From Branchiostoma floridae (taxonomy: Eukaryota > Chordata > Leptocardii > Amphioxiformes > Branchiostomatidae): a stretch of 64,000 nt of DNA. The stretch's first letter is position 1; each line of letters opens with the position of its first letter. The notes below the pieces were generated by a model, which was not told where the DNA came from, made no database searches, and worked only from the letters and a program-made list of their open reading frames with translations. Positions 1-64,000 of the stretch are shown here, piece after piece. The DNA lies in assembly GCF_000003815.2 (NCBI RefSeq), contig NC_049992.1, positions 3,963,769 through 4,027,768 on the forward strand. The letters run 5' to 3'. Made by a program: the position numbers and the translations under genes.

Positions 1-239
1 ATTGCAGGTAAAGACTCAAATCAAACTTTAGAACTTAACGTTATGTGCACACTGTCAGTATGTGATCACACATAGTACAACTACAGTAAGACACAGGCCT
101 TGAAGTTGACAACCTACAACGAGCAATGATTGACAGGGACACATGGTCTGCCACCACAACTCGAGACCGGATGCACTCGACTTCAGCAAACAAGTAAGCA
201 AGCAAGCATAGTGCTACACAGTATAAAAACTGTACGTAC

Positions 240-3200
240 ATGATCTGGCTGTGTGTTATCGCCCAGTTGCTGCCGTCTGCCTTGATGAAGCCTGCCACCA
301 TCACAAACAGGATCACACACAGGTTCAGTCCGGTGAACACGTTATTAAATCTGGTGGACTCTTTCACACCCAGGGCAAGTAGGGCTGGAGTAAACAAACA
401 AACAAACAGGATCACGCACAAGTTCAGTCCTGTGAACACGTTATTAAACCTGGTGGATTCCTTCACACCCAGGGCGAGTAGGGCTGCAGTAAACAAACAA
501 ACAAACAAACAAACAGGATCACACACAGGTTCAGTCCAGTGAACACGTTATTAAACCTGGTGGATTCCTTCACACCCAGGGCGAGTAGGGCTGCAGTAAA
601 CAAACAAACAAACAAACAAACAGGATCACACACAGGTTCAGCCCTGTAAACAGGTAATTAAACCTGGTGGACTCCTTCACACCCAGGGCAAGTAGGGCTG
701 TAGTAAACAAACAAACAAATAAACAGGATCACGCACAGGTTCAGCCCTGTAAACACGTTATTAAATCTGGTGGACTCTTTCACACCCAGGGCGAGTAGGG
801 CTGTAGTAAACAAACAAACAAATAAACAAACAAACAGGATCACACACAGGTTCAGCCCAGTAAACACGTTATTAAACCTGGTGGATTCCTTCACACCCAG
901 GGCAAGGAGGGCTGTAGTAAACAAACAAACAAACAAACAAACAAACAGGATCACACACAGGTTCAGCCCAGTGAACACGTTATTAAATCTGGTGGACTCC
1001 TTCACACCCAGGGCAAGTAGGGCTGCAGTAAACAAACAAATAAACAAACATGATCACACACAGGTTCAGCCCAGTAAACACGTTATTAAATCTGGTGGAC
1101 TCTTTCACACCCAGGGCGAGTAGGGCTGTAGTAAACAAACAAACAAACAAATAAACAAACAGGATCACGCACAGGTTCAGTCCAGTAAACACGTTATTAA
1201 ACCTGGTAGACTCTTTCACACCCAGGGCAAGTAGGGCTGCAATAAACAAACAAACAAACAAACAGGATCACACACAGGTTCAGCCCAGTGAACACGTTAT
1301 TAAACCTGGTGGATTCCTTCACACCCAGGGCAAGTAGGGCTGTAGTAAACAAACAAACAAATAAACAAACAAACAGGATCATGCACAGGTTCAGTCCAGT
1401 GAACACGTTATTAAACCTGGTGGACTCCTTCACACCCAGGGCAAGGAGGGCTGTAGTAAACAAACAAACAAATAAACAAACAAACAGGATCATGCACAGG
1501 TTCAGTCCAGTGAACACGTTATTAAACCTGGTGGATTCCTTCACACCCAGGGCAAGTAGGGCTGTAGTAAACAAACAAACAAATAAACAAACAAACAGGA
1601 TCATGCACAGGTTCAGGCCAGTGAACACGTTATTAAACCTGGTGGATTCCTTCCACCCAGGGCAAGTAGGGCTGTAGTAAACAAACAAACAAACAAATAA
1701 ACAAACAGGATCACGCAAGGTTCAGTCCTAGTGTAAACACTTTATTAAACCTGGTGGACTCTTTCACACCCAGGGCAAGTATATAGGGCTGCAGTAAATA
1801 AAGAAACAATCACTAATGCATTTATCTGGCATTGGAGATTTTTCTTCATGCAGATAAGCAAAGTCACTAACTAATAACCCCACATGTCAGTCAATTGCAC
1901 GGAATCCCCAAATCCCAAACCGGCTTCTACTGACTACTCCCATGGATTATGATATCTTACTGCTGTGTGATCATGACAACTCTGTGTGTTGCACTTTGGA
2001 CTAAATTGTTTCTTTCTCACAAAAACGCATGACTGGAAACCAAGAAGCTGGAACACCTGGTAAGATGTCCTGACATCTTGAGTAAGACTTACAGATTACC
2101 TGTAAGAACCAAGGTGAGTCCTAAGGAGAAGAAGTTGCCTGACATCTTGAGTAAGACTCAAAGATTACCTGTAAGGACCAAGGTGAATCCTAAGGAGAAG
2201 AAGTTGCTTGACATCTTGAGTATGACTGAAATATTACCTGTAAGAACCAAGGTGATTCCTAAGGAGAAGAAGTCGCCTGACATCTTGAGTAAGACCTAAA
2301 GATTACCTGTAAGGACCAGGGTGAGTCCTAAGGAGAAGAAGTCGCCTGACATCTTGAGTAACACTTAAAGATTACCTGTAAGAACCAAGGTGAGTCCTAA
2401 GGAGAAGAAGTTGCCTGACATCTTCAGTAAGAATTCAAGATTACCTGTAAGAACCAAGGTGAGTCCTAAGGAGAAGAAGTCACCTGACATCTTGAGTAAG
2501 ACTCAAAGATTACCTGTAAGGACCAAGGTGAGTCCTAAGGAAAAGAAGTCGTCTGACATCTTGAGTAAGACTTAAATCTTAGCTGTAAGGACCAAGGTGA
2601 GTCCTAAGGAGAAGAACTTGCCTGACATCTTGAGTAAGACTTAAATCTTACCTGTAAGGACCAAGGTGAGTCCTAAGGAGAAGAAGTCGTCTAACATCTT
2701 GAGTAAGACTTATAGATTACCTGTAAGGACCAAGGTGAGTTCTAAGGAGAAGAAGTCGCCTGACATCTTCAGTAAGACTTTAACTAAGATTACCTGTAAG
2801 AACCAAGGTGAGTCCTAAGGAGAAGAAGTCACCTAACATCTAGAGTAAGACTTACAGATTACCTGTAAGGACCAAGGTGAGTCCTAAGGAGAAGAAGTCA
2901 CCTAACATCTAGAGTAAGACTTACAGATTACCTGTAAGGACCAGGGTGAGTCCTAAGGAGAAGAAGTTGCCTGACATCTTGAGTAAGACTTAAATCTTAC
3001 CTGTAAGGACCAAGTGTGAGTCCTAAGGAGAAGAAGTCGCCTCACATCTTGAGTAACACTTAAAGATTACCTGTAAGGACCAAGGTGTGTCCTAAGGAGA
3101 AGAAGTCGCCTGACATCTTGAGTGAGACTTACAGATTACCTGTAAGGACCAAGGTGAGTCCTAAGGAGAAGAAGTCGCCTGACATCTTGAGTAAGACTGT

Positions 3201-4859
3201 AAGATTACCTGTAAGGACCAAGGTGAGTCCTAAGGAGAAGAAGTCGCCTGACATCTTGAGTATGACTAAAAGATTACCTGTAAGGACCAAGGTGAGTCCT
3301 AAGGAGAAGAAGTCGGGGTACTCGGCGAGACCAGACACGTGCATCGCCATGTGAGTCCGCGTCCAGTTCTCGATCCTGTTGCCGACCAGGGAGTCAAAAT
3401 TTGCGCTCCAGGCTCGAGCAACACTCGCCGTGCCTGTAGGATTGACATTTTACTTTAAGTCAATTGACAGGTCATTCATAGCAGAATAGCAGATTGACAA
3501 ATGATACTAGAGCAACTGATGATTAACAAGTTGGTTGACAGGTTCTGGTTATAACACAATTTCAGCCAATCATATGACAGTATGCCAATGATTGCCAAGT
3601 TTATGAAGGTTAGTAATTATAACAGAATAGCAGACCGACCAATGATGTGGCAGTATTGTTATACACTTAGACAACTGACACTTAAGTTGATTGACACCCA
3701 GTTCATATGTAATTTACTGTTACAGCACACTGACCGAATTTTGAACAATCATATGACAGTATGCTGATGATTGACAAGTTTATTGACAGGTTATTTATTA
3801 TATCAGAATACCAGACTGATCAATCATTGACAGTATTGTACAGGCAACTGACAAGTTGATTGACACCCAGGTTACAACAGACCAATGACAGGATTGAATT
3901 TCAGCCAATCATATGACAGTATGATGATTATTGACAGGTTATGACAGAATAGCAGGCTGACCAATGATGTGACAGTATGCTGATGATTGACAAGTTGATT
4001 GACAGGTTATAACAGAAGAGCAGACTGACCTATGACATACTCCAGGATCATATTCCAGCCAATGATGAAGGCCCACAGCTCCCCGACCGTCACGTAGCTG
4101 TAGACGTACGCCGAACCACTTTTCGGCACCCTCGCTCCGAACTCGGCATAACACAGGCCTGGGACAGAAGTTTTTTTTGTTTTTTTTTTAAAGACAATTT
4201 TTATAGATTTTCAAAGAAAAGATACACATACAGACACATGCATGGCACGTAAATCAAAAACAGAAAGACACACGAGACAGAAGTTGGTAAGTCTGGTTGC
4301 TTCAGGGTAAGGGTTAGGGTTCAGAGGTTCAATCATGCCTCATAATCAACATGGTGGCTTTTTAAATCTAGAAAATGACTTGTCTTCTAGTACACACAAA
4401 ATGTTCAGAATCACCCCCCCCCCCCCAACATCTTTCTACGTATGAAACTACTTTATGAAGTATCATATAACAAGGACAATTGAAAAATATTGATTGTCAT
4501 ACCTGCAAATGTATATAGCCACATATCAACTCATTCCCTAGTCTAGATTGTGATACCAATGTTTCAAGGTGGAGTTACTGTTATATGAACAAATGCCTGA
4601 CATGCCACCAACCTGCCAGAATTGACGCAATGGCTGCCACAAGGAACGACAACACGATCGACGGACCGGCCGTTTCCCTGGCAACGGTTCCCGTCAGGAC
4701 GTACACTCCCGCCCCGAGCGTGCTCCCGACACCGAGCAGCGTGAGGTCGAGCGTGTTCAGGCATCGTGCCAGCTGAGAGTCTTCCAGCGACGCAGCGTCC
4801 ACATACTTGCGGCGGAGCAAACGCCCGCCGAAGTTCCGCAAACAGCCGGCAACCGTCAT
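240..4859 (-). CDS. SLC7A-family cationic amino-acid transporter (CAT type), N-terminal part
   Basis: Plasma-membrane permease of the SLC7A1-4 (CAT) group, which carries arginine, lysine and ornithine. Four coding exons, in transcript order 4613-4859, 4030-4158, 3278-3433 and 240-384, join in frame to 225 codons; vertebrate members have about 630, so the rest lies beyond the left edge. The start ATG is at 4857-4859, just after an acceptor, so a 5'UTR exon is further right. Family signatures are readable: [19 protein letters not shown] (first membrane helices), [53 protein letters not shown] and [14 protein letters not shown]. Junctions are canonical (CAG/GTTGG, ATAG/GTCAGT, ACAG/GTAATC, CAT/GTACGT); the first three introns are phase 1. 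Intron 3 is filled by two splice-site arrays. Which CAT paralogue this is cannot be told by eye. Confidence 0.93.
312..1803 (-). repeat. Acceptor-type tandem array upstream of SLC7A exon 4 (about 14 copies, about 107 bp unit)
   Basis: Each unit, read on the minus strand, holds a (GTTT)n pyrimidine-rich tract, an AG acceptor, and about 70 bp copied from the 5' end of exon 4 ([26 protein letters not shown]). The unit then runs back into (GTTT)n instead of continuing to [10 protein letters not shown]. Copies sit near 371, 468, 576, 681, 785, 897, 1008, 1110, 1220, 1324, 1437, 1547, 1656 and 1769. Only the copy ending at 384 is attached to the whole exon. The repeat join lies where exon CTGTTTGTG meets intron TTTGTTTG, a short shared sequence. 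Many units keep an open frame, so long ORFs cross the array. Confidence 0.92.
1804..2067. other. Unique spacer between the two SLC7A intron-3 arrays
   Basis: About 260 bp of AT-rich intron sequence that belongs to neither array. It is the only non-repetitive part of SLC7A intron 3. No coding or regulatory signal is seen in it. Confidence 0.7.
2068..3315 (-). repeat. Donor-type tandem array downstream of SLC7A exon 3 (about 18 copies, about 69 bp unit)
   Basis: On the minus strand each unit carries the last 37 bp of exon 3 (residues [11 protein letters not shown]), the 5' splice site ACAG/GTAATC, and about 30 bp of intron. Donor copies are centred near 2101, 2169, 2239, 2309, 2378, 2447, 2516, 2583, 2653, 2721, 2795, 2864, 2932, 3001, 3071, 3139, 3209 and 3278. 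The 3278 copy is the real exon end. Three units (near 2653, 2583 and 3001) differ at the donor: those at 2653 and 3001 read GTAAGAT, closer to consensus than the genuine site, while the one at 2583 has lost the GT. Units close to the exon are open in frame; more distal ones carry a TAA. Confidence 0.92.
3436..4022 (-). repeat. Degenerate tandem repeats in SLC7A intron 2
   Basis: Phrases such as TTGACAGGTTATAACAGAATAGCAGACTGACC and CAATCATATGACAGTATGCTGATGATTGACAAG recur in shortened and diverged form through most of the intron between exons 2 and 3. The copies are too diverged to give a clean period. The last ones run up to the exon 2 donor (ATAG/GTCAGTC) and share the GACTGACC string with it, so this may be an old, decayed donor-side array. 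Confidence 0.6.
4159..4612 (-). other. SLC7A intron 1
   Basis: Intron between coding exons 1 and 2, with acceptor CCCAG at 4159-4163. It contains a poly-T run on the plus strand near 4171-4190 and a run of C near 4416-4428. No other feature is seen. Confidence 0.7.
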
Positions 4860-7502
4860 TGGCTCCTGTACAAACAGCCAGATTTGAATAATGTGAAATT
4901 TTCAAATGAACAGTGTTAGTGTGATTGTGCAGATTTGAATAAGTTGAAATGTTTAAAGGAACAGTGAATTTAGAGCTCGCAGACTCGTCGTCCGATCGAT
5001 TTTCGCCTAATGAGGGGGGTATTAGGAATGCAACTATTTCCCAGAGGAAGGCGACAATCATAGAAAAAGTATCAGGTATATATCAGGTGTATACAGTTTA
5101 GAACTTCATCAACCACTGTTAATAAAACAGATGTCGGTTCCAAACTGTGCAGATATAATGAAGTTGATCTTGACTAGAGAGAGTGCGGACAACCTGCAAG
5201 AGTCGACCTGTCAGTCTTCATGCAGTGATGGTTTAACAAAATAACAGTAAGTATAAACTGAAACGGAAGGCAGAAACCACTGCTGAGTCCTTCTGATGTT
5301 GTTACAACTGAGTAACAAACAACACAGAACTGAGCAGCTTCCCACTGATCCTGGATTTGTTGGCCCTCCTGCCACTTGAGGTCGCATAACAGTATTTATG
5401 GGCGACCCCCGTGGACAAAAGTAGATCGGGCACAAAATAGGGCATCGCAGTTCTTGAAAAGCCATAGAAATTTTTCTGTGCACGTCAGCGAGTCGGAAAC
5501 TGTGGTGGATAGTAGAGGAATACGTAAGTTTTGAGGCTGTATAACTTGGGTTACGATGTTTCTTTGGTTGGGAGGAAATTCGTGCACGAATCCTGTTCCC
5601 GCTCCTTCTGTGTGTCGGCTGCAGTATGGTGACCTCCGCTGGGGCTCATTTCAAAGTGTTCTTTCTGGGAAAACGAGCAGACAATCTTTATGCTCATTTT
5701 CACATATTTTGTAGATTCAGACTGAGTACCCTGAACTCCGACATATCCAATTCTTGTTATAATTAGTTTTCCACCCTGCTAGTGCTATGTCTTTTGAGGC
5801 ATCTAACCTCCTCACTTCCTGGTCCTTAACCATGTAAATCCCCATAGGCGAAAATTTGTGTTCTGCTATCTTGAGAATGAGAGAGAGGACAGTCAGGTGA
5901 TCCCCTCCTTAATGAGTCCTTTGTAGGTCGTGTGATCAATAACCTAATGAGGACTCTCCTCGAGTGATTTTGCAATATCCTATCATATATCCTGAAGAAC
6001 ATGCACTCACAGTTTTCGTATAATCATATCTTTATCTTAACATTCTCTAATGCAGGCAGTTTCACACTGTGACAGGAAATGGAAGCTAGTAGACCGTAAC
6101 GATTTAACCTCCCCAACATCTGCTTAGAGATTACAGCCATATGGAACCTGGCTGTAGCCATATGGTAGCCTGACAAGTCTCTCAAGTTGCGGAAGTATCC
6201 GGAATAGAGACACACAAACACTTAAAGACTCTCCCCTGAAGTATGTAGAAGCCTCGAACTGTGCCAGATATCTATAGACAACAGTAAAACCGCCACAGAG
6301 GCTACAGCAAATAGTTCGGAACCTCCTGTCAAAAGAGTTGTGTCCGTCGATGTCACAACATAATTTATACCGCCATAGCTTTAGTACCGTTACCATAACG
6401 TTACCTACCCTGTCGCTAGCCCTAGACCGTCAGAAGTTCCTAAGTTTCAGCCGGCATGTCAACAGGTGTCCATGTCTGTACAGGCGGCCTCGTACGGGAG
6501 GGAAGTCTGAAGTTCGACCTGATATATTCACTGCCGCATGATTGGGGTCAATTGGGGTCAACTACTAGAGGGATTCTGCAATGCATGTAATATCCGCAGA
6601 GTGGCACTTCCTACCTACTCGCGACCCACTTCTTCACTGGGCCGCGGGAAAAAGGACTTTTCGCGGTGGTTTTAAGTTCGCGGTAGCACCATGCACTGTA
6701 GTCTCTTACTGCCATGGAAAAATGTTCGCGGTGGTTTTAAGTTAACGAAAACCGCGAACATTTAAAACCACCGTGAAAGTTTCTGCATTTAAAGTATAAT
6801 CTCTCCTAATCTCCAGGCAGATTTACCAGTGGCATAAGGTAGTATCAAAGCTGACCAAGCAGTAAAGCCGGACAAAGGGAGTCAGCAGGCCACATATTAC
6901 TACTACTGTAGTACTACTGTCAGTCAGTCTATATGCAGACTATGGCATTACGCAAGGACAATGACAATGTAGACTATATTATGCCACTGGTAAATCTGCC
7001 TGGAGATTAATGTTATACTCTCCAAGCAGAGGTTGTTGGGGGAAATTGTGACTGCTTAAATATCATATGATCTTATATGCCGCGCTTTTCGGCCGCCTGG
7101 TGAAAGTAGTTGGACGAAAGCCGACGTAATTGAGTTTTGACTTGATAGAAAACAGGTTTTTCACTAGGTCGGGTTTGGCCAAAGTTCCCGCCGTGACGTC
7201 ACAGATAACGTCACACAATGCAAGAAGGATTGCCCACCTGACAAGCCTGGTTACGTTAGCTTTAGCGTTAGCTGTCACGTGTTTGTACTTTGAACTTTCT
7301 GTCGCGTAATACAACAGACTATTGCGCGAGTGTTGACTTAAGTACTCGTGCGGATAGCTGGTGAATAGATATTGATTTAGTATAGAGTATTATGTAATGA
7401 AGTAGAGTTGGCGTTAACTAAAAATACCATACAATATTCCCAGCCAAAGAAATGAAATCGGTTGAGAGTAAGACATATCACTATATACATACATACATAT
7501 AT
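4860..7502. other. Upstream region of SLC7A: 5'UTR/intron and dispersed repeats, no coding exon seen
   Basis: An acceptor (TACAG/GAGCC on the minus strand) just right of the ATG implies that a 5'UTR exon lies somewhere here or further right. Contents seen: a two-copy tandem duplication near 4878-4970; a diverged dispersed repeat at about 5500-5660 whose inverted relative is at 15115-15270; a hairpin-rich element near 6670-6790 built on GCGGTGGTTTTAAG; and a CpG-containing stretch near 7070-7330 with a TGACGTCA palindrome at about 7194 and an E-box CACGTG near 7277. That last stretch could be a promoter, but nothing fixes the start site. Confidence 0.5.
6807..7009. mobile_element. MITE, TCTCCAAGCAGA family, copy 1
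   Basis: Terminal inverted repeats of about 30 bp beginning TAATCTCCAGGCAGATTTAC and closing with the complement. The interior holds a short TAC-rich stretch. No coding capacity. Other copies in this window are at 8107-8282, 9297-9460, 13032-13138, 14312-14476 and 53467-53625. Confidence 0.8.
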
Positions 7503-7684
7503 ATTGTACACAGCAGAAACCGTTTAATTGCACACACCTTTTGCCAGCGCATTTCGTGCAATTAGCCGGATGGTGCAACAAAACGAAGTTATCCAGCTGA
7601 ACCGCACCACTACCGGATTTTGGGATTTCCAACAGAAGTTTGCGGTTGTCCGCTGTGCAATTAGCTCACTGGCTTCTACTGTAT
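7503..7684. mobile_element. MITE-like inverted-repeat element with TAATTGCAC termini
   Basis: The left end (TACACAGCAGAAACC then TTAATTGCACA) is an imperfect inverted match to the right end (TGTGCAATTAGC then GGCTTCTACTGTATA). An internal GTGCAATTAGCCGG piece adds secondary structure. No ORF. The superfamily is not identified. Confidence 0.55.
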
Positions 7685-7817
7685 ATTTCTTCTATATTTA
7701 GGCAGAGAGCTAGACTTCGACGTCCAAGAAGACATTAAGTGTAGAAGGGAAATATGATTGGAGACTTTGAAAGGTTTTGTTTCCTTCCAGTATTTGACTG
7801 ATGCTTCAACGTCTCTT

Positions 7818-7917
7818 NNNNNNNNNNNNNNNNNNNNNNNNNNNNNNNNNNNNNNNNNNNNNNNNNNNNNNNNNNNNNNNNNNNNNNNNNNNNNNNNNNN
7901 NNNNNNNNNNNNNNNNN
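7818..7917. other. Assembly gap of 100 N
   Basis: Exactly one hundred undetermined bases, the usual placeholder for a gap of unknown size. Any reading frame across it is meaningless. Confidence 0.99.
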
Positions 7918-8106
7918 GATTTCCTGCTACGTTGTTCCAATGCCCTTATGAGTTAGTATCGCTCACTGTACTATTTTCCTGACTCATTGGGCAGCCACTG
8001 AAAACACGACTGAGATATACAGAAGAGTACAGTGGGGTCTGCTTTGCTTCTTTAATAAACCTCCAAGCAAATGTGGAGGGCAAAATGCTCCCATTCTGGC
8101 AAAGTC

Positions 8107-8282
8107 TAGTCTCCAAGCAGACCCAACGGTGCCTTAGAAATGGTATCAAAGCTGGCCAGGGACTTAGTATGGCACCAGGTGCCCGTTTGACTCCCTTAGC
8201 CGGCTATCTCCATTTGCCCGGCTATCTCCTTTGGCAGCTTTGATACTATCTCTAAGGCACCGTTGGGTCTGCTTGGAGACTA
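8107..8282. mobile_element. MITE, TCTCCAAGCAGA family, copy 2, with target duplication
   Basis: Long inverted repeats run from TAGTCTCCAAGCAGACCC to GGGTCTGCTTGGAGACTA. Directly outside both ends is the 9-bp duplication GGCAAAGTC (8098-8106 and 8283-8291). This shows insertion of a discrete mobile unit and fixes its ends. Non-coding. Confidence 0.88.
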
Positions 8283-9296
8283 GGCAAAGTCCGCATACTG
8301 GCGTGCGCCGGGCGGTACACAAACACTGAAGTCGCAACATAACTTTATATATGCTAAACCGTGCTGAGTTTGCGCCCTCATAAATGAGCAAGTCATCCAA
8401 AGTCTATAATACTGACACGTTTCGTTACAGATTCCTCACTTTACTGGTGTCTTCACACGACTTTAAGTAAAGACCAGACGTTCGTATACCAGCGTGACTC
8501 GCCATTAAAAACCAGACGTTCGTATACCAGCGTGACTCGTCATTTCTTGTGGTTTTGTACCTTGGCCGGTCCCTTATCTGCATCACCGCTATAGCAGGAT
8601 CTACTATGGCGGGAGTTGACCCACATTTATCCGCCATGTTATATAGGGAATTGAAGAAGTTTATTTGCAAGTTCGTGCTCGAGGGCTAATTGCAAGTACA
8701 TGGTATACACATAGTGACAATGGACAGTCATAAACAATATTCTAATCTAATACTAGTGTTGGCTATTTCTAAACAGGTTGGGTTTGACTTCTTTTTTGGA
8801 AGCAGAGGGAGACGAAAAGCCCCACATTTTCTAAAATTTGTGGGTTCTGCGATTTCAAGAGAAAGGTGGCTTTCTGTTCGTCTGTCAATGTGGGGAAGTT
8901 GGGATATACTTTGTGACTTCTCTATATATATAGTAAATACGTTCGACACAATTTTCACGGTGGATGGTTTATGTTAGCCTCTACCAGGCGCCCCAGGTCG
9001 CTGTAAAAATAGTAGATATTGGCCAAACAGACAGAAAACACACCAGAGAAGTTGGTTTGCCGAGGAGAACTTTTTTTCCAATCTATACCTCCAGTCCAAG
9101 CCTTAAGTGTCAGAAAAAGATAGTATGTGTTGTGTGTGTGTGTGGATATGTGTGTGGGTATTTCTCTTTAGTTTAGAAATCTTCGCCAGACAAACCGTAC
9201 GTTAAACTCAGAAACTACAGCCGAGCTTCTATACAATAGTGACAAGATGTCCACCATGTCTTTATTATAAGAAAACATTCTGAAGCACGAACGCGA

Positions 9297-9460
9297 TAGT
9301 CTCCAAGCAGACCCTACGGTGCCTTAGAAATAGTATCAAAGCTGGCAAGGCACCGGTGCCCGTTTGACTCCCTTAGCCGGCTATCTCCCTTTGGCCGGCT
9401 ATACTCCTTTGCCAGCTTTGATATTGTTTCCAAGGCACCGTAGGGTCTGCTTGGAGACTA
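9297..9460. mobile_element. MITE, TCTCCAAGCAGA family, copy 3, with target duplication
   Basis: Same termini as copy 2 and nearly the same interior, flanked by the 8-bp direct repeat GAACGCGA (9289-9296 and 9461-9468). The close match to copy 2 suggests both moved fairly recently. Confidence 0.88.
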
Positions 9461-9745
9461 GAACGCGACACTCAAAGAGTTTGCATACTGTAATGATTAA
9501 CTATTATAACCTCGGGGGCAGTGATACTGTACGTCAAGTGTAACAACGAAGACAACAATACTTAACACTACTCTGTACCTGGCGAATATGGAGGATAATA
9601 CCAGGGGAGTTTTGATACCAAAGGGTTTGTTGGAACTCCGGGGAAATGTTAAATGTTAAATGTAAGCGTTGACTGACTCTACTGGCCAGTTAGTCCTTTT
9701 TTTGTATGATCATTACTCCTGTAGGAAGGCCGCGTAGGGACTAAG

Positions 9746-9909
9746 TTAGCGCCAAGCAGAGGTCAGGCTCCGACTGTTTTTGACGTAGCTTTAAGCGTTT
9801 TCATCAGGCTTTCTATCTTGTACCGTTTTTTCATGTCTCTAGGCCAACTTGTATACGCCTGAAAACGTTTTAAAAACAGCCGTAGCCTAACCTCTGTTTG
9901 GAGAGTATC
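9746..9909. mobile_element. Inverted-repeat element with AAGCAGAGGT termini
   Basis: The left end (CAAGCAGAGGTCAGGCTCCG then ACTGTTTTT) mirrors the right end (AAAACAGCCGTAGCCTAACC then TCTGTTTGGAGAG). The termini resemble the TCTCCAAGCAGA family but the interior differs. A half-site with the same terminus occurs near 7014. Confidence 0.6.
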
Positions 9910-10648
9910 ATATACTCACGTCTTCAAGATCCATGGTTTCCAGCGGATGTCCTCTCGGCATGTCTTACTCGCACAGCTGAGTTACCTGTGTGTTACAGGT
10001 GTGTACATGTGAGACTGAAGTGAGCCCACGTTAGACCCACCTCGCTCAGGTAACATCAGGTGTGTTGACTGTTTCATCATGTGAGACCAGAGAATGGCAG
10101 GGGTTACCTCAGGTCCATGGCCTATGTTGCAGACATTGTCGTGCGCTCTCTAGCGGAACCTCTACCCACGACAGCGTAGGACGTATGGGTGACGCTTGGA
10201 TCGGATTGGTCGGCAGCTGTTCGGTTCCCATGATGAAAGAGCAGACAGTATGCTATTATAGATTGTTCAAATAAACTATTAATAAAACTCTCAACTCTAC
10301 TCACTCTTCTTTCCCCTTGCTCAAATGAATTTGATTCAGTTCATTCAATACATGAATTCTATCGTATGGACCCTAACAGAGTGCAAGTAGGTATGGAATA
10401 ATAGATATTGGAAACTTTGAAGCCAATGCAAGGCCACAGTACATAACCTTGTTATTCATCATCTGGTACCTCGTTAGAATATTGTATATATACATTTGTG
10501 TATCTGTAGCTGTAGATAAGGCTTTACGAAAGTTTCTGTATTTTAGCCATGTCAGCAAAAGGACTCAAACAGCAGAGAATCATGACGACGACGTTCGTGA
10601 CAAACAAGCAAACAAACGCGGACGAACCAAGACCCACCACGCGCGTCG

Positions 10649-10672
10649 TGACGTCATCACGCCATGACGTCA
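10649..10672. promoter_or_regulatory. Paired CRE/ATF palindromes upstream of the fibrinogen-domain gene
   Basis: Two perfect TGACGTCA palindromes (10649-10656 and 10665-10672) start 16 bp apart, 75-98 bp before the ATG at 10747. TGACGTCA is the consensus for CREB/ATF bZIP dimers. Two full sites in 24 bp next to a gene start suggest a functional promoter element. No TATA box is obvious. Confidence 0.55.
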
Positions 10673-10746
10673 TCGTCGCCGTACCCCCTTTTGTCTAACG
10701 TCTCAGCTTGAGTTTTTAGGAGGACCATAAGGAACAGTGTACGAAG

Positions 10747-13700
10747 ATGTGTTTTGAAAGAACTTTGTATGCATTGTTAGTGTTGTTGCTAGTGTGCCAT
10801 CAAGGCTGGGCACAGGAACAGTGCTTCGCAGACGGAACAGCAGAAGAAGAGGAGGAATGCGACTCCACCTCACCTGGCAGGTCTCACCTGACCCCCCACG
10901 ATGATCCCGAACCTGTACCTGACACAGGTGTACCCACTGAGGAGACAGGTAAATGTCCGTGTAGCACCGTTAGATGTACATGTGAGCTATTAAAATCTAA
11001 CACAATACAAGTTACTCAGGTAGCTGCCATATGGAGAGGTTTTCATTCATGATTATCGTTCATGAAAGTCGGGCTTAAACTAACGTTATATCTTCAAATT
11101 AACAAAACTTCTCAAACCTAAAAGGACGAAAAGGTGCACAGATAACACATACTGTTTTCATGATCAGGAACCTTCGCAGGCGTTCGACATATCCAAATCT
11201 ATCAAAACATAAGTTTATTGACATGAAAAAAATTAAAGGATACATCAATGCAGTCCGCCAAAGTCTGTAGTGTACACAGACATTTCGTAGTCGACTAGTA
11301 TATCGTTCATTGTTAAACGTTAACATGTTGTTTTATGTGTAAACAATAGTAGCCTAAACGCACTCACCTTGTGATAAACGTAGGTCAATCTATTTGTATC
11401 TTCTTGTTTGTTGTAGGTATGCATTATACAGTAGATTAAAGTCACTGTACTTTTGTCTATAAAGATTGTGCGAAACATTGTGTTAGAAAACTAAATCGCA
11501 ACGTGATACCCATACAGGATCAGATGTTACTTTACACAATCTTAAACATTTTTATATGCTGAGCAAGGAGCTTACGTACATTAAGTCTGCACTTCCGTTC
11601 CCAGCCGCTAGAGACTGTGTGGAAGTTTACGAGCGCGGGTCCGTCACCAACGGTGTGTACGTCATCAAGCCGCTCTCGTACCCGGGCGACCCGTTCCCAG
11701 TGTACTGTGACATGGAGAATAAGAACGGCGGTTGGACGACAGTTCAGCGGCGACAGGACGGGACAGTGGGTGACGTCATGCATAGATTATTATGTGACAT
11801 CAACTAGACCACGTAATGACACATTGACGTACATTTCTTCTTGGCGTCTGTATGTCACTAGAAAGGCAACATTTAAGCGAAAATGCAGAATGCTTTCCTT
11901 TTGTCAAGTTACATTGAACACAATATTATACCACTAACGCTAGTTCACCTTTATCCGCGGGGTACCCTTTATCCGTTTAAAAGCAGTGTATTTAGGGATA
12001 TAAAATCGACGGACGATAGTTTCAAATTTCAATACATCCAAAATATTACTGATAAAAACCACCGTCCACGGTCTTGAGTATCCGGATTTCCATTAATATG
12101 CTGTTTAAAAAAATGAATATATGATGCCCCGAGGATAAAGGTAAACAAGTTTTATGATATTGGGCTCGCAAACTGTAAGATCTGCTTGTAGATTACTAGT
12201 ACCACTTATGACCCGCGCTGAAGTGTATAGGTGTCATAAAGCATGATCGGTTCCTATAACCATCAAATAAACCACCGAGTGAGCGACTTCAGCAAATCCG
12301 TTCCTGAGGGCTTTTAACCGGACCTGGTAGGAATGCACATTTGTGGCGCTCGTGCCTCTTTCTGAGACATAAAAGGAAAAAAAGTGACGTAACCTTACAT
12401 GTAGGAAACCCCGAAAACTACCTGAAGATCAAACTGAACATTAGCCACAACCCTGCTTGGAGATTTTTTTAAATTCTGATGGACAAATTTTCCAGGTGAA
12501 TTTAATATTATTTTAACCGAACTTGGGAGGAGTGCACATTTGTGGCCCTCGGCATATTGTGGCTCTTTCTGAGTAACAAACGAATTGAAAAAGTACGAAA
12601 CCCCGAAAAATACTAGAATATCAAGCTTCATATTAGCCGCAACCCTGCTTAAATTGAGATTAGTAATTCTGATTGGCAAATTTCCAGGTGGATTTCAACC
12701 GGACCTGGGAGGAGTACCAGCTTGGGTTCGGTGACCTTGAGGGTGAGTTCTGGCTGGGACTGGACAAGCTGCACGCGCTGACCAGCGTAGGGAAGTACAT
12801 CCTGCACCTGGACTTCACTGACTGGGAGGGGGGCCGCGCCTTCACGGAGTACAGCAGCTTCAGAGTGGGAGGGGAGAAGGAGGACTACACCTTACACCTG
12901 TCGGGGTACTTCACAGGTAGCACAGGTGGGGACGCCATGTTGCGTCCCGTGTCGCTGAGCGGCAAGAAGTTCTCTACGCGCGACAGGTGAGCTCTACGGT
13001 CACCTTTTAGGTCTACGTCACCTTTAATCTTTAGTCTTCAAGCAGATCCTACGGTAACAATAAGATAGTATAGAGGCTTCAGTCCTCTGCCAGCTTTTGA
13101 TACTATCTTATGGTACCGTTGGATATGCTGGGAGATTACGTCAAATTTCCAAAGCGGGGCCCGGCCGGACAGCTTTTGGGAACAGAAAGTAGGATACGAA
13201 AGTCGCCAAACTACACAAGACGTAAATAGAATAGTCGTGGGCATCATCTGTGTGTATCTGTACGCATATATTTCTATTTTCACTTCCACAGACAGCCCGG
13301 CCGGGCCCCGGTTTGGAAATGTGACGTTTTTAATGAGCCTTAGTATCGTAGTAGTACGACGGGTGCCCGTCACAGGTGATGCAGTGTACCATCCTGCTAA
13401 AACAAATAAAGTGAAAGTGAATGTGAAAGTATGGTGGTGTCAGAGGTGGTGGCGGCTGGTGGTACTACACGTAATGTTGGTATTGTTGGTAATGTTGGTA
13501 TTGTTGGTAATGTTGGTACCTTTGATACTGTGGTGCCGATGGTACTGATAACTGTTCCCTTCCCTCCAGGGATAATGACGAGTGCGGCTGTAACTGTGCG
13601 TAGAAGTTCGGAGGTGGCGGCTAGTGGTACTGTAGCATTGATGGTACTACGGTACGGTGGTACCAGTGATAATGTGTGGTACTGTTTTTTTCATAGTACA

Positions 13701-14247
13701 AGGATAATGACGAGTGCGGCTGTAACTGTGCGTAGAAGTTCGGAGGTGGCGGCTAGTGGTACGGTAGCATTGATGGTACTACGGTACGCGAAGAAGTTTG
13801 AAGTTGGTGGCTGGTGGTACTAGTATACTGTAGCATTGATTGTACTATGGTACGAGTGGTACTGACAGTGGTACTATTCCCCCCTCTGCAGGGATAATGA
13901 CGAGTGCGGTTGTAACTGCCCAGAGAAGTTCGAAGGTGGTGATTGCCGGTGGTACTTTTGTAATAATATTGATGGTACAGCGGTACCGACTGTATGGTGT
14001 TACCAGCGATAACGATGACTGTTTTCTCCCTTGTAGGGACAATGACGAGTGCGGCTGTAACTGCGCGGAGAAGTTCGGAGGTGGCGGTTGGTGGTACTGG
14101 CGATGCGGGGACTCGTACCTGAACGGGAAGTACCACAACTCCCACAAGTGCGAGACCAAGCAGGGCATCGTCTGGGGCCCCTGGAAACAGTCCTTCAAAC
14201 ACTCGCTCAAGGCAGTCAGCATGAAAATCAGACTTATAGACCTCTGA
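10747..14247 (+). CDS. Secreted fibrinogen-related (FReD) protein, complete, four exons
   Basis: Likely an extracellular recognition protein of the fibrinogen C-terminal domain (ficolin/FREP-like) group. Exons 10747-10948, 11605-11765, 12688-12986 and 14037-14247 join in frame to 290 residues. Residues 1-22 form a signal peptide (LYALLVLLLVCHQGWA). An acidic linker of about 45 residues follows, with no collagen stalk. The fibrinogen domain fills the rest: DCVEVYERG, PVYCDMENKNGGWTTVQRRQ, VDFNRTWEEYQLGFGDLEGE, FWLGLDKLHALT, then DRDNDECGCNC (the calcium-site region), GGWWYWRC, YLNGKY and the closing MKIRLIDL. About 220 residues is normal for the domain. The start follows from the signal peptide. 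Junction phases agree (ACAG/GTAAAT, ACA/GTGGGT, ACAG/GTGAGC). Exons 3 and 4 are both preceded by decoy acceptor copies. An AATAAA lies at 14712. Confidence 0.92.
11933..12151. mobile_element. MITE with CTAGTT..CCTTTATCCG termini, copy 1 (in FReD intron 2)
   Basis: The left terminus ACTAACGCTAGTTCACCTTT (then ATCCGCGGGGTA) is met at the right by a decayed complement ending GGATAAAGGTAAAC. The interior shares CGACGGA and CACCGTCCACGG phrases with the better-preserved copy at 50534-50766. Non-coding. Confidence 0.7.
12305..12720 (+). repeat. Decayed acceptor-type array upstream of FReD exon 3 (3 copies, about 190 bp)
   Basis: The exon 3 start (AACCGGACCTGGGAGGAGTA) has two diverged upstream relatives: AACCGGACCTGGTAGGAATG at 12316 and AACCGAACTTGGGAGGAGTG at 12514. 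The second is preceded by its own acceptor-like TTTTCCAG/GTGAAT at 12495. The flanking GCACATTTGTGG and CTCTTTCTGAG phrases repeat as well. The genuine acceptor is TTTCCAG/GTGGAT at 12687. Confidence 0.7.
13032..13138. mobile_element. MITE, TCTCCAAGCAGA family, short copy (FReD intron 3)
   Basis: Starts TAGTCTTCAAGCAGATCCTA and ends with an inverted, diverged complement. At 107 bp it is shorter than the other copies and probably internally deleted. Its right end directly abuts the next MITE. Confidence 0.7.
13139..13326. mobile_element. MITE with GTCAAATTTCC..GGCCCGGCC termini, copy 1
   Basis: The left terminus CGTCAAATTTCCAAAGCGGG (then GCCCGGCCGG) is repeated inverted at the right end (GGCCGGGCCCCGGTTTGGAA then ATGTGACG). 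A second member is at 56501-56763. No ORF. Confidence 0.75.
13565..14100 (+). repeat. Acceptor-type array upstream of FReD exon 4 (4 copies)
   Basis: Exon 4 begins GGACAATGACGAGTGCGGCT at 14037. Close copies of its first 50-70 bp begin at 13570, about 13703 and 13892. Those at 13570 and 13892 follow CAG acceptors with a pyrimidine tract; the 13703 copy follows a weaker AAG. The first two share a TAG in the protein frame (GCG TAG AAG against GCG GAG AAG in the exon), so one expanded from the other after that change. The third stays open for longer. A GTAATGTTGGTATTGTTG minisatellite lies just upstream (13470-13520). Confidence 0.88.
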
Positions 14248-14311
14248 CGTCACGGGGTGCCTGGAAACAGTCCTTCAAACACTCACATAAGGCAGTTAGA
14301 ATGATAATCAT

Positions 14312-14476
14312 TATCTCTAAGCAGATCATGAGGTGGCATAAGTTGGTATCATGAGCTGGGGAAGGAGTTTAGCCGGTAAACCGCGAAGCGGTGGCCAATG
14401 AACTCCTCTGCCGTCTAAACCCCTTCCCCAGCTTATGATACTATCTTATGCCACCGCAAGATCTGCTTGAAGATTA
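14312..14476. mobile_element. MITE, TCTCCAAGCAGA family, copy 5
   Basis: Long inverted repeats from TATCTCTAAGCAGATCATGA (with GTGGCATAAG) to CTTATGCCACCGCAAGATCT (with GCTTGAAGATTA). It sits just after the FReD stop codon and may lie in the 3'UTR. Confidence 0.8.
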
Positions 14477-16166
14477 TAATAATTATTCTTATAGATCTCT
14501 GACGGATACTGTATCTGTATCTATATACCCGACATGAAGCGCCCGAAGACAGTTCGTTGTCAAATTTAAATGATTACTAAAGACTGTCAGCCCTATAGAC
14601 CTACGAATCACGTACATAAGAGGAATAACTTAGTTGTGGTTACATGGTGGTAATGCAATATATGGTGGTGACACTTGACGCAATGAAAGACAATGAAAGA
14701 TATACTGGACTAATAAACATATGGCAAACTCATTCCACATCGAACCTTACCATGGAAAACTTCATATTTCTCATTGATTTCGAAGGCACCCAGTTAATAC
14801 ACTGTCCTTGAACTTCAACTCGCTGCTGTAGTGTTCTACACTATTCATTACTGTCTACAATTGACATGCAATGCTTTAGGACATTGGATTGCCGGTAATG
14901 ACATATTTCCAATTCCAGGTGTTATTGTGTTATTTCAAAATGTAGGTGATCAGTGTCAAGTTTATCCCCAGTGTCAAGTAAATCCTCAGAACTTATATCA
15001 GGGTGCAAAAGTAATTAATAAGAATTGAATATGTTGAAGTTCAGGGTAGAATCTACAAAATATGTGAAAATGACCATAAATTTTGTCTGCTTGAATATTA
15101 ATTTTATAAGTCGCTTTGATTTGACCCCAGCGGAGGTCACCATACTGTAGCCGAAACACGGAAATTGCCGGGAACAGGATTCACGCGAAATTCCACCCAC
15201 TCAACCAACGGACGTTTCCAAGTATTAAACGTCCTTCACCCAACCAACCAAACATCGTAATCCAAGTCACCGGCGGCGAGAGGGTCGGGGCAAAATTGCA
15301 AAATCACTTGGCAACGCGGACAAAAGCATAGCAGCCGTACCACTGTGGTTAGGTGTCCAATCGATGTAAATAATGTATCTCTGCCAAATATTTATGGATC
15401 TGCAGGCTCTTTTCCGTAAGGCGTAGGCAGGTCTTTTTAATTTCCTGTAATTTGTAGGGAAGCTATTTTGTTCTACGTACTCTGTTGTCAAGACTTGGCG
15501 TAAAGCGTTGCGGGCCTTTCGTTCTGAATTTAGCATAAAGCGTTGTCAGAACCCCCAATGCAGACCCTCATATTTCGTCTGACCCGTACACTTACCTCTT
15601 CCCTCATGACCACACTGACTTGAAGTGGCCTGATCTTATCTACAGAGACGTGATCTTATTAACACGTGATGATCTTGATCTTGCTTCACACGGAACCTCT
15701 ACCTGCTTCACTGACCTACTTCTACCACTGCGACAGCTTGTCGTGGCACCGAAGGACAAGTTTGGATCACAGATAGATCCGATACGACATTTATGGTTCT
15801 TCTATGTTGGCTGGATGTCGGTCGTGTGAAGCTCGGGGTGATTCGCCCTCGCTTTGGTAATAGTCACTTTGCTTGGGAATGAGTTAGTAGAGATTTGTAA
15901 AGCCCTGGTTACACATAGCCGAACATGGCCTCCCGACTCTCTCCCGACTATGGTTGGTAGTGATTCGGGACGTAGGTTGGCTGTAGTCGGCCGAATGTTT
16001 TGAAATTTTGAAAACATTCGGCTGTAGAATCTACACGGCAGGTCTAGAATGGGTTGGCTAGTGGTCCGCCCGCCGATGTTCGGCTAGTGTTCGGGAGTAA
16101 GCCAGGAGTCACATTTAAATCTTAACCACACCATAACCTTGCCCCCAGCCTACCCACAACTCACCA
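14477..16166. other. Intergenic region with a dispersed repeat and a strong hairpin
   Basis: No gene seen. 15115-15270 is an inverted, diverged relative of about 5500-5660 (shared TATGGTGACCTCCGCTGGGG). Near 15980-16030 is a hairpin, CGGCCGAATGTTTTGAAATT with TTGAAAACATTCGGCTG, inside a GC-richer repeat (about 15895-16110) with several CGGCTAG/CCGAATG phrases. The FReD polyadenylation signal candidate is at 14712. Confidence 0.5.
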
Positions 16167-16393
16167 AATTAACTAAAAGCAACTGGAGTCGAAACGCGTT
16201 TGGCAAACAAAGGGAAAAGATTTATTCTCGTACTTTTCCACAGAAGCACGCCCATGATAAAGGTCAGTGGAACGGGCACTGAACATCATAACATATGATA
16301 ACAAACTAATCATGAATACAACTCTACGTAACCGCAAATACTACAGTTTATCTAAGATAAGGATATTGGAGGAGATAAGGGGTTGGCGGTGGG

Positions 16394-16585
16394 TCGAAAA
16401 CCGGGGAGCGAGTCTCCGTGCGCCTCGCTTCCCGCGGACGAAACACAGAATGAGAGCCCCGGTGTGGTGTGCGGAAGTGTGAAGAGGCAAGGACTGACAC
16501 GCGGTGACCACGTGGGAGGTCAGACAAAGACCGGAGACGGGGTTGTCGTAAATTAATAAAAATGACATCACTGACATTTTTCCAC
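16394..16585 (-). repeat. A2 split direct repeat of the Ngaro-like element
   Basis: 192 bp, matching 21241-21432 (A1) at every position I compared. It lies directly next to B1, which together with A1 and B2 defines the element type. Confidence 0.9.
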
Positions 16586-16671
16586 AATTAACTAAAAGCA
16601 ACTGGAGTCGAAACGCGTTTGGCAAACAAAGGGAAAAGATTTATTCTCGTACTTTTCCACAGAAGCACGCC
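16586..16671 (-). repeat. B1 split direct repeat of the Ngaro-like element
   Basis: 86 bp, identical by eye to B2 at 16167-16252. It contains TTTATT on the plus strand (AATAAA-like on the coding strand), a possible 3'-end signal. Confidence 0.9.
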
Positions 16672-17017
16672 AAAAGTAAGGCCAAACCGTATCGGAAAAA
16701 AAAAGGAAGAAAATTTTAGGGAGGAAAAGAATTTCGGTTGGGAAAAGCAAGAGAACGCAGTGGAGAAAAAAGGAAAATAAAAGGACCCGCACACCACCCC
16801 TCTCTCCGTAAGATAAGATAAGCAAAAACATACATCGAGATTACGGGTGATAATTGCGAATCGTGTCACAAGCTATACAAACACTGTCATACTAACAATT
16901 ACATCGTGCACGGAGACTAGTAAAAACAACAGTCTTGAACTGAACAGTACTCAACGCTACATCTAGCAACTTAATGTGGAACATGGGTAGAAGCTTTGCG
17001 TACACGAGAGTGTGCTG

Positions 17018-18244
17018 TTACGGTGGTGGATAGCGTGTAGATCGGATACGTCTAATCATCTTAGTACATAGCTCCAAACGTTTCCGTAGTGGTACTTTTA
17101 GATACAGTAGGTAGGCTTGTGAGCGCCAATCGCCCTGAATCTTAATCAATTCTACCGGGACCCCGGAGCGAAAGGCGAACGTGGCCCCGCCCCGGCGACC
17201 GCTATGTAAAGAATACAACTGTGGGTTCAGACCCGCCTGAACTAACACACGTTTGAATGCGTTATCAAATACTGATTGCGACAATGGCACTACACGAGAA
17301 GAATAGCGAACTGTAAACACAGCGAGACCACTGTAATTAGCATTTAACCGTAGCATGTTTCGAAATGCCGCTACCGGACATAACGGGGAATTGGGAATAG
17401 CTAAGACTGGAATTGACAACACACGTTCGGCGCACTGTAAGGTTTTGGACCAGCGAATACGCACTAACAGAGAATCCCTATAAAGTGTGAAGTCGTGAAT
17501 CGTACATTGTTTGGAAGGATCGAACTTGCCTTTCGGTAGGAAATTGGATTTCCTTTGAAACGTGAAGAAACTGAGAAGAATCAGGGTCCACATCGTGGCG
17601 TGAAACGGGTCCATAAGATCTAAATGTTCATATATACGAAGCAGTATGTCCGGCGTGAATGGCGCGACCTGTCTCGGTGTGTGGCACAGACGCCTCTGGA
17701 GTCCTCTTTGTAACAGCGCAATGTCTGTAGACAGGAAAGCGTCCACGGTGTAGCCGAAGAGTACATGCAGCGTTTTAAGTCCACCCAGATAGTTCGCGAT
17801 CGACGCGGGGGCCTTGAAGGAGCGGGCAAGAAACTCCGCGAACGTTTCTAGCGTATCCACCGTGGCTGGGAACGGAGAAATCCAATAGAAGAAACAGAAG
17901 AGAAGGTACGTCCGGAGAATTGTCCGCAGATTAGACCACGTTCCTTCGGCAAACGCTGCCCATTTAGTCCGACTGGCTTGACCGCGAAGGCGTCGGAGAT
18001 CTCGGCGATGATCAATGTCTCGGGTACGATGCGCGTCACCTCGTAATCCGTGGTCGCGAGGCCGTCGCGGGGCCTTTGGCAGCTTCGTGTTCTGTCCGCG
18101 GAGACGACGCAGGTCTCGACGGTGTCGATATACGTGTACCGGAAGACGTCGCGAATATCGCCCTGCGATACAAAGGAACAAGAGAACAACGTTGAGACAA
18201 CGGGAAGGGTCAAGATTATAACTGACAGTCAAGCTCGAAATCAT
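17018..18244 (-). CDS. Tyrosine recombinase ORF of the Ngaro-like element
   Basis: 408 codons. It catalyses closing or integrating the circular DNA copy. An N-terminal SAM-like part (around NLRTILRTYLLFCFFYW) precedes the catalytic half. Catalytic signatures: arginine in LLSFFTFQRKSNFL, the H-x-x-R box in LHSGRRGGATFAFRSG, GDWRSQ, and the tyrosine nucleophile in the AYLLYL segment. The order R, H-x-x-R, W, Y is complete, so the enzyme may be active. The first ATG overlaps the RT ORF by 29 bp in another frame. The first 90 or so residues repeat RRDLRRLRGQ and may not all be translated. Confidence 0.9.
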   Translation of the reverse strand: MISSLTVSYNLDPSRCLNVVLLFLCIAGRYSRRLPVHVYRHRRDLRRLRGQNTKLPKAPRRPRDHGLRGDAHRTRDIDHRRDLRRLRGQASRTKWAAFAEGTWSNLRTILRTYLLFCFFYWISPFPATVDTLETFAEFLARSFKAPASIANYLGGLKTLHVLFGYTVDAFLSTDIALLQRGLQRRLCHTPRQVAPFTPDILLRIYEHLDLMDPFHATMWTLILLSFFTFQRKSNFLPKGKFDPSKQCTIHDFTLYRDSLLVRIRWSKTLQCAERVLSIPVLAIPNSPLCPVAAFRNMLRLNANYSGLAVFTVRYSSRVVPLSQSVFDNAFKRVLVQAGLNPQLYSLHSGRRGGATFAFRSGVPVELIKIQGDWRSQAYLLYLKVPLRKRLELCTKMIRRIRSTRYPPP

Positions 18245-19985
18245 CGCGGGAGATCGGAATTTCCACCGTGTTTACATCACGCGTCAACAACTCAAACTGC
18301 TGGCGATGTGTGTCCGAGAGATGCCAGCGCGACAGGTGGTCAGGAATACGGTTGTCTGTGCCCGCGATGTGTGAAGCGCGTAGCTCAAACCTGTGAACGG
18401 CAGCTAGGAACCACAGCTCTCGGGAACACTGCAGTAAGTCCGAATCACGCGAGCGACCGGAGTTCAGAACGTGTACACACGAGATATTATCACAGTATAC
18501 TAACACGGTCAAACCGGCCCAACGATGGCCCCATTTACGGGCCGCCACAACTATTGTCAGCATCTCCAAGACATGAATCTTGCGGGCACACTTACGAAGC
18601 ACGAAGTCAGGGAACATGGCATGGAAGAACTGACCATTGGAAATAGCGCCACAACCCGAGGAGCACGCGTCTGTTGCGACGATGTCGTCCGGTGCGGTGT
18701 AGACGGTAGACGCGATCAGCGAGACCCCGTTGAACTCGTGGAGGAAGCGGCGCCACCACTCCAAGTCCCGCCGAAAATCGCGAGATAATCGACATCGGTG
18801 GTGATTACAACGGAGTTTACGTAAGGACTCTAACAGACGTGAGACAAACAGCCGGCCGGGGGGAACACACGCAGAAACGAAGACAAGCTTGCCGACGAGG
18901 GACTGTAATTCACGTTTGGTTGCCTTCCTCTTCATTAGCCACTGCGCTACCAAGTTGGAGATTTCTTCAAGACGAAAAGACGGAACCCGGCGGACCATCT
19001 CAACGGTGTCAAATTCTATCCCGAGCCATGTCATGCAAGTTGAGGGTGGGATAGCCTTCTCAGGCGCCTCCTCGAGTCCTAATACGTTTATTGTTCTTTG
19101 TAAGCTGGCAAACGCCGCGGGAGCCAGAGGTGCGATCTCGGCGCCACCAAAGTCGTCGATATAATTTGTCACCGAATAACCTTTTTCACGCTCAATAAAA
19201 GTGATCGCGGACGTGGTTGATTGGCACATTACTGACGCAGACCGCAGACCAAAACAAACACGGGTGTCAATATACCAATTGTCTCGCCAACAATAACATA
19301 AATACCGATAATCCGCGGGATCCACAGGAAGTTGCCTATATGCCCTGCGCAGGTCAGTCTTAAACAACAAACAGCCTCGGCCCTTGTCTAAGATCATCTC
19401 AGTCATTGTATATACGGATGGATACACTAAACTAATTGGTTCGCCCAAAAAAGTGTTCTTTGGAATGGCGTCATTCACAGACTGCCCAGACGGGTAACTC
19501 AAATCCACAACGACGCGACGCGTGTCACTGTCACGTTTTGCTACCGTCTGCAGGGGTGCCGGGAAGACTGGAAACGGGAATGGGTTCGCACGAAATGGGC
19601 CACACATGGCGCCGTAGTGGAGTTCTTTGTCGATAAACAAGTCCACGTCTGCTTGGTAATCCAAAGCCGATCGGTGATTAGAATGATGCACATTTTGTGG
19701 GAAATTGTAATTTTCAGGATGAATGTTGATCGGCCAGCCGAATTCGAGAAAGTCGGGTAGTGAAGTGTTGGAGTAATTAGCTAACAAAGCCCGCCAGACC
19801 GGGATATTGAGTGACGTCTTGACCGGAATTCGCGCGCCGATATAATTAGGAACACCGGTCTGGGCCACAGCGGTATAGAGTTCAATAATGTCCTCCCCCG
19901 GTGCCAGTGGCACCCGGCTGTGAAGAGAAACCGGCGGCTCGCCTTGTGTTGTCACCAGGGGGCTGACGAAAGGATCTCGGGCCAT
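18216..19985 (-). CDS. Reverse transcriptase-RNase H ORF of the Ngaro-like element
   Basis: 589 codons. The reverse transcriptase shows FKTDLRRAYRQLPVDP, VCFGLRSASVMCQ and the active-site YIDDF. The RNase H part shows VATDACSSGCGA, the acidic residue in VLEMLTIV, YCDNISCVHVLNSG and HIAGTDNRIPDHLSRW, covering the D-E-D-D set. This RT lineage is typical of DIRS/Ngaro elements. It overlaps the gag-like ORF by 104 bp and the recombinase ORF by 29 bp, all three in different frames, so translation needs reinitiation, frameshifting or splicing. No internal stop is present. Confidence 0.93.
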   Translation of the reverse strand: MARDPFVSPLVTTQGEPPVSLHSRVPLAPGEDIIELYTAVAQTGVPNYIGARIPVKTSLNIPVWRALLANYSNTSLPDFLEFGWPINIHPENYNFPQNVHHSNHRSALDYQADVDLFIDKELHYGAMCGPFRANPFPFPVFPAPLQTVAKRDSDTRRVVVDLSYPSGQSVNDAIPKNTFLGEPISLVYPSVYTMTEMILDKGRGCLLFKTDLRRAYRQLPVDPADYRYLCYCWRDNWYIDTRVCFGLRSASVMCQSTTSAITFIEREKGYSVTNYIDDFGGAEIAPLAPAAFASLQRTINVLGLEEAPEKAIPPSTCMTWLGIEFDTVEMVRRVPSFRLEEISNLVAQWLMKRKATKRELQSLVGKLVFVSACVPPGRLFVSRLLESLRKLRCNHHRCRLSRDFRRDLEWWRRFLHEFNGVSLIASTVYTAPDDIVATDACSSGCGAISNGQFFHAMFPDFVLRKCARKIHVLEMLTIVVAARKWGHRWAGLTVLVYCDNISCVHVLNSGRSRDSDLLQCSRELWFLAAVHRFELRASHIAGTDNRIPDHLSRWHLSDTHRQQFELLTRDVNTVEIPISRDDFELDCQL

Positions 19986-21237
19986 GTCGGTACTCAGTCT
20001 TGGGATGTTCCTCTTCCACGCGTCGGACTAAAAGACACATGCAACAGATATGCTTAACCTGTCCCCAGCGCGGGTCCCAGTGTTCCGGCCCCTGCTGACA
20101 GTTCCCGTGCTGGTACGCCTCGCACCAGCGTGGCCTGTTGGGGTCCCTAGCAGACGAGCGCGCTTGAGCCCGTGGCGCGGCGGGAGGGTGGGATACACCC
20201 GCCTGGGCGCGGTAGGACCGCTCCCTGGTATTGTCTATAGTCTCCTTAGAACTAGACCAGGAGATCGTGCCATTCTCCATAGCATACAACACAGAAGCAT
20301 GTGTCTCCCTCACAATGCCCCAATCGTAATAAGCGGCATCAAACATTAGATCCGATAAGTGTTCGAGTCTGATCCGGACAGACCGCTTGACGTGTTTTTT
20401 CTCCAAGAGATTTTTGACGAAGCCGTGCACAAACATGGATGTTGATAGATCGTCATACGTCACACACCCATCGCCCCCCTTGCCCTTGCCAGGGAAGTGG
20501 ACATGGTGGTGGGGCCACTCGATTTTTACCCGACTAGACGCGGAATCGTTAATGGTCTTGGTGCGACCGCTTTTCTTACCTCGGCGGCGGCGGCGTGGAG
20601 AAGATGAAGACCTTGAGTCCGAGCTGTACCGTCGACGGGCTGACCGGTGTCGGCGTCTGTGGCCTTTGTTGCTGCGACGGCGTCGGGAGCGGGAGCCGTC
20701 CGTTGACCGGGACCGGGACGTGGAGGATCTCGTTGTTGAGTCGGAGGAAGAACGCTTCCGTGACGAGACCGGTCGTTTCCCGAGAAGGTCGTCGATGTTT
20801 TTCAGGCGACGGCGTGAGCGGGCGGCGTCTGGAGACCGCGAGCGGGATGGGGACTGGCTTGTGTCCTTTCTGTCCTTCCGGCGAGAGGAGGAACGCTTCC
20901 TCGGTTTCTTACCGAAGATTTCATCCAGGGTTTTATCGACCCTGTCAGCAAGGTCGTCGTCTTCCCGCAAGTCCCTCGCGGTGGGGACCCGTTCCTCTTC
21001 GCTGGCTTCCGACCAGAGTCCTTTGGCCAGCTCCTTGGCCTTGCTGTCTCTCTTCAGCTTTTTCAGGGACCGGCGGACCCTCTCCTCAATGCTGTCCGAG
21101 TTGTTGTCTGAGCCCGGGGAGAAGCCCGCCGTACACTTGCCACGACCGTGCGGCCCTCGATGACCCTTGACTGGCAGCGTGCAGACTGAACAAACTTTGG
21201 GCTTCGCCATCGCGGAAAGGGGGAAATCCCTGACCAA
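19882..21237 (-). CDS. Gag-like ORF of the Ngaro-like element
   Basis: 451 codons in the gag position. It has an N-terminal Cys/His patch (KVCSVCTLPVKGHRGPHG), a long Arg-Ser-rich basic stretch in the middle (RSSSRR, SRSRSPD, RSRRRRSNK) that is probably disordered and RNA-binding, and a C-terminal Cys-rich part (WCEAYQHGNCQQG then HICCMCLLVRRVEEEH). A better initiation site may be the second Met (MAKPKVCS). No similarity beyond composition and position supports the gag label. Confidence 0.75.
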   Translation of the reverse strand: MVRDFPLSAMAKPKVCSVCTLPVKGHRGPHGRGKCTAGFSPGSDNNSDSIEERVRRSLKKLKRDSKAKELAKGLWSEASEEERVPTARDLREDDDLADRVDKTLDEIFGKKPRKRSSSRRKDRKDTSQSPSRSRSPDAARSRRRLKNIDDLLGKRPVSSRKRSSSDSTTRSSTSRSRSTDGSRSRRRRSNKGHRRRHRSARRRYSSDSRSSSSPRRRRRGKKSGRTKTINDSASSRVKIEWPHHHVHFPGKGKGGDGCVTYDDLSTSMFVHGFVKNLLEKKHVKRSVRIRLEHLSDLMFDAAYYDWGIVRETHASVLYAMENGTISWSSSKETIDNTRERSYRAQAGVSHPPAAPRAQARSSARDPNRPRWCEAYQHGNCQQGPEHWDPRWGQVKHICCMCLLVRRVEEEHPKTEYRHGPRSFRQPPGDNTRRAAGFSSQPGATGTGGGHY

Positions 21238-21240
21238 AAC

Positions 21241-21432
21241 TCGAAAACCGGGGAGCGAGTCTCCGTGCGCCTCGCTTCCCGCGGACGAAACACAGAATGA
21301 GAGCCCCGGTGTGGTGTGCGGAAGTGTGAAGAGGCAAGGACTGACACGCGGTGACCACGTGGGAGGTCAGACAAAGACCGGAGACGGGGTTGTCGTAAAT
21401 TAATAAAAATGACATCACTGACATTTTTCCAC
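21241..21432 (-). repeat. A1 split direct repeat (5' end of the Ngaro-like element)
   Basis: The 5' terminal repeat of the element on the minus strand. It ends a few bases before the gag-like ATG and probably contains the promoter and leader. Confidence 0.9.
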
Positions 21433-21689
21433 CAAGACCATAGACAACTACTGCCAACCTCTCACACTATGTTTGTCATCTTTAACACAACCACCTTTAA
21501 TGTTTAAACGTTTCAGCTGCAGTACTTTTATTTATACAATGAAAAAACACCATGAACTCATGACACATGTATTTGCAAAACTTAGCAACCTGAAAACTAA
21601 AATGAATACAAGAAAACAATCCAGACCAACTCACAAACTAAGCCAAAGTGTTCCATTGTTCAGGAAGGACCTTGAGTGAATATCCTTGA

Positions 21690-22450
21690 CTACAAAATCC
21701 CTCCTAATGAAGTTGCTTGTACAATATTCCACAGTCTCTATGGCACCAAGGACGTTATACACAGACGTCCTTGATGGGACTGAATGATTCTCATTTAGCA
21801 TACTGTTCACAGATTATAGTGTAGTCGCTCGTTATGCACTAGTTAGGACCCTGAGTATGTCGGATCTTATTCAGATCTGCTGGATATTCCTTGGGCACAG
21901 CCTCAGGGATCATTGTTGCATCCCGCCACATCTCGCAAACTCTACCCTCTCTTAAGGCCCACTCGCACCGGACTTACCTCAAGCCTGCGTCACTGCGTCC
22001 CTGTTCAAAGATACTCAACGAATTTCGGAGATAAGGAACGAATCTTCTTACTTTTTGTGTATTTTGTCATCTTGTACGTCATACTTTTACGTATTACGCA
22101 ATATGTAAATTATACAAAAATCTGAGAATAAAAACAAAACAGTGACGCAGTGAACGAACCCCGCAGTGAACAAGTAGCTTGACGCAAGTCCGGTGAGAGT
22201 GGGCCTTAAGTGATGTATTAAGTATGTCCGTCAGGGGGTTGGAAAGTTCATCTGCGGATTCTTTAATGAGTTTTGGTGGCATTAGATTAGGACCAGGAGC
22301 CTTAGATGTTTTGACACGTTGTAGACAGTGGTACATGCTCCAAGGGTTGATTTTGGGTGGTTGATTGCTCAAATCTGATAGTTTTTCTCTAGTAAACGAG
22401 TTCAGCCCATCTCACTTAAGAATGATGTAACCTTTCCACACACATCCTCA
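21690..22450 (-). pseudogene. LINE (non-LTR) reverse-transcriptase remnant, split by a MITE
   Basis: On the minus strand the right part (22210-22400) reads RVKTSKAPGPNLMPPKLIKE and ADELSNPLTDILNTSL, the fingers region of a non-LTR reverse transcriptase. To the left of the inserted MITE, about 21860-21950 reads WRDATMIPEAVPKEYPADLN then KIRHTQ, which normally follows within a few residues. Stops and frame breaks follow, so it is dead. The family is not assigned. Confidence 0.8.
21956..22205. mobile_element. piggyBac-like MITE flanked by TTAA
   Basis: A 250-bp element with terminal inverted repeats starting GGCCCACTCGCACCGGACTT and ending AAGTCCGGTGAGAGTGGGCC. It is bounded on both sides by TTAA (21952-21955 and 22206-22209), the target duplication typical of piggyBac transposons. 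It interrupts the LINE reverse transcriptase right after SL in NTSL, so it is younger than the LINE copy. Non-coding. Confidence 0.85.
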
Positions 22451-22534
22451 GGGTTAGTCGCTTTTTTCCTAGTACATAGTATACGTGTTGCCGAGCGGTG
22501 ATCTTGGCAGAAAGAACGTTAAAAATGCGTACGG

Positions 22535-22645
22535 TTAAGTGTAGGGGTATTGACCTAAAGAGCGTAGGGGTGTTGACCTTAAGAGCGTAGGGGTATCGGC
22601 CTTAAGAGGGTAAGGGTATCGGCCTAAAGAGCGTACGGGTATTCC
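22535..22645. repeat. Short tandem repeat, about 32 bp unit, 4 copies
   Basis: GTAGGGGTATTGACCTAAAG followed by AGC recurs about four times with small changes. Function unknown. Confidence 0.7.
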
Positions 22646-23480
22646 TACTACACAGTATACGTGTTCAGCTTATCAAGAATGATGTAATATTTACATAACA
22701 CCTCCCCGAAAATTTACCCATGTTACTTTCTCCACCAATCATGGAAGTGCGTTCACTCAGCACGCCTTAGCTATTTTCCTTAAAAGGCATCTTAAAGATG
22801 ATGGGCAGAAAATTTGCATATGTGCTGCTATAAATGTTAGACCAGCCACCGAACACACCAGAGCGCGCCTGTCCGGGAGAAGAAGTGACATTTCACACAC
22901 TGCTGCACTGCGTACAGGAAAACAGTAAGTTCCGTTCGTGTTTTTATTTTACTTTGACCCACAACACAAAGTCTGGAATAATTCTCCAGCAACAGTCCAA
23001 ACAAGTTTTGAGGCCATTTTCACAGATTTTTGCATGTCAACAACGTGGAAATTGGCCGAGTTTAGTGCCCGGTCATCGCCAAATGCTTTATCGCAACGAA
23101 AAATAGAAAAGGATCTGGTTAGACTGATGTCTACACTTGCACAAAATAGGAAATGTGAAGTCGATGTACGTATAGATTTCAGTCCATGAATTCTTGCAAA
23201 GTTTAGGTTCTTGTTTTGTTAGCGTATGGCTGCTACCAGCGGTAGGTCACTTTTCCTGATTTTGAAACAAAATGTGATTTTTTCTAATTTTGACATAAAA
23301 AATCTGACACACTAAGATGGTTCCCTGGTTCATTTTTCTGTCAACTTTCAGTCGGAGTTGTATGCTTCATATACTAATTGGTGTTGCTCTGACAATTATT
23401 CAGCCTTTGTCTGTTTATTTGAATAGTTCAGTGCAAATAACTAACTTGCAAGTTGTAGTTATCTGAAATCTAATCTTTGT
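22646..23480. other. Intergenic region upstream of the lectin gene
   Basis: AT-rich sequence. A short ORF near 22834-23106 has no recognisable family. No promoter motif could be fixed for the lectin gene. Confidence 0.4.
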
Positions 23481-23502
23481 TCTTTTGTTATCCGGTGAAA
23501 AG

Positions 23503-25485
23503 ATGGCCGTCAGGCTCCTCCTTACCGTGGGGCTCGTGCTCCTGGTCGGACAAGGTTCGTATACGTTTTCGCATAGTGATTCGTGCGTTTTTCATAAAGT
23601 TCGTACGTTTTCGTGTAGTGATTCGTGCGTTTTTAATAAAGTTCGTACGTTTTCGTGTAGTGATTCGTGCGTTTTTCATAAAGTTCGTACGTTTTCGTGT
23701 AGTGATTCGTGCGTTTTTCATAAAGTTCGTACGTTTTCGTGTAGTGATTCGTGCGTTTTTCATAAAGTTCGTACGTTTTCGTGTAGTGATTCGTGCGTTT
23801 TTCATAAAGTTCGTACGTTTTCGTGCAGTGATTCGTGCGTTTTTTTCATAAAGTTCGTACGTTTTCGTGCAGTGATTCGTGAGTTTTGCATAAGATTCGT
23901 ACGAATCTCATAAAATTAGTGCAGATGCATAGGTCCAGGTAAGCGCCGTTGACTTGGGCAATTCTTTGTTGCAGCAACCTCTCTAAACATTCGATCGATC
24001 GCTTGTGATTACAATAGTCTACGGCTCAGCTGTAATACTGGACTGGCTCTCAACATCTTGTCTTCCATGTACGGCCGGATCACAATGGACGTTTGTCGCC
24101 ACAGCTCAATCCATACCACCGACTGCCGCACAGACAGCCTGAGTTTTGCCAGGTCCTTCTGTCAGGCGAGGCAAAGCTGCACGTTGTCCCACTTCCACCT
24201 AGTGCTCGGGGATCCTTGTCCATACACGCACAAGTATCTGGAAGTCGTGTACAACTGCCAGCGTAAATTTCTTTTGTACTTACGACAAAAAGCAGTTACT
24301 CAAGCAATTGCCACAGGATATGGTTTTGAAACGGTCAGACGTTTCATAGCATCCACTATCTTTCGTCAGTGTTGAAAGATAGTGGATGCTATCTGAAATG
24401 TCTGACCGTTTCAAAACCATATCTATTTGCTTGAGTAACTGCTTTTTGGCTTATCTTATTATCTGCACATCTATATTACCTCCATCGACGTATCTTCTGT
24501 ACTTGACACTCACATTACGCTTTGTTCATGTATGACGTGGCACGTACAACCATATAGCAAAGTTCTTTGGACACAACCAAGGAAAACTTACTTCCAACGT
24601 TTCGATGTCTGTCAGACACCATCATCAGGGTAGAATGACTGGAAACTACTTCTTGCTGCTACTTATAGCCGATGTAGGTGGCGCTGCAGCAGCAACAATG
24701 CCGTCCCAAAAGTTTTCCTTGGTTGTGTCTAAAGAACTTTGCTATATGAATAATTGCCAACCTGATGAAGTTATTTACGGAGGAGTGATACAACCAGCTA
24801 TGAAGCTGCTGCTCTATCTTTCCCACAATCTTCCATATTTGACGAAAAGTATTCGAATGAAACATAGGGGACTTGATATATGGTGAATCTGTTCAACTGT
24901 ATACATGTACTAACATTATTGTTAAAATTTTGTTTACAAAAAACATGAAACGAATATGTTAAAGTATATTTTGAATGATAATAACAGCTGTGTGTGTATA
25001 ATTTTGTGTAGCAAACTGCTTTTTATTAAGGAAATTTAAATCGATTCTTCTCGCCTTAGAAAAGTTTCGTATAATTCCCTTTCAGCTTACGCATATTTCG
25101 GACGTGGACTTGAAGACCACGAAGTCGACGACATGGCGCGGTAAGCTACTGTATAATCAAGATGGCTCATAGGAATAGCCTTGTCAGTATTTCTATGTCC
25201 AATATACACTAACCGTAATTCCATTTATCATATCACTGTGCTGTTAACCATGATATTCTGTTGTTCCAACAACGCTTCTATATAACGTTAACGTCCTTGG
25301 TTGTTCTGTATGTAGCCTTGTAGTATTGTTTCTCGGTAGCTGGTGCCATGCATTATACGTATACCTTGCACGATTGTCTGGCAATAAAATTCATTCATTC
25401 ATAAAATGTGCTTCCTATATAAACAACAGCCTTCTTCTTCAGAGTGGTGGAGGAATACCGCGGCCTCCTTGAGCTGCTGCAATAA
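23503..25485 (+). CDS. Small secreted SUEL/rhamnose-binding-type lectin, four exons
   Basis: Predicted extracellular galactose/rhamnose-binding lectin. Exons 23503-23554, 23975-24262, 25086-25140 and 25443-25485 join in frame to 145 residues. Exon 1 is a signal peptide (MAVRLLLTVGLVLLVGQG). Exon 2 is one complete SUEL domain: ACDYNSLRLSCNTG, LNILSSMYGRITMDVC, CQARQSCTL and GDPCPYTHKYLEVVYNC, with the Cys pattern, YGR and DPC..KYLEV signatures of the family. The C-terminus is an acidic helical tail (LEDHEVDDMARVVEEYRGLL). Junctions: CAAG/GTTCGT, CAGC/GTAAAT, CGCG/GTAAGC; phases agree. The stop TAA overlaps an AATAAA. The tail may continue in a variant gene model, since exon-like pieces lie downstream. 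Confidence 0.82.
23555..23890 (+). repeat. 42-bp minisatellite starting at the donor of lectin exon 1
   Basis: Seven to eight copies of a unit built on GTTCGTACGTTTTCGTGTAG and TGATTCGTGCGTTTTTCATA. The first copy begins with the genuine donor GTTCGTA. Each later copy repeats AAAGTTCGTACG, a weak donor-like string. The unit is 14 codons long and has no stop in the signal-peptide frame, so retention of the intron would encode repeats of SDSCVFHKVRTFSC. Confidence 0.85.
24287..24447. mobile_element. Hairpin element in lectin intron 2
   Basis: Near-perfect inverted repeat centred near 24371: TATGGTTTTGAAACGGTCAG and ATAGCATCCACTATCTTTC are mirrored on the other arm, with AGCAGTTACTCAAGCAA and its complement outermost. 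A typical foldback/MITE structure without coding capacity. Confidence 0.75.
24553..24745. mobile_element. MITE in lectin intron 2
   Basis: Terminal inverted repeats of about 37 bp: ATAGCAAAGTTCTTTGGACA with CAACCAAGGAAAACTT, mirrored at 24709-24745. The interior holds the phrase GTCTGTCAGACACCATCATC. Confidence 0.75.
25250..25405 (+). mobile_element. Possible 3' end of a non-LTR element
   Basis: The segment ends GGCAATAAAATTCATTCATT, a polyadenylation-like signal followed by a short (ATTC)n tail, as seen at 3' ends of some LINE/SINE families. No coding remnant is visible. The call rests only on the tail structure. Confidence 0.3.
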
Positions 25486-25491
25486 ACTTCC

Positions 25492-25608
25492 TTCCGTCCT
25501 TCCTTCCTGCCTTCCTTCCTTCTTCCCTTCCTCCCTCCCTCCCTACAACCCTGCCTCGCTCCCTTCCTGCCTGCCTGCCTCCCTCCTTCCTTCTTTCCTT
25601 CCTTCCTT
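25492..25608 (+). repeat. CCTT/CCTG-rich microsatellite
   Basis: Pyrimidine-rich simple repeat directly after the lectin stop codon. Its distal part is included in the long palindrome that follows. Confidence 0.85.
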
Positions 25609-25869
25609 CAGGAAAAGTGTTCTCCAGATAAACCACAGTCCTGTGCTTGTTCCCCAGACTGGCAGAGGAAGCTCAGGACTCCAAGCTGCCCGTCGAGTAT
25701 GCTGAGGACATGCGTGGTTTTAGTCATGTCCTCAGCATACTCGACGGGCAGCTTGGAGTCCTGAGCTTCCTCTGCCAGTCTGGGGAACAAGCACAGGACT
25801 GTGGTTTATCTGGAGAACACTTTTCCTGAAGGAAGGAAGGAAAGAAGGAAGGAGGGAGGCAGGCAGGCA
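25569..25869. repeat. Near-perfect palindrome, arms about 144 bp, loop 12 bp
   Basis: Left arm 25569-25712 and right arm 25725-25869 are inverted copies with no mismatch I could find, separated by a 12-base loop. Each arm holds an exon-like piece: CCCCAG acceptor, then an open segment reading LAEEAQDSKLPVEYAEDM. Such long perfect palindromes are unstable in vivo and are also a known assembly artefact. Confidence 0.85.
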
Positions 25870-28530
25870 TGGCTGTGCACCGAAACTTGTTCTAGCGGCT
25901 AGTCGCCGCTGATCTTTGAGGTCGCAGAGCCCGACTCCCGACTCCCGTTTATTTGCAAATGTAGCCTTTCCTTTACCTTGCGAGTGATTCTGACATTGTG
26001 GCTCCTGTGGTAGAATGCGTGCTGGGTTTATCACACAATTCCTTTCTTGTGATCATTTCTATTCTGCCCGTGCCTTCCATTAAATGGTTAAAAACATTCC
26101 CACAACTTAGACATCAAATTTGATCGAATTATTGCCTTTTAATTTTGTGAGGAACGTTTTGTCTTACATCGTCCACGTGCAAGAGGTAGCGCCATGTCAT
26201 GAGCAAGGAGGTCCCCTCTTTCAACCTCCTTGTCATGAGAGGCTCATTATCATAACTGTATTCTTAGGCGATCGCCCGAGCCTCGCTCAAATGTGACATG
26301 GACGTTTTCAGGCGAAATATACGCGTGACCCTCTGTCGAGCTTAAAATCGGCCGACCTTCCAGCGATCGTGAAGTACGCCCGAAGATCGTCGACAATGTG
26401 ACAGGGGTATCAACAACAATTTCCTGTTGATTGGTTTCGTCAACTGAAGGTTTGACCCTTTTCTTGTTGATTGTTTCCAACAGGACCCCGGATTGGCGAT
26501 GGCCTCACCGCATCCTGCGTGTGCGGAGCGCCACCCTGGCCTTCCAGCCGGGACTGCAGATCAGCTACATAGAGTTTAGCTGCTTTTTCCCTCATTTAAC
26601 CATAGCAAGGCTCGTGAGCGAGTTCCAATATTCAACATACAGTTTGGTCTTGTGATAATGAAGAGAAAATGAATATCAAAGTGCAAAAGTCAGTTTGGAG
26701 AGCATCAGTAATCTTTCAGGTATAAAAAAAAAGAAGAGCGAAAAATGTTAAATGTTTGATTGGTCATTATGTCTGCATTGCAGTTACTTGTATGATCATA
26801 ATATGTAAGTGGACATCACCATCTTTCTATTGGGCCTTCTCCAAAATTTGAATGAAGTCCTGTCAGCGTAAGCCCGAGGTATTCCATACCACATTTCAGG
26901 TCATTTTGATACAGTACCAGGGCACAGGAGGCCAAAATGTACATTTTGATCTGAAAATGGCCAAAATACTACATAGAGTAATTCCTTTGGCCTACGTGTA
27001 TATGGAAAAACAAATGGAACCAACGAAATGTCTCGTGGTATTTGTCCACTCTACAACCCCGCCAAATTTCAAGCCATTTGACTCCGAAATGAAATAAAGT
27101 CGAGGCCATATGACTAAATAGCAGAGGGAGAAAAAATAGGACATAAAATAATGTGTGGTAGATCTATGAAATAAAATATTAATCACAGTACAGCAGTCAA
27201 CTCATTTTAGTCAGGGGAAATCAGTAACTCTTCAGGTATAAACAATTAAGACAGAAACAGGTGTTTCATTGGTCATGAAATGTCTTAGAAATACAATTCT
27301 GATCATCATCTTTGTTCGGCAAATACCATGTGGGTGATACATTGTATTGTACATTTTCAAGAACAGAATATATGGACAGTGAACCTCAGTGTTGCGTCAA
27401 CATGGAAAGGCCACACCACATAACAGTTAATGTTAGCTCGTTGTTTGAAATCTGTCTCACAGCCTGTACAGTAGATGAAAGGGCTACCAAAACTTTGTCT
27501 CAAATCCAACCTCTTGAGGAGTTTCTGTAATCATTTCATTATTATTTTCAATCCATAACGAGTTCTTGAATCCTAAGTCTGAACCTTGCCTTTTCACAAG
27601 TTCGTGGCAACTCGAATGGAATCTTTATCTTTTCTTGTTCGACTTTTCATGACCAAAGGAGCCTGGAGATCAGGTCTTGAATTGCCTCTCTATGTAACCA
27701 AGATTCCTCGCAATAAAAGAAAATGCACGATGCAATAATTTGTCATTCTTGTTTCTTCACACGTAACAGAACTAGGGAGTGTACATGAACTTTCGAATTT
27801 CATACAGGGTAAAAATGAGGTCTGACAATTAGCCAGCTCTATATAGTGCTTGACAAAAGATAACGATGTGGCTGTCAACATTCAAATGGCTGAAAGTTTG
27901 TCTGATGTCATTTCTACATTTTCCTGTATATAGGGTATCTCTAGTACGTATAAGCAAGGAGCTTATCCCCTTGGTATAAGTCTCTTGTTGTAAGAAATTT
28001 TGAAGGCGTTGCTGAATTAAGCAAGGGACCTTTTATGTGATTACAAAATGAAAGATGTAAAACATCGTATTGTTTTGCCATTTTTCTCGAATAGGAAGAG
28101 GGGAAATCCATTGCACATGAAGTTAAGGGTATGGGATGGACAATCAATTTCACGTAAACTTTAGGGCAAGGCAGAGAGGGATCATTCATTTCATTTATTT
28201 GAGGCTGAAGTTCTAGGAGAAACCGACCATCCATTTCACGTAAAACTAGGGATGTGACCACCGGCGGACATTAAGAAAACGGTATAAAACAGAAAGCCCA
28301 ACAAAACGCATATAAAGAACCTCTACATGGACTCCGGAGAGTAAAGCAGATCCAGTGTGGCAGCCAGAAATTCCTTCCATCTGTGTTGTTACAATACCCC
28401 ACTCTGACTTGTTTCATCATGTTATCTATTATAACGTTATGTCACAACTATTATGATTACTACATGTAGTCAGGCTCATGTAGTATATTCCATTGAATGC
28501 CCACCTTCGAAGCTGAACACCGTCCTGAAG
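25870..28530. other. Intergenic region between lectin and CAMTA
   Basis: Mostly AT-rich. Seen: a small hairpin near 26196-26240 (CATGAGCAAGGAGGT with its complement) and a minus-strand exon-like segment at 26505-26575 (acceptor AAGCAG, open reading KLYVADLQSRLEGQGGAPHT, donor GATGCG/GTGAGG). Two diverged copies of a repeat with the phrase CAGTAA..TCTTTCAGGTATAA lie near 26690 and 27215. Nothing else coding is recognised. Confidence 0.4.
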
Positions 28531-28673
28531 TGATCTCCAAGCAGATGTTTGAGAAGGCTAAATCGTTACCTTTTACTGATGCTCTTTTCTGTGACTTAGG
28601 GGGTGGTTTGCCAGAGAAACGGGCAACTGGAAATCATTGTGATTTAGCGTACCCAACATCTGCTTGGAGATTA
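28531..28673. mobile_element. Inverted-repeat element with TGATCTCCAAGCAGATGTTT end
   Basis: Starts TGATCTCCAAGCAGATGTTT and ends CCAACATCTGCTTGGAGATTA. Same termini as the TCTCCAAGCAGA family but with the AGATGTT variant and an unrelated interior. Single ends of this variant occur near 6107, 54142, 54300 and 60034. Confidence 0.65.
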
Positions 28674-28763
28674 TTCCGTAGACTACGAGAAAACACCCCT
28701 ATGTTATCCCAGAATGGTATCGCCTGATCTCGTCGTTTCTCGCGACGTTCACTCCGAACAATC

Positions 28764-28819
28764 TGCGCATGCCCCGGATTCTGTTTGCGAAAATGGGGAA
28801 GATCACTGAAGATGGCGGT
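28764..28819 (+). promoter_or_regulatory. CAMTA core promoter motifs: NRF1-like site and YY1-like site over the ATG
   Basis: TGCGCATGCCC at 28764-28774 is one base off the NRF1 consensus. AAGATGGCGG at 28810-28819 matches the YY1 motif and overlaps the CAMTA start codon at 28812, an arrangement common in TATA-less animal promoters. The surroundings are CpG-containing and have no TATA box. Confidence 0.45.
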
Positions 28820-31800
28820 GAATAGCGAATCAGAAGGTAATCTTTCTCTTCTTTTCTAGCGATTTATGCCAGATCTTTTCCGGACACCGTTGTGAAAGGT
28901 ACGGCCTGTTCATAGCTTCCGTTTTCCGGTGTCAGAGAGTTCAGATCTGCCCGTTTGGGGACGGAACATGCGTTGTTGCCAGCCACGAGAGAAATCGCGG
29001 AGTCAGGCACTTTCGGCAACTACTTGTCGATTCCGCAAACACGAAGCCGGCGGAATGAATAATGACAAATCTGAATATTTACACCTCGTCCTGCCGATGT
29101 TCCAGGCGAGTAGGTAGGATAAAAATCAGTAGTTCGAGGTTTACGTGTTGTGAAACGGTTCACCCCATCGTGAACCGATCCACTCTGCTGACATGTTGAT
29201 ATTCACAACATAACATAGCCTTATTTTTCACCGCCTTATATAAGATGTTCCCGCCTTTCCCGTCCCTTCCTCAGGCGCCACGGAGAAGGACGACAAGGAC
29301 GGGGTGGCCCCCCGGCCCAGCAAACTGCCCGACAAGCTCCAGGCCCTGCCCAAACCGTCGGCCTTTCCTCGCGTCCGCCACAGATGGAACACGAACGAGG
29401 TGTGTGTGTGTGTCATTGTGTGTACGTTTGGGGGTGGGCGGGAAATCGTGACGAAAATAAAACACAAAACATCACACAACCTCCGCGTGAACTGTAGTCA
29501 CGGGACCAGGTTTATCTGTGCCGACCACAACAGGTGCCTTGTTAGGAAGGCTTCCAACGCTTTTGGGCCGCTAATGCCAGCACTGGTATTAATATGCTGC
29601 GCACATGTCCGTGGTAGCAGGTCGGGAATATAGACTAGAGAGATTCACGCTTTCCTGGTCTATTTAGGACAAACAATAGGTGATCAGGAGGATGATAAGT
29701 TTGTATAGATACACTGATGAGGGTTTGACACCATGTACTTCAGTGTATTGTGTTGTTACAGTTCAAATGAATACACATGAATCAAACAACTGGATAAATA
29801 TAATACAGGCGAGAGAGAATTTATCAGGATATTTGATAGATTTTGTATTACATAATGTTAATGTTATCATTTATTTATAACAAAACAATGTAGTACAAAA
29901 TAAAACAGATACATAGATGAAGCAACTGAAGAATTTATCAGGTTGCTTGATTTATTTATGTTACGTAAGTTTGTATAGATGCCCTTTTCACTATTGTGTT
30001 GAAAAGGTCAGGGAACAGGTATAAATAGATGAATGCAGAATCGAATGTTGATTTATGTATACAGATAATTTACAGACATACATGCACATGTACATACTAG
30101 TACATGGCAGTTGCAGATTTGTATGGGAAAATTTTTGAAGGAAAAAGATTCATCCTTCCATCCATTCATTCATTCATTCATCCATCCGAGTTCCATGTCT
30201 TTCATAAGTCTATCCCTCCATCCATCCATTTATCCCTCCATCCAGATTCCTTTCATAAGCCTATCCCTATATCCCTATATCCATTCATTCATTCATTCAT
30301 TTATCTATGCAGTCATGCTTCTTTCCGTCCATCTAACCATCCATTCATCCTTCCCCATCATCCCTCCATCCATCCCTCCATCCTTCCATCCATCCTTCTT
30401 TCTATTCATCCAGTATGATTTAATATATTATATTATGCAGTTCAAGCATTTGAACCAAATAATTGTGCATAATCATTGTCTCCCCTTGTGTTGTCATTGG
30501 ACAAAAAATCAATGGAATCAATCCACGAGCCCCTGGCATCCCTATTCCCCACATGTCTGCTATACTATAGGCTCTAACAACAAGGTGATTGACTGACAAT
30601 TTTATTCAATTTGTGCAGAAATTTATGTCTGATAAATGAGCCGTTGGGGTCCACTGAGACCACAGCACCTTTTGTGACACAAAGGGCACGAAAATTGGTG
30701 TCATGTTTTAGAGCTTGAAATTAATCGTAAGTTTGGGACCAGGTGTTTTTCAAGCACCTGTGTTTAGAGTACTGAAGTAGCACTTGAAATACTCACCTGC
30801 AAGTTTCAGAAATTTTTTCTAGGTATATTAACAACTTACAATTTTGCAGGATGGAAACAAAAATAGTGGAATCGGTATCATGGGTCACGATTAAGATAAT
30901 ACTGTAAATTCAGTTCCTGTATTAAGTGTTTTATTGTGTTTTAGAAGGGAAAACCAGGTTTTCGGTGGGTTCTGAATTCACAGTTTTGATGTACAAGGTT
31001 AAGTCATGCAAGGTAGACATATTCATAGGTCATAAATTAGGGATGGACAGAGTCGTCTCTGAAAAAATCACCCCAGACGTTTCATGATTTACTATCGCTT
31101 ATGTTATCCGATCGTATTTAGAATACAACAGCATCTGTATTTTTGCATAAAGTCTCTGCAAATTGCAAGTAGTAAAATTTACAATTTACAATTATATCAA
31201 GGGACCAAAAAAAATCCATCTCACGAGTCCTGGAATCACCGTCACAAATCCTGGCAGCCAGGAGAAGTGGAGGGGTTTATGGGCCAGATTTGGGTTGGAA
31301 ATGTGTTCGGTAGTGATATGGGTGATCAGGGGTCATCACCATGGTAACGGCACACAGGGATCGGTCGTCACCATGGTAACACTATCGGGTGGGTAATTTT
31401 CTCATTTCTGTCTGAAAATCTCTCCTTGGCATGCAACAAGGCTGGGAGTCTCCTCCCAAATACAAGCTAAGAAAGACTGAATGGGAATACAGATACATGT
31501 ACTAGTACATGCATGAGGTTTAGACAGGGACTACTCAATGCTTGGACAAAACTACATCAGTACATATACAGGGTTGGCACAGAGAAAGGCCACAAATTTA
31601 ATGTGAATTACACAATTGTTGTTTGCTAAAAGTCAGAGGCTTTTGAATTTGGATGTTCAATATGTTGAAGTCTCTGTGGTTGTGTTTTACAGGAAATCGC
31701 TGGCTTTTTGCTATGTTTTGACATCCATCAACAATGGCTGTCAACAACGCCCAAACTCAGGTGAGAAAATATATGTAGTACTCTTAACAAGTTACTAACA

Positions 31801-34800
31801 TAATTTGTAGGTTCATTATATCTGGGAAATTCCCCAAGGTCTTTTCCACTAACAGTAACACGATGAAGAGTGGACCACGGCTTAACATCCCGTCCTAAGG
31901 ACTGTAACACAGTCCAGTACTTAGCGTGCATGTTGGGTGAGTGACACAGCCGGAAACTCACAGTCACAGCTTCTACTTTTTCTAGCTAGTTCCAGAGACA
32001 GTGCCACTAACCACTAGACTAGGCTTGTCACCCCCAGTCTAGTTCCACAGCAGCAGGGATGTGTGAGCTATATAGTCATGGTTCATGTTGATGTTGTGAA
32101 AACATTGCACTGCACACAGCTGGCCGACCTCTGACCCCACAGACTAATTGGGGTGTCAGCTGCTGACCTCTGACCTCCTTGAGTGATGAGGATGACAGCC
32201 CCTGCCCTATCAGGTTTCAGTCACACCCCTTCCTGAGATGGGACTGAACTTGGTGTTGTTGACCTGCTGGTTTCTGTTGTTGTTGGGCATCAATTTTAGC
32301 CTGGTATCCAGCCGTAATATAGCGCTTGAGTCTCTTCTCTCCTCTTCGTAACTCTGCTGTCCAGGGCTGTAAATGGTCACTTCCCACAGAGGGGGCCGGC
32401 AGATGTTGGGTGGGCTGCAGCTGCTATAAGCAAGATTTGATCAGGCTAATTAGTGACTAGTTAGTGACCAGATCAGGCTTAGAAGACTAAGGTGGTTCGG
32501 ACATGTAGTAAGAAGACCACCAAACACATTAGTCCGCAAAGCATTCTATTGCGAATTGCGAAGAGGAGAGAAGAGACTCTGGAGTGGAGCTATATTACGG
32601 CTGGATACCAGGCTACATCAAATTACCCTGTGCTAGTTCTGGCTACTTGGTTCTTGGAACACTCAACAGCATAAAATGTGTCCCACCAAAATGTTACTTA
32701 TTCCCATAAGCTCACGTCTAGTTAAGTCTCTGATGTGTACTCTCCAAAGAGAAGTTTGGCTCCAGCTTTGTTTTTATGTGTTTTGGCATTTTATTAGGCT
32801 TCCTATAGTATTATCATAGTTCTGGTTTCAGCTTGAAGAGTACTTCATGTAAGCCTATCAGACCACATGTGTAGCTTCATGAGTCATGACACCCACTTCC
32901 AGGTTTTGGGACAGAAGCACAAAGCAGGAAATACATTAGCAACATGCAGCATGTCCTGTTACCAGTGACACAGTCCTACGTAATAGACTCAACTGTATTG
33001 ACATGGATAATTTTAGGCTTGCAAGAGATGAAGCGAAGCAATGAACAAACATGATTTTGCTCTTTAAAAATTTTTTTTTGTCTTCGACAGACCCCAGAGT
33101 GGGTCGATGATCCTCTACAACAGGAAGAAGGTGAAGTACAGAAAAGACGGCTACAGCTGGAAAAAACGCAAGGATGGCAAAACTACCAGAGAAGATCACA
33201 TGAAGCTCAAAGTACAGGGTGTAGAGGTAAGGTAGCCGAGGTAACAGACTTGGGGCATTCTGGTATTCAAATTGTAACATACGTCAATCTGGTATCCATG
33301 GCAACAGATCAGACTTACATCATTTTGGTATCCATGGGAACAGACTAATGTCTTATATTATTCTGGTATTTATGGACACGGACAATTTTTCTTGTATAAA
33401 ATATAGTAAGAGGTATACTTTTATTAGACATTTTGGTATCCATGGTAATGAACCCATATCACTACTGTAGATATGATATTCTGATATCCTTGACTATAGA
33501 TACATATGATTTTGGAACAGTATCTTATAGTATGGTAACAGACACCAACTCTGAAGAGGTAGCTTCTTTCTGTTATAAGATTGGGGGTCGTTTAGTGTAT
33601 GCATACAATGTACCGTACCATCATCAGGTTCATAAACATCTATGTATATTGACTACTGTTATTTCTCCATGTGTGTGCCTGTATGTCTGTTATGTGAATT
33701 CCTCAGTCATACACAGGTATACAGGTACAAATGTACACAGGTGTTTGTGTAGGTTGTACACATGTATCTCCCCCCACAGTGCCTGTATGGCTCAATGGCT
33801 ATAATGTACATTCCTCTATCATTGTACAGGTACATGTACAGGTGTATACAGGACCAAGTATACAGGTATACAGGTACGGGTGTATGCATATGATGACTGT
33901 TGTTGTTATATCCCCTCCACAGTGCCTGTATGGCTGCTATGTGCATTCCTCTATCGTGCCAACATTCCACAGAAGATGCTACTGGTTGTTGCAGGTATGT
34001 TTGCTCTGTTTCTACACACTGTACATTTACTAATGAGTTCATACCTCTTGTGTTTGTTGTGTAGATCCAGTTAAAGTGTTGGTATACTACCTGAGGCCAC
34101 ACAAATTTATTTTCTTGGTTGGTTCAAACATTTTAGAATAAAGATGAAAATAGAAGGTTGAAATGAAAGATTGCATCTGAGTCTTCATACATGTCACCAC
34201 ACTCCCTGAAACTGTGTATACCAAGGTACAGCCCTCAGTTTTTTTTTAAACCAGCGATGCAACAAATAAAATTGTTTTACCCTGATCATGTTTTAATGTT
34301 TGCTTGTTTGTGTAGAACCCAGATAATGTGTTGGTACACTACCTGAATGCTTGTTTTTTTGTTTGTTTATTTAGAACCCAGATATCGTGTTGTTACACTG
34401 CCTGATAATTTGTTTGTTTATTTCTGTTGTTTGTTTGTTTGCTTGTTTAGAACCCAGATATCGTGTTGGTACATATCTGACCATGTGTTTGTTTGTTTGT
34501 TTGTTTGCTTGATTAGAACCCAGATATCGTGTTGGTACACTACCTGAATGTGCCGACTACTGAGGACTCCAAACCCTCCATCCCCCCAACCATTCCCCTC
34601 CGCATCGACTCACAAGAATGGACAAAGGACGAACTCCTCAAGCAGCTCAAGCCCATGTGTGAGTTATCAAGTGTTCTTTAAAACTATCCACCAAAGATGC
34701 CCCGACTGTGCTTGGTGATAACAAATTCCACTCTACGATACATTTGTAGTTCTGGGAAAGTACTACATGTAGTTAAACAATAAACCTGCCATATATGATA

Positions 34801-37800
34801 ATGCGAGTTCATTCAAGATAGACTACTTAAAATTTGGTTCTAATGTGTTGGTTGTATGAGTCCAAACAGATTCAGAAGTGAGATAAAGAAGATTATATGA
34901 TGATGGAACAGCTTTTGTGACAGTTTATTTTGTTGAAAAAAAAACAACAGTTTTCTAGATAAATGACTTATTCCTGTGTTGATGTTAAAATTTTGTATTT
35001 TTGCTCTTCAGTTGCAGGAGTCAAGGTCGGAAGTAACAACGACGTGGTGAGTACATATTATGGGCTATGTTGCATATTATGGGCTATGTTGCATATTATG
35101 GGCTATGTCACATATTATGGGCTATGTTGCACATTATGGGCTATCATATTACTGGGCTATGTCATCAAAATTGCAGTGAGGGCTAAATCCTGTGCATTAT
35201 GGACTTCATTGCATATCATAATTGCAGTTATATCACATACATTAGGGGGTATATCACAAGACAGTATGGGCTATGTCATATGCATTATGAGTCATGATAT
35301 AACTTATGTTTGTGAAAGTTCAGTTCCCACATGTACAATGTACTTTCTGCATGTGAAAGTCAGTTAGGCTGCAAGAGGGGTCAAAGTATAAGTTATGATT
35401 TCAAAGGGTTTGAAAAATCTGAATAGTTCATCTTACCAAAGGTTGTTATTGTTGAGGCTTAGTGTGTATTTATTTGTTTTGCACACTCACATCCGTTTTG
35501 GGGTTTCCAGAGGATGTCATCCATACAAATTACAATAAAATCAGCTTGACCTTAGTGTATTTATTTGTTTCCCCCGTCCAGAGCGAGACGATTGAGGCAG
35601 TTGTGGAGAAGCTACTGGACAACAAGGCGCCCAAACCCCAGCCTAAGACAGTCACGCACGCCTGCGTCTGTGCTAAGGATGGGGCCGGACCCAAGCAGAA
35701 GTGTGGTCACACTCCCCACCGAATCATCTCGCCCAAGGTCGAGAGTACGCGTTCCGAGATAGACAGTCCTGCGGGCATGGGCGCCGACGTGGTGACCCCC
35801 GACCTCCCGCCGCCCCAGCCCACCGCGCCGACCGTGGTGAACATGATCGGGAAAGTTCCCAACGGACTTGCGACGCGGAATGGCGCGGTGGTTAGCCTGA
35901 ACGGCCTGGCGGGCCCGGGTACAGGCGGCGTTCAGAACGGGATGTTCTCTAGCGGCATCGCGGTGACGGGGATTAGCACGAGTGGTTCGATAGTCAGCGC
36001 AAATCTCTTGTGTGGAGTTCCCGTGCTGCCTGGGTATGCTACAGAGGACCAGCTTTCTACATCCGTCGTCGCCGCCCCCCTCCCCACTGGGATGGTTTCG
36101 ATGGTCCCCCAGTCTTCGCACAACGTCGCCATTTCCACCACGGATGGAGGCAGCGCCATGGTGTTCCAGCACGCGACCGCCACGCAGCCGAACAGCGTCC
36201 CCATGGTTCTAAATGGCATCGCGTCGTCAGCACAGGGTTGGTCCGTGAAGGTTGAAAACGAACTTCCGCCCGCTAGCGCCGCGGCAAACTCGCACAGCCC
36301 AAGCATGAACCACGCCATCAACACAAGATTTCTCTCGTCGCAAGGCTCGTTCGACCTCCCACCATCATCCATGCTGACCATCTACGAGTCCAACGCGCTG
36401 GCGGGCCAGGCTCTTGTCGGCCATGCTCTACCGGGCCAGACGATGGCCGACGCGGCCCCCGTGAGTCGCTACAGTCTGAACCTGGACACGATCCACGGGG
36501 AGGGTCACGCCATGACGGCCCCATCCACCCCCAGTAGGGCGCCGCGCAGCTTCACTGGCGGGGGATACAGCCGCAAGATGGCGCTCGACGCCAAGGGCTT
36601 CGTCAAGCGCAGCAAGAGCCTGGACGAGCAGGTTCTCCAGACGGGTAACCATGGTAACCACGCCCCTCCGAACGGGTTTGTCCTCGAGGGGGCAGGCGTG
36701 GCTCAGGGGGGAGACCGGCAGCTACTCTTTGCTCAGGACATGACAAGTGCAATAGGGGGGGAGGCGGTAGGGGGGTTGAACACTGGCAGTTTCGGAGAAG
36801 GGCTAAACCATCCCTACCCCCCTCCCGACTACAAGACCGCGGTGGCGATGAATGCAGCAGGGACCCGCGACGCCATAGGGTCTCCCACTGTAGTTTCGAG
36901 CGGAGGGGACGGTCAGCTGACCTCACCCCTGAGTGAGACCAACGAGTTTGGTTGTCGTGACATCCTCCTCAGCGGCAGTAGCGTGATCCCGACGGGTCTG
37001 TCGCACGCAAACGGACACCTCTCGCCCCCGCAGAACCTGACCCTTAACCTCAGCTCACTCTCCTCCAACCAGGCGCTCGACAACCTGGACCTGAACACCC
37101 CCACCTCCGACGTGGACCTGTCCAATTTCGACGCGTTCGATAACATCATGTTGGACACACAGCTGTCGGACCTGCTGCCGGAGCTGGAGAACACGGATTC
37201 CAACGACCGTAGCGTCGACCACGGCAACGACCCTTCCGAGAACGGAACGTACGGGCGCTGCGAGAGGTCGGCCCAGAGAAACGAGCTGGTCTGCATCACG
37301 GACTTCTCACCCGAATGGTCGTACCCCGAGGTTTGTTTGTTTCATTTGTTCAGATCTTTACCTTGCATCTGGTACACCTGCCTTAGAAGTTGACCTACCC
37401 AAAGTCACAAGACAGTCAATGACATATACTGAGTCTCCTATTAACTTTGGACATGCACCTACCCGGAACGCAACATTAGAACATAACCTATATCCAAAAT
37501 GCAAAGGACACATATTATAACTAGTATCAAAACATGCAACTTGGACACTTTTTTGCTCTGGGTTGATTAAGATTTTAAATGTGATTTTCTCCTTGATTCT
37601 CAGCCTTAGGGTCTTTGGGTTAAACCATGTCACACTGTAAATTGTAAATTTAACCCCAAGCTATTATCGAGCTTTTATACGATACGGTGTTTTAAAGCTT
37701 AAAGCTCAATATTTGTACACTAACGTTTTAAGCAGTAAGGGAACTTTGATGCTGTCAGTTACCATACAAGCCTTTATGCGTCGCTGTGTTCTTGATCGCC

Positions 37801-40800
37801 GTATCTAAAATAACTACGGTGCACCTTTCGGATTCGATGCCCGGTACGTCCCGATAGCGTACTTACCCACGGGTGAATGTACAGTACAGTTGGACAAAAG
37901 CACTCACACAGATCTTTCTTAAAAAGGTATGAGCTACACAGATCTTTCTTTAAAAAGTATGAGGCTATATACGTTTTAGCATTCGTTAACTTTATAATGA
38001 TATACTATATATTAGATTTTTTTTTTTTAAATTCTGTAACAACTAAATTTGAACTTTCTTACAACGAAATTTCCTCCCATATTAAAGTAGACTGTCCCAT
38101 TGACCGCCGCCATCTTTATTCTAAACATAACATCGTAATGGCAGTCAAAATCCGACGCAAACTGGCCGATTTCGGCACAAAATCGCGCTAGTTATCATCA
38201 AAAATCGATGAAAACCTCAATGTTGAAAATGATGCGGTCGTTATGGGTCCGAATTTAGGCCGGTCGCGGTCGCGTTGGCCAGGTGGTCGTTGAGAAAAGG
38301 TCGCTTAATGCTTACGTCAATGGGAAAAAAAATCGGGACCGAGAAAAAGCGGTCGAAATGGCCAGGTGGTCGCTGAGAAGAGGTGGTCGCTTGGGCAGGT
38401 TTGACTGTATAATTTTCAGGGTTGCTTGGGTTAAACCATTGTCTATTTGCAGGGAGGAGTGAAGATCCTGGTGACAGGCCCGTGGCACTCCAGCACCACG
38501 GTGTACAGCTGTGTGTTTGGGTTGAACCATGTATATTTGCAGGGGGTTTGGTTTAAACCATTATGTATTTGCAGGGGGGAGTGAAGATCCTGGTGACAGG
38601 CCCGTGGCACTCCAGCACCACGGCTGTGTGTTTGGGTTAAACCATGTATATTTGCAGGGGTGTTTGTATTAAACCATTATATATTTGCAGGGAGGAGTGA
38701 AGATCCTGGTGACAGGCCCATGGCACTCCAGCACCACGGCTGTGTGTTTGGGTTAAACCATGTATATTTGCAGGGGTGTTTGGATTAAACCATTATATAT
38801 TTGCAGGGAGGAGTGAAGATCCTGGTGACAGGCCCGTGGCACTCCAGCACCACGGCATACAGCTGTGTGTTTGGGTTAAACCATTATATATTTGCAGGGG
38901 TGTTTGGGTTAAACCATTATATATTTGCAGGGGGGAGTGAAGATCCTGGTGACAGGCCCGTGGCACTCCAGCACCACAGCGTACAGCTGTGTGTTTGATG
39001 ACATCAGCGTCCCTGCCAGCCTGGTGCAGAGTGGGGTCCTCAGATGTTACTGTCCAGGTCAGCACAAAAATGTTGTTTATTTTAGTTGGATCTATATTAG
39101 TATAACAGTGGGGTCTAGGGGTGGCTACCGGTAAAACTGTTTGCTTTTCATGTTGGAGCAGTCTGAGGAAACCAAACTTGTTCAAAATCAGTGGAACGGA
39201 TTTCGGATCAATTAGAAAATGAACAGATTATATCAGCAGGCAGTCCTACGTTTGGGGGCTTATAGTCTGTGTAACACAAACTCCGCTGTCCAGGGCTGTA
39301 ACTGGCCCCTCCCCGGCGGATGTTTGGCGGGCTGCTATAAGCGAGATTTAATCAGGCTAGGGGGCTTAGTGGTGCAATAAAATAACAAGTATCAGTGTTT
39401 GGTAACTGTGGGGTGTTTCCCCAGAGCCCAGAGGTCATGCTACTGATCCTTTACCCTGGGAAAAGGCACTTAATAGGACTTTCCTCACTCCACCTAGGTG
39501 TAAAAATGGGTACTATAAGTAGTATAACAATGACATGACATTGTTTAATTCTATGCAGCCCATGAGACTGGCCTGGTGACCCTTCAGGTCGCGGCGGGCG
39601 GGGTGCCCATCTCCAAGTCTGTCGTGTTTGAGTACCGGACGCGCAGCGTTCTACAGAGCGCCGGCTCACAGCGAGAGTGGCTCTCCCTGGACGGTTTGTT
39701 TACACACACCTATTTCTTTGTCAGTCAAAATTTCAGATTTTTGCAATAATGCTGGACATGAAAATAACTCTGAGGAGGAACTCTATAACTTTGTCACTTA
39801 TAGAATTCATGCTACCGGAAAGGAATGCAGGATGTTAAGCTATGGTTCACTGTTCATTGTACTTGTGGAAAAGAGCCAACATGTGTAATATGCCAAAGTG
39901 GGTTTACAATGGCTATACAGATACAGATACAGGGGAATTAGCCTGCCTTCTCTGTCCCAACCAGTGGAAGAGAACACTTTCTTTAAGAAGGTTTGAGATG
40001 ACTTTCACTGTTTATTTCAGAGCGCCAGTTTAAGATCTCCATCCTGGAGAGATTGGAGCAGCTGGAGAACCGGCTGGGTACCAGGAGGGGGGCGGGGCAA
40101 CAGGACAGCTCTGGACAGGTGAGCATGTGTCTCTCTTGAAGGCTTGTCTTTCTTCTTCTCAGTACCTTCTAGGGTGGTATGGGATCACTCTAGGAATGTT
40201 GCATTGCAAAGTTTTGTTGACTTAGAGAATTTAAGGACAATCTTCTGTCTCTTTATATAACTGTTGATGATAATGATAATATGTCTTTGGTGGGGTGCTG
40301 CATAGTACATATACATGAAAATGTTTATAAGATTATATGCAGTATAGTTATCCACTGTAATGAGGAATTCAAGTATTACTAAGTGAAGTAATGGCAAATG
40401 GATCGACAGGGCCTGTCAATAGTGTCATTGACATGTTGGCAAAGCTAATGTTTTTTTGATTGATTGATTGATTAACAGGCTTCTTGCCATTCCTGGAGCA
40501 TTGACCCGTTGATGTGTGTCAATTTAAGTCAGATGTCATGAATTGATTGGTTGAATGATTTGTTGAATGATTGATTGATTGATTGATTGACAGGGATCTG
40601 GCCAGGGTACCCAGCATTCCCTGGAGGACCGTCTGATCGCGGTGTGCTCCCAGCTGATGACTCGCACCTGGATCAAGCCGGAGGCTGCACTTCCCACCTG
40701 CTCCGCTAGGGGGATGACTCTGCTGCACCTGGCAGCCGCACTGGGCTACAGAAGACTGGCCGAGAAGCTCATGGTCTGGAGGTGAGTAGGGGTGTATTTG

Positions 40801-43800
40801 GTTGTACTTGTACTTTCTGTAGGGCTTTATGGAAAAAAAAATGTACCAAAGCAAACACTGAAATGGTTGGGACTCCATCAGCCTCCTTCGTAGAGTAGAT
40901 CTGCCTACTGCAGCTTCATTGTTTATTCCATGAACAAGGCTGACAGAGTCCCAACTTGTTTAGTGTTCCAGGTTACTAGGTAAGTTATACTTTGTTCAAT
41001 GAAACATGAACATTAACCCAGTGAACACAGATAAACTTTCTTGCTAAGCTGTAGGGCTTTACTTAACCTAACCATACATTTTACTTTAGAGCTATGTATC
41101 ACTGCCTGTGCAGCACATTGCTGTTCTAATATTTTCCTTGTCATCACTGCAGGAGCCAGAGTTCCAGTGTGGTCCTGGAGGTGGAGGTGGACCCACTCAA
41201 TGTTGACCACTTCAACTGCACACCACTGGTAAGGGCATAGGTCATAGTGCAACTGCACACCACTGGTAAGGGCATAGGTCATAGTGCAACTGCACACCAC
41301 TGGTAAGGGCATAGGTCATAGTGCAACTGCACACCACTGGTAAGGGCATAGGTCATAGTGCAACTGCACACCACTGGTAAGGGCATAGGTCATAGTTCCA
41401 CTGCACACCACTGGTAAGGGCAAAGGTCATAGTGCAACTGCACACCACAGGTAAGGGCAAAGGTCATTATTCAACTGCACACCACTGGTAATAAGGGCAT
41501 AGGTTATAGTTGAACTGCACACCACTGGGAAGGGCATAGGTCATTATTGTTTAACTGCACACAGCTGGTAAAGACATAGATCATAGCTCAACTAAGCACC
41601 ACTAGTCATAAGTCAAGGTTTACTAGTGCACAGCCAATAGGATTATAGTTTATAGATTATTGTGCAACTGTACACCAGTTGGTGAGAGACATTCTCTCCC
41701 TTTGACGTCACAAACTGTAATTGTAGATGGTAATTCTGGTTAAATAGTTGGAAATACAGCACTAGCATGTGTGTTCCCTTGGTCTAAGATGTTTAGGACT
41801 ACAACTTGCTAGCCGCCATGCTAGATAGAAACGCTTGGTCAGACATTGTTAATGGCACCTCATATGAGGATGAACTGAACTGACAATTTTTAACAGTCTA
41901 TCCTGTTGCTCTGCAGATGTGGGCCTGTGCCATGGGCCACACCGACACAGCGTACTTCCTGTGCCAGTGGAACCGCGCCGCCCTGACCGTCCCGGACTCC
42001 CTGGGCCGCCTCCCCGCGTCCTTGGCCCGGGCCCGCGGCCACCCCCGCATCGCAGAGGAGCTGGAACTGACCCAACAGGAAGGTCACCTCCCGAGCTTCA
42101 AGCCTCCGCCCGTCCACGCCTCTCCGTTCTCGCCCAGGGGCCTCTCGCTGCCGCTGGGCGCTGGACTCCGGCTGTCCCCGCTTGACCCCGAACACTCTCC
42201 GTCATCCGCCTGCTCCACCCTCAGCTCAGCCTCCCCCAACTCCAGCAACCTCTCACCCAACCAGGAGGCAGCGCAGCGCAAGAGCGCCCCCAGGCTCTCT
42301 CAGGAGGAACTGCACCTCCTTCTGCAGAGGTCCATCTCCCGGATGAACCCCAACATCTTGAACTCCAGCACAAACGTCTTAAACCCCGGCAGCAACGTCT
42401 TAAACTCTAGCACCAATGTCTTAAACCCTAGCAGTAGCATCTTAAACCCTAGCAGCAGCATCTTAAATCCTGGAACCAGCCTCTTAGACCCCAGCCTGGT
42501 GAAGATGGAGACAGAAGAGGCCATGCACACGGATCAGCCGACCTTGTCAGACACCCTGCGAGCCAGGAACCTGCGACAGGCACAAGCCACTGGTAAGGAC
42601 ATAGTTCAACTGTACACCACTAGTAAGGTTATAGGTCATAGTTCAACTGTACACCACTAGTAAGTGCGTAGGTTCAACTGTGCACTACTAAATAAGGGCA
42701 TTGTTCACAAGTCAACTGTACACCAGGACTGATAAGGGCATACTTTTACTAGATTTACAGGGCTGGTAATAGTGAATACATAATCATATATGTTACCTAT
42801 TCTGAATGTTATACTTTAGCATTACCAGTACTGCATGATATGTATCGTTTGAGACCCTTCTGTAAACCGGACCCCAATGTCCACAAGGCCCTTTTTTTCT
42901 GAATGAAATTGGATCCAACTGTTACTTAGATAAATCATGGATTATTGACCTGTACTTGGCTTGTTTGAGCATAGACTAAAAGCGAATTAAAGGTCTTTTG
43001 TTGATAAAACCCTCTTAAAACAGAGGCCATGCAGTACAGTGATGGTGGGTACGATAAAGATTTGGACTCAGCGGAGCTCCCACCATCTCCCCAACACGAC
43101 TCCATCCTATTGCTGGCCGAGCGGATTGTGTCGGCACTCCCGCCTCGATTCGTGGACGATCAGGAGATGTCTGATGAAGACTACTCCTTCCTGGACCACA
43201 CCTACCGAGACGTGACCACGCCAGGTGAGAATCACCTGTAACACACCTGTACAGTGTATACTCACCTGCATACATACATACCTGTACACTCACCTGTAGT
43301 TAGTAATGATCAGGAGATGTCTGATGAAGACTACTCCTTCCTGGACCACACCTACCGAGACGTGACCAGGCCAGGTGAGAATCACTTTTAACACACCTGT
43401 ACAGTGTATACTCACCTGCATACATACGTACCTGTACACTCATCTGTAGTTAGTAATGATCAGGAGATGTCTGATGAGGACTACTCCTTCCTGGACCACA
43501 CCTACCGAAACGTGACCACGCCAGGTGAGAATCACGTGTAACACCTGTACAGCTTACCTGTACAGTATATACTCACCTGCATACATCCATGTACCTGTGC
43601 ACACACCTGTAGCTTGTAAGTTAGCTTGAATTGTCTGTAGTTTGTGGTGCACAGTCAGAAGTTCTTTTGTGGAGTTTTTGTGCACCTCTGTAGTCTGTAG
43701 TTGATGTATAGTTTGTATTGCCTCTTTTTATTTTTAATAATTACACCTTGGTCTCTGGTTTCTAGTGCATTAACTTATATGCATGACAAAATTTAATGTA

Positions 43801-46800
43801 GTTTGTGTTACACCTCTGTATTATGTAATGTACCTCAGACAGTACATGTGTATGTTATGTACCTCAGTCTGCAGTATGTAATGTAAGTTTGCAGTACATG
43901 TATGTAATGTACCTCTGCAGTTTGTAGTGCACTTCTGTATTTTGTAATCTCTAATGCATTTCTAGTTTTTAAAGCACCTGAGAGTCTGTAGTTCGTAATA
44001 TCTGGTGTAAGAGAAAACCAAGAATTTTTTACTCTCCCCCCAGGATCAGTGGACAGTCCCGTTGACCTGGACAGCCCGGATGACCTGCTGGAAGACTTTG
44101 CCATTGACCCCCACGACCCCCCGCCGACCCGGGAGGAGTGGTGCGAGTTCCTGAACGCCTCCGGGCGGGTGACAGAGGAACTGCAGAGCCTCACACTCAC
44201 AGGTAAGGAACCATACAGAACGCCTCCAGGCGGGTGACAGAGGAACTGCAGAGCCTCACACTCACAGGTAAGGAACCATACAGAACGCCTCCAGGCGGGT
44301 GACAGAGGAACTGCAGAGCCTCACCCCCAGCTTTGCAGTTTCTGTTTTCGGTAACATTTTTTTCTAATGCTGAGCTTACAAAACTTTCGACATTGTTTCT
44401 CTATTTATTATTCTTCTGTTATCATGTTATCTGAATATTTAGGAGGTATTCCTTTGACTGGTACATATTGGATAGGGTTAATTTGCCTGAGACAATTTGC
44501 AGTTTCTGCCACACTCATTGCTCCACTACATTTACAGTGGTGTTGCCTCAATGTGCAGCCATTAAACAACATTTTTTACTCAATGTTCCTGTAACCATGG
44601 TGATGTGTTCCCCTGCAGACCAGGAACAGAAGAAGCTGTACCAAGCAGCGGCCGTCATACAGAACGCCTTCCGCCAGTACAAGGTGCATCTAACTTTCAC
44701 TTACATCTGTTACTGTTACATTAATGTCTTAAAGTTAGTGTCATACAGATTATCTTCAGTAAGCCAGGTCAGTCTTCACTTTCATCTCCAATGCCCTATG
44801 TCTTAGTGTCACTAGTACTGTGAACGTCTTCTGCCAGCGTATACATGTATACTGCAAGAAAAATGTTCTATATTCTTTTGAATAACAGTACTTTATTCAC
44901 AAATACATGTTTTTCAAGAGCCAACAGCTTGATGATCATCTGTCATCTCCTTCAGGGCAAAAACGACTGGTTCACTGCAGCCAGGTGTCATTGCTAGCAT
45001 TGAAGTCTCAAAGTTTAACATAAAGTACTGTAACAGTTACAAAACTGCGTACTATATTCTTAAGCAACCTTTATTATCCTATATTGACTTACGATGTTTC
45101 ATGTTTGGAACAGACTGTGACCTGGAAATGTCTCTGGCTGCTTTGTTTGTGTTAACTCTACAATTTTGTTAATACTTTACATTACTTAACTGTTTGTTGT
45201 TTTGTTTCCTGCAGAGTCGCCGGCAGCGTCGGCTGCGTGAGATCGAGGCTGCGATACTGATCCAGAACTACTACAGACGAGTGAGACAAACTTACTTAGT
45301 AATACTAACTAACAAAAAGTAACAAACTTTCTACAGTGTAAGTAACCAAGAAAGTACAGATGCAAGAGACCAACTTACATTGCCAAGTTCTACTATTTTT
45401 TTTCTATATACAGATCTAGAAGAACAGTTTTTTTCATTCATTTTTAGACCTCAGATTTTTTTTAATATAAAAATAGATAAGGCTCTAGTTTCTTACATGA
45501 TGTTCGAAAGCAACTGCAGACATTCTTTGGATAGACGTGCATGTTTCTTGCAAAATTCATTACCCTCCCTATGAAAAAATGCTGTCTTATCCTTGTTGGC
45601 TGTTGGTTCAGTCATAGCTTGCTTGGAAATTCTACAACTCAAATCAAAATTGTATGATAAGCTACGATAAATGTGACTGCAAGCATTGTAATTGAAGTTT
45701 CCCTTCCCAGTATGCCATGTTCAAGAAGATGAATAGGGCGGCCATCTTGATCCAGAGCCGGTTCCGACGCTACTACGAGCAGAAGAGGTTCCGCCAGCTG
45801 TACCGCGCCGCTGTACTCATCCAGAGCTACTTCCGATCCTTTCGCGAACACGAGAGATTCCGGCAGTACCGGCGCGCCGCCATCATTATACAGAAACGGT
45901 TCAGGTGGGTGTTTGGTATAGGTGTCTTGGTTTGTAACTGTGTGTAGTAGCAGTAGTCCACTGTGTCCCTCTATAGTTACACTGTGTGTAACTGTGTACT
46001 ATTTGCATGTATGTGAGACTGTGTGACTGTGTGCATGAGTGTGTGTGTATTAGTGTGAATGCATGTGTGTGTGTGCGTATATTTGTACACGTGTTTGCAT
46101 GCGTGTATGTACATTTGTATGTGTGTGAGTGTGTTTCTCTGCATCTTTGCCATGCATTTGTGTGTCTCTGTGTGTGTGCATGCATGTGAAGGTGAGTTAT
46201 TTGGATGTATCTTTGTTGCAGCTTATGTTAAGAGAAACTGTAACAGTTGTAGTTTGTATTGATAGTACATCAATATTTGTATTGATAGTCTATAGCTGGC
46301 CGAGTAGTATAGGCTTATTTTTGACTTTTGCCATTCTCTGACCTTCATGTCCCCACAGAGGTCACTGCCAACGGAAGAGGCGTCTTCAGGAGATCATGCA
46401 GCAGTACAGACAGAGGTGAGCATCTTAAAGGAACTATTCACAATGTCTTAGATGGACAGTTTACAGTCTTGTAACTCCTATAGTACAGACAGTGTACAAA
46501 TAGTGTCTCAAAAATCCCTTCACAGTATTAAAACGGTTCAGACAAACTTAAAGAAAGTTACTGTAGGAATTTAAAAAAAGGATTGTACAGACAGAACCAG
46601 AACGGGAAAGACTCACACCTTTGTGACACCTACAGAGTACACCTGAAGTCTAACACTGTTTTTTATTGGTTTGACTCTCAGACAGCAAACTGACAGCAGT
46701 AGTAGTCATTTGGTTCACATTTTTCTTATTGTAAACTTTACCCTACAATACATTCAACTTAAAAAAGACCTCATGTGTGTTACTGGTAACAGACTTAATA

Positions 46801-49800
46801 ATATGCTGGAAGGCGTGAGAACAGTTTATGCCTTAAAAAAAGTTTTTATTCATCTTATTTTTGTGACGATTCTTTTATTTATGTTAGAATTGCTCTAATT
46901 GGTTCCATCATTGCATGAGGGTATGACTCACAGTGATGCATGTTATTATTAAATTTGTGCACATAGTTTGGTGATGATTGCACATATTTTGATAACAAGT
47001 GCACATAGTTCAATGACAGGTGCACGTAATCTGATGACAGGTGCACGTAGTAGACATGACAGGAGCACATAGTTTGATGATTTGTTTGATGACTGGCTGA
47101 TTTTGCTGCCGTTGTGCCCATGTAGGCCATGCATGCTCTCAGCCTTGCTTAGATTTTGGGAACAAAAAAGGATGTGACATTCAAAATCATGGTAATCAAC
47201 ACTGTTTTGTTGTTTTTGTTTGCTTATCTCTCTCTCATTCTGTCACTCACAAAGTTCACATGTACAAATGTAGCCTGGCACCCCACCTCACTACATGTAC
47301 CGTTTACATTTTGTAGCCTGGCACCCCAGTCTCACCACAGTTATATATTAGCCACCTTTAGCATGCAGCAGTAGCTTACCACTGTTAGTGTTCATGTGTT
47401 CAGATTCAGTTTTATTACTGATTGGCATGGCATGAGACATTTACGTAAAACAAGACATATGAACATTGATACATGATTACATAGTTTTCTAAGATTTTAG
47501 CAAGGTAGAAGATATGATGCAGCCATGGTAAAAGTAACAAACAATACTGACTGAAAAACTTCACCTCCCATTACATTACCAGGCAATTACAAAGGAACCA
47601 TCAGCTGCCATTGTTCAGTTGGGACAATGTTTTGGTTTGGTTTAAAATTGCATCAACTGAGTTTGCAGAACTGATGTTTGTAATTTACCAATAGTCTAAC
47701 AATTAAACCTGCCATCAGTTATTTATTTTTTTAAAGTTAAGATAACACCATATTACTAAGCTAAGCTCTGCCTGTGCCATGGTACCACACATACCCCGCC
47801 TTGCCATGTTGCCATGGCAACCCCAGCCCCGCCCAATACCTTGTTACCATGCCAACCATGGTATGTAAAAGTAGAGAAGATGAAGAGAAGATGGCTACAT
47901 GTAATAACTGTGCAGGCTGGGATGCAGGCTCCAATACAAGCAGTCTTGTAACGTCTCTTCCAACTTGGTCTGTTAACTAATCCTTGCTAAAAAATGTTTC
48001 TCTACTAACATTTACTAAACAAATTTTGAATGTGCAGTTTGTTTTCCTCAATGCCTGTCACATTGAGTGTCTGTCCATTGACTTTGACAGGGTTGGACAA
48101 GTCCACTAGCCCAATTGTCCCGGGCAAGTGAATGTGCTGATTGGATAAGTGCTTGTCTTACCCCACTTGTCCGATTGGGCAAATAAGATTTTTCCATGAG
48201 TGAGATTTTGATGTACTTGTTACTTTTCCCTGTCATGGCATCAATCATTGGTCAACACAGGAAAAGAGAGCCAATGATAAAAGAATTCCATTGATGGAAG
48301 TGCAAATACATAAAAAAATGTTCTTTAAATTTTGGGCAAGTCAAAAGTTGGTTTGGGCAAGTAAATCTTTTACACAAAATTTTACTGTAAATCTTGTATG
48401 TGCTTGCCCAATAGGACAAGACTTAGAAATAAGACAAGAATTTTAGAAAACTTGTTCAACCCTGCTTTGACCTGTCTTCCTGTTCTACTGCTGTAACGAC
48501 AACAACTCTTGCTGCTCGGGGAACATAGAGACACTAAACTGTGTCATGTTGTATGTTTGATCTTCACCACTGTATTTTGTGTTCTCTCTGCTGCCTTAAG
48601 TGTGCTCTGGGACTATAGAAGTGTTTTCCTGGTGAGTTTTAATGTGCTGACACATCTCCTATCAGTGCTGATACGTCTCCTATCGCATATAGTAACTCCA
48701 GTTTTCGTGAGTTTTAATGTGCTGACCTCAGTGCTGATTTGTCTCCTATCGCATTTGTAACTCCAGTTTTCCCGTTCTTGGGCTGAGCTTCTCGTGGTCC
48801 ACAGTGTTCTCTTGACAAGAAACCAGGTCCTTTTGAAAACAATGTACAGTTACTAAATGTGGGTGACCTGTACACCTGTAAGAGGGTTACCATCCTTTTC
48901 AGATATAGATACACAAAAAATTACGCTCCCACATTCTAGATCTCTTATAATAGCAAACAAAAAAAAAGTTGGACGTTTTTTCTGCCCTTTGGCTACAACA
49001 ATGACAGTCACAACTTTGGACGTACATTTTGTATGACTTAGCAGACACATGCTGGAGTTTTGGGCCAATCTTGTGCAAATCTTTTTCATTATACTGAAAG
49101 GAAGCCAGGCTTTGGTACAGAATCACAAGACATTCCTGATCAAAATTTCTGCCATGTATGCTCCCTGTCTTTGCAAACAACTGCGTCTCATCTACCTGTA
49201 CATGTACCAAGTCAACATGTTGTGGTATCGGACCGGAGTTTCTTTTACGATTTCGGAGGTTGGCGGACAGCCTCAGGCCGAAGGGCTACAATTCCGCTAG
49301 TAAACGTAGGACGCGAAACTTAGTCAATATGGTGGAAAGCTGTTTACTGCCTCTTTCCGACAAACCTATTGGTATCGTCTGTTGCCTCTTTATTTTGGGT
49401 AGAATATGTAGTAAAATTTTAATTTGGGACCCGAAAACTATCATTTTTTAACACTTTTTTGATCGAAGCTGCTTGGAAAAAACGAATTTTCCCAGGATAA
49501 CGGCCTACGTGGTAGAGAAGCTAAATTCTTCATGTTTGTGTAAAATGAAAATAAAAAAATTCCATGTGATAACTTTTTTGCAATCTCCGATGACGTCATT
49601 TCTTCGAAATCGCGTGAAAAACGATGCTATTTGGGTCATCAGGTGAAAAAACCGCATCACCGTTGCAGCGGACTAATACAAAAATGGTTTCGCTGGCCGA
49701 CCAACTATTCCTCGCACAAAATCAATACAACCCACGGGCTTTTCAGGAAATACGACAAATCTATGCTCAGCTTTAACGATCACCAAGCAATAGGGAGCAA

Positions 49801-50239
49801 AAGTTAGGGAGACAACAGCGCGCTTCCGGCCTATTACACCACCCTTCCGCCAACTCCGGTCAGATTTGAACTCCGACCCGGAGCCTTGTGTCTGTATCTG
49901 ATGCCTGTTCACAAACTTATCCAGCTGCTTGTGTAATGAGTAACCTTTGTTTGATCGTGTATCTTATCTGGATGTCTAACCTTCATTGATAATGTTTTAA
50001 ACTGTTCACCAAACATTCATGTTAACCGTCTTCACACTTTACTGTCAATTGTATACATTATTGAAAACACCAAGCATATCACATATCGATAATCAATCAT
50101 GGCAATCATAGCTTGTCTGCACACGTGTCTATTTCCATAGCAACGGTCTCCACGGTAACTAACCCTGTGTTCTGTGCGCAGACTGCTGGAGCAGAGCTCC
50201 CCGGTTGGCTGGATTACGCCCCTTACTGAGTGCATGTGA
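28812..50239 (+). CDS. CAMTA: CAMTA calmodulin-binding transcription activator, complete, 21 exons
   Basis: Nuclear transcription factor that binds CG-rich DNA through a CG-1 domain and calmodulin through IQ motifs. Coding exons: 28812-28836, 29275-29399, 31693-31760, 33091-33226, 33923-33994, 34517-34658, 35012-35046, 35582-37330, 38931-39057, 39559-39693, 40021-40118, 40594-40781, 41153-41228, 41917-42592, 43024-43224, 44044-44202, 44619-44683, 45215-45280, 45711-45904, 46359-46415 and 50182-50239. They total 4,452 nt, an uninterrupted frame of 1,483 residues plus stop, which supports the model. The order CG-1, long linker, IPT/TIG, ankyrin, IQ is the full family architecture. Human CAMTA1 and CAMTA2 have roughly 1,670 and 1,200 residues. 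The assignment is at family level; amphioxus may well have a single pro-orthologue. Confidence 0.95.
29275..34658 (+). CDS. CAMTA: CAMTA exons 2-6: CG-1 DNA-binding domain
   Basis: Residues about 9-189. Exon 2 gives KLPDKLQALPKPSAFPRVRH and RWNTNE; exon 3 EIAGFLLCFDIHQQWLSTTP; exon 4 GSMILYNRKKVKYRKDGYSW, KKRKDGKTTREDHMKLKVQG; exon 5 CLYGCYVHSSIVPTFHRRCY, WLLQ; exon 6 NPDIVLVHYLNVP. These are the hallmark CG-1 motifs, with basic clusters that usually also act as nuclear localisation signal. Splice sites: NE/GTGTGT, CTCAG/GTGAGA, GTAGAG/GTAAGG, TTGCAG/GTATGT, CATGT/GTGAGT. Exons 5 and 6 are both preceded by decoy acceptor copies. Confidence 0.94.
30147..30418 (+). repeat. (CCAT/ATTC)n imperfect microsatellite in CAMTA intron 2
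   Basis: CCATCCATTCATTC-type repeats with interruptions. The ORFs rich in Pro-Ser-Ile-His across it are a by-product of the repeat. Confidence 0.9.
32297..32615. mobile_element. MITE-like element carrying a LINE ORF tail, with 9-bp target duplication
   Basis: Terminal repeats TAGCCTGGTATCCAGCCGTA (ATATAGC) and inverted complement at 32590-32615, plus inner mirrored GAGTCTCTTCTCTCCTCTTC. Flanks CATCAATTT (32288-32296) and CATCAAATT (32616-32624) form a 9-bp duplication with one mismatch. The right half (about 32470-32575) reads LRRLRWFGHVVRRPPNTLVR, a C-terminal signature of many LINE ORF2 proteins. The left interior (GCTGTCCAGGGCTGTAA, CTGCTATAAGC) recurs at about 39283-39360. Confidence 0.7.
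33245..33450 (+). repeat. Degenerate minisatellite in CAMTA intron 4
   Basis: TTTTGGTATCCATGGNAACA-type phrases recur at about 50-bp spacing from just after the exon 4 donor. Too diverged to say whether the exon edge is part of the unit. Confidence 0.5.
33675..33994 (+). repeat. Acceptor-type array at CAMTA exon 5 (3 copies)
   Basis: The exon 5 start TGCCTGTATGGCTGCTATGT (33923) has two upstream relatives: TGCCTGTATGGCTCAATGGC at 33780 behind a perfect CCCCCCACAG acceptor, and TGCCTGTATGTCTGTTATGT at 33675 without a clear AG. Both carry the next exon bases (CATTCCTCTATC-like) and then pass into ACAGGTATACAGG repeats. Confidence 0.8.
34050..34560 (+). repeat. Acceptor-type array at CAMTA exon 6 (5 copies)
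   Basis: The exon 6 start AACCCAGATATCGTGTTGGT (34517) is copied at 34451, 34375, 34316 and, more diverged, 34065. Each follows a TTTG-rich tract and TAG. Each copy runs for about 35 bp (to CACTACCTGA) and then returns to (GTTT)n. All decoys except the most distal keep a usable pyrimidine tract and AG. Confidence 0.88.
34659..35011 (+). other. CAMTA intron 6
   Basis: Ordinary AT-rich intron; no repeat or other feature seen. Confidence 0.6.
35012..35046 (+). CDS. CAMTA: CAMTA exon 7 (35 bp micro-exon)
   Basis: Encodes FAGVKVGSNNDV (the F is shared with exon 6) between CTTCAG and GTGAGT. It keeps the frame from the CG-1 end into the large exon 8. Just beyond its donor a 25-bp repeat, TATTATGGGCTATGTTGCA, runs to about 35165. 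Confidence 0.85.
35050..35170 (+). repeat. 25-bp tandem repeat in CAMTA intron 7
   Basis: CATATTATGGGCTATGTTG repeated about five times directly after the exon 7 donor. Unlike the boundary arrays, the unit does not include exon sequence. Confidence 0.85.
35582..37330 (+). CDS. CAMTA: CAMTA exon 8: large linker exon ending at the TIG domain
   Basis: 1,749 nt, 583 residues (about 202-784 of the protein). It starts SETIEAVVEKLLDNKAPKP, then THACVCAKDGAGPKQKCGHT PHRIISPKVEST, the conserved Cys/His patch following CG-1 in animal CAMTAs. The middle is low-complexity Gly/Ser/Ala/Pro, probably disordered. An acidic, Leu-rich stretch (NLDLNTPTSDVDLSNFDAFD, LSDLLPELE) is a likely transactivation domain. 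It ends ITDFSPEWSYPE, which leads into the TIG domain as in vertebrates. Codon use is strongly GC-rich compared with the introns. Confidence 0.93.
37331..38930 (+). other. CAMTA intron 8
   Basis: Contains a GTCGC/GGTGGTCGCT-rich repeat near 38240-38400, two copies of CACAGATCTTTCTT near 37910 and 37935, and at its 3' end the TIG-exon acceptor array. No coding exon missed as far as frame continuity shows. Confidence 0.6.
38430..38995 (+). repeat. Acceptor-type array at the CAMTA TIG exon (5 copies, about 120 bp)
   Basis: Copies of the exon 9 start (GGAGTGAAGATCCTGGTGAC, AGGCCCGTGGCACTCCAGCA) begin at 38454, 38575, 38691, 38807 and the genuine 38931, each directly behind TATTTGCAG. After about 60-75 bp each decoy switches from exon GTGTTTGATGAC to GTGTTTGGGTTAAACCAT, so the joint lies in the shared GTGTTTG. 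Extra short TTTGCAGGGG acceptor-like sites lie between copies. Decoy copies keep near-identical exon sequence. Confidence 0.92.
38931..39693 (+). CDS. CAMTA: CAMTA exons 9-10: IPT/TIG domain
   Basis: Exons 38931-39057 and 39559-39693, residues about 785-871. The immunoglobulin-like TIG fold is shown by GGVKILVTGPWHSSTTAYSC, VFDDISVPASLVQSGVLRCY, CPAHETGLVTLQVA and SKSVVFEYRTRS, close to vertebrate CAMTA. It probably contributes to dimerisation or non-specific DNA contact. The end REWLSLDERQFKISILERLE continues into exon 11 as a short coiled helix. Confidence 0.93.
40021..41228 (+). CDS. CAMTA: CAMTA exons 11-13: linker helix and start of ankyrin repeats
   Basis: Exons 40021-40118, 40594-40781 and 41153-41228. 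Exon 11 gives the helix FKISILERLEQLENRLG. Exon 12 gives LEDRLIAVCSQLMTRTW and the ankyrin-type GMTLLHLAAALGYRRLAEKL. Exon 13 gives EVEVDPLNVDHFNCTPL, the second repeat up to its TPL turn. Ankyrin repeats mediate protein contacts. The exon 12 acceptor sits behind a (TTGA)n tract. Confidence 0.9.
41215..41600 (+). repeat. Donor-type array at CAMTA exon 13 (about 9 copies, about 38 bp)
   Basis: Unit: exon end CAACTGCACACCACTG, donor GTAAGGGCATAGGTCATAGT, then back into the exon end. The genuine donor is at 41229. About eight more follow, most with an intact CTG/GTAAGG donor, and decay after about 41500. The join uses the shared CAACTGCAC string. Confidence 0.92.
41917..42592 (+). CDS. CAMTA: CAMTA exon 14: last ankyrin repeat plus Ser/Pro linker with heptad coding repeat
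   Basis: Residues about 993-1217. Begins MWACAMGHTDTAYFLCQWNR, GRLPASLARARGHPRIAEEL, completing the ankyrin block. A Ser/Pro-rich linker follows. Positions about 42355-42500 encode seven near-identical 7-residue units of the type NVLNPSS/SILNPSS, an in-frame 21-bp coding minisatellite. The exon ends ACTG/GTAAGG. Confidence 0.9.
42580..42740 (+). repeat. Donor-type repeats downstream of CAMTA exon 14
   Basis: After the exon 14 donor (GCCACTG/GTAAGGACATAGTTCAACTG) the intron repeats CAACTGTACACCACTAGTAAG two to three times. The phrases are those of the exon 13 donor array (CAACTGCACACCACTGGTAAG) 1.3 kb upstream, so the two introns share one repeat family. Confidence 0.75.
43024..44202 (+). CDS. 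CAMTA: CAMTA exons 15-16: acidic region before the IQ motifs
   Basis: Exons 43024-43224 and 44044-44202, residues about 1218-1337. Exon 15 reads ILLLAERIVSALPPRF and QEMSDEDYSFLDHTYRDVTT. Exon 16 reads SPDDLLEDFAIDPHDPPPTR and EEWCEFLNASGRVTEELQS. The acidic, aromatic composition fits the second conserved region known in animal CAMTAs. Both exons are followed by donor-type duplications. Confidence 0.9.
43158..43540 (+). repeat. Donor-type array at CAMTA exon 15 (3 copies, about 150 bp)
   Basis: The last 67 bp of exon 15 (from GATCAGGAGATGTCTGATGA) with donor CCAG/GTGAGAATCAC and about 80 bp of intron is repeated at about 43308 and 43458. All three donors are intact and the copied coding part is nearly unchanged, so the array is recent. 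Confidence 0.92.
43545..44043 (+). other. Remainder of CAMTA intron 15
   Basis: TG- and TA-rich, with loosely repeated GTAGTTTGTAGTGCACCTCTG and GTACATGTATGTAATGTACC phrases. No gene. Confidence 0.5.
44137..44330 (+). repeat. Donor-type array at CAMTA exon 16 (3 copies, 65 bp)
   Basis: The exon end ACGCCTCCGGGCGGGTGACA, GAGGAACTGCAGAGCCTCAC with donor ACAG/GTAAGGAACCATACAG is repeated twice. The donor at 44268 is intact. The third copy breaks off before its donor (CCTCACCCCC). Confidence 0.92.
44619..46415 (+). CDS. CAMTA: CAMTA exons 17-20: IQ motifs (calmodulin binding)
   Basis: Exons 44619-44683, 45215-45280, 45711-45904 and 46359-46415, residues about 1338-1464. IQ-type helices are clear: AAAVIQNAFRQYKSRR, EAAILIQNYYRRYAMFKKMN, RAAILIQSRFRRYYEQKRFR, RAAVLIQSYFRSFREHERFR and RAAIIIQKRFRGHCQRKRR, giving about five IQ-like units in series. 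In animals these recruit calmodulin and link CAMTA to calcium signalling. Confidence 0.92.
46020..46190 (+). repeat. (TG)n-rich microsatellite in CAMTA intron 19
   Basis: Imperfect GTGTGTGCATGTGTG run. The ORFs rich in Cys-Val on the plus strand and Thr-His on the minus strand are products of this repeat. Confidence 0.85.
46416..50181 (+). other. CAMTA intron 20 with repeats
   Basis: A 3.8 kb intron. Contents: degenerate GTGCACATAGTTTGATGACA repeats (about 46950-47090), a CAGGGTTGGACAAGT-family MITE (48088-48464), a two-copy duplication (GTGAGTTTTAATGTGCTGAC, about 48630-48775), and a GC-richer segment with Alu-unrelated inverted ends (about 49220-49880). No further CAMTA exon is recognised, although an extra small one cannot be excluded. 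Confidence 0.55.
48088..48464. mobile_element. MITE with CAGGGTTGGACAAGT termini, copy 1
   Basis: Inverted ends CAGGGTTGGACAAGT and ACTTGTTCAACCCTG flanked by the 6-bp duplication CTTTGA (48082-48087, 48465-48470). The interior has several GGGCAAGT phrases. A second copy is at 51840-52164, same orientation. Confidence 0.85.
50182..50239 (+). CDS. CAMTA: CAMTA terminal coding exon
   Basis: After GTGTTCTGTGCGCAG. Encodes LLEQSSPVGWITPLTECM and stop TGA. The frame is fixed by exon 20 (AG/GTGAGC, completing Arg). The C-terminus is short and not clearly conserved with vertebrates, so an alternative last exon is possible. Confidence is lower than for the other exons. Confidence 0.65.
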
Positions 50240-50533
50240 CTGGAATCAGCTGATCTTGTGATGATCATGTGACCTGCATGGGCTGATCATGTGACTGACA
50301 CGTGGACCAATCAGGCAGCAGCATGAGAAGATGCCAAGTTTGTGTGTGTAGAAAACGTGGACACAGCTTATAAATGCAGTATTACCTGAATCCCTCACAG
50401 GGAAAATGCTTTAAGTTTCCTTACTCCCTGTTTTGTTTTGTTTAACTCAATCTTGGAAGATGTATTGTAACAAACTTACATTCCATTGACTTAAACCGTT
50501 TGTGTTACTGGCATCCAAGCAAGGCAGCTAGAC

Positions 50534-50766
50534 AAGTAATGCTAGTTCCCCTTTATCCGTGGGGTAACTTATATCTGCTGTTTTTGAAAACGGTGCGTAG
50601 GGATTTCAAGTAGACGGAAGGTGGTTTCAAATTACACTATTTGAAAATATATTGAAAATATTGCAAGTAAAAACCTCCGTCCATGGGCTTGATATCCCTG
50701 AATACCCTGTTTTAACAAACAACGGATATAGGTTACCCCACGGATAAAGGTCAACTAGTGTTACTT
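50534..50766. mobile_element. MITE with CTAGTT..CCTTTATCCG termini, copy 2
   Basis: Well-preserved inverted ends: AAGTAATGCTAGTTCCCCTT, TATCCGTGGGGTAAC at the left, and GTTACCCCACGGATAAAGGT, CAACTAGTGTTACTT at the right. Relative of 11933-12151. Confidence 0.85.
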
Positions 50767-51404
50767 CTGAGATATTCTTCAAGAGAATTTGCTTCAGACT
50801 AGAAGCAGTTAAAGTTATCAGGGCTGAATGTTGACAGTTGCCTTAGCCCTGACCTCTGACCCCTGGGGTCACACCAGGCAGGCCCTGGATGGATGACCTT
50901 GACCTTTGGGGATGACCTCCATCCCAGAAGTGTTGCCAAAAATTGTTCGGTCACTTGAAGGGGAAAAAAGCTTCAAAATCATGTTAGATACGATTTCATG
51001 GCAAAAGAGATGCAGATCTAGAAAGAGAGAGAGAGCAACTCTAAACAGGTCATGGGTCAAGAGTGCAAAGGTCATAAGCAAGGGGAGTGTTCCTGACTAC
51101 AGGTTGTTGGTAGCGATGCTGTCGGCTCCAGCTAACATTCTGGTATCATTCAGGTGCAACACGCGTTTGGAAATGTCCGAAATTTCCCTTGCAATTGATG
51201 TACAAAATTACCGTTCACAGTTAAGAAGAAATGCTGTAATTATCTATATCTAGCAACCTTCACAACTCCCCTTTGCACTGTGACCTGTGACCCTGCCACT
51301 GGTAGCACCGTGCCAATGATCCCTACATCAGGCACCTTGTAAATACAACGCACTTCGCAGCACAGACTTCACCACTCTACCAGTATGCACTGCTGGCCAC
51401 TGAA

Positions 51405-52290
51405 CAGTGTCCATGGTACCAGTAGTCCCTACCAACTATAACTTAATGGTACTTATTCTTCCCACTATAATGTACTGTGGTACCTCTAAGCCCTCACAAT
51501 AACCTACAACACAATGGTACCTCTTTCCCATTATGACTAATATTCAGTGGTACACTTTTATTTGTACCATGTACTCCCCACTATAACATACAATCATAAT
51601 GGTACATTGTGTATCTCCTCCCCTCTATATTGTACATTGGTACCTCCAACTATAATGTATGGTGGTACTTCTTTAATACTCCACACTATAACAACTATAA
51701 TGGTACCTCCTACTCCCCACTATAGCATACAATGGTACTTCTTGCAACTATAACATATAATGGTACCTCTTACTCCTATTCCCCCACTATCATTATGGTA
51801 CCTTCTACTCCACTATAAGATACTGTGTAACAATCATTACAGGGATAAACAAGTCCACTAGCCCTATTGTCCAGGGCAAGTGAAAGTGCTGTTCAGGCAA
51901 GTGCATGTCCTACCCCACTTGTCCGATCGGGCAAGTAAGATTTTTCCATTGATTTTAGTGCAATTTTGATATACTTGTTACTTTTTACCGTCATGACATC
52001 AAGCAATTGTCTACAGAGAATTCCATTGCTGGAAGTGAAAATGCATATACTAGTAACAGTGACATTTGAATTTTGGGCAAGTGAAAAATTGGTTCAGGCA
52101 AGTACATTTTTTATGTGCTTGCCCGATAGGACAAGTGGATTTTAGAAAACTTGTTCAACCCTGCATTATGGTACCTACTACCCCCACTATACCATAAAGC
52201 GGTACATACTTCTTACAACTATAACACAATGTGGTACCCACTACTCCCACTATAAGATAGTGGTACCTGCTAAACTATAACCTACGGTGA
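51405..52290 (+). repeat. Diverged minisatellite of GGTACC and CACTATAA motifs, split by a MITE
   Basis: Phrases of the type ATGGTACCTCTTACTCCCCA, CTATAACATACA recur about every 45-50 bp. The array is interrupted at 51840-52164 by a MITE and resumes afterwards. Confidence 0.8.
51840..52164. mobile_element. MITE with CAGGGTTGGACAAGT termini, copy 2
   Basis: Begins CAGGGATAAACAAGTCCACT and ends ACTTGTTCAACCCTG. Flanked by CATTA on both sides (51835-51839, 52165-52169). It inserted into the GGTACC minisatellite. Confidence 0.82.
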
Positions 52291-53466
52291 CAATCACTAT
52301 ATCTTACCCAGGAAACTCGCGGTCCCTGATTGTAAATATGGCATATGGACCGAGTTGAGACTCTACATGTAAACGATACGAAGGATAAAGATAGACTGTA
52401 TGACTGGTGGTTTATCAACCATGATCAGCAGAATAAATATTTAGAAGATGCAAAGATATTTAGAGCAAAGAGATGATGTAAAATGTTGTTGAAACTTACA
52501 CTGTGGTATAATTATGTGTGACAGATGTTTAGCTAGAGTTTAGATCCTGTAAGTCACTGAATGTTGCTTTTGTCGTATAGTTTTGTACACTATTTTGTTG
52601 AGAAAAGGCTTTGTACATATTTTGCCCCAAAGAGTACCAAATTTATGTGCACATTCTTCTTTTTTTACAGTGCTGGGGAGAAATGTCCAGCATAAGAGTT
52701 GCTCGCTGACCCACTAGGGCAGTCAGCAGTGCCTCCTTGCAGCTGAAGGAAGTACTGCAGTTAGACATTGTAACAAACTGTCACATCAGTTGTTCAGCGT
52801 CTTTTTCTTTTGCTTCCCTTCATTTTTTATGAGTAGGTATAAAGGAGGTGCAAGGCAATGTCAAGATGTTCTTACAATGTAAGAAAGTTTGAGCATATCT
52901 AATATGGCCACAATGTTCTGAAGATTTCATGTCCCTCTCTTTCTGTACGCAAAGTAAAGCACTTACCAACAAGCTTTTTTTTTTTAAATGTTCTGAATCA
53001 GATCCTTCTCAACTTGAAATGACCAGAAGCCCAAGTCATGTGACTTAAGCAATGAAAGCTTGTTGGTACTTAACTTGTGTACAAAGATTGATTTTCAACT
53101 CTTTATAATGTCATTTGGTGTCATATATGAAATTTCATGGACTATTATTTGTAGCAAACACAATCGCCGTTGCTGTTTGAATGTTTTCCGTGTCCTGGCC
53201 ATAAGTGTGTTCCATACAGAGTTGGCCAGACGCCCTGGACTTTGTTGCTGGTTAGGATATTTCCCAAGTTACCTCAATATTTCTTTGACTCATTTTTATT
53301 TTAAACTTCCTCTGTTAGTGAGGTACCATACAGCAATAGTGTGTCGTATTTAAAAAGTAGTTTATGATATGTCAATGGTTTTATAAGTAGAGCCTATCAT
53401 AATCAAGTCATTGTCAACTAGCCTTACGGTAGTATTAAGTTTGTAGAGACATAAGCGGGGATAAGT

Positions 53467-53625
53467 TAATCTCCAAGCAGATCCTACGGTAGCATCAAAA
53501 GCTGGCAGAGGAGTGAAGCCGGCTTAGGAGTGTGTTTGGCTACCGGGCAAATGTACACCTCTTGGCTACCTATCTCCTGGCCAGTTTGGTACTATTATGT
53601 CATTGTAGGATCTGCTTGTAGATTA
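53467..53625. mobile_element. MITE, TCTCCAAGCAGA family, with 9-bp target duplication
   Basis: Inverted ends TAATCTCCAAGCAGATCCTA and TAGGATCTGCTTGTAGATTA. Flanked by the direct repeat GGGATAAGT (53458-53466 and 53626-53634). Confidence 0.88.
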
Positions 53626-53689
53626 GGGATAAGTGAGTGTCAAATGTTATAAAGATACAGGTCATATTCTAGGCAAGGTTAACATTTGG

Positions 53690-53880
53690 CTGCACACGTT
53701 TGCTGGCAATATGGCCTCATACTGGTGTTAGTGCAGCCAGGTGTAATATGGCCTCACATAAATGTTTGTGGGCCATATGGCCTCATACTGATGTTTGCAG
53801 GCAAATGTTACATGGCCTCACACAGATGTTTGTAGGCAGTATGGCCTCATACTGATGTTTGCAGAAAAGTGTAACATAAA
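53690..53880 (+). repeat. ATGGCCTCATACTGATGTTT minisatellite
   Basis: About five diverged copies of a 40-45 bp unit with ATGGCCTCA and GTTTGCAGGC. Intergenic. Confidence 0.75.
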
Positions 53881-54589
53881 TAGGACTTTGGGTGTAGACT
53901 TTACTTATTTATACTAGTAGTCAGCATAGTGTAAGATTTTTCAATACTTAGCAATGATTTTGCGTTTAACTTAAATGTTGTTTATCTGACGTATGTGCAA
54001 TATCTTAGTGTATGTTTTTGCCCTGACTTGTGTTAACCTCCTGCTTACTGAGGTACCATTTGGAACCAAGGATTTGTTGGTTGTATGTGAGGCAGTAGGG
54101 AATGGGTTAAACAGTTTAGGATGCCCTGATGCCTCACTTAACTCCAAGCAGATGTTAGGATCCAGCTTTTCTTTTCTACTATTGTGTTTTTATGTTATGT
54201 AATGGTTTGCCTACTACTAATCTCAAAGCAGATAGAGGAGGTGAAGTGTTTAAAAAATGCAAGACTAGAAAAGAGGAGTAAAGGGTCCTTACATCTGCTT
54301 GGAGAAAAATGCCCTTGCCAGTGTTGCAGGGTTTGGCAGACCATGTTTCTGGTAGGATGTTCGGCATTCCTAACATACATGTATGCCTCTTGTTTTGCAG
54401 TAAAAGTTGAGTAATTACAGATCCTGATTTAAAATGGTATAATTTTCTTGTTCCGTCAGTCTCCATCAACATGAGCTAATGGTTTGCTTTGATGCTCAGT
54501 TGTTGTTTTTTTGTTTGTGTTTTTTATTGTAATCATTAGGGGTGGGTACTGGTACATCCCACTGGCACAGAATCAGCTTTCTTTTGTTG

Positions 54590-54875
54590 GTGCAAAAATT
54601 CCTGACCTCAAAAAAGTGAACCGGATTTGGGACGGATTAGAAATTACCAGATGAAATCAACTTGTGTTCAAGCATTTTATGGCTTGCAGGTCCAAGAAAA
54701 TAAGACCAAAAGTGAAATTGTGTAGAATTTTAAACCGGACCTCAAAAAAGCGGACCGCATTTTGGACGGATTAGAAATGACCAGATTGATTAAATCGACT
54801 GGTGTTCAAGCATTTTATGGCTTACCATTCCAAGAAAATAAGACCAAAAGTGAAATTGAGTAGAATTTTAAACCG
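54590..54875 (+). repeat. Two direct copies of a 143-bp segment
   Basis: The phrases CCTCAAAAAAGTGAACCGGA, CAAGCATTTTATGGCTTGC and GACCAAAAGTGAAATTG occur in the same order twice (about 54600-54730 and 54743-54872). A diverged piece recurs near 39185-39225. Confidence 0.75.
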
Positions 54876-56500
54876 CCAGTGGTATGTATACTACATGCAA
54901 CATATTCCTGTGTAGCATGTGGACTATTAATTGTTTTGAGCATCTCCCATTCACATGCTTTCACAATCAAGTTCAGGTCCAGACCTATACCTCAACTTTC
55001 TGTACCGGTACCCACGCCTAGTAACAATTGTTTTTATATTAAAGTGACAACAATTTTAGCCTTGCTGTATTATATGTATAAGGGAGGTAGAGATAATTTT
55101 GTTATACATTATGCAGACTCCTGAAATATGCGATAGGCCATAATGCGATTCTGTAGTTGGCTTCTTCTGTACTGGGGGATGGTTCACACACTGTGCCACC
55201 AACCTCTTTGTACTGTACTGTTGCACTGAGATATCAAGCAAAGCCAAGACAAATTGAGACGTTTTTGTTGTCTTTTATTTTCTTAACTTCGAAAAGCAAT
55301 GAGGGTAATAGTAGAAAACTGTAAACAAATATATAAACATAATGTGAGTTTTACATAGATTAACATTTTTGCCTCTTAGCAATATACTGTGTGGCCAAAG
55401 AATTCTAAAACATTTCAATTTTCTCGTGTCAAGAATGTTATGTTGTTGTCAGTTTTGATGGCACTATGATCAAATATATTCTTTAGCATGATAGTCAGGG
55501 TCGAGCTGAAGTAGGTTCAATGTGTACATTCTATGTTGTACTGTATTTTCTAGCCACACCACATACATGTACTATCTTGTACAAAAACCAACTGGAATAG
55601 AAGAACAAAAAGTCAACTGTCATGTAATTTTTTTTTCATCTGTTCTTTGGATTGAAATGGAACTTTTTGTCCGATGGCGCTGCAGATATAGCAAGTATTA
55701 TGATGATAGATCCTGTTACAAACCCCCTCGCACTGGTCACACGTAGGAACCAGCATGAACCATTAAAGACCACTTTCCCAAGTCTGTTGTCATCTCTGCT
55801 GTGTGTGCGACAACTGCTGTCTGTAATTTATACTATAGCCACCTTAGCAAGTTTTACAAGGCCACACCAATTTAAGTAATTGGCTCTCGGAATTGCCACC
55901 TCCTACTTTTCTAAAAAGTACAGAAATTACACCTTCCATTCGTGATCAGCAAACTTTTACCAAGTACAAAGTTATTGAACAGCTTTCGCCTGCAATGTAG
56001 GTAACCATATCATTCATTGTAGTACAAGTTTTCATTCATGGACATAAATATAATAAACTGCTTTTGATAATTTAAAAAAAACTAACAGGTGCAGCTACTT
56101 AACAGTGGTAGCGATTGCTTTCTTGAGGCTGAGAACTTATTCATATGTTACTATTTCCATGTCTTAGACCACAAGGGCTGGGCGCACAAAGCAAAAGAAA
56201 TGTAAATAAAAAAAGTCATTCAATCATTCATTCTTACTCATTATATTTTGTATCAACCCTTATCTTTACCAATCTTTTGCAAATTTTTTCAAATATCCTT
56301 TTTGGCCATCACTCCATATCGAATTCCAAGGTCCAATCAATTACTAGTAAATTGGTATGGCCTGATCTACGTAGCTGGCACACAACAAAACCTGTTACAA
56401 CGAGAACTGACATGCACATTATAAATAGTACATGTAAAGAGTATCCCACCCCAAAAGCCCGACTTACAAATGTATATAGCCTGCAAATGCTACGCGTAAT

Positions 56501-56763
56501 GGTCAAATTTCCAAACCTAGGCCCGGCCAGGATGACAAAAACAAAAAATAGAAGTGAAGAAGAATTCTTCTTCAATGTTAACGATACCTGGATGTCTAAT
56601 CTTCACAAACGTAAAAAATTGATGTGTTCACCACAGAATCTACACAAATTATGCTCATGACTAATTTAGTAATTATTTCTTTTGTTTTGTTGTCTTTTAT
56701 GTTATAGTATGCTTTTCATTTCAAAAAGCTGCCTGGCTGGGCCCCAGTATGAAAGTGTGACCT
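56501..56763. mobile_element. MITE with GTCAAATTTCC..GGCCCGGCC termini, copy 2
   Basis: The left end GGTCAAATTTCCAAACCTAG, GCCCGGCC is mirrored by the right end GGCTGGGCCCCAGTATGAAA, GTGTGACC. Related to 13139-13326. The interior is different and longer. Confidence 0.7.
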
Positions 56764-57134
56764 TGGCTATAAGCAGGCAATGACATTATCATATACAACT
56801 GGACTTGACCATGAGTAGGACACGGACAAAACTGTTTTGAGTCAGGCATTATATCAAGATTCATTGTTTACCCAACGTCACCTACAATATGATTCAAGTA
56901 ACTTATGTGGTCCACTTTTGTATCTTTGTACTGTCTCAATATTGGCTAAGCCCTGAAACAAACAATAAACAAAATAAATCTAGTACTAGGTTTATTCCCA
57001 GTAACAATAGTCACGCTCAGCCGGTCACTACTATTGCAAGGTTTCCTCTACTGTATGAATTCTTGCAAGTTGGGACAGACAAGACCTTGTAGCCGTATGT
57101 CCACACTCCCCACACATTAACACTCCCTACACAT

Positions 57135-58448
57135 TTAGGGTTTCTCACTAGGGTGTTTAGCTTGAAGGTGTTTGTCCAAACAGGATTTCTGTGCAGCAGA
57201 ATACTCACACTGGCTACAGCTGTAAGGTTTTTCCCCTGTATGAGTTTTCATGTGTTGAGATAGGTGAGACTTTTTCACAGCCCTGTATCCACATTCCTCA
57301 CACTTAAAAGGTTTCTCTCCTGTGTGAGTTTTTAAGTGCTGTGATAGGTGAGACTTTTGCGTTGCCTTGTACCCACACTCCCCACACATGAAGGGTTTCT
57401 CACTGGTGTGTTTTGCAAGATGGTGTTCATCCAAACAAAATTTCCGTGCTGCAGAGTAGTCACACAGGTCACACTTGTGGGGCCTTTCCCCGGTATGAGT
57501 TCTCATATGTCGGGATAAGTGAGACTTAAGAGCTGCCCTGTATCCACATTCCTCACACTTAAAAGGTTTCTCTCCAGTGTGAGTTTTTATGTGTGCAGAA
57601 AGGTTAGACCTTATCGCGGTCTTGTACCCACATTCCTCACACACAAAGGGTTTCTCACTGGTGTGTTTCGCGAGACGGTGTTGATCCAAACAGGATTTCA
57701 GCGCTGCAGAATAGTCACACTGGTCACACTTATAGGGCCTTTCCCCGGTATGAGTTCTCATATGACCGGATAAGTGAGACTTTTGAGTTGCTCTGTATCC
57801 ACATTCCTCGCATACATAGAGTTTGTCTCCAGTATGTTTAGCGAGACGGTGTTGATCCAAACAGGATTTCAGCGCTGCAGAATAGTCACACTGGTCACAC
57901 TTATAGGGCCTTTCCCCGGTATGAGTTCTCATATGACCGGATAAGTGAGACTTTTGAGTTGCTCTGTATCCACATTCCTCGCATACATAGAGTTTGTCTC
58001 CAGTATGTTTAGCGAGACGGTGTTGATCCAAACAGGATTTCAGCGCTGCAGAATAGTCACACTGGTCACACTTGTGGGGCCTTTCTCCTGTATGAGTTCT
58101 CATATGCTTGGATAGGTCAGACTTTTGAGTTGCTCTGTATCCACATTCATCACATACGTAGGGTTTCTCCCCAGTGTGAGTTTTCATATGCTCAGAAAGG
58201 TGAGACTTTCTCGCTGTCTTGTATCCACATTCCTCACACATGTATGGTTTCTCACAAGTGTGTTTCGCGAGACAGTGTTCATCCAAACAGGATTTCAGCC
58301 CTGCAGAGTAGTCACACTGGTCACACTTGTAGGGCCTTTCTCCTGTATGAGTTCTCAAATGTCGGGATAAGCTGTTCTTGCGAGCTGTCCTGTATCCACA
58401 CTCCCCACATATGTAAGTTTTCTTTTCAGTGTGTTTTGGTTCTTCCAT
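57135..58448 (-). CDS. C2H2 zinc-finger protein, 15 fingers
   Basis: Probable nuclear DNA-binding protein of 437 residues, made almost wholly of 15 tandem C2H2 fingers joined by TGEKP/TGERP-type linkers. Two finger types alternate: A (CxxCGYRA..KSHLSxHMRTH, H-x3-H) and B (CDQCDYSAALKSCLDQH, H-x4-H). No KRAB, BTB or SCAN domain is present. The ATG at 58446-58448 (MEEPKHTEKK) is preferred over an in-frame one at 58505 because an acceptor (CTAACAG at 58462) lies between them. The coding part is one exon, with at least one 5'UTR exon further right. Fingers 6-7 and 8-9 are almost identical, a recent duplication. Orthology is not assigned. Confidence 0.92.
   Translation of the reverse strand: MEEPKHTEKKTYICGECGYRTARKNSLSRHLRTHTGERPYKCDQCDYSAGLKSCLDEHCLAKHTCEKPYMCEECGYKTARKSHLSEHMKTHTGEKPYVCDECGYRATQKSDLSKHMRTHTGERPHKCDQCDYSAALKSCLDQHRLAKHTGDKLYVCEECGYRATQKSHLSGHMRTHTGERPYKCDQCDYSAALKSCLDQHRLAKHTGDKLYVCEECGYRATQKSHLSGHMRTHTGERPYKCDQCDYSAALKSCLDQHRLAKHTSEKPFVCEECGYKTAIRSNLSAHIKTHTGEKPFKCEECGYRAALKSHLSRHMRTHTGERPHKCDLCDYSAARKFCLDEHHLAKHTSEKPFMCGECGYKATQKSHLSQHLKTHTGEKPFKCEECGYRAVKKSHLSQHMKTHTGEKPYSCSQCEYSAAQKSCLDKHLQAKHPSEKP
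57672..58007 (-). repeat. Internal 168-bp duplication in the zinc-finger gene
   Basis: 57672-57839 and 57840-58007 are near-identical, each coding one B and one A finger (two fingers, 56 codons). The next B finger shares part of the same sequence, which suggests unequal exchange within the finger array. Confidence 0.85.
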
Positions 58449-59626
58449 CTTTGGATTAAATCTGTTAGGAAACAAAGATATTAGTTGAAGTGTGACTAAA
58501 CACATGGGAACATTGTCAGCTATAGCTCAGTTTTCTTGACCTGTTAAGTAATTGTGCACGACCATGAAATACTTCATGTTTGGGACTGCATCACCCAGTT
58601 CCAGTGCACTGTGAACCAGTCAGTATTGCCCTGACGAAGACGACAGATGGTCATCAAGATGTTGCCTCTCAATAAGTTCCATGGTCGTGCACAAAGAACA
58701 TTTTGATTGAGTATTTAACAACCTGATGAAATTATTCACTGTTCCAATGTATTGCTCAGTAGAAGGTCTGGATTGCATGACATCGCCCCAGAGGCGTTGC
58801 GAAAAATAGCAAAAGCACGCGCCCAAATGAACTTTGCTTTGTTGTGCTAACTTTATATCGTACTTACAGTTAATTACTGAGTTTTTGGAACAGATATGAA
58901 TCTCCTGATGATCTACATAGCTCAGAGGACGTTATAAGCTGATCATCAGAACTGTGGCTGCACAAAATACTGTGAGATTGAGAACTTTGCTATAAAAAAC
59001 GACACACGTCGCAACTTCGCAAGCAACAGATTCGATTTCTATAGAACGAGAGCTCCTGGAGTTATGACACAAATAATGTCTATGCATCCTCAAGGTATCA
59101 AAGAAGCCACCTATTGCTCTTTATAACACTTCAGCATTAATTTAGACATCTAATTTTTCCAAAAATTCCTAAAGTTACCTTGAGTTACCTGACATCTCGA
59201 TTCCCAAAAACTGTCACGGGCATATAGCAGTATCCATCCGCGACCAACATCAGTAGTGGTTCGGGCACAAAGTAGTTCATTACGGTTGTTCGGAACAGTC
59301 CACCAGGTCTTTGTTCTCAGTTATTATAAGAATTTAGAAAAAATATTTCCGGAGAGGACAAAAGATATTCGAGAGCTAAATAATACGGCTTTTACCCGGC
59401 TAGATTCCCAGAAACGAGAGCGTTCCCGTACCCAGAGTACAGTGATACAAAGCCTGAGAACGAGAGCGTTCCCGTAACCAGGGTACCGTGATACAAACCC
59501 TGAGAACGAGAGCGTTCTCGTACACAGGACACCGTGGTACAGGATCCTGGGAACGAGAGCGTTCCGCCATACATTCGTACACAGTGCACAGTCAGCTCAG
59601 CTGTAGTGCATAGCTAGCTGGTATAA
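58449..59626. other. Shared upstream region between the zinc-finger and DNAJC16-like genes
   Basis: The two genes are divergent, with start codons 1.18 kb apart, so promoters may be shared. A minisatellite lies at about 59398-59570. A TATAAA at 59622-59627 overlaps the DnaJ ATG and is too close to be its TATA box. A first non-coding exon of the zinc-finger gene probably lies near 58800-58900, but its donor could not be fixed. Confidence 0.45.
59398..59570 (+). repeat. GAACGAGAGCGTTCCCGTAC minisatellite, 4 copies of about 55 bp
   Basis: Unit: GAACGAGAGCGTTCCCGTAC, CCAGAGTACAGTGATACAAA, GCCTGA. The core GAACGAGAGCGTTC is itself nearly palindromic. It lies 60-230 bp upstream of the DnaJ start codon, so it may influence that promoter. 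Confidence 0.85.
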
Positions 59627-61695
59627 ATGAAGATCCCGGTAGTGTTTGTAAGCGTGACGCTCCTGTCCCTGCTCGGCTGCTGTCTCGGGATGGACCCGTA
59701 CAGGGTGCTCGGCGTGGACCGGTCGGCGGACGAACGGGAAGTCAAGAAGGCGTACCGCCGGCTGTCCAGGGAGTGGTGAGCCGATATCGATAGGAAAAAT
59801 TATCTAACGTTAGCAACATAGCGGTACCGAAGAACGTTACTGGACGGGTTCAATATTCGATACTTCCGGCTTCTCTGGTATTTATTTCCCCTGCATGATT
59901 GTGTACATATTGTCATTGTGTTGGATAATTGCTATGGTTTATTTATAACAAAACACGAGCACGAAAATATTGCTATGTTTTGTATTGAGGGTGGGAGGGG
60001 GGCGACATGCGTGCTGAAGGTATGAGGAAGCGAATCTCCAAGCAGATGTTAGGGTGAAAGATCTTCACGTTGTTTACTGTTGTTGTTGTTATTGTTATTG
60101 TTTAGGCATCCTGACAAGAACAAGGACCCCGGAGCAGAGCAGAAGTTTATAGAGATTAATCAGGCATATGAGGTGAGTATACAAGTGATCACTGTTTTTG
60201 TTTACATTTGAAGAGGGGAGGGGAGGTGTGCTCTAGTACTAGTACTGGTTACCAGGACTTCAACAGATTAGATTACTGTGTAATATTTAAATAAGCAGAT
60301 CGAATAAGCCCTTTCACAGAGATCAGAATGCATGTGCGGCGACAGGAATTCTATCTAAAGTAATATGTCAAAGGGTAGGCCCCCAAAAGAAAACAGTCCT
60401 CACCTGGACCATTGTTTCGATTTGCATAACAAAATGCAGACAGGCTTTGTTTACTTTTTTTGGGCCTTACCCTTTGACATATTACCTAGAATTCCTGTTG
60501 CCACACGTGTTCTGATCTCTTTGAAAGGGCTTATTACAGATTCTGATAATTTGTCTTCCACCTGCTTAATGTGCATCATCATGATCACTTCTATAGTAGA
60601 TTGATGTGAGGGGGAGGGGGCACACATGGCTCTATTCTGGCTGTATTCAGCGTGCAAAATACCCACTTGCACACTTGCACATTGCAACCACTTTTTGCTT
60701 GGTGCAACTTACTTCTAAACTCAGGTTGCACAGGGCACAACTTTGATTTTGAGCCTCAGAACTCGATTTTGTTGTCAATTTACTTGGAATAAATAAATGG
60801 AACGAGGCAGCTCCGTTTCATAGCAGCCAAACATGTCAATTATAATTACAGATTTCTTGGCAGAACGACATTTTTAATAGTGAATTCTAGGCGGTGCAAC
60901 TTGAAATTCAGTTGTGCAACCTAGTTTTTGCCCCAGGTTGCACACTGTTCAACCAGGCTCAGAAAAGTATTTTGTACACATAACACCGTCACAAACTCAG
61001 AGGGAAAGCTGTGTGTACAGCAAGAAATCTGCTAATGTTCCAAACAACTTTTCCTGGTCATGTGACCTAAACTCTACATCACTCCCAGTCCCAGCCCTCC
61101 GACAACTTAATGTATTCTAATACTATTACTAAATAGAGTCTTTATAGACATTCACTACCTTTTGTCAGTGACACTGAGCAGATCTTTTGAAGAGCCTTGC
61201 TATTCGGTCTCCACCTCCTTTGCATATCAATTCAAAGTTAGGATATGAAACCTGCTCTTCAAAAGATCCCCTCAGTGCCATTGCAGAAAATTATTGGATG
61301 CTACCTGAAATATCTGGGAAAATCATCAAATCATGCCCAGTTACTTGAGAACCTGATACTTGGCCTATTTTAATGCCTGGATGTCTTAAATCTCCATCGG
61401 TGATAGATTGATTCATGTTTTCATTGTTAACTCACTGTGGCCACAGGTGCTGTCAGACACAGAGAAAAGGTCCAACTATGACAACTACGGGGACCCCGAC
61501 TACCGCGGCCCGCTCAACTTCGGCTCGCGCGACGGTTTCCGCGACAACGGCTTCGGCGGGGGGTTCGGACACCCCTTCCACTTCTTCAACCAGCGGGACC
61601 CATTCAGGACGTTCCATTTCCACTATGGGAACCAGGAGTACCGAGAGTCATTCAGGGACAAGGCGCAGGAAATGCTGGTCACACTGAACAAGTAG
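59627..61695 (+). CDS. DNAJC16-like J-domain protein, 5' part (or short form)
   Basis: Likely ER-targeted Hsp40 co-chaperone. Exons 59627-59775, 60106-60172 and 61447-61695 join in frame to 154 residues. Residues 1-21 are a signal sequence (VVFVSVTLLSLLGCCLG). The J domain follows: DPYRVLGVDRSADEREVKKA, YRRLSREWHPDKNKDPGAEQ (HPD present), KFIEINQAYEVLSDTEKRSN, YDNYGD. SNYD-YGD after the J domain and the DPYRVLGV start are closest to DNAJC16. A Gly/Phe-rich tail ends at TAG 61693. DNAJC16 proteins have about 780 residues with thioredoxin-like regions, so either this is a short form or exon 3 splices at CAA/GTAGGA (61692) to exons outside the window. Confidence 0.82.
60303..60535. mobile_element. 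MITE in DNAJC16-like intron 2
   Basis: Long terminal inverted repeats (about 80-90 bp): AATAAGCCCTTTCACAGAGA, TCAGAATGCATGTG and GTAATATGTCAAAGGGTAGG are all mirrored on the right. Non-coding. Confidence 0.82.
61165..61285. mobile_element. Short inverted-repeat element in DNAJC16-like intron 2
   Basis: CACTGAGCAGATCTTTTGAA, GAGC mirrored by GCTCTTCAAAAGATCCCCTC, AGTG. About 110 bp between ends, no ORF. Confidence 0.6.
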
Positions 61696-62193
61696 GAACA
61701 GACTTTGTCTTTTTTATAAATCATTCGTTTTATATATTCATTTTCCAAATACAGCGTACACATATAGAAACCTAATGCTGAAAGGACATGTGAAACACAG
61801 AAAACGATAAGAAGAATGTATGGCAGTTTGCACATTTGGTCACACTGACTTTGTTTTTTTCTATTTTAGATCAATGAGACATATTAGATAAACATACAAC
61901 AGACAAAAAGTGTGGCAATGAAAATTATTGCCATGGCGACGGTTTTATTGTTTATAAGTACTAGAGATTGTTGTTATTAATGGGTTTTAATAGTTGTATT
62001 CCATTCGCCTGGCGATTAATGTTCAGAGAGCATTGCTGTCAAAAGGTATTCTCTTGTGAGTTGAGGGTGAAATAATAATGTAAATGCTTCTCATCGATTT
62101 TACAAAACAGACCCTCATTTACATAAATCATATCAGTTGATCATCTTCTCTAGCTTACCACAATGACATTAAAGCATTATCTCATTAATTATG
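61696..62193. other. AT-rich stretch between the DnaJ exon 3 and the LTR element
   Basis: Intron or 3' flank of the DNAJC16-like gene. A weak acceptor-like TTTTTTCTATTTTAG ends at 61870 but the sequence behind it has early stops. Nothing else seen. Confidence 0.4.
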
Positions 62194-62432
62194 TGTCACG
62201 GTGGCAGGGAGTGAGTCAAGTAGAATCAGGACAGAGGCATGATGTTGCGGAGATGATAACCGTTTATTCAGGACAATCTGGGCACGTCCTACCCTGTCGG
62301 CGTCTCTAGCTCGAATCCCCTGCCCTCACACGTGTCCCTTCCCAAACCCCTGTACATCTGCTCCCAATTACTCGGGTGACACTCCCCACACCAGGGGTGA
62401 TCACAGAGTGATCACGATGTCACCTCGTGACA
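62194..62432 (-). repeat. 3' LTR, 239 bp
   Basis: Bounded by TGTCACG and CGTGACA (7-bp inverted ends, TG..CA). Directly preceded on the minus strand by the polypurine tract. Contains AATAAA on the minus strand (plus 62263-62268). Its first 12 plus-strand bases, TGTCACGGTGGC, recur exactly at 63989-64000. Confidence 0.75.
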
Positions 62433-64000
62433 CCTCACCCCTCATTTTTTTTAACAATTTCCACATTGTTGACAGCAGGCATCAGTGTTAATTACAAGAA
62501 TCACCGCTTTTTTTTTTTTTTACTAATTCTTCTACAATACAACGATCAATTCATAATGAAAAGGTAAGGGAACAACAACATACTCGTACATAATCAAAAA
62601 CAGGTCGACGATAGTCCGACATACACAAAAACAGCAACAAAAACACAACAATTTACAACAGAAGTTCATCAATGGTTGCAAGGTGTCTTGCTCCAACTTC
62701 CTCCTCGGCGGCCGGCTTGCGCACTTCCGGGTGTGTCCCGGAACCACAGGGAAACGGCAGGAACTCCTCTGCCCGTCGGGAAGAGGCTTGTCTTGTCCAC
62801 AGAGGCCTCCCGGCTAGATGCTCCCACGACGACGACTCCTATACGACGTCGGGCCCTCGGGACATCGTTGTCCGCCGAGTTGACTGTAGAATCTCACCTG
62901 TAGAGGTTGGGGTTGGACAGGACACGCAAAGCAACCACTGACGCACACACACCGGTCTCCTAACCTCGACACCTCAACTACGTCTCAACTCATCTCCTCT
63001 GCTCTCTCCTCTACGACACTCTACGTCTCCTCAATACATAAACACAACATACCGTATACAGACTTAACGACAACTACAAGAAACGCCGGACATATCTGAC
63101 CTTCCATGGAAACAAACGAGATTTAAAAAATAAACGAACTACACATTACTATCCTGGGGAGTAAAACCCATATGTCCTATCCGCTGCCGGCCTTCATGTG
63201 CCCGGATTTTCCCGCTACCCGGTAGAATCCGCCGAAGTATGGCTTTCCTGGACACACTACAGCTTCAGCCCCTCCCCCCACTTACTATCAGACCCACCCG
63301 CTTTCAATATAAGTTCAACTGTACGCTTGTATATCTATAACAGTTCTATCTCTATCTGTCTATCTTACATCTAAACTGACCCATCTGGTGACTCCCCCCC
63401 ACTGACTTCCGCCACGTCCACATGATACTCGCTGCTCAGCTAATCTATACCGTATTCCTGATAGCACTGACATAAATTATCTAACGTTGGTTGCCTACAT
63501 TCTAACAAATCTAAAACTACTACAACAAAGCTGAACAAAGTAAGTAACAGAACTAGGCCGGTGTGCACGGTGCGCCAATGATACTATGCGAGCCCACCGA
63601 CCTTCCTCCTGTGTCTCTCTCTGCCCGGCCGGGCGCTCTTCCTCCGGTCACCGCCGCGTGGCCGTCCTGCCCTTGCCCTGCTGCCGCGCCGGCCGTGTGG
63701 CCGTACTCCACTCCCCTCGCCGCAGCTATAGGCCATTACTGTCGCGGTCATCATGATCACAGATCACTCCGAGTCAGTCTGCATCTCTCGGACGCCTCCC
63801 CTCCTGCTTCCTCTCGCTCGCCTCGGCCACCGACACTCCCTCGCCGCCTTGCCCCTAGCTGGTCAACCCTGCGGGCTCGGTACTCCGGGCCGGCGCTCTC
63901 TGAGTCGAAGTCAGCCTGCGTCTCTGTACACTCCCGTTTGCCTCTGTCCCGTCCGTTGAACCTGACTCACCCCAGCCGTACTACCAGATGTCACGGTGGC
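62194..64000 (-). mobile_element. LTR element without visible gag-pol (TRIM/LARD-like), truncated by the window edge
   Basis: On the minus strand: 5' LTR end at 64000-63989 (only its last 12 bases are in the window), a 2-base spacer, and a 17-base primer-binding candidate at 63986-63970 (TGGTAGTACGGCTGGGG, complementary to a tRNA-like 3' end in CCA). Then comes an internal region of about 1.54 kb without a long ORF, a polypurine tract (AAAATGAGGGGTGAGG, about 62448-62433), and the 3' LTR 62432-62194. Absence of gag-pol makes it non-autonomous. The superfamily is not determined. Confidence 0.75.

What the first reader, a model, noticed from the sequence alone, without database searches (positions are those of the whole stretch)
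240..44330. Recurrent tandem arrays anchored on exon-intron junctions in four unrelated genes
At least twelve tandem arrays in SLC7A, FReD, lectin and CAMTA have units that contain a splice site plus the adjoining exon edge. Acceptor arrays copy intron end plus exon start; donor arrays copy exon end plus intron start. The genuine site is always the copy joined to the rest of the exon, so arrays grow into introns. Joints often lie in short sequences shared by exon and intron (for example GTGTTTG, CAACTGCAC, TTTGT). Unit lengths (38 to about 190 bp) and sequences differ, so a process and not a repeat family is shared. Inference: duplication through microhomology or slippage that is tolerated only when the exon stays complete, creating pools of decoy splice sites. 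I recall boundary minisatellites at the amphioxus Adh gene, so part of this may be known.
Basis: partly seen in the sequence, partly recalled or inferred. Interest (0 to 1): 0.9.

Follow-up and report, generated by a model that had tools for sequence, protein, structure and literature searches.

The report
Tandem repeats copying amphioxus exon edges
Stretches of DNA that span the border between a gene's coding part and an intron have been copied many times in a row into the intron, a known peculiarity of amphioxus, and here the copies still show that they descend from, or passed through, the working border.

Summary
Nine tandem arrays in three genes (CAT-type SLC7A, FReD, CAMTA) copy a splice site with its exon edge; a tenth CAMTA site is an old two-copy duplication. 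The lectin array only abuts its donor. The copy joined to the rest of the exon is the real site: proteins spliced from these copies align with CAMTA1 and CAT1 chains without inserted repeats. The kind is known: "mirages" in amphioxus Adh3, globin, troponin C and PGBD5 genes (passages). Three points go further. (1) In 15 dynein gene pieces chosen by homology, 6 of 10 strong arrays cross a mapped exon edge (1.6 expected, P 0.001; 5 of 10, P 0.01 by raw TRF coordinates). (2) 81 of 95 scored decoy sites are as strong as the real one, so position must decide; the exon-proximal site is the real one, as exon definition predicts. (3) Exon-part variants shared by some but not all decoys are synonymous in 24 of 29 cases (8.7 expected; frame-shifted controls 4 and 3); in long arrays, variants private to one decoy look neutral (5 of 18). 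Copies seem to spread from or through the functional edge, then decay. RNA, haplotypes and other species could not be examined.

The parts
240..384 (-). Exon of a CAT-type (SLC7A) transporter whose acceptor edge is copied
   Evidence: Colinear with CAT1 (9fqt) across this junction; AA_permease_2; junction string check
281..1781 (-). Acceptor array, ~111 bp unit = intron end + first ~84 nt of the exon, 14 copies; the genuine copy is at the low-coordinate end
   Evidence: TRF, lag scan, copy alignment
2034..3344 (-). Donor array, 69 bp unit = last ~38 nt of the exon + intron start, 18 copies; genuine donor edge at 3278
3278..3433 (-). SLC7A-like exon owning the copied donor
13550..14100 (+). FReD acceptor array, 4 copies of about 132 bp; genuine acceptor at 14037
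   Evidence: Fibrinogen_C positions 3-219 of 221 across the junction
23562..23903 (+). 42-bp array in the SUEL-lectin intron; abuts the donor at 23554 but carries no exon edge
   Evidence: SUEL_Lectin
33770..33994 (+). CAMTA: diverged two-copy duplication of an acceptor and exon start; genuine exon 33923-33994
34297..34556 (+). CAMTA acceptor array, 59-76 bp spacing, 4 copies plus an older copy at 34067; genuine acceptor at 34517
   Evidence: CG-1 domain continuous across the junction
38406..39000 (+). CAMTA acceptor array, 116 bp unit, 5 copies (with 32-bp sub-repeats); genuine acceptor at 38931
   Evidence: colinear with the CAMTA1 chain 2cxk
41209..41593 (+). CAMTA donor array, 37 bp unit, 10 copies; genuine donor after 41228
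42584..42728 (+). CAMTA donor array at the next exon (donor after 42592) built of the 37-bp unit of the previous exon's donor
   Evidence: 87% identity over 156 aligned bases, gaps not counted, to the 41229 unit
43140..43552 (+). CAMTA donor array, 150 bp unit, about 2.6 copies; genuine donor after 43224
44145..44324 (+). CAMTA donor array, 65 bp unit, about 2.6 copies; genuine donor after 44202
35053..35164 (+). 19/57-bp array lying just past a CAMTA donor (35046); no exon edge copied

Best explanation
These are 'mirage' minisatellites of amphioxus: short tandem duplications that span a splice junction and then expand inside the intron. Steps. (1) A segment covering the junction (37-164 bp in the 17 arrays measured) is duplicated locally (shown as anatomy; the physical event, slippage, unequal exchange or template switching, is inferred). 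(2) The extra copies are harmless because the spliceosome pairs splice sites across the exon: at donors it uses the 5'-most site and at acceptors the 3'-most, that is the exon-proximal one, although most decoys are equally strong (motif strength and position shown; choice in RNA inferred). (3) The functional edge takes part in the copying as a source or as a filter: exon-part variants that have spread among copies are mostly synonymous, while single decoys in long arrays decay without visible constraint (shown statistically; the exchange route is inferred). The result is an intron that carries diverged versions of its neighbouring exon edge.
For: Anatomy. Genuine copy by homology. 64 dynein introns were mapped, 56 of them with less than one residue of surplus or deficit against the domain model. 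Enrichment in a homology-chosen sample: by TRF coordinates 5 of 10 strong arrays cross a mapped edge, 1.62 expected, P=0.010. L082 is a sixth, counted after reading its sequence because TRF set its start 2 nt past the donor: P=0.0012. Counting L080 too, whose donor was not among the 128 mapped edges: 7 of 10, P=9.6e-5. Seven of 128 mapped dynein edges carry copies (L074 acceptor 3620; L077 donors 982 and 2029 and acceptor 3807; L078 donor 398 and acceptor 1760; L082 donor 1422). Decoy strength: 81 of 95 scored decoys at least as strong as the genuine site, 8 of 95 more than 3 bits weaker. Variants shared by some but not all decoys: 24 of 29 synonymous, P=6e-9; frame-shifted controls 4 and 3 of 29; without SLC7A-acc 14 of 18; arrays whose unit is not a multiple of three 10 of 12; loci outside the window alone 9 of 11. 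Variants private to one decoy in arrays with 7 or more decoys: 5 of 18 synonymous, 5.8 expected; against shared ones Fisher P=0.0007. Published Adh3 data and globin RT-PCR suggest regular splicing (passages).
Against: No RNA was available, so site choice is inferred from protein colinearity. In the 17 arrays a simple outward conveyor is not supported: gradient P=0.015 for whole units, 0.055 and 0.068 for the parts; carriers of shared variants 16 farther, 13 nearer. In arrays with 2-4 decoys even private variants are synonymous in excess (26 of 42, 12.0 expected), which fits young copies differing through changes in the genuine copy but does not isolate the decoys. Without SLC7A-acc the long arrays give only 11 private (2 synonymous) and 9 shared (7 synonymous) variants. 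Exon and intron parts do not differ consistently: pooled divergence 233/4749 against 212/2771, but number of distinct variants per base P=0.11 and the sign varies between arrays. The independent enrichment sample is one gene family, 10 arrays, 3 of the crossing ones in one gene (L077).
Confidence: 0.75

Rival explanations
1. Decoy-only amplification: a junction-spanning duplication arises once, and afterwards only intronic copies multiply, independent of the exon.
For: High copy numbers in introns (18 copies at SLC7A-don, 15 at L077b); private variants in long arrays look unconstrained, 5 of 18 synonymous; a variant spacer recurs at intervals in L077b, a sign of copying among decoys.
Against: Variants that spread among decoys would then be about 30% synonymous; 24 of 29 are.
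Confidence: 0.12
2. The decoys are used: alternative or repeat-extended exons under protein selection.
For: Synonymous excess; in SLC7A-acc, SLC7A-don and L080 the unit is a multiple of three and has no in-frame stop on use of the adjacent decoy.
Against: Unit length is not a multiple of three in 10 of 17 arrays and use of the adjacent decoy gives an in-frame stop in 13 of 17; the excess persists in the arrays whose unit would shift the frame (10 of 12); private variants in long arrays look neutral.
Confidence: 0.07
3. Chance: amphioxus introns are full of tandem repeats and some must touch exons; the reader's eye picked them.
For: Exons are dense, so a 146-bp unit has a 27-35% chance of covering an edge in the dynein genes; intron-interior arrays exist (L073, L079, and CA-rich L078).
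Against: Observed 5 or 6 of 10 against 1.62 expected in loci chosen without regard to arrays, and 7 of 24 against 1.24 in the window.
Confidence: 0.04
4. Assembly artefact: collapsed or falsely expanded haplotypes at junctions.
For: The window holds one 100-base run of N; published work found copy numbers differing between assemblies (PGBD5: 7 against 2 repeats) and one misassembled mirage (BflGb6 file legend).
Against: Many decoys differ from the genuine copy by several percent; the PGBD5 case was re-examined with Sanger and Illumina data and BflGb6 was rebuilt from traces (passages); a 158-bp globin array matching the published BflGb6 unit length is recovered.
Confidence: 0.05

Closest known systems
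Amphioxus 'mirage' minisatellites (Adh3, globins BflGb6 and BflGb9, troponin C, PGBD5)
   Same: Tandem units that span an exon-intron boundary, donor or acceptor; unit 10-72 bp (Adh3) to 150-160 bp (globin); decoy AG/GT signals in many but not all copies; regular splicing reported (passages read; the 2002 Adh paper itself is not held)
   Different: New loci (CAT-type SLC7A, FReD, CAMTA, several dyneins, a kinase, an ABCB-type transporter) and three quantities that I did not find in print: enrichment against a unit-sized placement null, decoy strength, and the codon signature of shared variants
Intron gain by tandem duplication of AGGT-bearing exon sequence (Rogers model, cited in passages; potato RdRp case seen in a search listing)
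   Same: Tandem duplication creates extra splice signals
   Different: Here existing introns are lengthened; no new intron is shown
Human internal tandem repeats at exon-intron boundaries of segmental-duplication genes (PMC2812944, passages)
   Same: Minisatellite expansion at gene boundaries; units about 30 bp on average
   Different: There half of the variable repeats are in coding sequence and boundary cases may make new introns with alternative transcripts; here the protein appears unchanged
Ordinary minisatellites / VNTRs (from general knowledge)
   Same: Tandem units, partial copies, mosaic variants
   Different: Preference for splice junctions and passage through coding constraint

Membership tests
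[quoted passage not shown]
   Nine arrays in the window; eight edges in dynein loci L074, L077, L078, L080, L082; globin L017; kinase L047; ABCB-type L059
Amphioxus mirage minisatellite | Decoys carry AG/GT signals (many but not all) | tested here: met
   93 of 103 decoys (where two arrays had the junction set one base off; with the right junction these two give 5 of 6 instead of 1 of 6)
Amphioxus mirage minisatellite | mRNA spliced at the authentic, exon-joined site | tested here: inconclusive
   Supported only through protein colinearity; no RNA data
Amphioxus mirage minisatellite | Length polymorphism between haplotypes and somatic instability | not testable with these tools
   For the one array searched, one locus in the assembly
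Amphioxus mirage minisatellite | Published positive control rediscovered by the same method | tested here: met
   Globin locus L017: 158-bp unit, 4.2 copies, crossing the exon start; published BflGb6 150-160 bp. That L017 is BflGb6 itself is inferred from unit length
Dispersed repeat family / mobile element | Related copies elsewhere in the genome | tested here: not met
   For one array only (38380-39060): no second array among 40 listed matches; 39 are to bases 1-44. Other arrays not searched
Intron gain by tandem duplication | A new intron inside a formerly continuous exon | not tested
   Age of these intron positions was not examined

The most novel reading that the evidence does not exclude
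In amphioxus the functional exon edge acts as a master copy that keeps seeding, or homogenising through itself, intronic copies at several percent of all exon edges (7 of 128 in the dynein sample; extrapolated to the genome this would be thousands). This makes introns a record of synonymous states of their own exons, and makes a large natural set of arrays of equally strong splice sites in which only exon proximity tells the real one: a genome-scale natural experiment on exon definition.
Probability: 0.5. Interest if true: 0.72.

Novelty: new member of a known kind. Interest (0 to 1): 0.56.

Why it matters
The phenomenon has been reported gene by gene since about 2002, and the globin paper already suspected that it is general in cephalochordates (passage). 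If several percent of exon edges carry such arrays, they are a sizeable source of intron length and of splice-site decoys in this lineage. They allow a direct test of how a spliceosome picks one of up to 18 nearly equal sites, and of a route from duplication to new introns. The codon signature offers a way to see exchange between working and non-working copies.

Tried and rejected
Kinase domain loci were a poor sample: most of the best hits lie in long open frames, so intron edges are few. In the first 68 loci, 11 arrays reached TRF 130 with period 20 or more: 3 lie inside open frames (L019, L035, L036); of the other 8, three cross an exon edge (L017 and L047 by their Pfam match; L059, five near-identical copies of an exon start, whose genuine exon is colinear with ABCB1; Pfam gave no hit for that short exon), L033 was read and shows no evident exon (by eye only), and L028, L049, L066 and L067 were not resolved. 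A serial outward conveyor was tested and not supported by the order of shared variants. A consistent excess of conservation of the exon part was tested and not found. The length of array modulo unit as a measure of microhomology was dropped because distal copies are partial and decayed. Four junction duplications were left out of the 17-array variant tests: CAMTA 42593 (wrong exon's edge), CAMTA 33923 and L078 acceptor 1760 (two copies), L059 (found later). In one search two dynein exon pairs could not be joined, and one joined pair (L074, acceptor 3620) lacks a small exon in between; dynein regions outside L069-L083 were not fetched. Exon coordinates for the window test were set by hand from strings read in the sequence (reused).

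Literature: the searches listed no genome-wide test of mirages; most subscription papers are not held, so this is not proof of absence.
Full report
What is there. The window lies on contig 14 of a 513.4-Mb, 431-contig assembly. Four genes matter: a CAT-type SLC7A transporter on the minus strand (AA_permease_2; best PDB match CAT1), a fibrinogen-related gene (Fibrinogen_C 3-219 of 221), a SUEL lectin, and CAMTA (CG-1 and TIG domains). I mapped 62 exon edges by splice strings.

The arrays. Nine arrays copy a splice site with its exon edge: SLC7A acceptor and donor, FReD acceptor, CAMTA acceptors 34517 and 38931, CAMTA donors 41228, 42592, 43224 and 44202. CAMTA acceptor 33923 has an old two-copy duplication. 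The lectin array and the array at 35053 only lie next to a donor. Taking every TRF array with period 15 or more in 240-50230, except two coding ones, 7 of 24 cross an edge against 1.24 expected, P=4.7e-5 (it misses FReD and CAMTA 42592, which TRF does not place over the edge). The null collapses each array to one unit and drops it at random on the sequence, entirely exonic positions excluded.

Which copy is real. Proteins spliced from the exon-joined copies align without inserted repeats with CAMTA1 (2cxk, query 3-84, no gap, E 3.6e-40) and, across both SLC7A arrays, with CAT1 (9fqt, query 1-189, E 1.2e-76; a single one-residue gap lies a few residues upstream of the copied donor stretch). The CG-1 and Fibrinogen_C models also run through their junctions. 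For the four CAMTA donors no such alignment was made.

Independent sample. To avoid the discovery window I used dynein heavy-chain genes found with the AAA_6 model, fetched 15 pieces and mapped 64 introns (128 edges) by homology, frame and splice motif, 56 of 64 with less than one residue of surplus or deficit. Ten strong arrays (TRF 150 or more, period 25 or more) lie there. Five cross a mapped edge by TRF coordinates (1.62 expected, P=0.010). A sixth, L082, is also a mirage: its exon end occurs five times, and TRF set its start 2 nt past the donor; P=0.0012. A seventh, L080, crosses a donor at the end of the mapped part; P=9.6e-5. With a two-copy case in L078, 7 of 128 mapped edges carry copies. 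In the window it is 10 of 62 (the nine arrays and 33923), so the window is richer than the sample. A globin locus with a 158-bp array, matching the published BflGb6 unit, served as positive control. A kinase array and an ABCB-type transporter array are further cases among the first 68 loci.

Decoys are as good as the real site. By simple weight matrices 81 of 95 scored decoys equal or exceed the genuine site and 8 are more than 3 bits weaker. Donor arrays have the exon-joined site as the 5'-most copy and acceptor arrays as the 3'-most, in each case the one nearest the exon. This is the pattern of exon definition; mapped introns average about 550 bases (35,141 bases in 64 introns). Without RNA this stays an inference, with published Adh3 and globin RT-PCR results pointing the same way (passages).

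The codon signature. In 17 arrays (8 in the window, 9 outside) I compared decoys with the genuine exon edge. All distinct differences: codon positions 24, 13 and 69, 68 of 106 synonymous, 31.3 expected (two junctions were one base off there and corrected). Part of this is trivial, since changes in the genuine copy must be tolerated. The informative class is variants carried by at least two but not all decoys: 24 of 29 synonymous, 8.7 expected, P=6e-9; shifted frames give 4 and 3 of 29. It holds without SLC7A-acc (14 of 18), where decoy use would shift the frame (10 of 12), and outside the window alone (9 of 11). In arrays with 7 or more decoys, private variants look neutral (5 of 18 synonymous, 5.8 expected) and differ from shared ones (17 of 20; Fisher P=0.0007). 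So variants that spread have passed the coding filter of the working edge, while single decoys decay. In 10 of 17 arrays the unit is not a multiple of three, and in 13 of 17 use of the adjacent decoy brings an in-frame stop, so translation of decoys is not the general reason.

Against. The order of copies does not show a clean outward conveyor: divergence rises with distance only weakly (P=0.015 for whole units, 0.055 exon part, 0.068 intron part) and shared variants are scattered (16 farther, 13 nearer). SLC7A-acc looks like a mosaic, which suits exchange among copies including the genuine one. In arrays with 2-4 decoys private variants are synonymous in excess too (26 of 42, 12.0 expected). 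Exon and intron parts do not differ consistently in number of variants (P=0.11). Three of the crossing dynein arrays sit in one gene. Microhomology is visible in SLC7A and CAMTA 38931 but was not tested as a rule.

A puzzle. The array behind CAMTA donor 42592 is made of the 37-bp unit of the previous exon's donor (87% identity over 156 aligned bases, gaps not counted). The two exons share CCACTG|GTAAGG at their donors. The decoys thus carry the wrong exon's edge, on the far side of a 676-base exon.

Known or new. Tandem copies of amphioxus exon-intron boundaries are published as 'mirages' in Adh3, globins, troponin C and PGBD5 (passages in PMC3087553 and PMC3902484; the 2002 Adh paper is not held). 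The arrays here are new members. I found no genome-sample enrichment test, decoy-strength count or codon test, which cover open-licence papers only and of which I read listings and passages.

Noticed in passing
window 42584-42728: CAMTA donor array made of the 37-bp unit of the previous exon's donor array (41209-41593); the decoys carry the wrong exon's edge.
   Followed up: partly
window 16394-21432: Two identical 192-base direct repeats 4847 bases apart flank a long stretch that looks like a tyrosine-recombinase-type (DIRS/Ngaro-like) retroelement; a recalled resemblance, not searched.
   Followed up: no
window 42350-42495: 21-bp tandem repeat (7 copies) inside a CAMTA exon, in frame, so a coding repeat.
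   Followed up: no
window 38380-38415: The bases left of the CAMTA acceptor array match 39 other listed places in the genome over 31-44 bases: probably the end of a dispersed element.
   Followed up: no
window 57120-58423: Long tandem array of 84-, 171- and 255-bp periods that looks like a C2H2 zinc-finger coding repeat; not searched.
   Followed up: no
L078 1593-1918 (reverse-complement orientation): Two-copy acceptor duplication in a dynein gene that TRF missed but the AAA_6 model saw as two overlapping-range matches.
   Followed up: partly
L059 257-830 (minus strand): Five near-identical copies of an ABCB-type transporter exon start, spacing about 131-140 bases.
   Followed up: partly
window 8100-8290, 9300-9465, 13030-13140, 53470-53620: Hairpin-like elements sharing a 'ctccaagcaga...' end when read by eye, possibly one family of small inverted-repeat elements.
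   Followed up: no
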